Source: Enchytraeus crypticus (taxonomy: Eukaryota > Annelida > Clitellata > Enchytraeida > Enchytraeidae). From it: 64,000 nucleotides of DNA. The stretch lies in assembly GCA_905160935.1 (NCBI GenBank), contig CAJHZI010000510.1, forward strand, positions 636,001 to 700,000. The letters are read 5' to 3'. Positions 1-64,000 of the stretch are shown piece by piece; position 1 is the stretch's first letter; each line of letters starts with the position of its first letter. Both the position numbers and the translations under genes were made by a program. The notes below the pieces were generated by a model. That model was not told the origin of the DNA. It was given only the letters and a program-made list of their open reading frames with translations, and ran no database searches.

Positions 1-545
1 GGTGATTTAGCATCGTATCCTAAACCTCTAGATTAAATCACTTCTCAGATAAGATCAATAACCTATAATAGAGTAAAACACCTATCAGAGAATATCAATT
101 ACCTCTAGATTAAATCACCTATCAGATACGATCTATAACCTATAGATTAAATCACCTATCTGCTAAGATCAATAACCTATACAGATTAAATCACCAATCA
201 GATAAGATCAATGACCTCAGTATTAAACCACCTATCTGTTATTATCAATAACCTATTGAATAAACCACCTATCTGCTAAGATCAATAACCTCAAGACTAA
301 ATCACCTATCAGATAAGATCAATAACCTATAATAGATTAAACCACCTATCAGAGAAGATCAATACCTCAGTATTAAATAACCTATCTGCTAAGATCAATA
401 ACCTATGGATTAAATCACTTATTTGCTAAGATCAATAACCTCAAGATTAAATCACCTATCAGATAAGATCAATAACCTCAAGACTAAACCAATACAATAT
501 ACCTATCAGATAATATCAATCATCTATAAATTAAATCACTTAACG
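1..545. repeat. AT-rich minisatellite, unit about 38-40 bp
   Basis: About 14 imperfect copies of a unit built around ATTAAATCACCTATCAGATA and AGATCAATAACCT run from the window edge to about 545. The array probably extends further left. It ends about 20 bp from the splice donor of the minus-strand exon at 570-865, so it lies in the intron after that exon. Copies differ by small indels and substitutions. Confidence 0.9.
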
Positions 546-569
546 GATGAGATAAAAAGCTCCACCTAC

Positions 570-865
570 CAAGATTCCGATCACGTAGTCTCCATACGTG
601 ATCTCATCGTAATTATAAAACCTGAGCACACATCGCAGCGAGGTTTGGCCCTCAAACAGCATTCGAGGACCGATAGGTTGCGGTTTTGGCCCGGTAAGGT
701 TGAGCAGACGGACGAGCCATTCGACTTTTATGTTACTGTTGAGCTGGCAGCCCTTCTTTATCCACATCTGTCCCTCCAGGATTATCGTCTCGCTCTTCTT
801 GTAGATCGCTGGATTTTTGAAGTCGGAGCTCGCTCCGAGCATAACCATCTTACTTGCCTTACATA
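570..865 (-). CDS. Exon 4 of the EGF-type secreted/membrane protein gene
   Basis: This is a 296-bp open exon bounded on the minus strand by a TTTGCCCAG acceptor (exon starts at 865) and a G|GTAGGT donor after 570. It enters in phase 1, matching the donor of the EGF exon at 2680, and leaves in phase 0. It encodes about 98 residues with scattered cysteines (VCKASK near the start, KKGC, SLRC). The tail, YGDYVIGIL, has the Y-x-D/G-x-Y spacing of an immunoglobulin-like F strand. I infer an extracellular, possibly Ig-like, domain, but the similarity is weak. The next exon is outside the window. Confidence 0.55.
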
Positions 866-959
866 CTGGGCAAATTGCAGAGAAGCACAATCAAATCAAT
901 GCCAGAAAACAACGCCATTGTTAAAGTTACGAATATTTTATTAGCATTAAGAAAAATGT

Positions 960-1095
960 TGTCATCGTCATCACCATCAACATCATCAATATCTTAATCA
1001 TCATAATCATCATCATCATCATCATCATCATCTTCATCTTCTTCTTCTTCTTCTCCCTGAATTCCAGTTTAACTAGGGTCGGAAATAACTGGGGT
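960..1095 (-). mobile_element. 3' tail of the GATGATG-tailed SINE (family C), truncated
   Basis: The tail AACTGGAATTCAGGGAGAAG reads on the minus strand, followed by a long (AGA/TGATGA)n run. It matches the 3' end of the longer copies at 20940-21180, 46590-46810 and 52020-52295. Only the last 60 or so bases of the element body remain. Confidence 0.65.
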
Positions 1096-1344
1096 AGGTG
1101 TAGGATCTCATTATTGGCAATGGCTTTAGACAAAACAGCAGTGAAAAGTCCCTTAGCAGTGTCATAGACATAATCGATCTTCGAATGGGCTTTACAGAAA
1201 AAGTATGCAAGCCTAAAATTAGAAATGAATTGGTTTCAACTAATTATAGTATTAATTAATAAAATAAAATATAATAAATATTCTTATAACTGAAAAGTGA
1301 TTTCATTTCGTATTCCATTCAATTCTTTTCATTGTGCATATTTA

Positions 1345-1425
1345 TTTAGACTGGTAGACAGACGGACAGACAGACAGACGGACATACAGACAGACATACA
1401 TACATACAGACATATACACAGTCAA
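1345..1425. repeat. (CAGA)n/(CATA)n microsatellite
   Basis: Imperfect tetranucleotide run of GACAGACGGACAGACAGACA type grading into CATACATACATACAGACATA. The rest of 1100-1570 is unique AT-rich DNA in which I see no gene. Confidence 0.85.
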
Positions 1426-1574
1426 AGTTAAGATGAGCTTCATTCGTCACGCATAAATACAGGATCATTGAATAATAAATTATATCTCACTAGAAGTAAT
1501 CAATTATATCTCTATATGATTTGTTATTAGTATTTGTGAAATACATGTGCTGAATGATAAATGGTACCTCAGCC

Positions 1575-1725
1575 ACCAGGGGAATTATGTAGAGGATTTA
1601 ACGATTCCCTCGCATGTGGACGTGAAGAGGAAAATCCAAGATATAGAAAAGTCGAAGCTTTAGATGTCATAGACCTGCGGGTGAGCAATGCACTGAGAGA
1701 GAGAGAGAGAGAGAGAGAGTGAGAG
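1575..1725 (+). mobile_element. LINE 3' end fragment (AGAGAG-tailed family B)
   Basis: A degraded copy of the 3' end of the LINE at 3526-3950: TGGACGTGAAGAGGAAAA, then CATAGACCTGCGGGTGAGCA, then ATGCACTGAGAGAGAGAG. The tail is an expanded (GA)n run. Confidence 0.65.
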
Positions 1726-1844
1726 AAGCAAGAAAATATACAGTACAGTAGATGTAGGCTTACGTGCGTAGAATAGAGCCGAACAAGATAATTGAGAATA
1801 AACAATACATGTGTCTAATGACAGCATTCGAGTAAAATCAGTAT

Positions 1845-1930
1845 ATATCTCTCTCTCTCTCTCTCTTAGTGCACTGCCTATTGGGAGGTTCATGGCATAT
1901 ACATGTAACTTCTCCACATCTCTTTCTATC
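1845..1930 (-). mobile_element. LINE 3' end fragment (family B), inverted
   Basis: (TC)n followed by TTAGTGCACTGCCTATTGGG and AGGTTCATGGCATATACATG. This is the reverse complement of the family-B tail (ATGGACCTGCCAGTAGGCAG, then TGCACTAAGAGAGAG). Confidence 0.6.
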
Positions 1931-2064
1931 TACTGCTTTTCTCTTCATATCAACATACGAATTAGTTATCAAACCAACCAGCATCCAAAGTCTCGGTCTT
2001 CCTTTTCTTCCATTATTCCCTCAATTACCTCTTTTTATAAACCATTCCCTCTCATTCAAAAATA

Positions 2065-2140
2065 AAGGTAATATTAACGCTGGTTTCCTCACTCGAAGAC
2101 GAAGACCATGTCAGTGCCGGGCGAGCCTAGGATTAAATGA
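2065..2140 (-). mobile_element. tRNA-derived SINE (family A), 3' half only
   Basis: The reverse complement of the family-A tail: AACGCTGGTTTCCTCACTCG, then TGTCAGTGCCGGGCGAGCCT. The A/B-box head is absent. Confidence 0.6.
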
Positions 2141-2281
2141 CATTCAGTTCTTCTTTCTATTCATTATGATATTTATCAACTATCTATTTATACTAACCCT
2201 ATTTAACACTTGTAATTGTTCGCTCGTAATTTTGTCAGTCCACTTGATCTTCACTTCATCTCCATATCCACATTTTTCATG

Positions 2282-2328
2282 CTTCCAGTTACCTAAGATC
2301 CACCTTTAGGATCTTAGGTAACTGGAAT
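2282..2328. repeat. Perfect short-loop hairpin
   Basis: Arms of about 19 bp (TTCCAGTTACCTAAGATCC and its exact complement) flank a 7-base loop. It is one of four near-perfect hairpins of this style in the window. The surrounding 2140-2670 is unique AT-rich intron sequence with no other feature. Confidence 0.85.
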
Positions 2329-2679
2329 CTTACTCCTCAAAATCAGTATATGATCAGCAAATTATTACCAGAGTTTTATTGGCAAAACAATCTCGTCAGA
2401 TTTGATTACGTAGATCTGTCACCATTATAGTTTGCTCAATTGCAATAAAACACTCCTCGACAAAAATAAGATAAAAACAATCGCAGTTTAATTCCTTTTA
2501 TTGTGACGGTCTAGTTTCAAATTTCTCACCTTGGCCTAATAACTAATTAACAATTAAATAGGAAATTATACAATTTCCAGATATTTTAATCTGTTAAACT
2601 CCTCCCCTCTTGCAAAAAACCCTCGATTGATTTTAGTGAAGGTGTAGAGGAATTTATTAAACGTGGAAGGGTTTCTTAC

Positions 2680-2796
2680 CGATGCAGGCTGAGTCGGACT
2701 GACTGTAGTAGTAGCCCGAGTCACAGGTGCAGTCATCCATGGGCTTATTGGCTCTACACGCCGTCAAGCAGCCTCCGTTATACTTCTTACTGCAAT
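2680..2796 (-). CDS. EGF-like domain exon (exon 3)
   Basis: This is a 117-bp phase 1-1 exon with acceptor TTTTCTAG before 2796 and donor G|GTAAGA after 2680. It encodes one EGF-like module of 39 residues, with cysteines in the order C-x8-C-x3-C-x8-C-x-C-x11-C and the motifs CSKKYNGGC and CTCDSGYYYSQ. It is preceded in the transcript by the signal-peptide exon at 4427-4479 (phase 1 matches) and followed by 570-865. A symmetrical phase 1-1 EGF exon is the classic shufflable extracellular module. The gene is not assigned to a named orthologue. Upstream lie several decayed copies of the same exon. Confidence 0.8.
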
Positions 2797-2810
2797 CTAG
2801 AAAATCAATC

Positions 2811-3306
2811 AATCAATCATCCATGGGCTTATTGGCTCTACACACCGTCAAGCAGCCTCCGTTATACTTATTACTGCAATCAAGAAAATCAATCAATCAG
2901 TCAGGCAGTCTCCGTTATACTTAGTACTTCAGTCTAGAAAATCAATCAATCAATCGATCAAATAAATAAATCATCCAGGGGTTTATTAAATCTAAATCTG
3001 CAGGTTGTCAGGCAGTCTCCGCTATGCTTCCTACTGCATACTGCGTCAATCAATCAATCATTTATTCAAATAAATCAAATCAAATCAATCAATCAATAAA
3101 ATCTATCAATCATATATGCTCGGCAGGCCGTCAAGCAGTGTCCGTTATACTTCTGACTGCATACTCTACAAACAATCAATCAATCAAATCACGATCAATC
3201 AATCAATAAATCAATCAATTAACAAAATCCATAAATCGTCCAATGTCTCATGAGCTTTGCAGGCCGTCAGGCAGGCTTTTGTTTACTTCTAGCTGCATGC
3301 TGTTCA
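2811..3306 (-). pseudogene. Tandem array of decayed EGF-exon copies
   Basis: Five further partial copies of the 3' splice site plus the first half of the EGF exon follow the intact one, at about 2816-2886, 2900-2937, 2971-3047, 3108-3172 and 3236-3306. They are separated by (AATC)n/(TTGA)n tracts. Copy 2 is nearly identical to the functional exon for some 60 bp, but its acceptor reads TTCTTG rather than TTCTAG and it runs into an ATTGATT stop. Copy 3 keeps TTCTAG but has only about 30 exon bases. Copies 4-6 have diverged further and keep mostly the GCAGTCTCCG-like core. None has the second half of the exon or a donor. Confidence 0.75.
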
Positions 3307-3309
3307 ATA

Positions 3310-3525
3310 AATTACTCAGATCAATCAATCAAGCAAGTAAACAATCAATCAGAAACCAAGAAACCTGCAAAAAATAGAAACCAAGAAAGGAAAATAGGTA
3401 GCACATGCGGTATGCCATGTGTGTAACTATACGTACACAAACAAAACCAATCAATCAATCAATTAATCAATCGCTCATTCATTTAATTACTCAGTCAATC
3501 AATATTCATACATATATTCAATACT
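3310..3525. repeat. (AATC)n-rich repeat
   Basis: Degenerate AATCAATCAATC tracts. Near 3352-3430 there is a dispersed segment (AAACCAAGAAAGGAAA, then AGCACATGCGGTATG) that recurs at 8243-8305. Confidence 0.75.
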
Positions 3526-3950
3526 TTGGTTTGGACCACGCTATTGTATGGATGTGAAACATGGACCTTAAGAAAGGAAGATATTAGGAAACTGGAGGCA
3601 TTGGAAATGTGGATTTGGAGAAGAATGGAGAGGATTAGCTGGACTCAAAAGGCTATAAATGAGGAAGTCCTGGAGAGAGTTGGCACAGATAGACAGTTGA
3701 TAAATGTATTAAGAAATGGGAAGAAGAGATGGATACGACACATTCTAAGGGGGGAAGGTCTATTAAAAGAGGTCATAGAAGGTAGAATGGAAGGAAAGAG
3801 AGGCAGGGGCAGGCCGAGATTAGGTATGTTAGATGATTTAAATACCCACTCATATGTGGAAATGAAGAGGAAGGCGGAAGACAGAGAAGAGTGGAGGCGT
3901 TATGTACCATGGACCTGCCAGTAGGCAGTGCACTAAGAGAGAGAGATATT
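3526..3950 (+). mobile_element. Non-LTR retrotransposon, C-terminal ORF fragment and 3' end (family B)
   Basis: An open frame of about 130 codons encodes the C-terminal domain that follows reverse transcriptase in many animal LINEs: YGCETWTLRKED, then WIWRRMERISW, then IRHILRGEG, then GRGRPRLGMLDDL, ending EEWRRYVPWTCQ. The stop is followed by GGCAGTGCACTAAGAGAGAG, the family's 3' terminus. The RT domain itself is missing, so this is a 5'-truncated, dead copy. The tail is the source of the many short family-B pieces elsewhere in the window. Confidence 0.85.
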
Positions 3951-4154
3951 CAATATGTCAATTTATCACTTATCAATAAAGCAATCATATGTGAACTATG
4001 GAAAGTCAGGCGGTGAAATAACATTTACTAACTTCTACCTGAGTACAACAGTTAATCATTCATAACTTTAGTACCGAGAAAGGACTTGAACGAAGCAGAA
4101 CGAAATACCACTATGTACGAGAAACGAGTTACAATTTAATGATTATGATAGAAA

Positions 4155-4282
4155 AGCTAATGTTAAGCTTCACTTTCCTCACTCGAAAGCGATGTCAGTG
4201 ACTGGTGAACCCCGGATTCGAGCCCCGCAAATACTGATCCGCGGTCGAATGTCTTACCCACATCGCCACTGGCTCCAGTCAA
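4155..4282 (-). mobile_element. tRNA-derived SINE (family A), near full length
   Basis: On the minus strand it reads GGAGCCAGTGGCGATGTGGG (A-box-like region), GACCGCGGATCAGTATTTGC, then a B-box-like segment (GGGCTCGAATCC), then the TCACTGACATCGCTTTCGAG tail. It lies in the intron between the start-codon and EGF exons of the minus-strand gene. Confidence 0.75.
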
Positions 4283-4426
4283 AGTGAAGATATTTGGTAA
4301 TAAAGTGGTAATATTTTGCATTCTTCGCAAATTTAGTGCTACATGTGAATGAATAATTTCTAACAATAATAAAATTGACGTAAACTTCTGCAACCGTCTT
4401 GTTAAGTTTATCTAACTACTAACCAC

Positions 4427-4479
4427 CAGCATCTTCTGCATTTGACGCCGCGGTCATCAGCAGCAGTACGATAGCTGTC
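4427..4479 (-). CDS. Signal-peptide exon (exon 2)
   Basis: On the minus strand an acceptor-like AATTATAG precedes 4479 and a GCTG|GTGG donor follows 4427. The exon encodes R-T-A-I-V-L-L-L-M-T-A-A-S-N-A-E-D-A, a short hydrophobic core with a small-residue cleavage site, that is, a signal peptide. It leaves in phase 1, as the EGF exon requires. Two starts are possible. An in-exon ATG at 4490 would give M-N-Y-R-T-A. Alternatively, splicing from 5709 gives M-R-T-A in the same frame. I prefer the spliced start because the upstream donor is a strong consensus. Confidence 0.6.
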
Positions 4480-4499
4480 CTATAATTCATTTCAGAAAT

Positions 4500-5035
4500 T
4501 GAGCAAATAATATTAATTCTTTACATTATTTGTTAAATCTCTGGAAAAAATTCAAACATTATTTATATTCCGATATAATCAAACGAATAACCGTCAACTA
4601 AGATGACGTCATCCATAGAGAACAGGTTTACAGCTCTAAGCTTCGAGAATATTGTTTAATAATAATAACAATAATTAGAGTGCTACATTCATCAATGACA
4701 GCATCGAGCACTATTGAGTCAACATCAAGACGGTGAGCAAAAGAAGGTCAAAATACGGTGCAAATTCCAAAATCAAGAAAGTCAGTCCTAAGTAAAGGAA
4801 ATTAAAGAGAAATTTTAAATTAAAGGTTTATTTAATTACATGTAATAAATTCTAGATACTATAGAGAAAGAAAAATCTATTATATTAATATATTATATTA
4901 AAATATGAATTCTATTACATGCCTATTAATCTTAATTAGTTACGATTTAATGCGAAGGCTATAGTGTACATTTATTTTGAGTATATATCTACTTATTGTA
5001 TTTAATTTTATTACAGTTACGTGTAAATTACTTAT
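4500..5035. other. AT-rich intronic DNA with one family-E repeat
   Basis: No gene is seen. At about 4664-4765 (plus) lies a dispersed repeat with the core ATTAGAGTGCTACATTCATC, then CATCGAGCACTATTGAGTCA, preceded by (AAT)n. The same element is found at 6490-6612, 7400-7470, 17425-17485, 27965-28060, 46250-46330 and 49965-50000. I call it family E. Confidence 0.65.
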
Positions 5036-5168
5036 TGCTGGAGCCGGCGGCGACGTCGGTAAGATATCCGACTGTTGATCAGTATGCGCGGGGCTTAAGT
5101 CCTGGGCTCGTCCGTCACTGATATCGCTTTCGAACTGTTACAGCTTTTACTTAAGCTATACTAAAGGC
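5036..5168 (+). mobile_element. tRNA-derived SINE (family A)
   Basis: GGCGGCGACGTCGGTAAGAT (A-box-like), GCGGGGCTTAAGTCCTGGGC (degenerate B box), then CGTCACTGATATCGCTTTCG, ending in an AGCTTTTACTT tail. No gene is seen from 5170 to 5700. Confidence 0.75.
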
Positions 5169-5708
5169 TACATACTCCAGATTTTTTACATGTTGTGTCT
5201 GGAACACTGGAGAATAGACCAACAGTTAAATGCAGGGGTCGTAAGAGGCAACAAAGCATAAACGTAGTAGGCAGCAGGAAACCACCTCAGAAGCCATATT
5301 AATCCAAAGTTATTTGCAACAAAAAACGAAAAAATACGGCACATCCTTTTGTGAAGATATTAACTAGTTGAGCTGTGGAGTGCTCTATATGGAGCGTGAA
5401 AACAGACTCGAGAGGGTGAATATATGCCAAAGAACCTGCCGCTTAACAGAACACTAGAAAGAGACAGTCTCAAAATATCTGGCGTCACAGAAACTTGATT
5501 GATCTCAATTGAGTAGAAATTGTAAGAGAGCGGGAAATAAATATAATTTATCACTTATCTTGAATCTCTCATTGTCTTTTTATTTTATCCTCTCGCTAAT
5601 GACAATGGTTCTCATAAAAATGCGATGCGCGCTGGTACATAAAGTATTTATAAGTGGAACTTCTTACGTGAAGATTACACAAAACGTCACTTGATTACAA
5701 ACACTTAC

Positions 5709-5713
5709 CTCAT
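5709..5713 (-). CDS. Probable first coding exon of the EGF-type gene (5 coding bases)
   Basis: Minus-strand sequence CTGACCATGAG|GTAAGTG joins a good start context (ACC before ATG) to a near-perfect donor, leaving ATG-AG in phase 2. The acceptor at 4480 supplies the missing G and continues the signal peptide as M-R-T-A-I-V. This fits, but it rests on only a few bases. The 5' UTR would extend to larger coordinates. Confidence 0.45.
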
Positions 5714-5799
5714 GGTCAGAGCCAAGCTTTGTCAACAGCATTTAAGTACGCATTTGACATATTGATAGTATAAATGCTGGACGGATCGTCAAGCATTAT

Positions 5800-5995
5800 C
5801 AATAGATCAATCAGTCAATCAATCAATCAATCAATCAAGCACTCAATCAATCAATCAAACAATCAATCAATCAATCAATCAATAGATCAATCAATCAATC
5901 AATATATCAATCAATCAATCAATAGATCAATCAATCAATCAATCAATTAATCAATCAATTAAACAATCAGTCAGTCAGTCAATCAGAGAGAGATT
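5800..5995. repeat. (AATC)n microsatellite
   Basis: Nearly pure AATCAATCAATC with ATAG and CAGT variants. The unit is the reverse complement of the (TTGA)n tails that end several retroelements here, so it may mark the tail of an inverted element. From 6000 to 6490 I see only AT-rich DNA and more AATC. Confidence 0.9.
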
Positions 5996-6489
5996 AGTTC
6001 ATTACATTTCAACTCAACTATACATAGATGCTACAAATAGCAAAATGAAAATATACATTCAAGCTTTGAAAAAGCAGCGCAAGCAATAGAAAATTTGAAA
6101 GTAAATTTAACGAAAGTAAATATTACGGGTACCTATCGCTCTCAGTGAAGGTACACTGTATCTTATCTAGCTGAACGCCACTCAAATAAGCCAATCAGTC
6201 AATCAATCTATTAATCAATCAATTATATTATTTATCTTATATAATTTAATATCAATCAGTCCATCAATCTGTAAATGCTCACCCACTAATTTAATCACTG
6301 AAATTAAAATTAATTAATTTAAAAGCACCATACATGGCTTGCATGATGTGGGCTATCCAGTCAATATTTACTCTAGGCTGATGTCATGAAATCACTGGAA
6401 GACATCGAAAGGTCGTGTGGGGTCTCAACAGCTTAATTGTGCCTCTCCAAGTCAAATCATCCCTATTATCTCATGTAACAGCGTGGGGT

Positions 6490-6612
6490 AATCTTATCTT
6501 TTGCACCGTTTTTGGACCTTCTTCTTGCTCGTCGGCTTGATTTTGACTCAATAATGCTGCTCGATGTTGCAATTGATGACTGAAGCACTCTAATTGCTAT
6601 TATTATTATTTT
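6490..6612 (-). repeat. Family-E dispersed repeat, longest copy
   Basis: The minus strand reads (AAT)n, ATTAGAGTGCTTCAGTCATC, CATCGAGCAGCATTATTGAG, TCAAAATCAAGCCGACGAGC, then GGTCCAAAAACGGTGCAAAA. It is the most complete of the family-E copies. Confidence 0.65.
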
Positions 6613-6649
6613 TTTAATATTTTTTTTTTAAAGAAAAGATGAGAAATAT

Positions 6650-7345
6650 TTAAAATAGTTCCTCTACGCTCTGGGAGGCCGCATTCGCCAATGTGTCACG
6701 AATGCATACAGCATTAAAACGCTGGAGTGCGATAGATAGGCGCTGCCATAGAAAGGCTTTTTCAAGCTGGTCGCCTGTAATGGCACTGGTTCTCCTGCCT
6801 AATTAGTTTAAGAAGTCAGACGCGGAAGAGTTGATGGGGCCCAATGTCTCAAAAGCAATTGGCAGGAAGATGTAGCTGCTGGAGACTGCGGCATATTTAA
6901 GTGTCTTCCTACTGGCAGCGGCTTCAGCAGTTGAGCCAGCAGCAGCGCATGAAAAGCTGAGATTGCTTACTGAGAATGTGTCTGTCACAGTGACATCCCA
7001 GCTGATACACTTGCCTTCTGCTCAAAGAATTTGAGATACACCGTCCGGTCGTTTCCCATCCGAGCGGCTCAATCTCTGGGGCTCCTTTATGGCCGGAATA
7101 TTTGCGCGAGCTAGAGCACGCCATACCAGATCATTCAGATACTGGTGTCTGCCGATTCTGCCAGCGCTTCGCATGCACGAAAGGCCGTGAGTGCCCAGAG
7201 CATTGACCGATGCTCCACAGACACAGTTGTGTGGCTCACAAAGCGTAGAGCCAGCAGAAGACCAGCCTCTACTCTCACTGCCTCGTCATCCAGGCGGAGG
7301 CCACAGGAAGATAAAGGCAAGGCTTGCAACCAGTCACCACTCAGT
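6650..7345 (-). mobile_element. Dead LINE, C-terminal ORF region
   Basis: Several minus-strand segments in shifted frames add up to the C-terminal region found after RT in many animal LINEs: LDDEAVRVEAGL, then SMLWALTAFRACEAL, then CHCDRHILSKQ/VTDTFSVSNL, then LPIAFETLGPINSSASDFL. Stops and frameshifts break it in at least four places. It is flanked on its 5' side by (TTA)n at 7346-7392. Confidence 0.75.
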
Positions 7346-7348
7346 CAC

Positions 7349-7390
<42 letters not shown>

Positions 7391-7475
7391 CTCATTAAAT
7401 AATAACACAATAATAATAGCAACAATTAGAGTGCTACAGTCATCAGTGACAACATTGAGCACAAAAAATAAGCTC
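7346..7475 (+). repeat. (TTA)n microsatellite and family-E repeat
   Basis: About 14 ATT units, then AATAATAGCAACAATTAGAG and GTGCTACAGTCATCAGTGAC (family E, plus strand). Confidence 0.8.
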
Positions 7476-7689
7476 ATATTTCCATCCCAGGAAAGTGTTC
7501 AAATACTAATGTAGTTCATGTATTTGGATTCTAACCATAAAACCATAACAACGAAACTCTTTAATAACTGTACGTGTCAGTAAGAGGCGACAGCTATCGA
7601 TGCCGTAGAATTTAACTGACCTATAGGTTAGCAACTAAATTTATTTGTATTCCAATCAGTCAATCGACAATGTTAACATGAGTTAATTA

Positions 7690-7812
7690 TGAGTACGCGT
7701 CACTGGCTGTGACGATGTCGGTAAGATATTCGACCGCGGATCAGTGTGTGCGGGGTTCAAATCCTTTCAGGTTAGGAAACTGACGTTAACTTTAGCTTTA
7801 CCAATTGTTTAC
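7690..7812 (+). mobile_element. tRNA-derived SINE (family A)
   Basis: GATGTCGGTAAGATATTCGA (A-box-like), GTGCGGGGTTCAAATCC (B box), then AGGAAACTGACGTTAACTTT. It lacks about 30 bp of the usual middle region. Confidence 0.75.
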
Positions 7813-7814
7813 TT

Positions 7815-8985
7815 TAAATGCAAAATCTATTCTATCCTATATCTTATAAGATATATCTTATATCAAATTATCTTAAATTGAATTTATCATAGCTTTTTGT
7901 AACAGTACTATTAATTATTCTTTACTATAAGATTAATTTATGAAATTAACTTAATTATAGGCTAACAATATTCAAGACTTAAATCATAAACGAGGCAAAC
8001 GTTATCTAGATTTTAGTTTTGAAATTGAAGTACGAAGTATCTTCAAATCAATATAGCATACCCGTATTATAATCCACACAGGTTTAATATTATATCGTTA
8101 GATAAATTTTATTGGTCTGCAGAAACTCTCAAATAACACGTTAATTTGTTAACTTATAATTGTAAATTTTCGTAACTCATTCTAAATTTAATCGATGGAT
8201 TATTTTAGTTACGTATTCTTGTTACTCTGTTGGTACAAACTACAAAAAACAGAAACCAAGAAAGGAAACCATGTAGCACATGCGGTATGTCATGTGTGTA
8301 ACTAAAGGAATAAAAAAAATTAATGTTTGGTCGTGATAGACCAGTTTTAATTCTTTATTTTTGTAAATCATAAGAACTCTAGTTATATAAACTATTTATC
8401 GCTTTCATCCCCAGATTTTCCTAAGCGCTACGCCAATAGTGGCCTATAATCCCTATACTAACTTGTATTATACATGTATATTAGCGTAGTCAGGCTTTGA
8501 GATGGAACAGAAGCTATGATACAGTCATCGAGTGGCATTGGTATACCTCAATCATCTCTCTACGTGGTTACTAACAGTTTGTTAATAGTCCTTCGATATT
8601 CCTAGCTGATGCTAGGAACCGATTTAGTTACATTTTTTATTAAATATTAAAAATTATTGACTAATTTGTTTATTAATTTATTATTATTAATTGTTATCTA
8701 TTATTTATTGCTGTAGATTTATTATTTGTTTATTATTGATTTATTATTGATTGATTGTGAATTGATTTATTGATTTAGTAAGAATTTAAAAAGGTTTACT
8801 ATTAATTTTAAGCTATAGACATAGAGCAAAGCTAAGCGTAAACCTATCAAAACTTTTGGTAATTTCAACCTACTACTTAATAAAATAAAATATTTAAATT
8901 ATATTATTAAATTATAATTACCAATTTGACGCCATGGCTAAAATCAAGAAGGTGATATTGTTTTATAATTACTCTATGGTTTTAG
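7815..8985. other. Unique AT-rich DNA, no gene seen
   Basis: More than 1.1 kb of A/T-rich sequence with TTATTATTGATTTATTG tracts near 8640-8760. A 60-bp dispersed segment at 8243-8305 is also found at 3352-3430. No open frame with coding character and no convincing splice pairs. Confidence 0.6.
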
Positions 8986-9275
8986 CGCACTGACGGCGGG
9001 ATTAGCGCACTTGGTTTAGTTGCGCGTCAATTATCGAAGTTAAGCTGCATCGACCTCGGTTAGTACTTTGTGGGTGACCACCTTGGAAGACCGAGTGTTG
9101 ATAAAAGCTTAGGAAGGAAAAAATCCCAGGGTTATGAATGGTTATTCTTAAATCCGCGCCAGCTGTAATTGATGCGCCATCAAAAGGCAACGATTACTAA
9201 TAACCATGGAGAGGAAGGAGGAAATGGGTCTTAAACAAGCATCTGTGATTCCTGACCCAGTGTGCCGCTATGTTA
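8985..9275 (+). mobile_element. 5S rRNA-derived SINE (SINE3 type)
   Basis: Bases about 9033-9101 match the internal promoter half of metazoan 5S rRNA: CGAAGTTAAGC, then CGACCTCGGTTAGTACTT, GTGGGTGACCACCTTGGAAG, ACCGAGTGTTG. This is the box A/IE/box C block of 5S. It is followed by a body (AAAGCTTAGGAAGGAAAAAA, CCAGGGTTATGAATGG, CATCAAAAGGCAACGATTAC) that is also in the inverted copy at 41588-41870. Two diverged copies sharing head and body show it is a mobile family rather than a 5S gene. Confidence 0.85.
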
Positions 9276-9334
9276 TGTTTAAAATAGTGTTTTGAAGACA
9301 CGGGAATATAATATAAAATTGAAGCACACTTACA

Positions 9335-9445
9335 AATACACAAATGTGTAGTGTCATACGTAAATATGTGCGCAGTGTCCCAAGTAAATCCGTGCGCACT
9401 GTCATACATAAATAAGTGCGCTGTGTCACACGTAACACTGTACAT
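9335..9445. repeat. Minisatellite of about 30 bp, four imperfect copies
   Basis: The unit is roughly GTGCGCAGTGTCATACGTAA plus about 10 bp. Copies alternate CATACG, CCAAG, CATACA and CACACG. Confidence 0.65.
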
Positions 9446-9604
9446 ACACATTACAGTAGGCTCATAACTTAGCTGATATGTCTTGTGTTAATTTAACGGA
9501 GATACCAGCGTAGTTAAATCCCATCCATTCGGAGTGTAGTGGTTGTAGTTTTGTACTCTGTTACCTGCCTAATCTAAACTCCAAAACTCTAAAATCACTT
9601 ACTA

Positions 9605-9714
9605 GGGATAGGAGGCCGGCATATTGGTAAGGTGTACGATTGCGGATCAGTAGGAACAGAGTTTAAACCCAGTGCTCTCCCGATCAATTGTACTACCTGA
9701 GTGGTGAATAAAAG

Positions 9715-9770
<56 letters not shown>

Positions 9771-9845
9771 CGTCCCTGACATTGCCTTATGGCGAGGAAC
9801 CGGACGTTAAATTCTTATTGATTGATTGATTGACTGTAAGTGCTT
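9605..9845 (+). mobile_element. Composite SINE with internal (TA)n and (TTGA)n tail
   Basis: A diverged family-A type head (GGCATATTGGTAAGGTGTAC, TTGCGGATCAGTAGG, AGTTTAAACCC) runs to TGAATAAAAGC. About 48 bp of pure TA follow, then TGACGTCCCTGACATTGCCT, GGACGTTAAATTC and (TTGA)n. The second part recurs at 19116-19180 and, more diverged, at 62695-62745. It resembles the family-A tail (CTGACAT-GC, GAGGA, GACGTTAA), suggesting a shared 3' domain. Confidence 0.65.
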
Positions 9846-9959
9846 TTGAGACAGGAAAGTGGCATTAAATGTGGCTGTGATTTTAACTTTTATTTGATGC
9901 GCAAGTAAATCACATTAATACGGAGGCTAAGGTACCATTCAGTTGGAAGATGTAAAAAA

Positions 9960-10102
9960 GCTAATGTTTTTAGCTAATGTTAACGTCAGTTTCCTCACGC
10001 GAAGGCGATGTCAGTGACGGGCGAGCCCAGGATTTGAACCCCGCACATACCGATCCGCGGTCGAATATCTTACCGACATCGCCACTGTCTCCAGCCATAA
10101 AT
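9960..10102 (-). mobile_element. tRNA-derived SINE (family A)
   Basis: Full-length inverted copy. The minus strand reads GGAGACAGTGGCGATGTCGG, ATATTCGACCGCGGATCGGT, GCGGGGTTCAAATCCTGGGC (B box), TCGCCTTCGCGTGAGGAAAC, TGACGTTAAC. Confidence 0.8.
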
Positions 10103-10294
10103 GACCACACGAACTTTCCATATCTGTCTCATACAGCGTCGCCCCTTACAACTCGGACAGCAAACGATTGGTCTATTCCGCAAAGATTTAGGCGATATTC
10201 CCAGGTTCTTTCCTGAGGCTGATATTTAAAGTTTCAATTAGGAGACCCAGAAGATGAAGGAACAGCCTGGGCGCTATTTAAATTACCAGAGAAT

Positions 10295-10450
10295 TGCAAT
10301 TACGAGCACTGAATTACACTTACTGAATTATACTTACTGAAGTACAACTACTAAATTGCACTTATGTGAATTACACTTACTGAATTACAATTACAGAATT
10401 ACACTTACTGAATTACACTTACTGAATTACACTTACTGAATTAGGCCTGC
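10295..10450. repeat. Minisatellite, unit about 14 bp
   Basis: Copies of ACTGAATTACACTT in head-to-tail order. It lies about 200 bp upstream of the Ly6-like gene start. No promoter element can be singled out, though TTTTATAATG occurs at about 10580-10590. Confidence 0.8.
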
Positions 10451-10661
10451 ACTTAATTAAGTGTATTACCCTGAAATCTCTGACTCGATCTATTCTTTCA
10501 GAAGCCAATATCTTCACTCCATTACACAGACAAACTATTACCAAATAATTATAATAATAATTAATAAATTAATAATAATAAATATTATTTTATAATGTTT
10601 AATCAACGCTAAAGTTAATCGGACTTTTAATCGATTCTCGGAGACAGCTGAAGGACAAGTC

Positions 10662-10872
10662 ATGATGGTCTCCTGCACTCAGAAGTACAGCCTGATAGTT
10701 TTAGCTCTGCTGGGATGCTGCGTGACCTATGTCGTCTGCATCAGCTGCTACGAGTGTGAGGGGGAGAGCACTACACCAGGTGTGTGCAGTCCTCCCTTCA
10801 ACACCTCCACCATGACTCAGTATCTCACCCCGGGGTGCACTTACTGCGAAACCATCGTCACTAACACAACAG
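10662..10872 (+). CDS. Ly6/uPAR-like GPI-anchored protein, exon 1
   Basis: The ATG (with a second Met next) opens a signal peptide (SLIVLALLGCCVTYVVC) followed by ISCYECEGE, the hallmark first strand of Ly6/uPAR three-finger domains. Four more cysteines follow (GVCS, PGCTYCET). The exon ends CAACAG|GTTTGT in phase 1 and joins 11601-11896. Family members are extracellular, GPI-anchored or secreted modulators. The product would be about 168 residues. The classic terminal CN of the fold is not evident, so the domain may be atypical. Confidence 0.7.
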
Positions 10873-11429
10873 GTTTGTCGCTAAAATACTCAGCTCAGAC
10901 TAAACTCTATCTATCCTGACTTCACGATATAAGAGATCTGACCTCCCTCTTCTATCATATTCTGCTAAATCATCACACTTTTCACTCCACCAATGATATT
11001 TTGCTTTGTCTGTAATTTTTCTAAGTTCATTGTTTATGCTTCTGTATTTCCTTCGGCCATGACTGGTGTCAATACTTTTCCATTTCCTCCTTTCATCCAT
11101 TTTGTCTAGCATCTCACACTTGTGATCAAAGGTTTTTTAGCCATATTTACTGTAAGAAAACCATAAACTTCTTTGGCACTTATTTTAATAGCCTCCTTAA
11201 GCTGACACCATCTTTCATTTACCCCTGTTCTTACGTAGTCCTTCATTTCCTTAACTTTTCTTTCCACTGCTTCCTAAAACTGACTTCTTTTTTCGTTCAA
11301 TCCGTTCAAATTCCATCTCTGACTGCTTTTCTTCTTATGTATTTTCTTCAGTAGTAGTGGAATTCAGACCACAATCAAGGGCTTATCCAAGCTTATCTTA
11401 TAACATCTGATACAAAACTAATAATACAA

Positions 11430-11510
11430 CTCAACATCATCATCATCATCTTCCCTTAAATCCCAGTTTAACCAGGGTCGGGATACGAATAGACTCATTT
11501 ATCAATAAAA
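11430..11510 (-). mobile_element. Family-C SINE 3' tail inside the Ly6-like intron
   Basis: The minus strand reads TATTCGTATCCCGACCCTGG, TTAAACTGGGATTTAAGGGA, then (GATGAT)n, the conserved end of family C. The rest of the intron (10873-11600) is AT-rich and carries no other gene. Confidence 0.75.
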
Positions 11511-11600
11511 CTAATAATACTACTAACTAATATATTTATTCTACGTTGTTTGTGTTCTTGTAGTGCAGAATCTTTTGTTGTTGTTGTTGTTGTTGAGTAG

Positions 11601-11896
11601 AATCTTTCACCTATTCGCTGACCTGCGAGTCTGGTAGCCCAGTCCCGCAATCATCATGTGGCCTTGACATTGGTCAACAAGTTCAGTGTCTCTACGTGAC
11701 AACAGACAACGCTACCATTGCTGGATACAACCCAACCACAAGTACAACAACAACCACCACCACCACATCAACTACAACAACAGCATCAACAACCTTTAAT
11801 ACATCTGTTACAACAGTGGCCGGCTCTAATGCGCTACAACATACGACGGCGGGTCTATTCCTAACTCTTTTTCTCGCTTTGATTGGAGTAAAATGA
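11601..11896 (+). CDS. Ly6/uPAR-like GPI-anchored protein, exon 2 (last)
   Basis: The acceptor follows a (TTG)n run, GAGTAG|AATCTTTC, and is entered in phase 1 to continue from exon 1. It encodes SFTYSLTCESGSPVPQ, then SSCGLDIGQQVQCLYV (end of the cysteine-rich domain), a mucin-like Thr-rich stalk of about 25 residues, and a C-terminal hydrophobic tail (TAGLFLTLFLALIGVK) ending at TGA. The tail ends with only one charged residue after the hydrophobic stretch, as expected for a GPI-anchor signal. The stalk is microsatellite-like (ACAACAACC) and probably length-variable. Confidence 0.7.
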
Positions 11897-12117
11897 TGCG
11901 ATTAGACGTTCCTATGGACTACGAAGTTGATTAATACTCGATGTTTAGAACTGAGTTACAATAACATAAATGTTGAAATGGAATAGTAGACAGATATATG
12001 TAAATAGAATATAGTTGATTTGTTCCAGTAACTACAAGTAACTGGTATAAATATCCAATCTCTCAGTAATTAACCAATTTATATTTAATCATTACAAAAT
12101 AAGGAGCAGAGCTTCAA

Positions 12118-12625
12118 GATGATGATGATGAGTTATCCATTCAGTCGAAGCCGACTCTTGGACACTTTATGAACTATCTGTCTCCATGTATCACGATTTC
12201 TTACCGCCTCCCTCAAATCCGCTATGCTGGTGTTGAGGTCAAATTCTACAGTATCAAGCCAATGCGTTCTTTGACGACCTTTCCTCCTTTTTCCACTGAT
12301 ATGTCCTAGCATAATTGATTTCTCAATTGAACTCGCTCGCATGACATGTCCAAAGTATGACAACATTTGCTTTGTGACCTTCTCTTCAAGAGAAATACTT
12401 GGTTTTATGCGATCTAGCACATCTCTATTGGTAACTTTAGCCGTCCACGGGACTCGTAACACGCGTCTCCAACACCAAAGCTCGAAAGCGTCGATTCTCC
12501 TTCTATCCGCCTTTTTAGCGTCAAACTTTCGCATCCATAGGTGGCAATTGGGAAGACTATCGCATTGACTATCCTGCATTTGGTAACGAGGCTTATGTCC
12601 TTACTCTTCCAAATTTCAAATTTAG
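12118..12625 (-). mobile_element. Dead LINE, C-terminal ORF with (TCA)n tail
   Basis: The minus-strand frame encodes the post-RT domain: IVNAIVFPIATYGCES (shifted frame), RRIDAFELWCWRRVLRVPWT, LSYFGHVMRASSIEKS, GKRRKGRQRTHWLD, and the end SRLRLNG then stop. A CATCATCATCATC tail follows. It resembles the family-B ORF at 3526 in architecture but is clearly a different lineage. Confidence 0.8.
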
Positions 12626-12629
12626 CGTA

Positions 12630-14925
12630 GAAGTAAAACGGGTGTTCAAAAGTTTTAGTGGAACAGCAGTTTAACTGAAATTAAGAGAAGTTCTGTTATG
12701 CACTTCAATAATTGGAAAAAAGCTGGCAGGCCTACTGAAGGCCCAATATATGACGCAAAGTCAGATGCGCATAAGAATTATAGAAAAGCAATTAAGATGG
12801 CTAAAGTAAATTCAAAAAATTATATTTCTGATTAAGTTACAGCAAAGTCTTTTAGACAGTAGCGACAAAATTTTTTGGAGAAGTTGGCAGGGGTTTTTTA
12901 ATAAAAAAAGGCTCCAATAAAATAGTTAATGTGGATGGATTACAGGACCCTCATGAAATTGCAAATCATCTTGCAACGAATTTCAAAAATGCTTGCACAC
13001 CAAATTCTGTAGCTATCCATAATAATTTTAACGAAGTTTATAATACGTACAAAATTAAACATTCAAACTCTGTGGGAGATTGTATAATTGACAATGTTTC
13101 GGTGTGTGATGCGATCAGTAGCTTAGGTATGAATAAGTCCTCAGGGCTTGATGGGCTAACTGCTGAGCATATAATATTTGCGCACGATTCCATTATTGTA
13201 GTTCTGCGTACACTGTTTAACATTATGATTTACACGGGTCTTCTCCCTGGTGCCTTTGGAAGGGGCAAGACAGTTCCAATACCTAAATATAAAGGTTATA
13301 AAAGAACAGTTACTGCTGATGATTTCAGGGGCATTACGATATGCCCGATAATGTCCAAAATCTTTGAAAAATGTATACAGAAGTTTATCAGAGTTGATAC
13401 GTCAAAAAGACAATTTGGCTTTAAAAGCAAGTTGGATGTATTAATGCAATTCATTCCTTGCGGAAGGTTGTTCGTTATTTTAATGATAGAAATAGCACGG
13501 TTAATATTGGCGTAATCGACCTTCGTAAAGCATTTGACAAATGTGATATATATGGTGTTCTGCATTTGTTGCAAAGAAAAAATGTAAATATAAATATTAT
13601 TAATACGTTAGAGAATTGGTTTGGGAAGAATGGCACAATAATAAATTGATTTGGCTCAATTTCTGATTATGTACCATTAATATCTGGAGTTAAACAAGGT
13701 GGAGTACTTTCGCCTATGTTATTTGCACTTTTTGTCGATGACGTATTAGACAAATTAGAATGTTCTCGTTATGGCTGTTTCATTAACTACCATTGTTGCA
13801 ATAGCTTCATGTATGCGGATGACATAGTCTTGCTTAGCGTAACGGTCAGTGATTTGTAAAAATTATTTGATATCTGTGATAGTGTTTTTTCTAAGTTAGA
13901 CTTCCCATAAATGTTGCCAAATGTCACTGCATTCGAATAGGACCAAGATGCAATGCTCTTTGTAAGCTGCTTTGCATAAGAAATACATTCATTAACTGGG
14001 TAGATAAAATAACATATTTAGGTATAAATATTATTCGCGCAAAATCTTTTAAATGTGATTGGAAAAATGCAAGGGGGAAATTCTACATCGCTGTTAATAC
14101 TATTTTAGGAAGGCTTGGTACCCAGGCGCCAATAGATGTGTTGATGAAACTGATAAATTCTCAGGCGTTGCCGATATTGTTATATGGTATCCCTGTTATG
14201 AGTCTTAACAAATCAGAGTTAAAGAGTTTCTCCGATGCATACAATAGCGTCTTCTCAAAAATTTTCAATTCATTTGACAAAAATACTCTACAGTATTGTC
14301 AGTGGTACTGTGGTTTCTGGCCTTTTGAGATATTATATAATTATCATAGGTTTATCTTTTTGCATAAATCAGTGATTTCAAATGGTTTAGCTGAGAATTC
14401 AGAGGCTGATTATGATGACTACTTGGACTATGTAACCATTAAAAGAAAATATTCAATTGAGATTCAAGACTCATTGGCCTGTATCAGGTATAAATTTTGG
14501 AATTATTTTAAAGAGATATTGGCATAGCTAATACTAATGATATATAAGAAGAGTTTGAGTTTGGTACTTTAGTTATAAATGTTTACTTTCTTTATTTTCT
14601 TTATATTGATTTATGTTGTGTTTATGTTGTGTTTATGTTGTGTTATGTTGTGTTTATGTTGTGTTTATGTTGTGTTTATGTTGTGTTTATGTTGTGTTTA
14701 TGTTGTGTTTATGTTGTGCTTATGTTGTGTTTATGTTGTGTTTATGTTGTGCTTATGTTGTGTTTATGTTGTGTTTATGTTGTGTTTATGTTGTGCTTAT
14801 GTTGTGTTTATGTTGTGTTTATGTTGTGTTTATGTTGTGTTTATGTTGTGTTTGTGTTGTGTTTGATTTCTATTGTATGTGTTTCTTACTGCCATGAATT
14901 TGGTGAAATAAAGAACATAAATTTT
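12630..14925 (+). mobile_element. LINE (non-LTR retrotransposon) with RT domain, decayed
   Basis: Reading across several frames, the element has a pre-RT linker (WKKAGRPTEGPIYDA), RT motifs TADDFRGITICPIMSKIFEK, motif A as IDLRKAFDK, motif B as SGVKQGGVLSP, and the catalytic FMYADD (motif C near 13810). A thumb region follows (ALPILLYGIPVMSLNKSE). Frames break near 13510, 13645 and 13858. The 3' end GAATTTGGTGAAATAAAGAA is shared with the LINE at 38363-39265. No endonuclease domain is present. The ORF ends at 14527. Confidence 0.9.
14609..14870 (+). repeat. 11-bp minisatellite in the LINE 3' UTR
   Basis: About 23 copies of TTTATGTTGTG, with occasional GCTTATGTTGT variants, lie between the RT stop and the element's 3' terminus. 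The long low-complexity open frames through it are artefacts of the repeat. Confidence 0.95.
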
Positions 14926-15064
14926 CATCATGCCAGTCATCGTATGATGAAAATGGAGCTTCAAGAACAGCATATTATATTTAGTATACATACATGTGCA
15001 TCAGACAAAGGGTTGAGTTATAATATGAAACTTTAAAGAGGTTGTAACAGACGAAGCCAGACTG

Positions 15065-15104
15065 CTTGCTTCCGAAGAATATATATACACATGTAGATAT
15101 TAAA

Positions 15105-15167
<63 letters not shown>

Positions 15168-15650
15168 CTAATATATATATATATAGATATATATATATAT
15201 ATATATACATGTATATATATATATACATGTATATATATATATATATTATATATATATATATTAGTATATATATATACATGTGTATATATATATACATGTA
15301 TATATATATATTAGTATATATATATATACATGTATATATATATATATACAAGTATATATATATATATATATATATTAGTATATATATATATACATGTATA
15401 TATATACATGTATATATATATATATATTAGTATATATATACATGTATATATATACATGTATTTATATATATATATATATTAGTATATATATATACATGTA
15501 TATATATATAGATATATATATATTAGTATATATATATACATGTATATATATATAGATATATATATATTAGTATATATATATATATACATGTATATATATA
15601 CATGCATATATTGGTATTGATATTATATACACATGTAGATATTAAAGAAT
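15065..15650. repeat. (TA)n field with TACATG and TTAG punctuation
   Basis: Nearly 550 bp of TA repeats punctuated regularly by ATACATGTAT palindromes and ATTAGTAT. The ends, TACACATGTAGATATTAAAG at about 15087 and 15627, are direct repeats, so the field may have expanded inside a duplicated segment. It lies downstream of the ZW10 polyadenylation signals. Confidence 0.9.
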
Positions 15651-15729
15651 ATATTGAGCTATCGATAGTGCTGAATGTATACAGTTTCTAAATCATTCTC
15701 AGCCGAAACGAATTAAAAAGATGAAAATA

Positions 15730-15776
15730 TTTATTTCAATGACACCTTATTCTTGCATCCCAGTCACGTATTTATT
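15730..15776 (-). promoter_or_regulatory. Polyadenylation signals of the kinesin-ZW10 gene
   Basis: On the minus strand an AATAAA hexamer overlaps the stop (TGAATAAA, 15776-15771) and a second AATAAA lies about 40 bp further on (15735-15730). The second is the better placed. Confidence 0.6.
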
Positions 15777-16860
15777 CATAGCTTACAGATGCTTTTAACT
15801 AGTGCAGCTCTATGACTTGTGTTCTCAAACATGGCTGTTATAATGGACGAAAGTTCACCGGGGGTAAAATGAAGGGCTAGGGGGCCTTGTCCCCCCGCCC
15901 ACCTGTTCTCTACCTCCCTCAAACTGTATCCTAATAATTCTGCAAGTTCAGTGAATTTAAGCCAACAAGGGACATGTTTATCTATAAGTACACTAGTATT
16001 AGTAGAAGTACTACCAGCTACGCTAGTAATCTTAGTACAACTAGAAATTGTATCTTGGGTACTTACTGCCACAGTACCGCTACACGGTGTATTTAACTGC
16101 ATAAGTGGGAGTTTATCTGATAGAGCCGGTTTCGTATTCGATGTTGTATTTGATGATGTGGGTGATAAAGTACTTGATGCCGTACTTGATAGAGTATTTG
16201 ATGTTGTACTTGATAGAGTATTTGATGTTGTACTTGATAGAGTATTTGACGTTGTACTTGATGGAGTACTTGCTGCTATACTTGATAGAGTACTAGCTAC
16301 TATACTTGATAGAGTACTTGCTGCTATACTTGCTGCAGTACTTGCTATACTTGATGGATTACTACCTGCACTCTCGCCTAATGCTACACTACTAGCAGGA
16401 GCTAGTATGTTATCATCCATGACAACACCAGCACCCCTCTCCACCCCACCCAATGCCTCACCCTCTTCTCTCGACGTGTCCTCACTTTCATCATACTTCA
16501 GGACATCCGTTGGGCTCCGTGAGAGTCCATGAGATAGGCCTTTGACTGAGTCCTGTCCGCTGTACTGAATATCCGAGGAATCAATTTTAACAACCTGTGA
16601 TAAGTCCAATACTTCCTTATCAGTACTCAAAGAGAGCTTATCAGATTGATAAGAAGCCTTTGCACCACTTAGAGCCTCGTCATCTTCGACAGCACCCACG
16701 GTTGTCTGATCAGAAGACTGGTCAGTCTGGAATAGATCAATGCAGGAACGGATGATGACTTTCAGAAGCGAATGCAGCCTTTCGCAATCTTCTGCGTTGA
16801 ATTCTGACACGCTTAGCACTCCGTTCATGATGTGATCAAGTACCGCATTTACCAGAAAAC
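15776..16860 (-). CDS. ZW10: ZW10 last exon (C-terminal domain)
   Basis: A TTTTTCAG acceptor precedes 16860 in phase 1; TGA is at 15778-15776. The beginning (FLVNAVLDHIMNGVLSVSEF, then NAEDCERLHSLL) and the end (VPCWLKFTELAELLGYSL, VENRWAGGQGPLALHF, ELSSIITAMFENTSHRAAL) align with the C-terminus of animal ZW10, which ends in the same way. Between them is a lineage-specific insertion of about 230 residues, Ser/Thr-rich and partly made of a 24-bp repeat coding TLSSTTSN (16140-16350). Confidence 0.88.
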
Positions 16861-19800
16861 CTGAAAAATAATAGCAAAGTTATGTTGCAAATGTTAGTCA
16901 TAAGGTGTAATAGATAAACAATGCAGAATGTATCAAAGTCCATCACACTGGATTTCAGTAACCAGTATGTCGATCTGACCGCAGTTATAAGATTTTATAT
17001 TTATTAATAAAGGTGTTTAAAGGTGTTTATTATGATCATGTAAAAATAATATTTTCTATTATGGCTGGAGCCAGTGGCGATATCGGTAAACTACTAGACC
17101 GCGATCAGTATGTGCGGGTCCAAATCCTGCGCTAGACCGTCACTGTCTTTGCTTTCGAGCGAGGAAACTGACGTTAAAATTAGCTTTTTTCTTTACGAGC
17201 AATTTTTATGACTACAAGATTGTACTCCATGTAATAAGCGAGTTTGAAACACCCGTCTCCTTATGGCGTAAAAGCTAAAGCTGGTAAAGCTAAGGTTAAC
17301 GTCAGTTTCCTCACTCGAAAGCGATGTCAGTCATTGTTGCTCAGATGCGAGTGAAGCCTCAAATCTTCTTCGGGTCTATTTTTTATTTTATGTACTTTTA
17401 TATTATCCAAGAAGTTATAGCGATGACGAGAGTTCAATAGAGTGCCACCGTCGTCAGTAATAACATCGAGCAGGGCATAATCAAGTGAATCAATCATATG
17501 AATATAACAGCGCACGGATGCAGTACACAGCGTACTGTTGGAAGTAAATTAACAACGTACAAACGCGCTAGGCGCATTAATATTGACAGATATTTTATTT
17601 CACGAAAATCACAATGACACCGTACACTATTCAGAGAATTACGTGAAGATTGACACACAGACCCGAAGGCTCTGACGCATGCCTAATAAGATTACAATTA
17701 ACTTAAAAACAGTTCACGGTACAAAATTGCAATTACTCATATCCAAAATAATGATAAATATGAAGTTAATAGATTTGGCGGTAAATAAAGAAACTATTTG
17801 TGTAAATATGTGCGTGTGTGACAGCGTGCTATTGCAAGCAGTAGGGATAGGTGACTAAAGTTTATCAGATATCATTAATAAAATAATATAAACAGTTTCG
17901 ATAAAAAATTACATACCCATTCCTCGATGATAGACATTCGTTGGTAACACCTGCCTCCATTGTTTACTTGCAGCATTCAATCTGTCAATCATTCTAAGCA
18001 CCGCCTCCTCCACATCAGAACCCTCATCCGTTATACAGACAAACTCCTCCCTATCTTTAAGCCCCGCCCCTGTCACACTTAAATCGTCAAACAGGCCACG
18101 CCTTAGTGACTCCAGATACTGCGTAAAGCTATCATTTCCATTACGACGCAATTTTTTCACTAGATTACTCATTGAAATGTCAGGGACGTCCCTGACATCA
18201 CTTCCCCTCCACCCACTGGATTTCCTCTGACTCTCCCCTACACTACTCACTCCAGGACTCGTTTCCCTGAAGGATCCCATAGATCTGGAACGATCCGGAC
18301 TGGGCAGCCGGTCGAAAGACGGAGACCTTCTAAAGATCTCTCGAAGACCCACAGCTGGACCATCTGGCGCTAGAGTGGCTCTGGTTGCGCTAGATCCAAG
18401 GTCAAGGTCAGGGTCAGGGGCGGGGCAAAGCTTGCGTTGAAAGGTTCTGTCGATAGTGATCAAGTGATGCGCCACATACATGTGGTTGTTGTGTAGTAGA
18501 GCTGTTAAACATACATACGGTTGTTGTGTAGTAGAGCTGTTAAACATACATACGGTTGTTGTGTAGTAGAGCTGTTACACATACATGTGGTTATTGTGTA
18601 GTAGAGATGTTAAACATATATGCGGTTTTGTGTAGTAGAGCCGTGAGCTTACACAGGAAGATGATGCAATGAATAATGGAGATTTAACAAAGAGATGATG
18701 CAGTGATTATCTAGCAAAAGAAAATTGTCTAATATACTTAGATATAAGACTTAAGTATGAGTAGCACTCTCACAATTCAAAAATGTTATTTTTAATTTAT
18801 GCGTCATATGCAAATTTTAAAAATATTAATTCAAGTCGAACGGATATACCAGAATCATAGGAATTCAACTACAGCGTACGATATATAACTACATTAACAC
18901 ATAAAATTCTATAAAATCTAAACCATCACACAGAAAGATTGCCTAGACGATTAATAAATTGACTGCACGGTTAATTATAATATTTATTGTTAATTTATTA
19001 ATTGATTAATTGATCGATTGCTTAATTTTTAATTTATTAATTGAATGAATGATTGACTAACGATTGATCAATTGACCGACAAATCGATCTATCGATTTAT
19101 TGACTAGAGAAGCTCTAATGACGTCCCTGACATGGCCTTATGGCGAGGAGCCAGACGTTAAATTCTTATTGATTGATTGGTTATATATTGATAATGTTAC
19201 CAGATGAGTAAACAGGATAGTTTTCTCAGGGAATGACGCCCCTGCCCAGTAAATGCTAGTCGAAGCTGAGGAAGGCATAGGGGACCCACCTCATCATAAG
19301 CAGAATCCCCCAAGTATAATAGTATATGAAAAGGAATGTTATATATGATTTAAAGATACACTCGTACGTGGACATGAAAAGGAAAGCAGAAGACAGAGAA
19401 GAGTGGAGGGGTTATATACCATGGACCTGCCAGTAGGCAGTGGACTAAGAGAGAGAATGTTACCAGCTAGTTGGGGCTGGGACAGCAGCAAGCTATCAGA
19501 GCGCTGAGGACTCGTGTCTTTGAACAATTCCACCATATCCTTGACCGCCTGACACAAATGTGTAGCCACCTGGTGGCTGGAATCCACTGCCTCACTCAGG
19601 TTATCATAGGCCAGGCACACCAGGTTTCTCACACTCGAACTACAGTCAATCCATTTTTATGTTCAACAATCAATCAATTAATCGATTAATTATATTTTTA
19701 GTTAGATATTAATTCCAGAAATTGCTAGAAATATGTAAACGAATGGAAAAGTCTCAATCCGGGATTGACTGATGATATGATTTGGGACATATATGATATG

Positions 19801-22800
19801 GGACAGAGAGGATTTGAGAGAGTCTATTCGTATCCCGATCCTAATTAAACTGGGATTCAAGAGAAGATGATGATGATGATTAGTTACATATTAATTTTGA
19901 ATTAATATTAATTAATTAATTAATTAATATATTTTTCGTTGTCCCTGTGTGATTCACAAAGTATCACACGATTCTTACGATTCATGTATGAAAGCTTTCA
20001 GAAGATTTTATTAAGATAGTGACGATTCCAAATCTCAAGAATTCTAATGCTGTCGAATGTTCAGAACACAGAATAATAATAATCTTAATAGAAATAATTA
20101 ATTCCGTATTAATGCCAATAAAAAAGCCAATCTATGTTAATATATGGCGAATTTATCTGCCAAAGAATTACAAATAAGTACTACAAATATAAAAAATAAT
20201 AGTACTAATAAAATAAATAAATAAATAAATAAAATACAAATACATATCGGCTGAGACCTGATTCGGCAAACAGGAAGCCGGTAGCTCTTGGTGGCGGTCA
20301 GTTCTCTGCAGACATTAACAAAAGCCAATCTCTCAGAGTGTTCCTTGCTGAGAGTCTCATCATCAGCACAGCTGTCATCACTCGATGAACTGATCGAATC
20401 CCTCCTTCCTCTCTCCATCTCTTCCATCTCATCCACTTCAACTTCATCAGTCCCTGTCAAAGGCTTGGAACTGAAAGTATCCGAAAATAGCATTTCGTAC
20501 TTTGAGCTTTCCTTTCTCTGGTCATCACATCCAACGACCACTGTTGGGATCTTGATCTTTGTGGTGGATTTCTTCGCAGAGTTGGCCAGTCTCTCGGCAG
20601 AGGTCAGGCAGGGACCTAGCGGTTGACAGCTAGATACTAGAACAGTCTGGATGAGATCAGAGCTGACGAGTCTGAGGGTTTGAAGGAGGAGCTCTCGACA
20701 TCTGAGGGAGCAGAACCTCTGGACGTGAGCGTCGAGGCAAGAGACGAGGTGGCTCTCAGCTGTGAGCAGGTTCTGCTCCATGAGCGTCCGCTCAAACTGC
20801 TCCGCCAGTGATGATATCTGAGCATAATATGATCGCATTTTCGTTCAGTATTCTTTTATATAGCATAACATATATATTTATTTATTTATTTTATATAACA
20901 TAACATAAATATCTTATTTTATAATAACATAACATTCTGTTATGTTTCCCCGTGTTATATCGTTTGAAGAATTTGACTAACCAGTGACTGCATGAGTCGT
21001 GGAAGGCGACTAAAGCACACACCAACGTCAGAAAGGGCATTCAGTTGGTGAGCGCCTGGGCTCCAGTAATTGCTACAAAACTTAAACGCATGGATAAACT
21101 TCAAAAAAATGAAAGTCTATTCGTGTCCTGACCCTGGTTGAACTGGGATTTCAGGGAAGGTGATGATGATGATAACATTCTGATATGTTACGTTATTATT
21201 CTTTTAAAATAAAGCACATGCCTAATTACTTCACCACTGCTCGCTGTTTCTGTTTTTATTTGTCTGATACTGAATAGCCTTACCAGTACATGTGAACTGC
21301 GCTGGGTTGTCCAGCCCTTACTAACATTTCAACTTAAATAAATTACTCACATCTTTTTTGAAGTGAAATAATGGAGAAAATAAGAAATATTATACAAATA
21401 ATGAAATAATAATATTATACTAGAAATATTATTGATATGAAAATTTACTGATCTTAATGACGTAATGGCTATTGAAGGCCTTAAAGCAAAAATGGTCTAC
21501 GTTTCAAATAAAAGCACAGCAACTTTCCGTATTTCCAGTCTGTCACTTCATATTGTGTGAATCGGTAGAAACAAAAGGTAGCAAATGCCTGATGTTAAAG
21601 AAACAGTAGCTAGAGTGGCACGTACCTTGCAGAAAGTTTTCCACGTGCACTTGGGATGTCTCAACACTCTCGCCAGACAGTTGACATACACCGAGTCGAT
21701 CATACGAGTGGAGATCAAATCTCCTATCAGAGTCATCAGGCTGATCTTTTCCATGTCCCTATCCGAGCTCTCGCATCCTGTCGACAAATCCCCTGTCTCC
21801 GCTGTTTTAAGTGCACCGTCTGACGTCATTTCTCCGGCGTTCTCAGTCTCCCGCACTTCAACAAGCTGTGATATAGTATTGGACGCTTCCCCATCCCTAG
21901 GATCTTTATTTTCGAAATTTAGGGATCCTTTCATCGAAAGTGGTGGATCCGAACTAAGCTTGGCGTTTGGAATTTCTTTCCGGTGAGACACGGTACAGTT
22001 AGAATTGGGCGGATCTTCCGCACGGGACTCCTGAGTGTGGAACTCAAGTCCTTTCACTCCCGAGGAAGATCCAGAGAGATCCGTTAAGTCGAAGGGTGGT
22101 ACAGAAGTACCAGTCGAATATTTTCCAGTAGTGGTTGATCTCTCAGCTTTCTTCTGATAGACAAGCAAATCCGAGTGATAGAAAACAGTGGAGGAATTAT
22201 AACTTCCGGCGGATACGTCGACCCCAGAAAGACTGCGATTCAGAAAGGAAAAGATGACCTCCAGTTTATGGAAAACCTCTTCCGGAGGTGGGCCCGGATT
22301 AGAGGTGGAATCTGGAAGCGATTCTTCATAGGAAGGAAGAGTCGTTATAATGGCGGCCGTTCGTTCGTCCTGCTCAACTGTTTGAATCAGGGTATTGCGG
22401 TTCTTAGCCAAGCGCTCAACGCAATATTCCATTAGCCTGTCAGCCAGTAGTCTCAAATGTCCGTCCAGCAGTCCCGTTCTACACATCGCTTCCAGGATTG
22501 AACAGCCTTTCTCCTTATTCTGACAAATATTAGTAACATTAAGTATAACCGGAAGTGTGACGCCAATGGACGGAATAGAATCCTGCTGGATACGCCAAGA
22601 GATCAGTCCATTCCAGGCATCAACAATCCGGTAGAGAGTTCTATCTCTAACTATGCCTATCTGAGTCCGGATTAAATCCCGAGCTTTTGAGATAAGTACA
22701 TCCTGTTTTCCTATAGTTCCCAAGGAGGCAAGTATGGAATCAATTTCTTCCAGATTTCTGACGGATCCCGCGTAATCTTCAGCTGAAAGATTTTTATCGA

Positions 22801-25800
22801 TCTGCTGAATTAGACGATAGATGGAGATGAATTTAGAAACCGCTGTTAGCATGTGATTGTATTCAGCGAGACGTTCCGCTGATTCATTCTTGTGAATTGA
22901 CTTATTCACAACACTGGCTAAAAGAAGCTGAAAAAAAGTTGAAATGGTACTATGTAAAGAAATTAAAATTGCATTAATTATTGTTTTCAAAGATATCTCT
23001 TGTTTATTTGAAAGAGTGAATGTTTGCTGTATAAATTTCATCTGCGCGCTGTTCGAATTGTTCCTGACATCACACGGCAAAAAGATTCGGACGCTAAATT
23101 TTCAATATAATGCATAGTTTTGACGCTGATGCGAAAACTGAAGCTAAAAAAGTTAAATGTATAAATATTAAAGTTTAAATTCAAGATAGTTTTACATATA
23201 ATATAAAAAATATTTCTTTGACATATCTTTATCTCTCTATGTTCAGAAAATTTTCATTTTTTATATATTTAAATGACAATAAGCATAGTATATAATAGTT
23301 CCGAATAAACAGTCGTTTTGGTTGAAGTATTAATAGAGACACGTTTATTCAGTAAAATACGATGTTAAACTTATATTTATAACTCATCTGACATTATCTT
23401 TAATATAAATTAGCTAATTTAATTAAACACCATTTCTTTATTTCTTTCATTAAACATTTATAAAGATCTATAAGTCTATAGGTCCAGTAATCCAGTTCAT
23501 CGTGATCCTACCTTTCTAATCTGCTCGACCACAGGCTTCACGCTGTCCACTCTCTTCTGAAGGCTGTCCATCATTCTACTAGTCACCGACCTCTCCTTTG
23601 ACTCCGCCTCCTCTCTCCGGCGAATCACTGAGTCCACGTGATCTTCCATGTGACCAAACTCCGTGGCCAACTGATCAAAGAGCTTTCCCAACTCACTCCG
23701 GTTTGCTCCAGATTTCACCACCGCAACATCTAGAGCTACTCCAGGAGAAATCTTCTCTTCATTGGTACCGATATCCAATTCTTTTCTTTTCCCTTCTGGT
23801 TTACCACCAGTAAAGTCACAGCGTTGAGCTCCTAGTGTAGCTGTATGGAGATCTTCATCTTTGGTTTTACTTTGTTCAGTTTCCTGACCTTGAACTTCAC
23901 CTTTCAAATTAATCTCTTGATCAGACTTTGGACTTTGTGCAGCCAAGGAGGCTGAGGCTGAAGATGGAAAAGGTTTCGGAAGGATGCCCTGCAGAACCCT
24001 ATCAGTGTGGCTAAGATACGAATGAGGCGGGTGTTTTAAGGACAGTTTGGATAATTTAGTTGTACGAGTGGGAGCGCTTTCAGCTGGTTCTTTATTTTCA
24101 GAGTTTATTGGTACGGCGGTTCCATGCAGACTTTGTTCTTCTGAGGAACTCTTGATCTCTGTTGTGCTCATCTGGGCGCTCAGTTCAACTGACTTGGCCT
24201 TGAGGGAAGACTTAGACCCAACCGACACAGAAAATTTTAGTGAAGGTAGCGGGGAAGTACTAACAACCCCAGAAACTGGGGCTTTGCCAGAGGCCATTGT
24301 AGACCCATTGCCCATGTTCAACTGAGTTCTTGCAATCGACTCTTTTTCAGTCAAGTTTTTGGTTTCTTTAACTTTGGCCTTCTTAGAGTCAACGACCTTG
24401 ATCGCAGAGTCTACGACCTTGGTTGTTGAGTCAACGCCCTTGGTCGTAGAGTCAACGACCTTGGTTGTCGAGTCAATGCCCTTGGTCGCAGAGTCAACAA
24501 CTTTGGTCATAGTGTCAACGACCTTGGTCTTAGATTCGGAAACTTGTTGATTAATTATCGTATCAGGTCGTGAATGTTCTGACGAATCCGTTCTTTCTGA
24601 AGTGTCTTCACTAAACATGATGATTCCTGCATCTGATGCTGTAGTTGAAATACAAACCTCTTGCATGCTGACCGGATTTTGTTCTGGACTAGCAAGCAAT
24701 GGCGATTTACGTCTGTCACTATCCAGTGATAAAATTACTCTCGATTTGGTAACATCTCCAGCAGAATCTGAGATCTTTTCATTCTTGGACTTTAAAGTCC
24801 CAGACGATTGCAAGGAACTCACTGTTACACAGCGCTTGTTGCAGACTGGAGAAGCGGAACTCAAACTGGATTCAGAACTGGATGCACTCAGTGGATTTCC
24901 AATTGTTCCCGGTTTTTGGATATCAATTGTATCCTCTTTAGGCATATCAGTGTTTGGTTTCTTCTTGTACAGTTTACCCAATTCCATCATAGAGCTTCCT
25001 TGTTTCAGAACATTACCAGAAAGAGGCGATTTATCGGAAGGCATTAATTTCCTCGCTGAAGACCTTTCAGCCCGGATAGAAGGACTTCCGGGAATTGGAG
25101 ACCCGGAGAAGGGTTGAGAATTAACAACTTTATCCGAGTGAGATACTTGTGTTAATAGCGGAGATTGCTGACGAATAGATGTCAAAGTTTTCTCATCGAT
25201 CTTTCCCAATTTCTTCTGAGCAACAGTATTTAGTGAATTGGATTCATTTTTATCATCAGACAACTTCTTGGGACTGATATTTTCTACAGCTCTCTCAGAA
25301 TGAGTATTCGATCGCTGCAAGATTCCGGACTCCACATTACCGGAAGTCACAGGAGATTTGGCGAATGGACTAGAAGGGTTCAACGCTACCCCACTCTCCT
25401 CTCCAACATCTGGAGATGTGCTGGCTACGTCACCCACAGAGCTCGGACTCATGCCTTGCTGCCTCAGGGCTGCCCTGTTGACTGCCTCTGTGACTCTACG
25501 ATGGATGGATGAAGCCATCAGTCCTTCGAGTCCCATTCCAGCAGCCTGTCGCATGGTTCCTGGACTGGAGGTTAGGGTGGAGAGGGAGGGGTTAATGTAG
25601 TGTTGGAGGGGAGGGAGTGAGGGTAATCTAGCGGGTGGGGGAGGGGTTTGAACGTCAAACCTCTCCACTGGTCTAAGACTGCCCAACTGATCCTGTAATA
25701 TGAAATTAAATTACTGATACTGATGCTAATTAAAAAAGCTAAACATTTATTTACTGATTAATTAATTTCATTTTCAATAATTTTACATCTATAAAAATTC

Positions 25801-28800
25801 AGTTGAAAATTATTCTTCGTAATTGTGTGCCATAGTGATGTCTGCTAAGACAAGCAGGGACTATATCTTTATTACAGGCCTACATATTTAACTAAAGTTC
25901 ATCTATATATTAAATGTATATAGATTCAAATGTTTAAGACTCTCACATTTCGTATCGCCTATTCAAGAGCCTACAAGAATAAAAGCCTACACGAAAACAA
26001 TAACAAATAGAACATCTGAACTTACCCTGATTTCAAACTTCAGCTGTTCCGAAGGTCTGCTAATATCCGTCAGTTCAGAGTTGGTCGCCGCTTCAAAGCT
26101 TCTCTGGGTCGGCAAATCTCTTTTCTGATAGGCTCTACCAAATTCGAAACGACTGGCTTCAGAAATTTCTCTTTCGTTCTTTGCATTCGATCCCGCCCAC
26201 TTCTTGTTCAATTTACCCAGTGATTTCAAATATGGCGGTGGTGTAGAACTGACGACGATGTCATTATTCTGCATCCACGAAGGTGCACTCTCCGTTCTGA
26301 AATGTCCTCGAATTACACCGCCTTCCATCGAATCTCTGTTGCAATGTGAAGACTGACAAGGCAGTTCTTTGTTCCAATTCGAAGGTATTTTTACTCGATT
26401 GCTGGCAGCAGTGTTGGTGGGAGAGAAAGAATCAAGGTGGGATGGTTGAAGAGAGAGGTTGATCTGATTCCACCGCTCATCGGCGAGTATCTCCTCACAC
26501 TTTCCCATCAGCTCACACTCCTGCAGGATTCTCATCTCAGTGTCTGGAGCAGATTCCATGCTCTTGTATCTCCTAGGATCTCTTCTCCTGAGTCTTCTCC
26601 TCGCGGCTAGGCTTCCGGCAGCCGCTCTGCTCAACAAAGAGGCGTCCACTAGAGAGTCCACCACACCTGCAGTGGAGTTGTCACCACGCAACCACTGCGG
26701 TGACGGCGAACCTAATGGCATAGCCCGCTCATCATGCTCTAGACCTGGAGTATCCACGGTATTCTGAGTTACAAATTCACCTCGATATATGCTATTGGTC
26801 TTACTGATGGGATATTCTACGGTTTCAGTATGCTCTGCCGATCTACCATGCTGATGACGTAACTCGGTTTGATCATCTTTATCTTTTCTCATGTTTCCTA
26901 CAGAAGATGTCTCATTTCTGAAGTCTGGAGTAGCAGGATACGACCTAGAGTAACCTAGACCGATCTTTCTTCCTACGATATAGAGACCCGGAGATATAGG
27001 CGACGATCCGGAAAATCTTTCCAGGAAACCGATGGGGGAGAGACAAGGAGATAAGGAGAGATCATGAGGAAAACCTCGAGGTTTTGTCCTCCTGGTCCTA
27101 ACGGAAGAGTAAAGTCCATCGAAACTCGAGGCAGGAGTAAGGTTGTCAGTGCAGTAAGCTTGTGGAACACCAGCTTTACCGGAGGAAGTGTCTTCCAGTT
27201 TTTGGTTGTCAATCATATTTTGTGCACAGACCGTTGAATCGAATATATACGAGACGGTTTTTATAGGCGATCGAGGTGGTTTTCCCGTGGCTTCCAACTT
27301 TTTCGAAGGAATGGCTTCACCTGCAAATAAAAAATGAATTACACACTAGTATGACAATTAGTAGATCTATATTTGGATGAGTGTGAGAGTAAACCTTGCT
27401 AGATCCTATTAAGTGTTCATTTATTTACTTTTTATTTATCTATTGATCATGCTCATTATTGGGATTTTTTACTCTAAAAATGAAATAAATAATTGAAAAC
27501 TCTACAGTAATGAAATCTCTTATCATTGTCATCATTATCATCGTAACAATCATTATTATCACTATCATCCGCCGTCACCGCTACCACCATCACCACCATC
27601 ACCACCATCACCACCACCACCACCACCACTACCACCACCATCATCATCATCACCACCACTACCACCAGTAGGGCCTACTTATTATTTAAATCGACAACAA
27701 ATAGGCTACCACTATTGCTATTGAGTATGAAGTTGATTTCAGCCTCAGACGGTCGCTCCATGCTCCTATGTCTTCTCTTAGACAATCTCTTCTTTCTCTC
27801 CTGACCCCTCCCTCTTCCCCCTCCCTCTCTCTCTCCCTCACTGCTTGACGGGCAGGGGGTGGGCACCCCTCCCCACAACCCTCCCCCCGAGCTTGTTTCG
27901 TTGTTTAGCATCGCAGCGCCACTGCTGTGTCTGCGAATAGCGAGACCCTGCAACCAACATAACATATAACATAACAACAATTAGAGTGCTACAGTCATCA
28001 ATGACAACATCGAGCACTATTGAGACAAAATTAAGCCGGCGAGCAAAAAGAAACATACAGCATAGTAGATCTATATTTGTACATTGTACATTACATAGAT
28101 TTTCTAAGATGGAAAACCTGGATTGTTTTCTCAGGGAATGACGCACCTGCCCAGTAAAAGTTAGTCGAAGTCGAAGCTGAGGAAGGCATAGGGAACCCAC
28201 CCAATCATAAGCAAAATCCCCAATAATAATGGTATATCACAGGGTATGCTATAAATAATTTCAACAGCCACTCGTATATGGACATGAAGAGAAAGACGGA
28301 GGATAGAGATGAGTAAAGGCGCTATTGGCTATTGACCTGCCAGTAGGCAGTGCACTAAAAGAGAGAGAAATATGCTAGGGGTCTACACACGTCATGAAAA
28401 TTTGTTCCATTTCTTGTTAATATATGGAATCATGCCAATAACAACACGTCATGTCATGTGATCATCCTGAGGCTGGTTCCGGCCAAAGATTTCTCTATGA
28501 TATTCTCTCACAAAACTCTATTTTTCGCCATTTTCTCTATGTTTGCACTTTTTCTTCTTTCTGTTCACTCATAAAGGCTTATTCCAGCAACCTTCATGCT
28601 TTCGATGAGACGTCCATCTTCTTTTAGGTCTTCCCACGGTTATCGATTCGTATGGTACAATAATTCTTTGTGATCGATTCGTATGGTACAATAGCAACAG
28701 TAACAACTACACATTTAAATTTACGATTTTTTAGAAAATATAATAGCAGTCTAAACAGCATCGAGTGCTTAACATTAGGCCTAAAATGCTTAATTTAATA

Positions 28801-29843
28801 TCAGTTTCTTACAATAAAAGTTAATCATGTTTATCTATGTAATTCGTTAATGTTCGTTTTAGTTAACGTTAGAAAGGACTTTAGAAATGTAAATGATTTA
28901 GCTTGTTCGTACTTCAGCAGGAATACAAAGCAAAGTCGCAGGTTCAACGCCTGGTTGCGGCAACTCCAACGTTTTCTTCTTTACATCTGACTTGCTAACC
29001 AAAGGTGGTCTACAATGAAAATAAATTCAAAACAATTTTTATTAACTATGCCGTTAAAAAACTATTTATTTATTTAATAATTTATCTGTTTATATTCATA
29101 TTCTTCTCCTTTCGACTCGACATACTTGCGCTACCGTCACAAAGATAAATTAATATATCAGAATTAACGTTAGCGGTGATAATTAGAATAGGTTTACTCA
29201 TAGGTCACTGTATTTCTGAGATGGTTATATAACATATAAAGAAGCGAGTGGGCTGTAGTGTGTTTAACGTTAGGGTTCAGAAGCATAATGCTTCTCTTTC
29301 CACCGGGATCATTCTGAGACAGTTTAACAGTCATTTAAATCCTAGGAGAAAAACAAACGCGGGACATAAACTGTTCACTTACTTTTGTGTTACAATATCA
29401 CCGCATGATAATGGTGTTTTATTGTGAAGCTTCATTTGTTGTTCCCAGCCTTTTACTACCTCGATATATCGATCCTGTAATGTAAATAGAAATCGCATTA
29501 AAGCAATATATCAACTAGTTATCCAATATTGCAATTAATAGCGCTTAAACTAGAAATTGAGGTCTCAATAATGTTTTTTTCTTTCAATACATTTCTTACT
29601 GTTATGCACGAATTTTATCACAATTGATCCATCGTAAGGGCTAAACACTAGCAAACCCTAATACTGATTTAGGATGTGTAAATCATGATTTATGAAGCTG
29701 GTTAGGGTAGCCTAAACACATTAGCCACCTACTTGCCTACAATTACGATAAACTTAACATAAGTGTAGACAATTCTGCAGTGTTCAGGAAATTTATTGCG
29801 AGTATAATTGTATAGTATTTCACTATATCTATAAATATATACA

Positions 29844-29908
<65 letters not shown>

Positions 29909-32398
29909 CCTACACTCTTCCATGTCTTCCGTTTTCCTCTTCATGTATACATATGAACGATACTTTAAATCCTCTAGCAATACTTAGTCTTGTGCATTTA
30001 TATTGTACATTTAAATGATATATGGAGGAAAACCTGTGAGCTGTTTGCAACTTTTTGTGTCCACTTCTCTATCCAACTGTCTGTTAATTCTGTAATCTGT
30101 AATAAAAGCAAGACATTTTGATTAACGTAATCAAAATTCAGTTACTACTATTACATACAAGCAATACAAGATTACACTTTTATTGCTTGGTCTAGAACTG
30201 CTATTGTATCATTTTATTTATTATGTTAATTTAGGAACGACTTCTGTAATAAGAACGTAGTCTGAGTGGATTATAAGCAGTGCTGAACTTCCACTGACAT
30301 ACCATGACAGTATGTCATATAATTAAGATCTTTTGAACGACGCAGACAATAAATAAATAAGATTATTTACTAATTAATTAATAGCGTTTTATCAAAGATC
30401 ACCCGAAGCAATTTAACGTAATGTATTGTAATATAGGAAACCACAAGCGATGAAAATGTGGATTACTTCCAAATAATCCATATTTATTACGGATTACATA
30501 ATAAGATCATAAGAATGATCATTTGAATAAGAATGGAAGAGATTAACTGGACACAAAAAGTTACAAATGAGGAGGTCTTGAGGAGAGTGGGTATAGATAG
30601 ACATTTGATAAATACTATAAGAAATGGGAATGAGAGTTGGATAGGACAGGGAAAAGTTTAACGAAATTTTTCTCATGGGAGGGGAAAGTTTACTAAAGGA
30701 GGTTACAGAAGATAAAAGGAAAGATAAGCAAAGTAGACAAGAAACGTAAGATAGAGAAGAGTGGAGGCGGCATATCCAATGGACCTGCCAATAGGCAGTG
30801 CATTAAGAGAGACAGTAACATACTATTAATTGTGCAATTCTTACAGCTAAATGCGTCAGATATAAATATAGAATATTTTTACAATTCTAATAAGTTAAAC
30901 TATGAACATTTTCATGTCTTAGATCCACTAATGTAAACAAGACTGATAAAAAATATCCACAAAAGCCTATCTAATACTCGTATTTCAATTCTATAGTGTT
31001 GTCATCCTGGAACTACATTTTTAAACCATCGTCAACGACGTTCAGGAAACGAATTACAGTAAACAGTAGCTAGTAGTAAATACTATAAGTAAGTAGTAAA
31101 TTAGTAGAGTCAGTAGTAAAGTAGAAAAGTAACGAATAAGGTAACGAATTACGGTAAATGAGTAGGATTGGTTGTAGGAACCAGGGACGAATGTATGGAC
31201 ATCCCCATAGTGGAACTAATAAGGTAACGAATTAGTGATGTCATCCTGGAACTAATAAGGTAACGAATTATAGAAAATAGAGTAGAGGTGGTATAGGAAC
31301 TAGGGACCACCTATGGACATCCTCATTTATAGTGAATAGAGAAGAAGATTGGTTTAGGAACTAGGGACAGATCTATGGACATCCCCCCGGCTCCAGGACG
31401 TCAGGACAACAGGCCCTGGTTCAGTCGCTACGCCTCCTGCATCGTCCTCATGGGCCTCATCATCGTCATCTCTCTCTTCTCAATCGTCGTCGTCATCTGC
31501 ATCCTAGGAGTGCCGTACAGTAAGCGCCTCTGAGATACTAGTCGTCAGTGTTGTGTTATTTGTAATGAGGTAGTGTTAGTTGTGTGTGTTTTTTTTGCTG
31601 TAAATGAGTTAGTGTTAATTGTAAGTGTTAGTTAAAAGTGATATTTGATAGATTAAATGTTAGGTGTAAATGTTATTTGTTATATTTAGCATTACTTTTT
31701 AGTGTTAGTTGGGTTATTTGTAGATGAGTTAGCGCTAGTTGTTGGCGTTAGTTATAAGTGTTATTTGTTACATCGAGTGTTAGACGCTAGTGTTAGTTGT
31801 ATGTGTTATTTGTTACATCGAGTGTTAGACGCTAGTGTTAGTTGTATGTGTTATTTGTTACATCGAGTGTTAGACGCTAGTGTTAGTTGTATGTGTTATT
31901 TGTTACATCGAGTGTTAGACGCTAGTGTTAGTTGTATGTGTTATTTGTTACATCGAGTGTTAGACGCTAGTGTTAGTCGTACGTGTTATTTGTTATAGTC
32001 AGTGTTATAGTCGGTGTTAGTCGCCTCAACTTAGAGTTAAATTTATTGTTGACCGAATGATTGACTTACAAATTTAATTATTTTTTAATTGATTTATAAA
32101 CTGATTGATTGAGTGACTGACTGATGAGCTGATTAGCGAATTGATTGATTCGATAATCGATGATTTATCGATAGATTTAAAATCTGGACAATTATCACTT
32201 GAGGAGCAGTTGGAGATTGCCAGAAAGCTCGCGAGTCTGCGACTAACGGTTTATCACATCTCTATTACTCGATTAGTATATTTTTTTTAAACAATTATTT
32301 TAGTATCACTATTTATGACAGCTCTTTTACTCTATGCTAAATAAATTCCTCTCTCTCTCTTACTCTCTGTCTATCTCTCTCTCTCTATATATACATGT

Positions 32399-32463
<65 letters not shown>

Positions 32464-32492
32464 GAGTATATATATATAATATACATATACAG

Positions 32493-32531
<39 letters not shown>

Positions 32532-35500
32532 CTGTACATGTATATATATATATATATACACTGTGTTTTTTATAACTGATACCCAAAATTGTTTTAACAA
32601 TAAAGTCGTAAGAGGTTGACCGATGTTCTTGAAATTTACAGCACTTGACCAGCAGCCAATTCTACAAAACATAGAGAAATTTCGTTTGAGTATCTTTAAT
32701 AACGTGAAAGTTATAGTTTTGTGAACATGCGTGGGATCAGATAAGCAATTTTCAGCACAGGATTATGGGCGCGTTACATGCAGCGTAAAATTATCTCTAT
32801 AAAAATAACCGCGAACACGTCACAAAATTTCAGCTAATACTATTTTGAAGAGCAATCACTTCTTTGCAAAAATTTCGTCAAATACGTGCTGATATGTTCT
32901 TAATTGACAAAGTTATTGAACTTTTAATGCATGCATTGCATGTCTGGGTACACTGATATCACCGCAGCCACTGCAGCGGCGTCCTGAAGCGCCACAGTTA
33001 TAATAACTTCTTCGTTTATTCTCTTCATGCAATGCATGCATAAAAAGTTCAATAACATTGTCAATTAAGAACATAACAGCACGTATTTTACGTCGTTTTG
33101 AAAGTAAATGATTGCTCTTCAAAATAGCAGTAGCAGAAATTTTAAATTGCGTGTTAGCTAGTATTTTTATAGAGATAATCTAGATAATCTAAATGTACCA
33201 CGCCCGTAATCCTGCATTGGAAATTTCTTATCTGACCCCACTCCTATTCGCGAAACTATAACTTTCACGCTATTAAAGATATTCAAACGAAATTTCTTAA
33301 TGTTTTGTAGAAGTGCCTGTTGGTCAAGTGCTGTAAATTTCAAGAACATCGGTCAACGTCTTACGACTGTATTGTTAAAACAATTTGGGGTATCAGTTAT
33401 AAAAAACACAGTGTATATATCCCTCTCTCTCATTATCTCTCTCTCCCTCTCTATCCATCTATCCATCTATCTATCCTCTCTCCATGTACTGCCTATTTGC
33501 TGGTCAGTTGCATATGCCTCCTCCATGTACATGTATTTCAGATTTTCTAACAACTACTACGAAATGATAAACTGAACATTAAAAGTGAATCTTGTATTTT
33601 TCTTTTTGCTTTAGCCAGTGGCGACGTCGGTAAGATACATGACCGCAGATCAGTATGTGCCAAATCCTGGGCTCGCCCGTCATTGACATCGCTTTCGAGT
33701 GAGGAAACTGGCGTTAACCTTAGCTTTAGTTTTTACAATTTGATAACAACAAATCATTTATTGACTCAACTAACTTAATTTCTGCGATAACTGCAGAGAA
33801 AGCAGCAGTGACCGACCTACTCCTCGCCATACTATGTTTAACCGACCAGGCCCAGGTCAACGACCTCATGAAGCCCTATCTAAAAGCCCTTTCTGTCGCC
33901 CTGCCCTTGCGCAACCCTGTCTATCGAGTCACCGCACAGCTCACGGGATGTAAATCAGGTTCAGCCGACTCTCTCTCATTCGACGACTTCAAAGACGCCG
34001 CCAAGAGAGACGCTTTCATCGACGGGTTAACCAATGCAGGGGCCAAACCAAAATACGAGGATGCCCTCAATGCCGCTGCGCTGTTATTTAGTAATTCCCC
34101 CGTTAACCCGGCGGCAAAGACCGTGGGGTATGATTTTGCGCGGATAGTGGCCCTAGTGGGAGGTGGGGAGACGAGTCAAAAGGCGCAAGAACTAGCTGAT
34201 GGGCTGACTGCGCAGACGATTCAAGTAGTTGGAGTGGCGTTTGGCGACAGCAGCGATGCTTTGAAGGACATAGCGAAGGGCAGGGAGGCGATCTACCTGA
34301 TCAAAGACAAGAGTGTGGTGGAGGCCTATGCTAAGTCGACTGCTAGCAGGTTTAATAAAACTTAGAGACAGCATGAGATCTCTGGTAGGTTTAATAAGAC
34401 TTAGAGACAGCATGAGATCTGTGATAGGTTTAACAAGATTTAGAGACAGCATGAGATCTGTGATAGGTTTAACAAGATTTAGAGACAGCATGAGATCTGT
34501 GATAGGTTTAACAAGATTTAGAGACAGCATGAGATCTGTGATAAGTTTAACAAGATTTAGAGACAGCATGAGATCTGTGATAGGTTTAACAAGATTTAGA
34601 GACAGCATGAGATCTGTGATAGGTTTAACAAGATTTAGAGACAGCATGAGATCTGTGATAGGTTTAACAAGACTTAGACTTAGCATGAGATCTGTGGTAG
34701 AGACAGGCTGAGTTGGGCTCCATCGATCAATCAAAATAAGCAATCCTTAGATAATAAAACTAATAGAGATCATCAAATAATAAAAACTGTAGAAGATCTT
34801 GCTATAGGGTCGGCCAATTGATTCAGCATGATGTTCTCTCTCTCTCTCTTAGTGCACTGCTTACTGGCAGGTCCATGGTATATAGCGCCTCTACTCATCT
34901 CTATCTTCCGTCTTTTTCTTCATGTCCACATACGAGTGGATCTTTGAATTATTTTTATCACAACTTTTGATAGACCATTACTCTTGTTATTCTTCATTAT
35001 TCTTTGTTATACTAGTCTGAGCTTATGGAAAGAGAATTTGATCAATCAATTAATCGATCGTATTAAACCATTCAGATAATCAATTGATCCACTAGTTAAA
35101 ACTGGTGACCAGAAAGTGAAACTAAATTAAAGTAAATTAATTATGAAACTTCATGTCACCATTAATTAATGAAACACAAGATCGTCATTAAGCCAATCAA
35201 TTGGACAATTTTAAGAGTTCAATAGTAGGCGATCAATGAATTAAATTTGCAATTAAGGATTAATCAATTAATTTATTTGTTTTTTCATCCGCAATAATAT
35301 TGGGGCTCATTAGGCAATAAAAAATAGTTTAGCGCCTGTTTTCATACCCACAGAGACCATAAGAACCCCTCGGGAACATATCTAACGTATCAGTATCTTA
35401 CTTAAACAAGAAGATATCGTATAGCAAACCTTAGAGCTACATTTCTTTATTCTGTCTCTCAGTTCAATCAATTGATTTACTCCCTTCGGTAGCCTACATC

Positions 35501-36311
35501 CTGGTATCTAATCAATCAATAATCCACTGATCAATCAATAAGCTACAGATCAACAAATAATCCATAGATCAATCAATAGTCCATAGATAAATCAATAATC
35601 CAATAAACCAACATTCGGGCATCTAATCAACTATAATGCACATGTCAATAAAGCAATCAATCAATAGTTCAATAAATCAATAGCTTAATCAACAATTAAT
35701 GAATTAATCAACAGTATAGTATATAATCAACAACGATCCGTAGATCAATCGATAAATCAATCAATTCAATTAGCACATCGATCCATGCCAAACCTTTTTT
35801 AAAGAGAGAGTAGAAAAGAAAACAACATACAAGAAAGCTGATAAAATATTTTTAGAATTTAAGATATTTTGGTAAATTTTACATTCCGTTGCCATTTTAA
35901 TTTGTGCAAATTTTGTATAATCGCAGACTAACAAAGTATAGATATACGAGGATAAAGATAATACAACACTTTATATTGATATAGCACTAGTTTATAGTTT
36001 ACTCCAGTGGAGTATTGGAAACAGGAAGTGCTATAACTCACAGGATTGTGGACGTTCAGTTGGGACTTGAGGAAGGAGACCTGCAGTGTCAGTTCCTTGA
36101 TCTTCAAAACACTGGAATCCTACAACACCATCATCATCATCTTCATCATCATCATCGTCATCATCGTCATCATCATAATCATCATCCTATTTAACTAGGG
36201 TCGGAATGCCAATAGACCGCCAGTAGTTTATATATATTTCATTTAGTTTGTCAATATAATACACTATATCTATTCTTCCCGTACACGAAATAAGCGTTTT
36301 ATCTCTCTCTC

Positions 36312-36357
<46 letters not shown>

Positions 36358-39300
36358 ATCCCCGTCTCACTTTGTCTATCCTCTTTCTCTCTCTCCCTCT
36401 TTCTACTTCTCTCCATCTCTACCTGTAGAAGTCATGTTAAATTTAACAATGATTAACTCGCTCGATTATTTAAAACTAACCGAACTCTAGCAAACGATCA
36501 TTTACTAAAATAGTGAATAATTAAATGTACAAAACTTTACAATTGAAAAATTTACCTGATTGATGGCAACGCTGTTGACAACCCTGGAGATACTGGAGGC
36601 GAATGTGAGTGTACTCAGTGTTGCTGTGTAGTCGTCCCTAGCGTCACTTACAGCTGTCGTAAAGTATCCAATAAGCACTAAAGCTATATAAGCATTTAGA
36701 GAATGCGTAGTAAACCTTCGAGGTTAGAAAATCCAGTTATTTTGCAAGAAAATACCTATAATTTGTAGCCGATATTTAGTTACATAAGCCCCTCAAGTAA
36801 TCTTCGCAATTATATCATTACAGCTGCTTGTGATAACGTAATTTGTTATAAGCTTGAACTAGTTTTTTGTGACGGTAGCTCGAGTGCATCGAGTCGTCTT
36901 GAATAGAAGCTTTAGGCCTGTGGAGCGTGCCGTTAACATAATACATTACATCCGACCCATCTTCTAATCGACTCCTTGTTCTCTCTGGGCAAAACGTCCA
37001 GTTTAAAAGTTTCTAGCATAAATTGAATCTAGAAGAGAAATAAATTATTGTTATTTCGTCAAAATAAAACAATATTTAATCCTTTTAATTTTACCTGTGA
37101 CTAAAGAGGCAACTACAGTATCTTCTTCGTTTAAGCCAATAATTACTCTTCTTGTTTTCAATCATCATCTTCCCTTGAATTTTAGTTTCTGCAAGGGTTG
37201 GGGAACATTTTAGTCCTAGGTTCTTGTTTTCTATGACACTGCTTATTTAACAAATAGCAAATGGGCTAAAGAAATCAGATGGGAACTAATTCCATTGAAT
37301 AGCAGTAAGCGTTTAGTACTCACAAGCGAGTAGATAGGTGACAGAGTTTCCACCCAGACTTTGCTTGAGGAGGAGAGACAGAGATGTGTCACGGTATGGA
37401 ATGTGAATACTGCGTCTCCGCACACCCTTCAAGTGCGAGAAACCAACTGGACGAGGCGTCAACAGCAACAACAATATCGAATCAATTTATCAGTGAAGCA
37501 TCATTATGCTTCACTGATAAATTGATTATCAGTTTGAATTCCAGTTTATCTAAAATCGGATTTGAAAAACTTTGCAGCAATTTCGGCAGCTTGGACCCTC
37601 ACCAACCGAATGCCCTTTCTGACGTTGGACAATCAAATAATTATCAATTAGTCAAGCAATCAAACAATTATCAATTAGTCAAGCAATCAAACAATTATCA
37701 ATTGATCGATTAGTCGACCAATATATTAATAGATTGGTGGATTCTAACGGCTAGACTTTTAAAGAGAAGAATAATTAAATCAATCAAAATTCAAGTAAGC
37801 AGCAACCAAATTCATGAGTCCGTCAATCAAGAAATCCGCGTCAGTCGCCTCTTACGAACGAACAAGGGCAGTTTCGGTGAATTGCTTCAATTCTCTTGTT
37901 TCAAAATTACTCGAGACATTGCGGATGAGGATATTAACGTTAAATTTAGAATTGGTTTAGCAGCTACTAACCTAAAGCCTTGACGATATTATGTAACCCT
38001 GTTAAGCCTCTGTTGATACTCTGAGCGCGAATCCTCTGAACACCCAGGGCTGTCGTATCCTGCCTACAAAATAAACTACGTCTAGTTTACATCATCAGGT
38101 CAATCAATCAGTCAGTGAATCAATCAATTAATCACTCACTCAATCAATCAATTAATCAAATGGTCAGTAAATCATTAATCAATTATTTAATCAATCAAAT
38201 ACTGAATCAATGAATTAATCAATCAATCCATCAATAAATCAATCCATCAATCAATCAATTAATCAATCAATCAATCAATTAATCAATACATCAATTAGTC
38301 AATCAATACAATAATTAATCCATCAAGTAATCAAACAAACAAACAAGCAACTACAATAATGTAAGATGGGGTATTGCGATATCTGAAGAATTTAAGATAT
38401 CATGTGGTGTGGTGTGACAAGGTGGTGTATTATCACCTACATTATTCTGTATCTATGTGGACAATCTTCTTTCACAGTTATCCAAATATGGATGTACACT
38501 TAATAATATATCATATGGTTCATTCATGTATGCAGACGACTTAGTACTTTTAGCACCTACGGTGGCGGAACTTCAACGTATGGTATTGGTATGCTGTGCT
38601 GAGCTGGATGCAATAAATCTGAAGCTTAATACAAATAAATCGTACTGTATTAGAATTGGCAAAAGATTTTTTGTTGATTGTCCAAACATACGTATATGTA
38701 GTGACAATGGTGTAATTGCTTGGTCTAAGGAAGCTAGATACCTTGGTATAGTCATTGAAAGCAGCAGACGATTTAAGGTGTCCTTTGCACATGTTAAATG
38801 TAAGTTCTATGCAGCTTTCAATGCACTATATTCTAAGTTAGGCAGATTGCCTGATATAAATGTCACTATTCATTTAATAGAATCAATAGCTGTGCCTAGT
38901 CTGTTATATGCTATTGAAGCGCTAAATTTAAATAAATCGGAAATTAAGAGCTTAGAATTTACTTTCAATAAGGCTTTATTTAAACTATTTCAGGTATCTA
39001 GTATGAATGATTTGATGTTTTGCATGAATATATTTAACATCCATTTAATAAAAGATAGATATCAGTTGAGAAAAGACAGATTTATGTCAACGCTGAAGAC
39101 AATAAATAATATCAACTTACGCAATTTGGTTCATTGACAGTGCTCCCTACATGAATTTATGTATTTATTCGTTGTTTTTCTCTGATGTGTTGTAATGTGC
39201 ACCATGTTAGTTTGTCACCTTTGTACTGATTTGCTGCCTTTTGGTGAAATAAAGATTGATAATAAATCAATTGAAACATTTCTTGCTTTGTGTTAAACAT

Positions 39301-42300
39301 TAGCCTATATATTAAAGTTACTGAAAGTATATTATATAGAGTTTAGATGGAGCCAATGTGAAGCGAGGATAAAATCAAGCGTCAGTTCCCTGGACACACT
39401 GAGAGAGAAAAATACTTTGAAAGAATGTCTCACCCAGAACAAGCGTTTTACAATTATATTACTGCATTTAATTATGCGAATTATTTTATTTCGAATTGTT
39501 ACCCCGTAATAACATCAAAATGCAAAAGTAATAATTAAATTAAAAATTTAGATGTCATATTTTGGTAGTAAGCAATCTAAGAACAATCTATAAATAAAAT
39601 AAAGCATTTAGACTTTCTTGAAAAATATAGATTTGAGCTCACGTGACTGAGCGCACGTGACCCACCAGTCTGAGAGGTCAGCTATTAATAGTCTGCTCGG
39701 GTTTTCCACTGGAACACCTTCCCTACAGGATGCCTGACTACAGCGTATGTCGTAGACGACGTGCGATTGGCTGGCGCGATGCAGACCACGTGACTTAGTG
39801 CTATGACGATGCTGATGACGTATTGAGCTGACCTTTGACAAAAAGGTCAATTCCTCAGTTGAATTGTTGAGGGAAAGAGAGGATAGCCCTAGAAAATAGA
39901 GAAAAATGGACAGAGTAAAAGATCAGTTTTCCTATAAGGGGTTACGATAATTATGTATCCCTCATACGTATTTCTTATCAGAATCCTGTATTGTACACGA
40001 GGTTCGAAACTAGGCTAGCGATATAGCTGACATCTCATGGAAAGTCCTAGATTTTACTACGACTGACTCGAACGGAAATAGAATTGGAAATAAAACATAA
40101 ACATGCATCTTTATAAAAACTCCGGATTTTAAGAAAAGATTCAACAACGTGTTGGTGAGACCTGATTGATCCACTAACTGTTGATGTATTCTTCGTTCCT
40201 AATGGAAAATTGACCCGGTTCTTTATTTAACAATATCGACTAGTTAAACACTAAGCCATAGAAACACAAGCATTTCGACAAGAATATCGGATTTTCTGAA
40301 GATAGCAACAACATCAATAATTACACTACTAGTTTTCAACAATACGAGATTGCTGACGAGGAAAAGAAAGATTCAAAAACGGTGCAAGATTTAAAAACCA
40401 GTTTGAATACAGCACTTACCATTCACCTGAGAGCCCAGCAACGGATGCTCTATCACAGACAGTTCTGTTGTTGTTGTTGCTCCACTCTCATCTCTCAAGA
40501 GATCTGTTAATTCTTCTCCTGCGACCCCTACAACACTGCATCATACGACACCATACGACTCCTACAACACTGCATCATACGACACCATACGACCCCTACA
40601 ACACTGCATTATGCGACACCATACGACCCCTACAACATTCCATCATGCGACACCATACGACTCCTACAACACTGCATAATGCGATACCATACGATATCAT
40701 AGAAAAAAAACACGATATCGTGCGATAGCATACAATACCTTACGCGAATTAATATGTGCTTGACTCGAATTCTGGGCTCGCCCGTCACTCTTATCGCCTT
40801 CGAGACGTGAAAGTGTCGTTAACATCAGCTTCACAGATTTTGTAAATTATGCGACACTTCAGAATGGTCTCAAATAGGAGATTGACTGATGATATGATGT
40901 AGGACAGAGAAGATTTCAGACAGTCTATTCGTATCCCAATTCTGGTTAAACTGGGATTCAAGGGAAGATGATGATGATGATGCGACACTCCGAAATATAA
41001 TGTGATATCACACGATATCGTATGATATCAATACAGTATCATGTGATACTCTACGATTTTATGCGATACCATATGATATCGCGTGATATTGTGTGATAAA
41101 TATATTTTTATACATCTAAAATACTGGTTAAGTTATTTCTAGTGTTAAACCTGATCTCAGTTAGAAACAGCTTCAGTCCCCCTGTATCCGCCAATGCTAC
41201 CAATTCCTAAAATAGAAAATAATAAAAATTATAACACTCATTTTAATGAAATGATCAACCATGCTGATATCTATCACTTTTAGTATGACATGTTTAAACC
41301 GTTTTCTGCGTGTTTGAGACATTTTCTGTTGAATTACTTCTACACGGCAATGAGAGGACTGATTTATAGGGGTATTGGTAAGTCTATTGATAAGAATGCC
41401 GATAAGGACACTGACAAGTATAAAGATATTGATAAAGAAGTTGATAAAGAAACTAATATTGATAAAGATATTGATACATAATTTGCTGCCGGGAAAGTCA
41501 GGCGATTTTAGGAGAGTCAAAGTCGTCACAGAAATTAAGTTTATCTACGTAATAAATCATAACTATAACGGCACACTGGGTCAGGAAGTCCAGATGCTTG
41601 TTTAAGACTCATTTCCTCCTTCCTCTCCATGTTTATTAGTTATCGTTGCCTTTTGATGGAGCATCAATTGTCGCCGGCGCGGATTTAAGAATAACCTTCC
41701 ATCACCCTGGGATTTTTTCCTTCCTAAGCTTTTACTAACACTCGGTCTTCCAAGGTGGTCACCCACAAAGTACTAACCGAGGTCGATGCAGCTTAACTTC
41801 GATAATTGACGCACAACTAAACCAAGTGTGCTAATACCGCCGTATAAGTCACACAGGGTGTGCGGAACTTCAATTCTGCAGCCTCTGGGTAACTCTTTTT
41901 ACAACACTTAACAATAAACTCTTCTCAGTATATATCTTACAACATATATCATCAAATAAATTCTTCTAAATGTATGTTAAATGAACAAACATCTTTAAGA
42001 GATAAAATTTTTACAACACGACACAGAATTACATCATTATGACTTCTTATTGTTATCAATTACATTAGTATTATTTTTAATCATGTAACACACTCTAAGT
42101 TACAAATCACGATCGTTTAAAAGCCCTCTGTAGTACAAAGTATTAACATTTATAGATGTGCCATAATGCTAGAACACTCTTTTGATAACGATAACTAAAA
42201 TATATGCCGATAAATTTAAAATATTATTACTAACCTTACAGAGCTGCTGAAGTATTCCGCCTTCATTCTGCAAAATAGCGACAGGATTGGAGATAAAGCA

Positions 42301-45300
42301 TTACAGACTGTTCTTTATCCGATTCTTCAATGAAACTAAATCTCTAAGCACTAGGAGTGTATGCATGTACAGTGCGGGAAGCTGTTTCACTAAACAGAGA
42401 TCTTAGATCTTAGGCTAAAGTATTATATAAACACATATTGGAGATAAAGCAAGATTGTTAGCGTAGGTTTCTAGTGATGCCTACAGTAAAAGAACCGTAT
42501 AGGCTCACTGCACGATTTCACCGCTGATTTCTTAGTTGTCCATTATTTAAAATTTTCCCTAGCGATATATCACCATAAATATCAAATTATTTATACCTAA
42601 TTTGATAACTACATACAAATACCGATTTCAAATTTTTCAGAGAAAATAGAAGCTGGTAACGCTAATGTTACCGTCAGTTTCCGCATTCGAAGCCAATGAA
42701 TACTAATAATAAGATGGATACTAATAAACTGATCAAATTCAACACACCTGTGACTGAAGATTTCCAAGCAACGTTTCAGTTTTTCCAGTTCCACTCTGAC
42801 CATAAAAGATGAGAGAAGCGTTGAGACCTTGTCTGGCGCACTCCAGCAAAACTCTAATCACCTGCGACAATGTATGAATGTAATGAAAGCTGTCGCTGCC
42901 AAGGTAACATTTTTATTAGTGTTTCTGTCATAGTTCTCAAATATTTATTTCTTCAAATATATTATAAAACTGATTAGCATAGCAGTAGTATCATTGATTA
43001 GAATTAATAGCATCAGTAGCAATAGTGGCGCTCTATTACAAGTACCTTCAGCAGTAAAAATTGAGTATCACCTCAGACTGTCCCATCGTATCACAACTAA
43101 AGATTGACCTGGAATCGAATCTTGCAGCTATGATCTGCGCGTCAAATGGACTAACTAACAAGCTATCTTCTCTAGTAATAATTTTGCATTTATGGAGTTT
43201 TCAGGTAAAAGCTAATAAAGCTAAGATTAACGTAAGTGTCGTCACTCGAAAGCGATGTCAGTGACGGGGGACCCAGGATTTTAACCTCGCACATACTGAT
43301 CCGCGGTCGAGTATCTTAACTACGTCGCAACAGGCTCCAACCAGTAGCATTACCACATCTGTTAAATTAGAATCGATGTAGAGAACAGATCCAATGAAAT
43401 AGGATATAGACAATAAGGTGGATTCTATTGGAGATCAGAGCGGCAGCACGGTACTGGTGTACTGTTTCTACAAACAAACTCTATTCACAGAACACAACCG
43501 GTGTAATTGTACGTGATTTCGTTCCTTAAGAGATGAAAGGAAACCGTGTTGAGTCCGGGAAGTTCAAAATAGACCAGCAGAAAACTGAAATGTTTCGAAA
43601 CATCCGGTGAAAGCAGAAGACTGTGGAATATACCTTTCTGAATACTCTTATCATGAATAATAATAATAGTAATAATAATATGGCTGTAGACAGTAGCTAC
43701 GTCAGTAGGATACTCGACCACGGATCAGTATTTGCGGGTTAAAATCCTGGGCTCTCCCGTTACTGATATCGCTTTCGAGAGAGAAAACTGATTATATACT
43801 GAGCTCGCCCGTCACTGACGTCGCTTTCGAGTGAGGAAACTGACGCTAATCTCAGCTTTACTTTTAAAAGACTACGTATTTTACTAGAGAAGACCAGCTG
43901 ATTAGAGGCTAGCAATTGAGATGGTATCAGTGGATTGGTCGAAGTTGTGCTCAATGTGACAAATGATCGCCGGCAGTGGGTACGAATATGAATCTTGAAC
44001 CATTCGCACCAAAATTCCAAACAAGAAGCAAAGGTTTCTGAAGCCTTCATCCCACGTAGACTTGAAATAAATTCTCGTATCCGTATTTAGGAAGTATAAC
44101 TGAAACGGTAGAGAAACAGATGCAGGCTGAAGTTAGGTATATTAGACGATTTAAAGATCCACTTATACGAGGAAATGAAGAGGAAAGCGGAAGACAGAGA
44201 AGAGTGGAGGCGTTATATACCATGGACCTGCCAGTAGGTAGTGCGTTAAGAGAGAGAGAACTCAAACGGGCATAGACTGTTGTGATCTAGACTATAGCGG
44301 AAGATTCTGACATATTTAGAGGAGCGAGTTATGCAACAGAGTTGAGAGAGTGAGGCTAATAAATGCCATTCAGCAACCATTGAACAGCCTGCACTGCAAG
44401 CATCTACAGCAAATACTCCATCATCAAACATTATCCTGCATCTAGAACTCTTCCCGGCTGTGTACTAGGAAAAACAAATAACACGCATTATAGTGGAATG
44501 ACCAATCATGTTGTTATCTATCACTTTTAATACCAGTTCTTTAAACTGGGCTTGTGACACATATCTCGTGGGCCACGGACCACGAGATATGTGTCACAAA
44601 CCACGGGTCACGGGCCACGAGCCACGAGCCACGAGCCACGGGCCACGGGCCACGGGCTACAAGAAACTGTTTAGTACTTCATCAGACTATTAACGACTCT
44701 AACATAACATTCTATGAGAACTGAAACAAGCCTTCAGGAAGGGCCAAGATACTCAAACTCAGAACGACGACATTTGCTTTATATCTTTTCCGGTAACTAT
44801 GCTGTTAACTGCTAATATAAAATGCTCAGAGAATACGCAACTCAAAGTAAATGCCTTATAGTCGATTTTATGACATCCCATTAGATAGCTATCGACGGAT
44901 TTAGCGAGGGGATAATCACTTCTGAATTTATTTAGTATTTTTTGTTACCAATCGCTTACTCTGTTTTCTCAACGAGTCATACCGAATGCATTGGGCTCAG
45001 GTAAACAAGATAATCCAACGAATTTCACGACAAACGACCAGGCACTGCATAGTTTACTTATTATCCATAAATCAACACATTTTTAATTTATTGATTTATC
45101 GGAGTTATAGGTGAAACACAACCTGGAAGAGTTTTCAACTGAACGCAGTAAAAGATAAAAGGACTGGAAACAAATAGAAGATACCTCGGGGTGAAGCGTT
45201 AGCAGAGCCGAGAGTCTAAAGTGCCGATGATTAGATAATAGAACTTGTGGAAGCCGCTCGAGATTGAAAAATATAAGAGCGAGAGATTGACGGCGAGAGA

Positions 45301-45315
45301 GAGAGAGAGGTAGAA

Positions 45316-45347
<32 letters not shown>

Positions 45348-45426
45348 GGAGAGTTAGAAGGAAAAGAGAGAGGGGGAGTACGAGACGGATGAGGAGAGTA
45401 GACGGTGAAAGAGAAATAGAGACTCT

Positions 45427-45460
<34 letters not shown>

Positions 45461-45549
45461 GAGATGGAAGGGAAAGGGAGAGAGGGAGAACGATAGAGAT
45501 GAAGAGAGTGGACAGAGAGAGGGAGAAATAGAGAGATAGAGACAGAGAC

Positions 45550-45598
<49 letters not shown>

Positions 45599-46916
45599 GA
45601 CAGAGACAGAGATAGATGGAGCTAGTGAAAGAGAGGAGAGAGAGATGAACTACAGCAGAGCCAAATATCAGTTTAAAATATTAAATATTTTAAGGTTAGA
45701 ATAGGGTTAGAAAAATGAGAGAATTTCTTTAGAAATTCTCGCATTTTTCTAACCCTATTCTAACCTTAAAATAAAATGATTATATTTGCCCATCTCTACC
45801 AGAGGAAACTCAAGATACATTAACACGATAACAATCATACAAGTAACATTAAGCAACCTTTGTGCCATGGACCTACCATTGTACGGGGCATCGACTAGAA
45901 AGCATCAACAATCTACGAAAAGCGGCCACTTATAATCTCTCTGCATGCAATATAGACTCTCAGTATCCGGAGCTTACCTTGGAATGTATGGATAGATCCT
46001 CAGCAGGACTCGACTCTCCGTGAGAGGGTTCCTGAGTGGAAGAATAACAGGCATGGAAAGGAAAACTGTCGAATTCCTTCAAACAACTATTTTCTCTTCT
46101 TTCCTCTTCAGATTCTATTCTCGTCTCCACAGGAAGTACCCTCTGTAGGAAATAGAAAACAATTCTAAGTTATTAACAAAATCTCGACAAAAAAGAAACA
46201 ACATCTCGATCAAAAAGAAAGATTTTAGTAGATACAGTTTAGGCTTGGCCTTGGTTCTATAGTGCTCGATGCTGCCATTGCCGACCGTAGCACACTAATT
46301 AACAGAAATTATTGTTGTTGCTGTTGGTTTTAATGTTACGCTTCTATAGTTATACTCATCATCGTCATCATCTTCCCTTGAATCCTAGTGTAACTAGAGT
46401 CGGGATTCGAATAGACCTTCTTTTCCATTCGTTTTAGAGAAAGTTGTAGCAATTTATGGAGCCTATGGCTCACCAATTACAGTTAATAACAAAAATTAAT
46501 AATTATTACATAATAATTACTGTTAATATTAATCAATAAACAATTAGTTTAAAATTAACAGTTATTAATTAATTGAAGTCCTTCGACTCCCTACGTAAAA
46601 TCTAGATCAAAACCAACGTCAGAAAGAGAATTCGGCTGGCGAGCGCCTAGGCTTCAGAAATTGCTACAAAAACTGAAACGAATGGATATTTCTGGTATTT
46701 AAGGGAAAAGGGAATTGACTGAGGATATGGTGTGGGACAAAGAGGACTGGAGAAAGTCTATTCGTATCCCAACCCTGGTTAAACTGGGATTTAATGGAAG
46801 ATGATAATTAATTAAAGTCCTACGATTCACGTTAGTTACAACTACATGCAAATAGTCTAACCTTTAGATGTACCGTATTCCCCACCACGCGGACGATTTC
46901 TTCATCAGCTGCAGCG
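15776..46916 (-). CDS. Kinesin-3-like motor fused to ZW10 (23-exon model, 5' end missing)
   Basis: Joining the minus-strand exons listed separately gives one uninterrupted frame of 2,920 codons including the stop, with every exon-exon phase matching. Order in the protein: kinesin head (46916-36556), a short coiled coil and linker (36119-28913), a disordered Ser/Pro/Arg-rich region (27947 to about 23690), then ZW10 from an N-terminal helical segment to the true C-terminus (about 23690-15776). Kinesins move on microtubules. ZW10 is the RZZ/NRZ subunit that recruits dynein to kinetochores and tethers vesicles at the ER. No stop, last exon or polyadenylation signal is seen between the two halves. 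A single fusion gene is my inference. Two neighbouring genes joined by chance of phase is the alternative. The first kinesin exon or exons (about 40-60 residues) were not found. Confidence 0.6.
17061..17200 (+). mobile_element. tRNA-derived SINE (family A) in a ZW10 intron
   Basis: TGGCTGGAGCCAGTGGCGAT, ATCGGTAAACTACTAGACCG, GCGGGTCCAAATCC (B box), TCGAGCGAGGAAACTGACGT. A truncated inverted copy (AACGTCAGTTTCCTCACTCG) follows at 17282-17335 and a family-E piece lies at 17425-17485. Confidence 0.8.
17917..18501 (-). CDS. ZW10: ZW10 exon (LHNNHMYVAHHL)
   Basis: Acceptor TTTAACAG before 18501 (phase 1), donor ATGG|GTATGT after 17917 (phase 1). With the previous exon it reads PQLAALLHNNHMYVAHHL, an almost exact match to the signature stretch of vertebrate ZW10 (PQLAA, then HNN, MYIAHHLLT). 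It ends QWRQVLPTNVYHRGMG, matching the QDVLPVNIYCKAMG region. A Ser/Arg-rich, probably disordered insertion with several SP motifs occupies the middle. It contains a perfect 20-bp palindrome at about 18177-18196. Confidence 0.9.
18502..18650 (-). repeat. Tandem copies of the ZW10 3' splice site
   Basis: Four further copies of a unit of about 35 bp (minus strand TGTTTAACAG|CTCTACTACA, then CAACAACCGTATG) lie directly upstream of the true acceptor at 18502. Each carries the polypyrimidine-AG and the first 15 or so coding bases of the exon. Copies 2 and 3 are almost identical to the real site; the outer ones have changed (GTGTAACAG, TTTAACATC). Confidence 0.85.
19116..19180 (+). mobile_element. 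SINE 3' domain with (TTGA)n tail
   Basis: TGACGTCCCTGACATGGCCT, TATGGCGAGGAGCCAGACGT, TAAATTCTTATTGATTGATT, as in the composite SINE at 9605. Upstream (18650-19115) is AT-rich intron with ATTGATTG-type tracts and no gene. Confidence 0.65.
19195..19458 (+). mobile_element. Chimeric short element with LINE family-B tail
   Basis: A non-LINE head (TTTTCTCAGGGAATGACGCC, CCAGTAAATGCTAGTCGAAG, GAGGAAGGCATAGGGGACCC, GCAGAATCCCCCAAGTATAA) is joined to the family-B 3' end (GATTTAAAGATACACTCGTA, GAAGAGTGGAGGGGTTATAT, ATGGACCTGCCAGTAGGCAG, ACTAAGAGAGAGA). The same head-tail junction occurs at 28085-28375 and 61845-62095, so it is a real non-autonomous family. Its tail ends about 6 bp from a ZW10 splice donor. 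Confidence 0.75.
19464..19639 (-). CDS. ZW10: ZW10 exon (VRNLVCLAYDNL)
   Basis: Acceptor GACTGTAG before 19639 (phase 2), donor AGCTG|GTAACA after 19464 (phase 1). It encodes SVRNLVCLAYDNLSEAVDSS, LCQAVKDMVELFKDTSPQRS and LSQPQLA, matching the SVKKLMELAYQTL, NIFHLFHDV and LPQLAA stretch of ZW10. Confidence 0.88.
19720..19890 (+). mobile_element. Family-C SINE (5'-truncated)
   Basis: CCAGAAATTGCTAGAAATAT, AACGAATGGAAAAGTCTCAA, GACTGATGATATGATTTGGG, GAGTCTATTCGTATCCCGAT, CTGGGATTCAAGAGAAGATG, then (ATG)n. Confidence 0.75.
20258..20817 (-). CDS. ZW10: ZW10 exon (central domain)
   Basis: Acceptor ATGCTCAG before 20817 (phase 0), donor AATCAG|GTCTCA after 20258 (phase 2). It begins SSLAEQFERTLMEQNLL and ends SYRLPVCRI. 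The latter, joined to the next exon, matches the LPTCRISESVKKLMELAY block of ZW10. An acidic Ser/Glu-rich loop (VEVDEMEEMERGRRDSISSS) probably forms a flexible insertion. The donor GTCTCA is not a strong consensus. Confidence 0.85.
20940..21182 (+). mobile_element. Family-C SINE, near full length
   Basis: Head CCCCGTGTTATATCGTTTGA, GACTAACCAGTGACTGCATG, CACCAACGTCAGAAAGGGCA, TTCAGTTGGTGAGCGCCTGG, GCTCCAGTAATTGCTACAAA, then the conserved tail TATTCGTGTCCTGACCCTGG, TTGAACTGGGATTTCAGGGA, (TGA)n. From 21182 to 21547 there is only AT-rich intron. Confidence 0.8.
21626..22927 (-). CDS. ZW10: ZW10 exon (N-terminal helical region)
   Basis: This is a 434-codon, phase 0-0 exon with acceptor TTTTTTTCAG before 22927 and donor CAAG|GTACGT after 21626. 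Residues about 20-80 (YNHMLTAVSKFISIYRLIQQ, NLSAEDYAGSVRNLEEIDSI) align with the EFSTAIEEYNCALTEKKYV and AQRLEEAQ region of ZW10. LYRIVDAWNGLISWRI matches LGEEWQKLIVWKF. PPPEEVFHKLEVIFSFLNRS matches SPSEVFTKIRLVLEVL. The end, LIGDLISTRMIDSVYVNCL, matches LGDMIWEDLSECLIKNCL. A disordered insert of about 130 residues sits between the last two blocks. Confidence 0.88.
22928..23511. other. Intron, no feature seen
   Basis: AT-rich, with no open frame, no repeat family and no promoter-like or start-codon exon. This matters because a separate ZW10 gene would have to begin here or within the upstream exon. Confidence 0.7.
23512..25692 (-). CDS. Giant exon: disordered linker ending in the ZW10 N-terminal helix
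   Basis: This is a 727-codon, phase 0-0 exon (acceptor ATTACAG before 25692, donor AGAAAG|GTAGGA after 23512). Most of it is Ser/Pro/Thr/Lys-rich and lacks hydrophobic clusters (SPSSVGDVASTSPDVGEESG and similar), so intrinsically disordered. An 11-residue repeat (TKVVDSTTKGV type) occupies 24370-24545. The last 65 or so residues are helical: LGKLFDQLATEFGHMEDHVD, IRRREEAESKERSVTSRMMD, SLQKRVDSVKPVVEQIRK. They match ZW10 residues of about 20-85 in length and hydrophobic pattern (LGTRISRL, VEEIKGEV, LITQVDKLSEDIDLLKSRI). No methionine sits at the ZW10 boundary. Confidence 0.75.
26026..27320 (-). CDS. Disordered linker exon with RSME-type motif
   Basis: 1,295 bp, phase 1 in (acceptor TTTGCAG), phase 0 out (donor ATCAGG|GTAAGT). 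It is Ser/Pro/Arg-rich with candidate phosphosites (PPRSPIKTVSYIF, SLSPCLSPIGF). Around the middle it encodes an arginine-rich helix plus RRYKSMESAPDTEMRILQEC, which repeats a motif of the previous exon (RRHRSMERPSEAEINFIL). It ends SEQLKFEIR. No catalytic domain is recognised. Confidence 0.75.
27474..27680. repeat. (CAT)n/(CAC)n microsatellite in intron
   Basis: Imperfect CATCATTATCATCG grading into a CACCACCATCACCACCATCA block immediately upstream of the exon end at 27710. Confidence 0.9.
27710..27947 (-). CDS. Linker exon with basic RSME motif
   Basis: Phase 0 in (acceptor GGTTGCAG), phase 1 out (AGTG|GTAGCC). It encodes GLAIRRHSSGAAMLNNETSS, a Gly-rich stretch, then a basic run ERKKRLSKRRHRSMERPSEA followed by EINFILNSNS. 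Together with the next exon it forms a duplicated motif of the form R-x-S-M-E-x-P/A-x4-E-I/M-x-x-I-L. Confidence 0.7.
27962..28380 (+). mobile_element. Family-E repeat followed by chimeric family-B-tailed element
   Basis: At 27965-28060: ATTAGAGTGCTACAGTCATC and ATCGAGCACTATTGAGACAA. At 28085-28375: TTTTCTCAGGGAATGACGCA, GAAGCTGAGGAAGGCATAGG, AATTTCAACAGCCACTCGTA, CTGCCAGTAGGCAGTGCACT, AAAAGAGAGAGA. No gene is seen from 28380 to 28900. Confidence 0.75.
28913..29009 (-). CDS. Small linker exon of the kinesin-ZW10 model (tentative)
   Basis: Acceptor CATTGTAG before 29009 (phase 2), donor GCTGAA|GTACGA after 28913 (phase 0). It is the only piece I found that restores phase between 29383 and 27947. 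It encodes PPLVSKSDVKKKTLELPQPG and VEPATLLCIPAE. The complementary strand carries a Pol III B-box-like GGTTCAACGCC, so the exon may be derived from a tRNA-like repeat. Confidence 0.45.
29383..29474 (-). CDS. Linker/coiled-coil exon
   Basis: Acceptor ACATTACAG before 29474 (phase 0), donor AAAA|GTAAGT after 29383 (phase 2). It encodes DRYIEVVKGWEQQMKLHNKT and PLSCGDIVTQ, a predicted helix followed by a turn. Confidence 0.6.
29835..29990 (-). mobile_element. (TA)n plus inverted family-B LINE tail
   Basis: About 65 bp of pure TA at 29838-29905, then the complement of the family-B 3' end (ACTCTTCCATGTCTTCCGTT, TTCCTCTTCATGTATACATA, TTTAAATCCTCTAGCAATAC). Confidence 0.75.
30034..30096 (-). CDS. 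Coiled-coil exon after the kinesin head
   Basis: Phase 0-0, with acceptor TTATTACAG before 30096 (a second ATTACAG lies 6 bp on) and donor TCACAG|GTTTTC. It encodes ITELTDSWIEKWTQKVANSS, reminiscent of the conserved L-x4-W-x-x-K helix that follows the neck in kinesin-3 proteins. Confidence 0.6.
30490..30820 (+). mobile_element. LINE family-B fragment
   Basis: Degraded ORF and tail: AGAATGGAAGAGATTAACTG, GAGGAGGTCTTGAGGAGAGT, GATAAATACTATAAGAAATG, AGAGTGGAGGCGGCATATCC, TGCCAATAGGCAGTGCATTA, AGAGAGAC. Stops and deletions throughout. Confidence 0.75.
31030..31396 (+). repeat. Imperfect tandem repeat leading into a splice acceptor
   Basis: Three copies of a unit with the core TAGGAACTAGGGAC and TATGGACATCC (about 31165-31215, 31285-31330 and 31350-31396), plus two GGAACTAATAAGGTAACGAA copies. 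The last unit ends in GGCTCCAG, the acceptor of the exon at 31397. Confidence 0.7.
31397..31533 (+). CDS. Last exon of a single-pass membrane protein (partial gene)
   Basis: Acceptor CGGCTCCAG then a phase-1 entry. The 44 residues begin RQDNRPWFSRYAS, continue as a strong transmembrane segment (IVLMGLIIVISLFSIVVVIC) and end ILGVPYSKRL with TGA at 31531-31533. High GC against its surroundings supports coding. No upstream exon of the same gene was found within the window. It is antisense within an intron of the kinesin-ZW10 model. The protein is not recognised. Confidence 0.55.
31740..32010 (+). repeat. 45-bp minisatellite, about six copies
   Basis: The unit is TATGTGTTATTTGTTACATC plus GAGTGTTAGACGCTAGTGTT plus AGTTG; internal copies are identical. 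Looser TTAGTTGT-type copies extend back to about 31560. Confidence 0.9.
32385..32558. repeat. (TA)n microsatellite
   Basis: TA runs interrupted by AGTATA, ACAGTATA and ACTGTACATGTA. It forms the left flank of the foldback element and probably was its insertion target. Confidence 0.9.
32559..33413. mobile_element. Foldback MITE with arms of about 380 bp
   Basis: An 855-bp palindrome. The left end, CACTGTGTTTTTTATAACTG, and the right end, CAGTTATAAAAAACACAGTG, are inverted copies, and homology continues inward (ATTGTTTTAACAATA, GACCGATGTTCTTGAAATTT, AACTTTTAATGCATGCATTG) to an 80-bp GC-rich centre at about 32945-33025. The element is flanked by TATATA on both sides, consistent with target duplication in TA repeats. 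It has no transposase. Arm divergence (substitutions, small indels) shows it is not recent. Confidence 0.85.
33608..33750 (+). mobile_element. tRNA-derived SINE (family A)
   Basis: AGCCAGTGGCGACGTCGGTA, AGATACATGACCGCAGATCA, CCAAATCCTGGGCTCGCCCG, ATCGCTTTCGAGTGAGGAAA, CTGGCGTTAACCTTAGCTTT. The GCGGGGTT before CAAATCC is deleted, so the B box is broken. It sits about 50 bp upstream of the vWA exon. Confidence 0.8.
33797..34365 (+). CDS. vWA-domain last exon (partial gene)
   Basis: Acceptor AACTGCAG with phase-1 entry, then 188 codons to TAG. The first 75 residues are low-hydrophobicity helical sequence. From about residue 75 it reads FIDGLTNAGAKPKYEDALNA, TVGYDFARIVALVGGGETSQ, KAQELADGLTAQTIQVVGVA and REAIYLI, the second half of a von Willebrand factor A domain. 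The metal-binding DxSxS half would be in an earlier exon, which is not in the window. The last codons (RFNKT, stop) are the first unit of the following minisatellite. It lies antisense in the kinesin-ZW10 intron. Confidence 0.7.
34347..34705 (+). repeat. 39-bp minisatellite starting inside a stop-containing exon end
   Basis: Nine units of AGGTTTAACAAGATTTAGAG plus ACAGCATGAGATCTGTGAT. The first unit supplies the last five codons and the TAG of the vWA exon. Confidence 0.92.
34828..34965 (-). mobile_element. LINE family-B 3' end, inverted
   Basis: (TC)n, TTAGTGCACTGCTTACTGGC, AGGTCCATGGTATATAGCGC, TTCATGTCCACATACGAGTG. Confidence 0.75.
34970..36000. repeat. AT-rich DNA with degenerate (ATCA)n
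   Basis: ATCAATCAATAATCC-type tracts at 35500-35770 within unique sequence. No gene is seen on either strand. Confidence 0.65.
36042..36119 (-). CDS. Coiled-coil exon following the kinesin neck
   Basis: Phase 0-0, acceptor GTTGTAG before 36119, donor AATCCT|GTGAGT after 36042. It encodes DSSVLKIKELTLQVSFLKSQ and LNVHNP, a heptad-type helix (L-x2-I-x3-L-x2-V) where kinesins have their neck or first coiled coil. Confidence 0.75.
36122..36420. repeat. Family-C tail (minus) and (CT)n microsatellite
   Basis: (CAT)n, ATTTAACTAGGGTCGGAATG at 36125-36215 is an inverted family-C 3' end directly upstream of the exon at 36119. It is followed at 36300-36420 by a long CTCTCTCTCT tract. Confidence 0.8.
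36556..36653 (-). CDS. Kinesin motor exon: last beta strand and helix
   Basis: Acceptor TACGACAG (phase 1 in), donor AATCAG|GTAAAT (phase 0). It encodes VSDARDDYTATLSTLTFASS and ISRVVNSVAINQ. This corresponds to the kinesin signature VSPSDxNYDETLSTLRYASR followed by the neck-proximal NAVINE segment typical of kinesin-3. Confidence 0.85.
37324..37446 (-). CDS. Kinesin motor exon: HIPYRD and SLGGNS
   Basis: Phase 1-1, acceptor TCGTCCAG before 37446, donor CGCTT|GTGAGT after 37324. It encodes RRRSIHIPYRDTSLSLLLKQ and SLGGNSVTYLLA, the conserved loop 12/alpha-5 microtubule-binding region (H-V-P-Y-R-D-S-x-L-T-x-L-L) and the SLGGNS turn of kinesins. Confidence 0.9.
37478..37524. repeat. Perfect short-loop hairpin
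   Basis: ATCAATTTATCAGTGAAGCA and its complement TGCTTCACTGATAAATTGAT flank a 4-6 base loop. An inverted family-C SINE fragment follows at 37560-37625 (CACCAACCGAATGCCCTTTC), then (TTATCAATTAGTCAAGCAATC) repeats to 37710. Confidence 0.85.
37972..38063 (-). CDS. Kinesin motor exon: INRGL helix after switch II
   Basis: Acceptor TTTTGTAG (phase 2 in), donor TTTAG|GTTAGT (phase 1 out). It encodes QDTTALGVQRIRAQSINRGL and TGLHNIVKAL, matching the kinesin alpha-4 stretch (G-x-R-L-K-E-G-x-N-I-N-K-S-L, LGxVIxAL). Several basic and acidic switch II-helix residues are replaced. Confidence 0.8.
38090..38345. repeat. (AATC)n microsatellite
   Basis: Degenerate AATCAATCAATTAATC tracts. They directly precede the 5'-truncated LINE. 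Confidence 0.9.
38363..39265 (+). mobile_element. 5'-truncated LINE, RT C-terminal half
   Basis: Starts inside RT motif B (a TGA stop in front of QGGVLSPTLFCIYVDNL), then SYGSFMYADDLVLLAPTVAE (motif C) and a thumb region (IAVPSLLYAIEALNLNKSEI), ending at 39137. The 3' end TTTTGGTGAAATAAAGATTG matches that of the LINE at 12630-14925. It is the best-preserved RT fragment here (about 226 open codons). Confidence 0.9.
39666..39827 (-). CDS. Kinesin motor exon: degenerate switch I and switch II
   Basis: Acceptor AAAGGTCAG before 39827 (phase 2 in), donor GACTG|GTGGGT after 39666 (phase 2 out). It encodes HRASQSHVVYDIRCSQ, where kinesins have N-x-x-S-S-R-S-H-x-x-F-x-I, and SRLLIADLSDW, where they have L-x-L-V-D-L-A-G-S-E. 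The strand order and spacing fit a kinesin, but the switch I SSR and the switch II Gly and Glu are gone. Both phases agree with the neighbouring exons. Confidence 0.72.
40162..40198 (-). CDS. Small kinesin motor exon
   Basis: 37 bp, acceptor TTCCATTAG before 40198 (phase 1 in), donor ATCAG|GTCTCA after 40162 (phase 2 out). It encodes TKNTSTVSGSI and restores the frame between 40420 and 39827. It would form the shortened segment between the EHPLLG loop and switch I. It rests mainly on phase and splice consensus. Confidence 0.5.
40420..40493 (-). CDS. Kinesin motor exon: EHPLLG
   Basis: Donor AATG|GTAAGT after 40420 is strong; the 5' boundary (TCTCTTGAG before 40493) is uncertain. It encodes TELSVIEHPLLGSQVNG. 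V-R-E-H-P-x-L-G-P-x-V-x-G is characteristic of kinesin-3 heads, which places this motor in that family. A Thr run from (CAA)n precedes it. Confidence 0.7.
40500..40730. repeat. Minisatellite upstream of a kinesin acceptor
   Basis: About five copies of ACCCCTACAACACTGCATCA plus TACGACACCATACG. On the minus strand it immediately precedes the EHPLLG exon. Further CGATATCATACGAT-type copies occur at 41000-41090. Confidence 0.8.
40765..40990 (+). mobile_element. Family-A SINE 3' half and family-C SINE
   Basis: 40769-40845: TCTGGGCTCGCCCGTCACTC, GTGAAAGTGTCGTTAACATC. 40860-40985: GAATGGTCTCAAATAGGAGA, TTGACTGATGATATGATGTA, AGTCTATTCGTATCCCAATT, CTGGGATTCAAGGGAAGATG, (ATG)n. Confidence 0.75.
41151..41206 (-). 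CDS. Kinesin motor exon
   Basis: Acceptor TATTTTAG before 41206 (phase 0), donor ATCAG|GTTTAA after 41151 (phase 2). It encodes ELVALADTGGLKLFLTEI. The LKLFLTEI strand is where kinesins read V-x-V-S-Y-L-E-I-Y-N-E. The usual Y-N-E is not present. Confidence 0.65.
41228..41310 (+). repeat. Family-F dispersed repeat
   Basis: TGAAATGATCAACCATGCTG, ATATCTATCACTTTTAGTAT, CATGTTTAAA. It recurs at 44485-44545 and 50040-50115 with about 85% identity by eye. Nature unknown. Confidence 0.6.
41588..41870 (-). mobile_element. 5S rRNA-derived SINE (SINE3 type), second copy
   Basis: Inverted relative to 8985-9275 and collinear with it. The minus strand reads CGAAGTTAAGCTGCATCGAC, CTCGGTTAGTACTTTGTGGG, TGACCACCTTGGAAGACCGA, then the body TTAGTAAAAGC, AAGGAAAAAATCCCAGGGTG. 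The 5S A/IE/C boxes are intact to the eye. Confidence 0.85.
42235..42267 (-). CDS. Small kinesin motor exon
   Basis: 33 bp, phase 0-0, acceptor TTTTGCAG, donor TGTAAG|GTTAGT. It encodes NEGGILQQLCK, equivalent to the G-I-I-P-R-x-x-x-x-L-F helix after the P-loop. Confidence 0.7.
42650..42705 (-). mobile_element. Family-A SINE 3' fragment
   Basis: AACGCTAATGTTACCGTCAG, TTTCCGCATTCGAAGCCAAT, the inverted family-A tail, about 40 bp from the P-loop exon. Confidence 0.6.
42748..42861 (-). CDS. Kinesin motor exon: P-loop
   Basis: 114 bp, phase 0-0, acceptor TGTCGCAG before 42861, donor TCACAG|GTGTGT after 42748. It encodes GLNASLIFYGQSGTGKTETL, an exact kinesin P-loop context (G-x-N-x-x-x-x-x-Y-G-Q-T-G-S-G-K-T), with all P-loop residues conserved. 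This is the strongest single piece of evidence for a kinesin head. Confidence 0.92.
43205..43345 (-). mobile_element. tRNA-derived SINE (family A)
   Basis: Inverted full-length copy: GGAGCCTGTTGCGACGTAGT, TAAGATACTCGACCGCGGAT, GAGGTTAAAATCCTGGGTCC (B box mutated), TCGCTTTCGAGTGACGACAC. Confidence 0.8.
43675..43870 (+). mobile_element. Family-A SINE with duplicated 3' domain
   Basis: One full copy (GTAGCTACGTCAGTAGGATA, CTCGACCACGGATCAGTATT, CGGGTTAAAATCCTGGGCTC, TCGCTTTCGAGAGAGAAAAC) runs straight into a second tail (GAGCTCGCCCGTCACTGACG, TCGCTTTCGAGTGAGGAAAC, TGACGCTAATCTCAGCTTTA). Tail duplication or nested insertion. Confidence 0.75.
44115..44265 (+). mobile_element. LINE family-B 3' end
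   Basis: CAGGCTGAAGTTAGGTATAT, TAGACGATTTAAAGATCCAC, GCGGAAGACAGAGAAGAGTG, ATGGACCTGCCAGTAGGTAG, GTTAAGAGAGAGAG. It still encodes part of LGILDDLKIHLYEEMKRKA. Confidence 0.8.
44557..44668. repeat. Perfect hairpin followed by a GCCACGAGCCACGG repeat
   Basis: TTGTGACACATATCTCGTGG and its complement flank an 8-base loop. Right after it come about nine GGGCCAC/GAGCCAC heptamers. From 44670 to 45280 no gene is seen. Confidence 0.85.
45285..45650. repeat. (GA)n-rich microsatellite cluster
   Basis: GAGAGAGAGA tracts interrupted by GATAGAGATAGAGACAGAGA and by TAGAAGGAAAAGAG blocks. Purine-only strand over most of 350 bp. Confidence 0.92.
45690..45775. repeat. Near-perfect hairpin with arms of about 40 bp
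   Basis: TTTTAAGGTTAGAATAGGGT, TAGAAAAATGAGAGAATTTC and its complement are separated by 4 bases (TTTA). One mismatch by eye (GAG/CGC position). Confidence 0.9.
45978..46142 (-). CDS. Kinesin motor exon (N-terminal part)
   Basis: 165 bp, phase 0-0, acceptor TTCCTACAG before 46142, donor CCAAG|GTAAGC after 45978. It encodes RVLPVETRIESEEERRENSC, LKEFDSFPFHACYSSTQEPS and ends DLSIHSK. The FDSFPFHACY segment stands where kinesins have F-x-F-D-x-V-F. It is followed by the P-loop exon, with phases matching. Confidence 0.7.
46250..46430 (-). repeat. Inverted family-E repeat and family-C tail
   Basis: 46250-46330: TCTATAGTGCTCGATGCTGC, CACTAATTAACAGAAATTAT (family E, minus). 46355-46430: (CATCAT)n, CTTCCCTTGAATCCTAGTGT, AGTCGGGATTCGAATAGACC (family-C 3' end, minus). 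Confidence 0.65.
46590..46812 (+). mobile_element. Family-C SINE, near full length
   Basis: ACCAACGTCAGAAAGAGAAT, GCGAGCGCCTAGGCTTCAGA, AATTGACTGAGGATATGGTG, CTATTCGTATCCCAACCCTG, AAACTGGGATTTAATGGAAG, ATGATAA. Confidence 0.8.
46862..46916 (-). CDS. Most upstream kinesin exon identified
   Basis: 55 bp, acceptor TATCTCGCAG before 46916 (phase 2 in), donor CTAAAG|GTTAGA after 46862 (phase 0). It encodes AADEEIVRVVGNTVHLK, plausible for the first beta-hairpin of a kinesin head (x-x-V-x-V-x-x-x-x-V-x-L). The start codon exon lies upstream and was not found; it should supply about 20-40 residues with the V-R-V-R-P strand. Confidence 0.6.
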
Positions 46917-47144
46917 CTGCGAGATATCAATAGAATTATATTGAACTGTTTGATTAAAAAATGTAGGTTAGTTTTCAGTCTAACTTCTTCTATACGAAAA
47001 GAAGTCTTAATCGTAAAGCATAACATCAGCACAGTATTGATTTTCAATTCACTCAATTTAATATTGTGTAATATACAATAGAACTAAATCTGTTCTTACT
47101 TGGAATAATCTAATAAAATCTTAATCGTTAATCCTAATCTATTC

Positions 47145-47295
47145 CTGGCTGGAGCCAGTGGCGAAGTCGGTAAGATAGTCGACTGCGGATCAGTATGTGC
47201 GGTGTTCAAATCCTGAACTCGCCCGTCACTGACATCGCTTTCGAGTGAGGAAACTGACGTTAATCTTAGCATTACCAGCTTTTACTTCTTTTCTA
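47145..47295 (+). mobile_element. tRNA-derived SINE (family A), full length
   Basis: GGCTGGAGCCAGTGGCGAAG, TCGGTAAGATAGTCGACTGC, GCGGTGTTCAAATCCTGAAC (B box), TCGCTTTCGAGTGAGGAAAC, TGACGTTAATCTTAGC. Probably the best reference copy of the family in the window. Confidence 0.85.
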
Positions 47296-47494
47296 TTTGT
47301 GAATTGAAAAATTTCAGCTAAGAAAATTTTTCAACTGAAAAGCGTTAGGAATATTCCACCACTGATGGACGTATTAAACAACAGAGTACTCAACTGACCG
47401 ACAACTGAACGTGTGCTCTTAGGGCAGACCAGTTATACCACTTAAACTTAAAAACTATGCTTGATACATTCAGCTTTTTTCTTTGGCAGAATCT

Positions 47495-47516
47495 TGGAGA
47501 GAGAGAGAGAGAGAGA

Positions 47517-47565
<49 letters not shown>

Positions 47566-47671
47566 AAAGATATCCAGAGAGAGAGAAAGAGAGACTGAAA
47601 GATATCCAGAGAGAGAGAAAGAGAGACTGAAAGATATCCAGAGAGAGAGAAAGAGAGACTGAAAGATATCC

Positions 47672-47704
<33 letters not shown>

Positions 47705-47715
47705 AAGAGAAAGCG
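47495..47715. repeat. (GA)n with an embedded 32-bp repeat
   Basis: GAGAGA tracts containing four copies of ACTGAAAGATATCCAGAGAG plus AGAGAAAGAGAG. Confidence 0.92.
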
Positions 47716-47831
47716 AGATGTATATTGGCCTAACCCATGTCTCTCTGTTGATCTCGAGACTTTGACAATAACTTTAATGTTATGAGGTACCGCCTCATCT
47801 TCTAACATCTCACTTCCAGTTGACTAACTTC

Positions 47832-48225
47832 TTTAAACAACAACAACAACAGTAACAAAACAATAACAATATCAGCAACAGTAACAACAGTAGCAACAAC
47901 AACAGCAACACAGTAACAACAGTAGCACCAATAATAGCAATACCTGCAACAGTAACAACAACAATAATAATATCAGCAACAGTAACAACAGCAACAACAG
48001 CAACAATAAAAGCAACTGTGCCAATAACAACAGTAACAACAATAACAACAGTAACAACAACAACAACAGTAACAACTTGCCGAAAGTAAGATAATGTTGA
48101 TAAGATATTTAACCGCGGTTCAGTTTGTGCGGGGTTCAAATCCTGGGCTCTCCCGTCACTGATAGCCCTATAGCGTGAGGAAAGTGACGATAACATTAGC
48201 TTTTTTCAGCTTTAGCTTTATCTAT
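47832..48225 (+). mobile_element. (CAA)n microsatellite and family-A SINE
   Basis: 47835-48075: AACAACAGTAACAACAGCAA type repeat. 48085-48225: ATGTTGATAAGATATTTAAC, CGCGGTTCAGTTTGTGCGGG, GTTCAAATCCTGGGCTCTCC (B box), GTGAGGAAAGTGACGATAAC. Confidence 0.8.
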
Positions 48226-48229
48226 AGCA

Positions 48230-50865
48230 CCGGTAACTGGTCTTCAAAGTACAATTATAATCAGAACAAAGCGATAACCTGAGCAAAGATACACCCGTCG
48301 TTGTTCACCCCCGGCTTCTAGAAACGACTAAAAGACTACATGTCTACAGTTGTAGTTCTCGTATTTTAGACAATAATCAATTTTGTATAAAATAGCTAAA
48401 TAATTCAGTAGTATAGTTCTTTGAGCTGAAGATTTATCCGAATTCAAGCATTTTTATACAAACATTTAACACGTAGGCTGACTTGCAGCCGTGCTTACGG
48501 TTATGGGCTAATAGCATAGTTGACAACACACTTTGCCAATACTAGAAAAACAGAGAAGTACCCGCTCCATATAGCCTACTCTAGTGACGCCTATCAATGA
48601 CGCAATGATCTCTTCTACATGTATACCGAAACGAAAGCTAAATCTAGTTTTGCTTTCTGTAATTTTTGCTTACCAAAAGGCTATCTATAGCTGAGAGAGG
48701 CTATACTATACAGTCCTAATCCATCTCAAATCCAACACCTGCGATATATCCAACTGTAAACTACTGAAAAACAATATCACGCATAACTCTCCTCACGAAG
48801 CTACAGGAAGTCTGTACTAGTTGTAATGCACGAGTTTCACGATGAAGTTATCAGCACATACCACTGAGATCAGCTGCATGGGCCTCTAAGCTCTCAGGTG
48901 AATATAGGCCTACACGCCTGCAGCCGTCACTGTTTGTAAAAATTGAAAGAAATTTTGAGGTAACTGAACTTTGACTTTTGATTCTAGATTATAGCTTTAA
49001 GGTTCATAGCATCAATAGACTTATCATATTTGCGCAGTGTTTACTTAAGTGAGCCTAGTTATAGGTTATCTACATGTATATATTTATTTACCCAAACAAC
49101 AGCCTCAAATGCAGAGCTATTTTTACAGTATATTCTCTATATTTTTTTTAGTTAGGTAGGCCTATATAGTAACCATACATATAACAATTTAAGTACTACG
49201 TTAACTTTTATAGCTGTAAAGTTTGCTTTTTTAATATTTCCCCAGTTAAATAGAGTAAAAATAAATTCATAAGTTAAATAATACAGCACACAAACATGAA
49301 TATATAATTTCAAACCAATCGAAATCCATTCAATTAAAATCAAATTTATATCAATCTACAACAAAATCGCTAAGGAATCCACCTACATAACAGAAGAGGA
49401 CTGTGGAATGGAAAACACTACTTCATTATAAATCAGGAGCCCATTATATTCAATATAAGGATCCCTGTTTCCGTCTGTGATCTTGACTATATTATAGAAT
49501 GTGTGGACTAGTATAACGCCTCCGTCTAGATTCTGTTACAAGAAAGGACAGGGTAATGTCTGGTCTGGGTCTGTGACCATCGAGTCAGTCGAGTTTTGAA
49601 AGTAGAAGAAAAGAGTTGATTTGCGACGTCGAACAAAAAATGTGATTTAGAGATTAAAGGAGAAAAGTTACGTTTCTGAATTAAGGTATTAAATTGAGTT
49701 AACTGGTAATTAAGAGGATGTGAAATCAGTAATTAGTTAAATGAAGATATCGATGGTACTATAATTTCTATTATTTAAATTATTATTACATTTTATTTAT
49801 ACCGTCGTGTGCATGTTTATGACTTTATTGATGTTTCTGAGCTGTAAGAATGTACTGCAATAAATGCAAGTTTATTTAATAATTAACGAAAACAAGTAGT
49901 TCCATGTGTCATACTCAAATTTTTACGTAGATGGAATTACTGACAACGACTAAGACATATATAATAATAATAACAACAACAACGATTAGAGTGCTACAAT
50001 TATAATTAAAATAATATACGCACTGTATTAAAAAGTAAACTCGCATTACAGTGAAATGATCAACTGTGTTGATATCTATCACTTTTAGTACCACATGTTT
50101 AAATTTATTCCATTTTCCGTATAAACAGTTAGGCCTAAGTGAATGTCCGAGATTTAACTCTGTTATTCATCAGTAAATAAGGATGATGTTATTCGAAACT
50201 TCTTACCTGTTCTTGCATATTTTCATAAACATTTAATTGGATCTTTAAATTTGCAAAATGTAAAGTTTAGTACTATGTGGATTTTATTCTGATGTATTTC
50301 AATAGATGAAGATTTCGCTGACATTTAGGTTATATAATTATCGATGCATTAAAACGTGTGAGTATGGATAGGGCCGTGTTGCTTCGGTATTGAAACATTA
50401 ATATCTGGGCTATAGATCGATTGGTTGCCGGAACTTATAATGTTTATGATTGCCGGAACTTGTGATGTTTGTGATGAAAATGCAATCATTAAGTTGACAA
50501 TGATATGTAATGCATAGGGATCGAAACGTTTACGGTTCAATAATATGCACTATAGAATGCAAATAAACGCTTTAATCTTGTACTTTAAGAAGTGAGTCAG
50601 ACTTATGGAAATGAAAGTTATCTAAAGTTTTAAATTATAATTATTATAAATATTGAAGTCAAGTATATCAAAATAATTTTGCTGAACTGGCAGAAAATAG
50701 GCTTGATGTTTGGGAAATCAATTTAATGAGAAATAAACAATTATTTCACAGATTCTACTCTATCTTCTTGGAATCAGAATGATAATGTACATTGATTCAT
50801 TAATTGAAATTAAGCTGAGTTTAAGATGACTTTTGAAACAAGTTTGTAATGTTTAGCGTTTAATC
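48230..50865. other. Probable divergent intergenic region, no gene seen
   Basis: 2.6 kb of unique AT-rich sequence between the minus-strand kinesin-ZW10 gene and the plus-strand formin. It should hold both promoters and the missing first kinesin exon, but no TATA box or CpG-rich segment stands out. Repeats: a family-E piece at 49965-50000 and a family-F piece at 50040-50115. Confidence 0.5.
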
Positions 50866-51982
50866 ATGGGCCAACAGTCTAGTCACGATGCTTCTTTAGC
50901 ATTAAATGATGGTACAACGACACCTGGAGCTGGTGGACTGGCACCAAAATCAGGTTCTCTGACTCCAAAGCCACTAGACGGCTCAGAAGTGACTCCAGAA
51001 TCTTCTCAGCACAGAAGTCGTGTTGATAAGCTCTTCCGAAGGACCCACTCCGGTGGCTCCAGCGGAACTGGTAAAATCAAATCTAAGAACCGCACTCGTG
51101 GTGGTGGAAATACCCCTGCTGGCGGAAATACCCCTGCTGGTGGAAATACCCCTGCTGGTGGAAATACCCCAGATGTTGGTAAAACACTGAAGCTGCCCAC
51201 TACATACGATGGAGACTCCTCCAGAGATTCCTCTTTATCTGGAACTCCGAGAGAGTTTCCTGATAGCAAACTACTCAATGTATCCGCCGATGGTATTGAC
51301 CTTTCTTTCGAAGACAGCAACTCTTCGAGGGAAAATATTGTCTTCGAAGTGGCATCAGAAAACACGGCATCGAGAAGGTCTCCTATTTCCAATGAAATTC
51401 ATCTTGATAGAGGAAGAGATCAGGGTTCAGATCTTGAAAGTGCTTTTCCTGCTAAAGATAGCCCTCTGCAGGACTTGAAGAAAAGCTCTCATGACTCTTC
51501 TTCTATCTCTACAGAGAATCCCTCGTCCGTAGGAATAAAAGCCGAGTCAAACAAATCTGTCGTTAAAGTAGCGAGTTCTCCTGTAGTTGGTGCGAGAGGT
51601 ACTTCCAATGTGTCTTCTTATTCTAAATCAGATTTTATTAGCGAAGAAAAGATTTCTATAGAAAATGAACCAAATGGCGCGGCGACATTTGGTACGACGT
51701 CCAAGCATTTGGTTGATGAGCTGAGAGGTTTACCCAGTGCTAGTGGTCCATGTGCTTCTAAATCTGAAGAGGATGATGTCATGGGATGCAGTGTTTCAGG
51801 TGCTGGCAACGAGAAATATTCTGATGCAAAATCTCACATTTCTGATGGGAGCGAAAGTGGAAGGAGTGGATTTGTTAGCAGCCAATCAGGAGAGAGCTTT
51901 TATCTGTCAGCTGAAGGAAGCAGAACCAGTAGTAAGAAGGATTTGCTTGAGAGTAAATCAGTGACTACTGCTAAAGAAATTG
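50866..51982 (+). CDS. FMN: Formin exon 1 (N-terminal)
   Basis: The start context AATCATGGGC is favourable (A at -3, G at +4). The protein begins MGQQSSHDASL, a glycine-2/serine-6 pattern that fits N-myristoylation, and FMN2 also begins M-G. The rest is disordered and Ser/Thr-rich with a fourfold GGNTPA repeat (18-bp unit, 51103-51176). The probable donor is AAATTG|GTTGGT (phase 1); GTATAT four bases later is an alternative. Confidence 0.75.
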
Positions 51983-54900
51983 GTTGGTATATTTTTATTG
52001 TATTTTTAGAAACCATAGAAACCGCCGTGTTGTGTCCGGGTTGTTAGAAGAATTGATCAACCGGTGACTGCACGTGTCGTAGAAGGCGTCTAGAGCACTA
52101 GAATTCATACCAACGTCGGAAAGGGCATTCGGTTGGTGAGCGCATAGACTCCAGAAATTGCTACATATATTTAAACGAATGGAAAAGTCTCAAATAGGCG
52201 ATTGACTGCTGATATGATGTTGGACAGAGAGGATTTGAGACAGTCTATTCGTGTCCTGACCCTGGTTAAACTGGGATTCAAGGGAAGATGATGATGATTA
52301 TTTTTAGATACCATTGATTAAACTATTGTTGACTATTTAGCAATTAACATATATTTATTTAAGTTTCTTCTTAACAACTCATCTTTGAATAATTGATTAA
52401 TCAATGCTAGCCGTACAAATTTTGAGAAATTATAAATGAAAATATTATTTAAATTGATGCAAGGCTTATCTGGGTGCCTATTCTGAGTTTATTGCTATTT
52501 TTTATCAATTTTATAATGTTATGACCGATAGAGGCCTTGATCATGATGACTATCGTAGAACTTATTCGTATACTATCCATTGACTTCCATTTATCATTTT
52601 ACACGAAGCATTACTTAATAACTACACAGGTTTATTGATTGACCGATTAATTGTGTGCTACTAAGCTGATGCTAACAAGATGGTAAACCAATCCCTCGAA
52701 AGTTCACATACGTCTGTTTCCACTACTTCACATCTCGCCTCATCTCATCATCACGTCAGCCTTACTCGACTCTCTCAACCTTGCGGCACCTCCTCAACAG
52801 TGACTGAGTTCAGCCACCTTTCTTCCAGAACTGACCTTGACCTCACTCCACCCAGAGAGCTGGATCGCTCTGCAAGGACTGCGTCCTCATCCACACTGGT
52901 GGGATCAGACAGTCCGTGCAGGAAGATGGACGGAAGTAACAAAATGACATCGGGGGCCGAGAGCTCTCGGGCGAGGCCTGACGAGTACGATATAGACAGC
53001 ATGAGCTCCAGTAGCGCCAGCCTAGACCCCATCGATGATTTTACGTCTCACATGGAGGCGGCCAATCGAGCTTTGAGAGTGAGTCTGAACGATTTATTGA
53101 GTCAATTATCGATATTTCTAGCTCCTGTTATTACTAATATTGAATTTACTAATACTAATACTAATACTAATACTAATACTAATACTAATTTTTACTAATA
53201 TTAATTTTTAAAATCTTGAAAGATCTAGCATAATTGGTGTTATAGATTTTTACAGTTTGCTTTATAATTGATCATATACCAAAATTCAAAGTCTGTCAGT
53301 AGCTCAGTACATTTGATAAACTATATAACATTTCAGCTCTGTGTTGGCCTGTTTGAATTTTATCATATAGTTGAGTAATTGCTTATTCTGATTTTTTAGA
53401 ATAAATTGTTGAATATAAATATAAGGGAAGATGATGATGATGATGATAGTGTTGAATATAAATATAAAAGATTAAAATAAAAGATATTAAAAGATTAAGG
53501 TTTGTATAAAGATTAACTCTACGTATAAATTGTTGTATTACTTCAATTAATTCACCACCTTCTTATAAATTTTTTAATGATTCGACTTCAAATTCAAACC
53601 TACTGGTATAATTCAGTATTCTCAATTGATCCTCATCTCTTTTTAATTGTAGTTTTTTCTACTGCACTCTTTGTTTGACTTTTTGACAAATAGTCTATTA
53701 AAATAATTAAATAGAAAAATATGTAATTTATTTTAAAAGAGACTTCATTTAATTAAATGTTAAAAAAAAAGTGATTAAAATAATTCCTCAACACTCTGGG
53801 AATTTATTTAATAATTATTTCCCCAAATAAACAAATAATGCTTGTTGTAACTATGTGTCGTAGTGTCATGGATGACAGTTGCACCGAGATTGTTGTTGTT
53901 GTTGTCAGGAGGCAATGGGTCTCGACTCAGAAGACCTCGTCTCGGATATCTCGGAGACTGAGCTGTCTCTAGGTACGCACAGCGTAGACTCTCAACGCTC
54001 ATCAGCCCGCACGTCTACATGGGGTGGGAGGCAGCGGGTAGGGAGTGAGGGAGGGGAGGCTAAGGGGCAGGTCTGGGGGCGCCACGGCAGCCTGGGGGGG
54101 TCTAGAGCCCCCAGCAGAAGTTCCTCCCAGGTGTCACTGGGTGAGGTGATTGTCTACCCTCAGGATGTGCCCGATAAACTCAACTTTACTCAGCTAGAGA
54201 AGTTTGAAGGTTGAGAATTGTTGTTGAAAGCTGATTGTTTACTTTTATTTTAGTTTTTTTAATTTCGCTATCTGGGATGAATTTTTTAATGTCGCCCTCT
54301 GGGATGAATTTCTTTGGAAACTTTCATCTCTATGGGTTTACTTATAAATTTATTAAGATGATTGAGTATTACATTTTGCATGAATACATTTATTGCTTCG
54401 ACTGATCTCTTATAATTCAATGTTTTTTATGTTGCTTTCCAGTTTCTTTAATCTTCTTTTATTTTTTTCTTTTTCATTTACTCAACTGACTGACATAATC
54501 GTTTCTAATAACATCTAAGATTCTGCAGATTACGTATTGATTACTTATTGATTACTTAAATATATATTGATTACGTATTGATTACTTATTGATTACTTAA
54601 ATATATATTGATTACTTATTGGATTACTTATTGATTAAGTACTTATTAGTAATGGTTTGTTAATGTTAGTGTATTAACTAATTAATTGAGTTGACAAAAT
54701 AGATTGATAGATTGATCCAGTTGATGTACTGATTGACTGATTAATTGACTGGGTTGTTAGCAGATTGATCGATTGACTGAGTTAGTAGTATGATTGACTG
54801 ACTGATTGATTGTTTAGGTCACATGCTGGTGTCGTGGTTCTACTCTAGTCTTTACTTTTGTCTACTTGTTGTAGGTCACATGCTGGTGTCGTGGTTTTAC

Positions 54901-57900
54901 TCTTGTCTTTACTTTGGTTACATGTTGTAGGTCACATGCTGGTGTCATGGTTTTGCTCTTGTCTTTACTTTGGTTACATGTAGTAGGTCAAAAGCTGGTG
55001 TCGTGGTTTTACTCTTGTCTTTACTTTGTCTACATGTTGTAGGTCACATGCTGGTGTCGTGGTTTTGCTCGGCATTCACTGACCCGCAGCACTATCTCTT
55101 TGCTCTTCTGTCAGTGAGAGACAGCAGGATAGTAGCGGTGCAGTTCTGCACTCATCTATTGGCTGCCGGTGTTCTCAAACCCCTCGAGACTGACGGCTCC
55201 TCCTGCGACGTTTTCCATGTATGCTATACCATTGAGTTACTAACGTTAAATTTTTGTATGAATAGGCGTAATGGCAGATAGTATTAGTGTATTAATATGC
55301 AAGTTAATTAAAGTCCATTTTAATTTATTTGGCTTAATGCAATTTTATGCCGTATCCCGACCCTGGTTAAACGAGGATTTCAGGGATGATGATTGATTGA
55401 TTGATTGATTGATATATTGATAGACTGATTGACTGATTGATCTTAACAGCCTAGCCTCATGTACTATTGGTCTCACTCAGAGCCGATCATGCAGGCGTTC
55501 GACATGTTACCGGGAAAGCTCTCACCGATGATCTGGCCTCCCTCTCGCTCTGACTCTCTCAATGATAGTGAGGAGCGGCTGACAGCTGCTGCTGCCCCTG
55601 CTGCTGCTGCTGCAGAGGGTGATAGAGCCAGCGGTATGTGTCTAGTGTTGTTATCCTATTTATCTGAGAGTTATTAAGTTAGGAGTTATTTATTAAGAAA
55701 TGTATTTTAGTGCATTCAGGTACAACTGAAATGTACTCTAGTGCATTTAGGTTCAACTGAAATGTATTCTGGTGCATTCATGTTGCAGAGGGCTACGCTC
55801 ATCTCTTGGGCTTGAAACGAGAAATGAAAATAGAAGTGGAAAAAATTCGGGTACGTAAAACATGCACTGACTAATGTGAGATATTATAAACTGATTGTTT
55901 CATTAGTAAATTAAATAGTATAAATATAAACAGGTAAAGAAGCTAGAAGTTGCTGTCGTATAATTTTTGATATAAGGAATGTTAACTACTATGTTTGCGT
56001 GCTTATGTAAGTACTATTTGAGTAGATGTTTTATTTATATTAGTACAGATATTTAAGCGGTTATTTGTTTAGTATCTTTGTGCATCTAGGTAAATATGTA
56101 GTCGTTAAATTTATGTAAATATTTATGTATATATTTATAAAGATTTTTGTTTAGTATCTTTGTGCATATTGGTAATTGTGTAGTTGTTAAATTTATATAT
56201 CTATATTTTTGTAGGTATTTGTTTTGATTTCTTTGTACACATACATGTACATAATTATGTAATTGTTAAATTTATTTAAATGTTTTTGTAGATTTTTAAG
56301 TTGTTGTTGTTGTTGTGGACGTTGACAGAAGCAACACGAGGTGGCGCTGTTGTCTGCTCGAGGAGAAAGCGTTGTGCGGGCGACAGAACTCGAGCGGAGA
56401 ATAAAAGAACTGGAACAAGAGTTAGAGAAGTCGCGCGTACTTGCCGACATTGCTGGACTAGCCTCACTGCAGAGTGATGAAGGGAGAAGATCGGCGGATA
56501 GAAAGAATGAATCAGTGACGCAGAGATGTGACGTCATGTGTCAGACAGAGGATACTAGTCAGTCACGCGACTTCACTGGTTCTTCCGCTGATACAAGACT
56601 TCCTGGTGATGGATTGATCGATATCTCTAATTCCCCTGTTCCTCCACCTGGTGGAGTTCCACCTCCACCACCGCCGCCACCGCCTCCAGGTGGAGTTCCT
56701 TCTCCACCAGGTAGTATTCCTGCTCCACCTCCACCACCACCACCTCCTCCAGGTGGAATTCCACCTCCTCCTCCTCCTCCAGGTGGAATTCCACCTCCTC
56801 CTCCTCCTCCAGGTGGAATTCCACCTCCTCCACCTCCTCCTGGGGGAATTCCACCACCTCCACCTCCACCTGGAGGAGTTCCTCCTCCTCCACCATTTGG
56901 TGGTATGCCAGTGCCTGGAGCAGTTCCTAAAGGTAAGTGATGGTGATGACAGAGTGAGCCTAGAATCTCTTAGCCTAGAATCTCATAGCCTAAAATCTCT
57001 TAGCCTAGTATCTCTTAGCCTAGTATCTCTTAGCTTAGAATCTCTTAGCCTAGAATCTCTTAGCCTAGTATCTCTTAGCCTAGAATCTCTTGATACTTTA
57101 GCTAATCACTTTAGCTAGTCGCTAAATAACTGCCTCATTTATCATTGACAGTTTCTATTGGTAGTTCTTTATATATAGACCTTTTATAATATGTAGTGGC
57201 AGCTCTGCACAGATGATAACAAAGTCAGGTGGTGGCGTGGTGGGAGAGTGGTGAAGGGTGTGTGCTTATATTGATGGCTGGCAATGCTCCATATATATAC
57301 ACATATATTTACTATGGATTTCTTCACTTTTTAACAGAATAAGTAAATAAATTAAATAAATTAGAAAGTAAGTTATATTTCAATTACTTATCAAATGATG
57401 ATAAAATAATATCTAATATATCTCTAGATAGATATCTAGATAGATATTTAATATATCTCTAGATAGATATCTAGATAGATATTTAATATATCTCTAGATA
57501 GATATCTAGATAGATATTTAATATATCTCTAGATAGATATCTAGATAGATATTTAATATATCTCTAGATAGATATCTAGATAGATATTTAATATATCTCT
57601 AGATAGATATCTAGATAGATATTTAATATATCTCTAGATAGATATCTAGATAGATATTTAATATATCTCTAGATAGATATCTAGATAGATATTTAATATA
57701 TCTCTAGATAGATATCTAGATAGATATTTAATATATCTCTAGATAGATATCTAGAGAGGATACCTTACATTTATGGGATATCTTTCATTATATTTATTAG
57801 TGCCTTCCTTAGAACAATCAGCTGATGATTGCACAGTGGCGCCTTAAACGAATGAGAAAATACACAAGGGGTTTTTTAAAAGTGAACAAGTTGTATAAAA

Positions 57901-58055
57901 GGTCTTTGCTATTGTAATTCTCGGTCACTGACATGCTATCGAGCAGTAAATTAATTTGAACTTTTTGGCTGGCGGATAATTCATTACTAGTACTATATGA
58001 TATAATATTTGTAATTTATATCTATGTGTATATGACATAATATTTATGTGTGTGA

Positions 58056-58125
<70 letters not shown>

Positions 58126-61100
58126 CATGATAATGTTCTAATCAGGACCTCGCAAGCCCCGGGTCACTACACAGTCTCAGATGAAGCCTCTGTTCTGGAA
58201 AAAGATCGACGTCAATGACTCATCTATTGCTGCCGCTACCACAACGTATATCTTCTGTTACCATCTTGAGCAATTTTATTCTGTTTAGTTAGCTGCTTTT
58301 GTCACTTTTTCTGCAGTTTTCAAATATTTAATAGATTATATAATATAATTTATCAGGTATTTAAATCAATATTAATCTCTATTGCAGTTCCTTATGTATG
58401 GTAATGCTGTTGATATGTATGATAATGCTGATGATATGTATGATAATGCTGTTGATATGTATGATAATGCTGTTGATATGTATGATAATGCTGTTGATAT
58501 GTATGATAATGCTGATGATATGTATGATAATGCTGTTGATATGTATGATAATGCTGATGATATGTATGATAATGCTGTTGATATGTATGATAATGCTGAT
58601 GATATGTATGATAATGCTGTTGATATGTATGATAATGCTGATGATATGTATGATAATGCTGTTGATATGTATGATAATGCTGATGATATGTATGATAATG
58701 CTGTTGATATGTATGATAATGCTGATGATATGTATGATAATGCTGATGATATGTATGATAATGCTGTTGATATGTATGATAATGCTGATGATATGTATGA
58801 TAATGCTGTTGATATGTATGATAATGCTGATAATGCTGTTGATATGTATGATAATGCTGATGATATGTATGATAATGCTGTTGATATGTATGATAATGCT
58901 GATGATATGTATGATAATGCTGTTGATATGTATGATAATGCTGATGATATGTATGATAATGCTGATGATATGTATGATAATGCTGTTGATATGTATGATA
59001 ATGCTGATGATATGTATGATAATGCTGTTGATATGTATGATAATGCTGATGATATGTATGATAATGCTGTTGATATGTATGATAATGCTGATGATATGTA
59101 TGATAATGCTGATGATATGTATGATAATGCTGTTGATATGTATGATAATGCTGATGATATGTATGATAATGCTGTTGATATGTATGATAATGCTGATGAT
59201 ATGTATGATAATGCTGTTGATATGTATGATAATGCTGATGATATGTATGATAATGCTGATGATATGTATGATAATGCTGTTGATATGTATGATAATGCTG
59301 ATGATATGTATGATAATGCTGTTGATATGTATGATAATGCTGATGATATGTATGATAATGCTGTTGATATGTATGATAATGCTGATGATATGTATGATAA
59401 TGCTGTTGATATGTATGATAATGCTGATGATATGTATGATAATGCTGATGATATGTATGATAATGCTGTTGATATGTATGATAATGCTGATGATATGTAT
59501 GATAATGCTGTTGATATGTATGATAATGCTGATGATATGTATGATAATGCTGTTGATATGTATGATAATGCTGATGATATGTATGATAATGCTGATGATA
59601 TGTATGATAATGCTGTTGATATGTATGATAATGCTGATGATATGTATGATAATGCTGTTGATATGTATGATAATGCTGATGATATGTATGATAATGCTGA
59701 TGATATGTATGATAATGCTGTTGATATGTATGATAATGCTGATGATATGTATGATAATGCTGTTGATATGTATGATAATGCTGTTGATATGTATGATAAT
59801 GCTGATGATATGTATGATAATGCTGTTGATATGTATGATAATGCTGATGATATGTATGATAATGCTGTTGATATGTATGATAATGCTGATGATATGTATG
59901 ATAATGCTGTTGATATGTATGATAATGCTGATGATATGTATGATAATGCTGATGATATGTATGATAATGCTGTTGATATGTATGATAATGCTGATGATAT
60001 GTATGATAATGCTGTTGATATGTATGATAATGCTGATGATATGTATGATAATGCTGATGATATGTATGATAATGCTGTTGATATGTATGATAATGCTGTT
60101 GATATGTATGATAATGCTGTTGATATGTATGATAATGCTGATGATATGTATGATAATGCTGATGATATGTATGATAATGCTGATGATATGTATGATAATG
60201 CTGTTGATATGTATGATAATGCTGTTGATATGTATGATAATGCTGATGATATGTATGATAATGCTGTTGATATGTATGATAATGCTGATGATATGTATGA
60301 TAATGCTGTTGATATGTATGATAATGCTGATGATATGTATGATAATGCTGTTGATATGTATGATAATGCTGATGATATGTATGATAATGCTGTTGATATG
60401 TATGATAATGCTGATGATATGTATGATAATGCTGTTGATATGTATGATAATGCTGATGATATGTATGATAATGCTGTTGATATGTATGATAATGCTGATG
60501 ATATGTATGATAATGCTGTTGATATGTATGATAATGCTGATGATATGTATGATAATGCTGATGATATGTATGATAATGCTGTTGATATGTATGATAATGC
60601 TGATGATATGTATGATAATGCTGTTGATATGTATGATAATGCTGATGATATGTATGATAATGCTGTTGATATGTATGATAATGCTGATGATATGTATGAT
60701 AATGCTGTTGATATGTATGATAATGCTGATGATATGTATGATAATGCTGTTGATATGTATGATAATGCTGATGATATGTATGATAATGCTGTTGATATGT
60801 ATGATAATGCTGATGATATGTATGATAATGCTGTTGATATGTATGATAATGCTGATGATATGTATGATAATGCTGTTGATATGTATGATAATGCTGATGA
60901 TATGTATGATAATGCTGTTGATATGTATGATAATGCTGATGATATGTATGATAATGCTGTTGATATGTATGATAATGCTGATGATATGTATGATAATGCT
61001 GTTGATATGTATGATAATGCTGATGATATGTATGATAATGCTGTTGATATGTATGATAATGCTGTTGATATGTATGATAATGCTGTTGATATGTATGATA

Positions 61101-62997
61101 ATGCTGATGATATGTATGATAATGCTGTTGATATGTATGATAATGCTGATGATATGTATGATAATGCTGTTGATATGTATGATAATGCTGATGATATGTA
61201 TGATAATGCTGTTGATATGTATGATAATGCTGATGATATGTATGATAATGCTGTTGATATGTATGATAATGCTGATGATATGTATGATAATGCTGTTGAT
61301 ATGTATGATAATGCTGATGATATGTATGATAATGCTGTTGATATGTATGATAATGCTGATGATATGTATGATAATGCTGTTGATATGTATGATAATGCTG
61401 ATGATATGTATGATAATGCTGTTGATATGTATGATAATGCTGTTGATATGTATGATAATGCTGATGATATGTATGATAATGCTGTTGATATGTATGATAA
61501 TGCTGATGATATGTATGATAATGCTGATGATATGTATGATAATGCTGTTGATATGTATGATAATGCTGATGTTGTGTGTGATACTGATTAAACTATGAAG
61601 TTTACTAATTTGTCTACCTACTATATTGCAAGTCTATTTCTAGATGGATGGCATAACTAACTGATACTTAAGGTAGGGATTCACTTTTAATTGTGCGCAG
61701 TAGTTTAGCATCACAATTTTTGTGATCTAGTTTTTTCCGATTCAAGAGAACCAAGCTTCTATGGGATGTTAATAGAAAGTCCTGAGAATGGAGTTACAAC
61801 TGATATTTAGCCGTAAACATATACACATATTTAGTTTTGGTGTGTAGACAGGATAGTTTTTCAGGGAATGACGCCCTTGTCCAGTAACTGTTGGTTGAAG
61901 CTTAGGAAGGCATTAGGGTCACACTTCATCATAAGCAGAATCCCCCAAGAATAATGGTGTATCAAAAGGAATGTTATAGAAAATTTAAAGATCCACTCAT
62001 ATGTGGACATGAAGAAAAAACGGAAGATAGAGAAGAGTGGAGGCGTTAAATACCAAGGATCTGCCAGTTGGTATAGCACTAAGAGAGAGATTAAGTTGTA
62101 TGGTCTGTTTACAGGTCGCCAGCAGATTGTTTGTGGTTGAATCTAAAAGAACCAGAGGTAAACCTCGGAGAATTCGATGAACTGTTCGCCAAAGTCTCTA
62201 CTGCAAAGAAAACGTCTTCACCCGATAAATCAAAACCCACGAAGAAAACAAAAGAGGTCCGGGTTGATAGTTCATTAGATTTGTTTTCAGTGTTTTTCTT
62301 ATAGCTATTTATTTATTTATGTTTATTTATTAAATATCACCAAATATAGTTTGAGAAAGCTGACATCATCTGCACAAGATATAAAATAGTGCAGGTATGA
62401 AGTGAAGCGGTTGATACAGGTTAAAAAATAGCACTTCATATTCAGCCGGAGATATAAAAGGTGCATTTAGATGCTAAAAATATCTTAGGAGATATTAAAA
62501 GTAAAAAAGCTGATAAAGATCATGTTGAAGTCAGTTACTTCACTCGAAAGCGATGTCAGTGATGGGCGAGTCCAGGATTTCAACCCCTGTAATCAGACTT
62601 CATTAGATTTTTCTCAACATCTACTCAATAGTTACTTTCATTGAAAATAAAAATTTAAAATCTTGTGGGTAAATTGATTTATAGTGACATGTGATGGGGG
62701 GACGTCCCTTACATCATCTTTGTATGAGGAAACAGACGTTGGACCTCTGTTATTATTATACCTGTCATTTACGCAGCGATATTGAAACAGGTTGAGATTT
62801 TAAATCAGTACACCTCGTGATAAATGAGATACACTACAGTATTATGTGTAAGATATAAATTTATTTATAAATTCAATTGATTGATCGTATCTCTACAATG
62901 CCGTAACAGGTCGCTAAATTGTTGGACTCTAAAAGGTCGCAGGCTGTTGGAATATTTATCTCTAGTCTACATCTTCAAGTGTCTGACATTGAGACAG
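50866..62997 (+). CDS. FMN: Formin of the FMN/Cappuccino class (10 exons, 3' end beyond window)
   Basis: Joining the plus-strand exons listed below gives a single frame of 1,062 codons plus one base with all phases matching. Formins nucleate and elongate unbranched actin filaments; FMN/Cappuccino proteins work with Spire. Order: glycine-2 N-terminus, disordered Ser-rich region, a conserved helical block, coiled coil, polyproline FH1 and the beginning of FH2. The FH2 pieces SQMKPLFWKKIDV, FDELFAKVS and [20 protein letters not shown] match vertebrate FMN1/FMN2 better than other formin classes, as I remember them. The remaining FH2 exons lie beyond 64 kb. Confidence 0.85.
52020..52298 (+). mobile_element. 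Family-C SINE, full length
   Basis: CGTGTTGTGTCCGGGTTGTT, CAACCGGTGACTGCACGTGT, CGTAGAAGGCGTCTAGAGCA, CATACCAACGTCGGAAAGGG, TTGGTGAGCGCATAGACTCC, CTATTCGTGTCCTGACCCTG, CTGGGATTCAAGGGAAGATG. Best reference copy of family C. A bare AAGGGAAGATGATGATG tail also occurs at 53428-53450. Confidence 0.8.
52666..53078 (+). CDS. FMN: Formin exon 2
   Basis: Acceptor TGCTACTAAG (phase 1 in), donor TTGAGA|GTGAGT (phase 0 out). It encodes DANKMVNQSLESSHTSVSTT and further Ser-rich disordered sequence, ending DDFTSHMEAANRALR, a short helix that continues into exon 3. Confidence 0.7.
53130..53195. repeat. (TAATAC)n microsatellite just after a formin donor
   Basis: ACTAATACTAATACTAATAC about 60 bp downstream of the exon-2 donor. 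The remainder of the intron to 53880 is AT-rich without features. Confidence 0.85.
53909..54209 (+). CDS. FMN: Formin exon 3
   Basis: Acceptor (GTT)n GTCAG, phase 0 in; donor TTTGAAG|GTTGAG, phase 1 out. It begins EAMGLDSEDLVSDISETELS, passes through a Gly/Ser/Arg-rich stretch and ends VIVYPQDVPDKLNFTQLEKF. The last part starts the conserved block before the coiled coil in FMN proteins. Confidence 0.8.
54815..55042 (+). repeat. Tandem copies of the formin exon-4 splice acceptor
   Basis: Four complete copies of a unit of about 57 bp precede the true exon. Each carries the acceptor (GTTGTAG or TTTAG) and the first 25 or so exon bases (GTCACATGCTGGTGTCGTGG, TTTTACTC), then diverges into CTTGTCTTTACTTTGG. 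Starts: about 54818, 54874, 54931 and 54987. The real exon is the fifth unit (55043). Further upstream, 54480-54815 has TATTGATTACTTATTGATTA repeats. Confidence 0.9.
55043..55218 (+). CDS. FMN: Formin exon 4
   Basis: Acceptor TGTTGTAG (phase 1 in), donor TTCCAT|GTATGC (phase 0 out). It encodes GHMLVSWFCSAFTDPQHYLF, then AVQFCTHLLAAGVLKPL. This resembles the FMN2 segment LLEKLFSQQ to AEKFCSRIIAMGLLLPF, a conserved helical block N-terminal to the coiled coil. Confidence 0.85.
55310..55445 (+). mobile_element. Family-C 3' tail and (TTGA)n in formin intron 4
   Basis: GCCGTATCCCGACCCTGGTT, AAACGAGGATTTCAGGGATG, ATGATTGATTGATTGATTG. It ends within 10 bp of the exon-5 acceptor (CTTAACAG). Confidence 0.7.
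55450..55633 (+). CDS. FMN: Formin exon 5
   Basis: Acceptor TCTTAACAG (phase 0), donor CCAGCG|GTATGT (phase 1). It encodes PSLMYYWSHSEPIMQAFDML, PGKLSPMIWPPSRSDSLNDS and an alanine run. W-A-A-V/Y-Y-W-type sequences follow the helical block in FMN proteins. Confidence 0.8.
55690..55788 (+). repeat. 31-bp tandem repeat running into a formin acceptor
   Basis: Three copies of TGTATTCTAGTGCATTCAGG plus TTCAACTGAAA. The last copy turns into CATGTTGCAG, the exon-6 acceptor. Confidence 0.8.
55789..55850 (+). CDS. FMN: Formin exon 6 (coiled coil start)
   Basis: Phase 1 in, phase 0 out (donor ATTCGG|GTACGT). It encodes GYAHLLGLKREMKIEVEKIR, the start of a helical segment. Confidence 0.75.
55990..56300 (+). 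repeat. Degenerate repeat of about 75 bp upstream of formin exon 7
   Basis: Three diverged copies of a unit with GTTTAGTATCTTTGTGCAT, GTAATTGTGTAGTTGTTAAA and TTTATGTAAATATTT. A (TTG)n run and GTTGACAG acceptor follow. Confidence 0.6.
56329..56932 (+). CDS. FMN: Formin exon 7: coiled coil and FH1
   Basis: Acceptor CGTTGACAG (phase 0), donor CTAAAG|GTAAGT (phase 1). It begins with a coiled coil (ATELERRIKELEQELEKSRV) equivalent to the I-E-D-L-R-x-K-I-x-E-L-E helix of FMN2. After a variable acidic region comes the FH1 domain: at least eight PPPPPPPGGIP-type units over about 100 residues. FH1 binds profilin-actin. The DNA unit (CCTCCTCCAGGTGGAATTCC type) is minisatellite-like, so copy number is likely polymorphic. 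Confidence 0.92.
56955..57105 (+). repeat. 15-bp minisatellite just after the FH1 exon donor
   Basis: About ten copies of CCTAGAATCTCTTAG starting some 22 bp after the donor. From 57105 to 57410 AT-rich, no feature. Confidence 0.92.
57412..57758. repeat. 35-bp palindromic minisatellite
   Basis: About ten near-identical copies of ATATCTCTAGATAGATATCT plus AGATAGATATTTAAT. Each unit contains AGATATCT, TCTAGA and ATATCTAGATAGATAT palindromic segments. Confidence 0.93.
58055..58124. repeat. (TA)n microsatellite
   Basis: About 64 bp of pure TA, ending about 20 bp before the FH2 exon acceptor. Confidence 0.92.
58146..58245 (+). CDS. FMN: Formin exon 8: start of FH2
   Basis: Acceptor TTCTAATCAG (phase 1), donor ACAAC|GTATAT (phase 2). 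It encodes PRKPRVTTQSQMKPLFWKKI and DVNDSSIAAATT. M-K-P-L-Y/F-W-x-K/R-I is the hallmark of the FH2 lasso, whose tryptophan inserts into the partner subunit. Confidence 0.92.
58400..61575 (+). repeat. Giant 21-bp minisatellite (about 151 copies) in an FH2 intron
   Basis: The unit is GATATGTATGATAATGCTG plus TT or AT. The GTT and GAT variants mostly alternate, giving a 42-bp higher-order repeat, with scattered doublets and one shortened unit near 58827. Because the unit is 21 bp and stop-free in two frames it produces two artefactual open frames of over 1,060 codons. Neither continues FH2. Flanking exons join across it in phase 2 (58245 to 62115). Confidence 0.95.
61840..62095 (+). mobile_element. 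Chimeric short element with LINE family-B tail
   Basis: TTTTTCAGGGAATGACGCCC, GTTGAAGCTTAGGAAGGCAT, GCAGAATCCCCCAAGAATAA, AAATTTAAAGATCCACTCAT, AAGAGTGGAGGCGTTAAATA, CACTAAGAGAGAGA. Third copy of the head-tail chimera. It ends 20 bp before the exon-9 acceptor. Confidence 0.8.
62115..62256 (+). CDS. FMN: Formin exon 9: FH2
   Basis: Acceptor TGTTTACAG (phase 2 in). It encodes SPADCLWLNLKEPEVNLGEF, DELFAKVSTAKKTSSPDKSK and PTKKTKE, matching L-I-W-E-K-I-E-E-P, then F-E-E-L-F-S-K and the K-T-K-A-K-Q linker of FMN2. The only donor that keeps frame is AAAGAG|GTCCGG, a weak site. Confidence 0.85.
62520..62605 (-). mobile_element. Family-A SINE 3' half
   Basis: AGTTACTTCACTCGAAAGCG, ATGTCAGTGATGGGCGAGTC, CAGGATTTCAACCCCTG, the inverted tail plus B box. 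A diverged SINE 3' domain (GACGTCCCTTACATCATCTT, GAGGAAACAGACGTTGGACC) lies at 62695-62745 (plus). Confidence 0.7.
62910..62997 (+). CDS. FMN: Formin exon 10: FH2 KRSQAVGI
   Basis: Acceptor CCGTAACAG (phase 0), donor GACAG|GTATTT (phase 1). It encodes [20 protein letters not shown] and HLQVSDIET, almost identical to the [20 protein letters not shown] segment of FMN2. This is the last formin exon I can place. The remaining 1 kb of the window is AT-rich intron. Confidence 0.92.
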
Positions 62998-64000
62998 GTA
63001 TTTACATGCAGATGATAATCTATTTACTAGTGTGCTCTACACATTTATTCTCTCGTGTCTGTGGAGTAGTAGTTAGAATGCTGCGCTATGTCTCTACCAT
63101 TTGCTTATTGGCAATTTATTGAACTACAAAAATATTTGTCAAGGAAAGACATTGTTTTGTTATCCCACTAATTTGCCAGAAACTATTTCTTAAAATTCTT
63201 AAAAATATTTGAGAGGTTTAGCAGAATCTTCTGTATTGTGTAATTTTATGAACTGTAGCATTTGATGATTGTCTATTATCTTCATTAAGCATATAGTAGC
63301 TTTAACTTACTTCTGTAACCAGCATGACTGTGTCCGATACAGTAATGAATCAAATGCTAGACTAATGGCCGTAGTTACTAGTGAGATAATCAAGTGTTTA
63401 AACATCAAAAGTTGCGTAAACTACTGATTCGTCACAATTTGATATTCTGCAAGTTTGAATCGATGTGCAAAGTAATGCAAAGCTCTGTGCGCCTGTTTTC
63501 GGGCGTTTAAACAGTTGACATGCTATATCGCTGATTAAGATATAATATTCTGACTTTGTTTACTAAGTAATCTAATTGGTCAATCAGCCTGAAGGACAGC
63601 GCTGTGATGGGTAGAGCGGCATAATTTTGGCGGTTGACCTTGTAGATTATTACCATGCAAATTTTTTTAGTAAATACCAAAAATTCTGATCAATAGTTTT
63701 ACAAACAATAAAGGCGTATATTATCAACTGATCAAAGAAAAGTTAGTAAATTCCGGTATTAGCTTTATTGAAAATACCTTTTTTTGGAGCGTATTATATA
63801 AATATTAGTTCGTTGAACTTTGTTCATAATGTATAAAAGATGCAGAATCAAAGCTCCAATCTTTCACAATGCAATTCGATGCAGAGAGAATGAAGATTTA
63901 GCGTCTCCTCAGTTGCAGGTGATATCAGGGAGCTATGTTAAATTTAATTGTTACATTTCGGAAACTTTACGAATTATTAAGCAAATTAATCATTTTCTTA

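Follow-up and report, generated by a model that had tools for sequence, protein, structure and literature searches.

The locus analysed here raises the question of whether a kinesin-3-like motor and ZW10 are encoded by one gene, and how such a gene relates to the conventional ZW10 of the cell. The window, i.e. the whole stretch of 64,000 nucleotides that was analysed, corresponds to C417:636001-700000 in the Enchytraeus crypticus genome, which was searched with Pfam profiles across its 802 contigs (524 Mb). The original prediction joined 23 exons and 2,920 codons into a single frame. Re-examined with a second locus, on contig C194, as guide, the one-frame join from kinesin to ZW10 with AG/GT borders still holds, while the model itself is reduced to 20 exons (46916-15776, minus strand) encoding 2,878 aa plus a stop codon. 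A motif search from 46.9 to 56 kb did not locate its first coding exon. The matrix used for splice scores is a rough one, based on generally known splice-site preferences, and the training set of the coding score comprised exons of the same genes and neighbouring plus-strand frames. The exons, numbered in the order of the gene, are as follows.

46862..46916, minus: W1, start of the motor core; second among the coding exons, judged by homology to C194 exon 2, with which it shares phase 1/0; weak similarity (p=0.05)
45978..46142, minus: W2, motor; AG/GT scores 6.5/7.7; shares phase 0/0 with C194 exon 3; no significant similarity (p=0.35)
42748..42861, minus: W3, P-loop GQSGTGKT; tblastn with C194 E=8e-4, 44% identity; Pfam Kinesin 1.2e-5 on the open frame, under the cut-off
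42235..42267, minus: W4, motor microexon of 33 bp; length and phases equal those of C194 exon 5
41151..41206, minus: W5, motor beta-strand before DLL; picked for phase; donor weak (0.5); alone p=0.28, with the start of W6 p=0.0006
40420..40535, minus: W6, motor, EHPLLG; shares phase 1/1 with C194 exon 7; acceptor picked with C194 in view
39666..39888, minus: W7, motor, altered switch I (ASQSH) and switch II (DLSDWQ); p=0.0002 against C194 exons 8 and 9; AG/GT 7.9/6.3
37972..38063, minus: W8, motor, around helix alpha-4; shares phase 1/1 with C194 exon 10; acceptor picked with C194 in view
37324..37446, minus: W9, HIPYRD to SLGGNS; tblastn with C194 E=0.055; open frame matches Pfam Kinesin at 1.7e-6, under the cut-off; phase 2/1 as in C194 exon 11
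36556..36653, minus: W10, ATLSTLTFAS; 98 bp and phases equal those of C194 exon 12
36042..36119, minus: W11, neck coil; shares phase 0/0 with C194 exon 13; p=0.005
30034..30096, minus: W12, pre-FHA helix ITELTDSWIEKW; top of 1,001 candidates against C194 exon 15; shuffle p=0.00015; donor weak (0.9)
27710..27947, minus: W13, end of the pre-FHA helix, then linker; top of 1,001 candidates against C194 exon 16; shuffle p=0.013; alternative in-frame donor at 27806
26026..27320, minus: W14, linker, 431 codons; splice scores 8.1/7.3, open frame; no Pfam match
23512..25692, minus: W15, 727 codons, linker and (about the last 62 codons) ZW10 N-terminal helices; gap-free alignment to C194 exon 24 up to a shared phase-0 intron; weak similarity
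21626..22927, minus: W16, ZW10 N-terminal/middle domain; Zw10_middle 2.1e-11; tblastn with C194 2e-8
20258..20817, minus: W17, ZW10 middle domain; tblastn with C194 E=0.001
19464..19639, minus: W18, ZW10_C; 176 bp and phases equal those of C194 exon 26; acceptor weak (-1.5, at 19639)
17917..18501, minus: W19, ZW10_C, HNNHMYVAHHL; tblastn with C194 2e-13; ZW10_C 1.7e-22 on the joined protein
15776..16860, minus: W20, ZW10_C2 and a low-complexity insert, stop codon; ZW10_C2 6.8e-23; AATAAA at 15776 and 15735

Gene models at the two loci

The joined window protein matches Kinesin (PF00225) at 9.4e-42 in its head, followed by Zw10_middle (5.9e-14) and ZW10_C (1.7e-22); ZW10_C2 is found on the last open frame (6.8e-23). 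Thus the three ZW10 families occur in order, as they do on C194. The N-terminal region of the ZW10 part has no Pfam match and its similarity is weak; this copy of ZW10 also carries long low-complexity inserts. Between head and ZW10 lies a linker, about 1,150 residues long, that has no Pfam match and looks disordered by eye. The 727-codon exon (25692-23512), earlier taken to be coding with ZW10 N-terminal sequence at its 3' end, is confirmed as coding: at its composition the chance of finding it free of stops is about 2e-18, and the other five frames hold 19-67 stops. The weakest parts of the model are the exons at 41206-41151 (p=0.28), 46142-45978 (p=0.35) and 46916-46862 (p=0.05), and the acceptor at 19639 (-1.5).

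Two small exons of the earlier model were dropped in favour of better joins. The exon at 28913-29009 is unnecessary, as 30096-30034 joins 27947 directly in phase 0, and that at 40162-40198 was replaced, together with its next exon, by the single exon 39888-39666, which has better splice scores and matches C194 exons 8 and 9. In the intron between W7 and W8 lies a plus-strand reverse-transcriptase fragment (38418-39137; RVT_1 6.9e-12).

The gene model on C194 is complete. It comprises 29 exons (C194:245082-203460, minus strand) running from ATG to stop in a single frame of 1,768 aa, and all 28 introns have GT/AG borders and leave the frame unbroken. Its Pfam domains follow in the order Kinesin (3.8e-109), FHA (1.1e-7), Zw10_middle (1e-18), ZW10_C (4.4e-26) and ZW10_C2 (4.8e-29), and the kinesin part consists of motor, neck, FHA and, by eye, a coiled coil. 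The P-loop, switch I and switch II are all canonical. The best PDB matches of the head are KIF1A (7e-126; 55% identity over the motor) and KIF13B (1.5e-122), and it is 60% identical over 571 aa to what we take to be the human KIF16B sequence. The ZW10 part matches human ZW10 (PDB 7qpg) at 2.7e-79, in four stretches spanning human residues 18 to 778. KIF16B ends in a PX domain; no such domain was found in the C194 model by Pfam at E values up to 0.1.

Comparison of the two models shows that all 16 paired introns have the same phase, and that three exons are of equal length (33, 98 and 176 bp). The agreement in phase at W5, at the acceptors of W6 and W8, and at the donor of W13 is not independent evidence, since these boundaries were chosen with C194 or the frame in view. 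The join across the 6-kb intron (36042 to 30096), about which doubt had been expressed, was addressed with 1,001 exon candidates on the minus strand in the interval 36041-25693 (splice scores >0, 36-400 bp). The best match to C194 exon 15 was 30096-30034, with a score of 44 compared to 25 for the next distinct candidate and up to 32 in a plus-strand control (shuffle p 0.00015). For C194 exon 16, the highest-scoring candidate begins at 27947, with 32 compared to at most 21 in the plus-strand control (shuffle p 0.013). Both lie in the correct order and phase relative to C194 exons 15 and 16, and these top matches carry the kinesin past the 6-kb intron and into the first exon of the linker, so that the join is now supported. 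On the opposite strand of the same intron there is a 211-aa open frame (33730-34365, plus strand) without Pfam match, von Willebrand A-like by eye, which may be a nested gene or a piece of one.

ZW10 paralogues and the kinship of the kinesin heads

Three ZW10-type loci were found over the cut-off in the genome with the ZW10 C-terminal family (PF22766), on C124, in the window (C417) and on C194. Only C124 matches Zw10_N (PF06248), and its exon pieces translate as a conventional ZW10. The kinesin profile gave at least 134 matches, and C124 is not represented among the matches listed. In the window and on C194, i.e. on different contigs, ZW10 lies downstream of a kinesin-3 head, with both parts oriented alike. 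The window ZW10 part is therefore a paralogue and not the conventional ZW10 of the cell, which sits on C124; the description of its C-terminus as that of the authentic ZW10 has to be corrected, and the window cannot hold the only ZW10. RINT1 has one match in the genome.

Over 579 gap-free columns of four sequences, with that of C124 pieced together from translated exons, some of which have provisional ends, identity to human ZW10 was 37.8% for C124, 32.5% for C194 and 27.3% for the window, while the window and C194 share 31.4%. Informative sites joining the ZW10 parts of the window and C194, in the comparison with C124 and human ZW10, numbered 26, versus 9 and 12 for the other splits. The ZW10 introns of both copies recur in C124. 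In the region covered by Zw10_N in C124, both fused copies can be aligned to it by position, an intron being shared, and weakly by sequence.

The kinesin-3-like character of the head joined to ZW10, as originally proposed, is supported in both copies by the PF00225 matches and by the nearest structures, which for the window head are KIF13B (1.6e-36) and KIF1A (5e-35). In the alignment the window head keeps the P-loop GQSGTGKT, while switch I is changed from SSRSH to ASQSH and switch II from DLAGSE to DLSDWQ. A scan of exon sequence for FHA gave no match in the joined head as far as W13, nor in W14 or W15. Residues of the P-loop and of switches I and II are required for ATP hydrolysis by kinesins and, since both switches are altered, the window copy probably does not walk; its head is probably a pseudo-motor. 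The original view of it as a plus-end motor is thus doubtful for this copy, given the switches and the FHA that was not found; the complete, canonical motor is that of C194.

The position of the window head among kinesins was examined in a tree with 11 other loci from 77 match rows (C252, C597, C513 and others being left out) plus KIF1A and KIF13B; a coverage filter dropped none. The window head is 28-33% identical to C194, C450, C483, C364, C355, C468, KIF1A and KIF13B alike, and FastTree places it beside C468 with a branch length of 2.0 and a support of 0.75. It is too diverged for placement in the kinesin tree, including beside C194.

Intron positions are more informative on the relation between the two heads. 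The C194 motor has introns at residues 182, 252, 338 and 371, and the window has all four in the same phase. Their presence in 10 other kinesin loci was judged from match edges, an intron being scored as absent where a match runs through the site with at least 4/9 identities on each side, a procedure that leaves many cells undecided. All four introns are absent in each of the four loci that group with KIF1A/KIF13B (C483, C364, C355 and C468). Introns 252, 338 and 371 are absent in 8, 7 and 6 of the 10 loci, respectively, with an edge only in C450 and the rest undecided. Intron 182 is absent in 4/10, and has an exon edge in C450, C421, C405 and C617. Five loci (C421, C405, C617, C417b and C440) do not group with KIF1A/KIF13B in the tree, and possibly fall outside kinesin-3. 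The C450 kinesin (C450:1433000-1449000) is 67% identical to C194 over 233 aligned residues and has match edges at the special introns of C194. Searches with PF06248 and PF22766 gave no ZW10 match on its contig, and this kinesin is possibly the unfused relative. No PX match was found within 200 kb of a listed kinesin match, a search that a PX domain split over short exons could escape. Among the matches listed, only C359 and C454 carry both PX and kinesin, at distances of 206 kb and 2.0 Mb.

One gene or two

The gene order at the two loci, the open frames, the intron phases, the domains and the altered motifs are observations; that each locus produces a single mRNA is inferred from them. The same gene order would also arise from two adjacent genes, a kinesin-3 and a ZW10 paralogue, lying head to tail and duplicated as a block, with the shared frame an accident of splicing phase. 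On C194, the donor of exon 23 is weak (0.9) and a stop in the same frame follows about 10 codons beyond it, so that this exon could be a last one; ATTAAA occurs at 210998, and exon 24, the first with ZW10 sequence, contains an in-frame ATG. The gap between the two exons, however, is only 466 bp and lacks AATAAA. In the window, in-frame ATGs occur inside W13, W14 and W15, another (27965) stands just before W13, and from a further one, at 23041, an open frame passes the acceptor without a stop and enters exon 22927-21626 (W16). The last of these makes the earlier statement, that there is no room for another first exon, too strong as worded, yet the product of such a start would omit the ZW10 N-terminal helices. 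A single exon encodes those helices together with part of the linker, and the first exon of the linker begins with kinesin-like pre-FHA sequence, both of which speak against two genes. Frame and phase also fit at each join of both models. Two separate genes are accordingly considered quite unlikely, if marginally less so in view of the ATG at 23041, and the join of kinesin-3 to ZW10 is very probably real.

A decaying pseudogene of the C194 fusion would account for the altered motor motifs of the window copy, for the FHA and first exon that were not found, and for its very long branch. A neutral relic this diverged should, however, carry stops, whereas the 20 exons have none, including stop-free exons of 727, 434 and 431 codons; the splice sites are usable and the ZW10 domains score above the cut-off. 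This makes decay very improbable. The reading preferred here, with considerable confidence, is that of a chimaeric gene in which ZW10, nearly complete, forms the tail of a KIF16B-like kinesin-3; the copy in the window is diverged, whereas that on C194 has an intact, canonical motor. Kinesin exons would once have been spliced into a ZW10 gene near its N-terminal coding exon, and the fused gene would then have been duplicated once. One fusion followed by duplication appears to be the simplest account, because the two copies share their motor introns and the informative sites of their ZW10 parts favour this grouping (26 versus 9 and 12).

Proposed function and surroundings

The ZW10 parts of the fused copies resemble human ZW10 (PDB 7qpg) and differ from it in being preceded by a kinesin. 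The C194 copy shares the complete kinesin-3 motor, neck and FHA with KIF16B, KIF1A and KIF13B, but has a different tail, ZW10; the window copy differs from KIF16B also in its altered switch motifs and in that an FHA was not found. Kinesin-3 proteins with lipid-binding tails are known, such as KIF16B with PX and STARD9 with START. The fused copies likewise combine a motor with one C-terminal cargo module, which in their case is a subunit of a tethering complex and not a lipid-binding domain. ZW10 would be a new tail for kinesin-3, one that is a complex subunit, and the window adds a probable pseudo-motor paralogue. The original remark that no kinesin-ZW10 fusion has been described agrees with the literature searched, a body of work with most subscription papers and preprints outside its scope. 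In a 2010 inventory of kinesins, the word 'zw10' occurs 0 times in the main text (PMC2867816).

Complex membership, motility and function are predictions from these domain combinations. The C194 product would be a plus-end motor with ZW10 as a permanent cargo adaptor, moving NRZ-type tethers (ZW10, RINT1 and NAG), or membranes held by them, along microtubules. The window product would not walk; it partly keeps the P-loop, the microtubule-facing helices and the neck, and is more likely to be a microtubule-binding or regulatory form of ZW10. RINT1 and dynamitin bind to residues 1-170 of human ZW10, and NAG or ROD is the likely partner of its C-terminal part (PMC4206994). A kinesin attached to the N-terminus would therefore place a motor beside the RINT1/dynamitin-binding region.

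A role in membrane traffic is favoured for the fused proteins. The less likely alternative is that they act mainly at kinetochores, as an RZZ-type complex with its own motor head, which is compatible with the fusion itself. ZW10 also forms RZZ and recruits dynein via dynamitin (PMC4206994). Set against this is the nature of the C194 head, a transport-type kinesin-3 with FHA that resembles what is taken to be human KIF16B (60% over 571 aa), and a mainly kinetochore function is regarded as rather unlikely. A fuller scenario is plausible and is put forward tentatively: a KIF16B-type plus-end kinesin of an annelid lineage may have gained nearly a whole tethering subunit as its tail, and one of the duplicates may have turned into a pseudo-motor ZW10 with a linker of about 1,150 residues, whose head may bind microtubules without walking on them; the active copy might be anchored or antagonised by it.

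The usual view is that kinesins and dynein-recruiting tethers meet via separate interactions. If the above scenario is true, a single chain would combine motor and tether, and would include the part of ZW10 that recruits dynein. In human cells, 12 kinesin knock-downs suppress the Golgi fragmentation caused by loss of tethers, two of them for ZW10 and COG3 and ten for ZW10 only, with KIF14 among the ten (PMC6687757). Its authors read this as a tug-of-war between tethers and kinesins (PMC6687757). KIF16B showed no suppression in that work (PMC6687757). A kinesin welded to ZW10 suggests a direct partnership of kinesin and tether somewhere in animals, and offers a means to test it.

Beyond the fused gene, the window contains open frames on the plus strand (50857-57118) that start with MGQQSS and include a polyproline stretch; they appear formin-type by eye, and five pieces tried gave no Pfam match. 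Contig C802 is mitochondrial, with nad3-nad2-cox1-cox2-atp8-cox3 (genes named by eye) on one strand, an order that is the ground pattern of annelids. Close to the end of the window (58393-61583) lies a 3.2-kb tandem array with a 42-bp unit in 76 copies (97% matches), in which several frames of either strand are open, so that it might pass for a gene of 1,000 codons.
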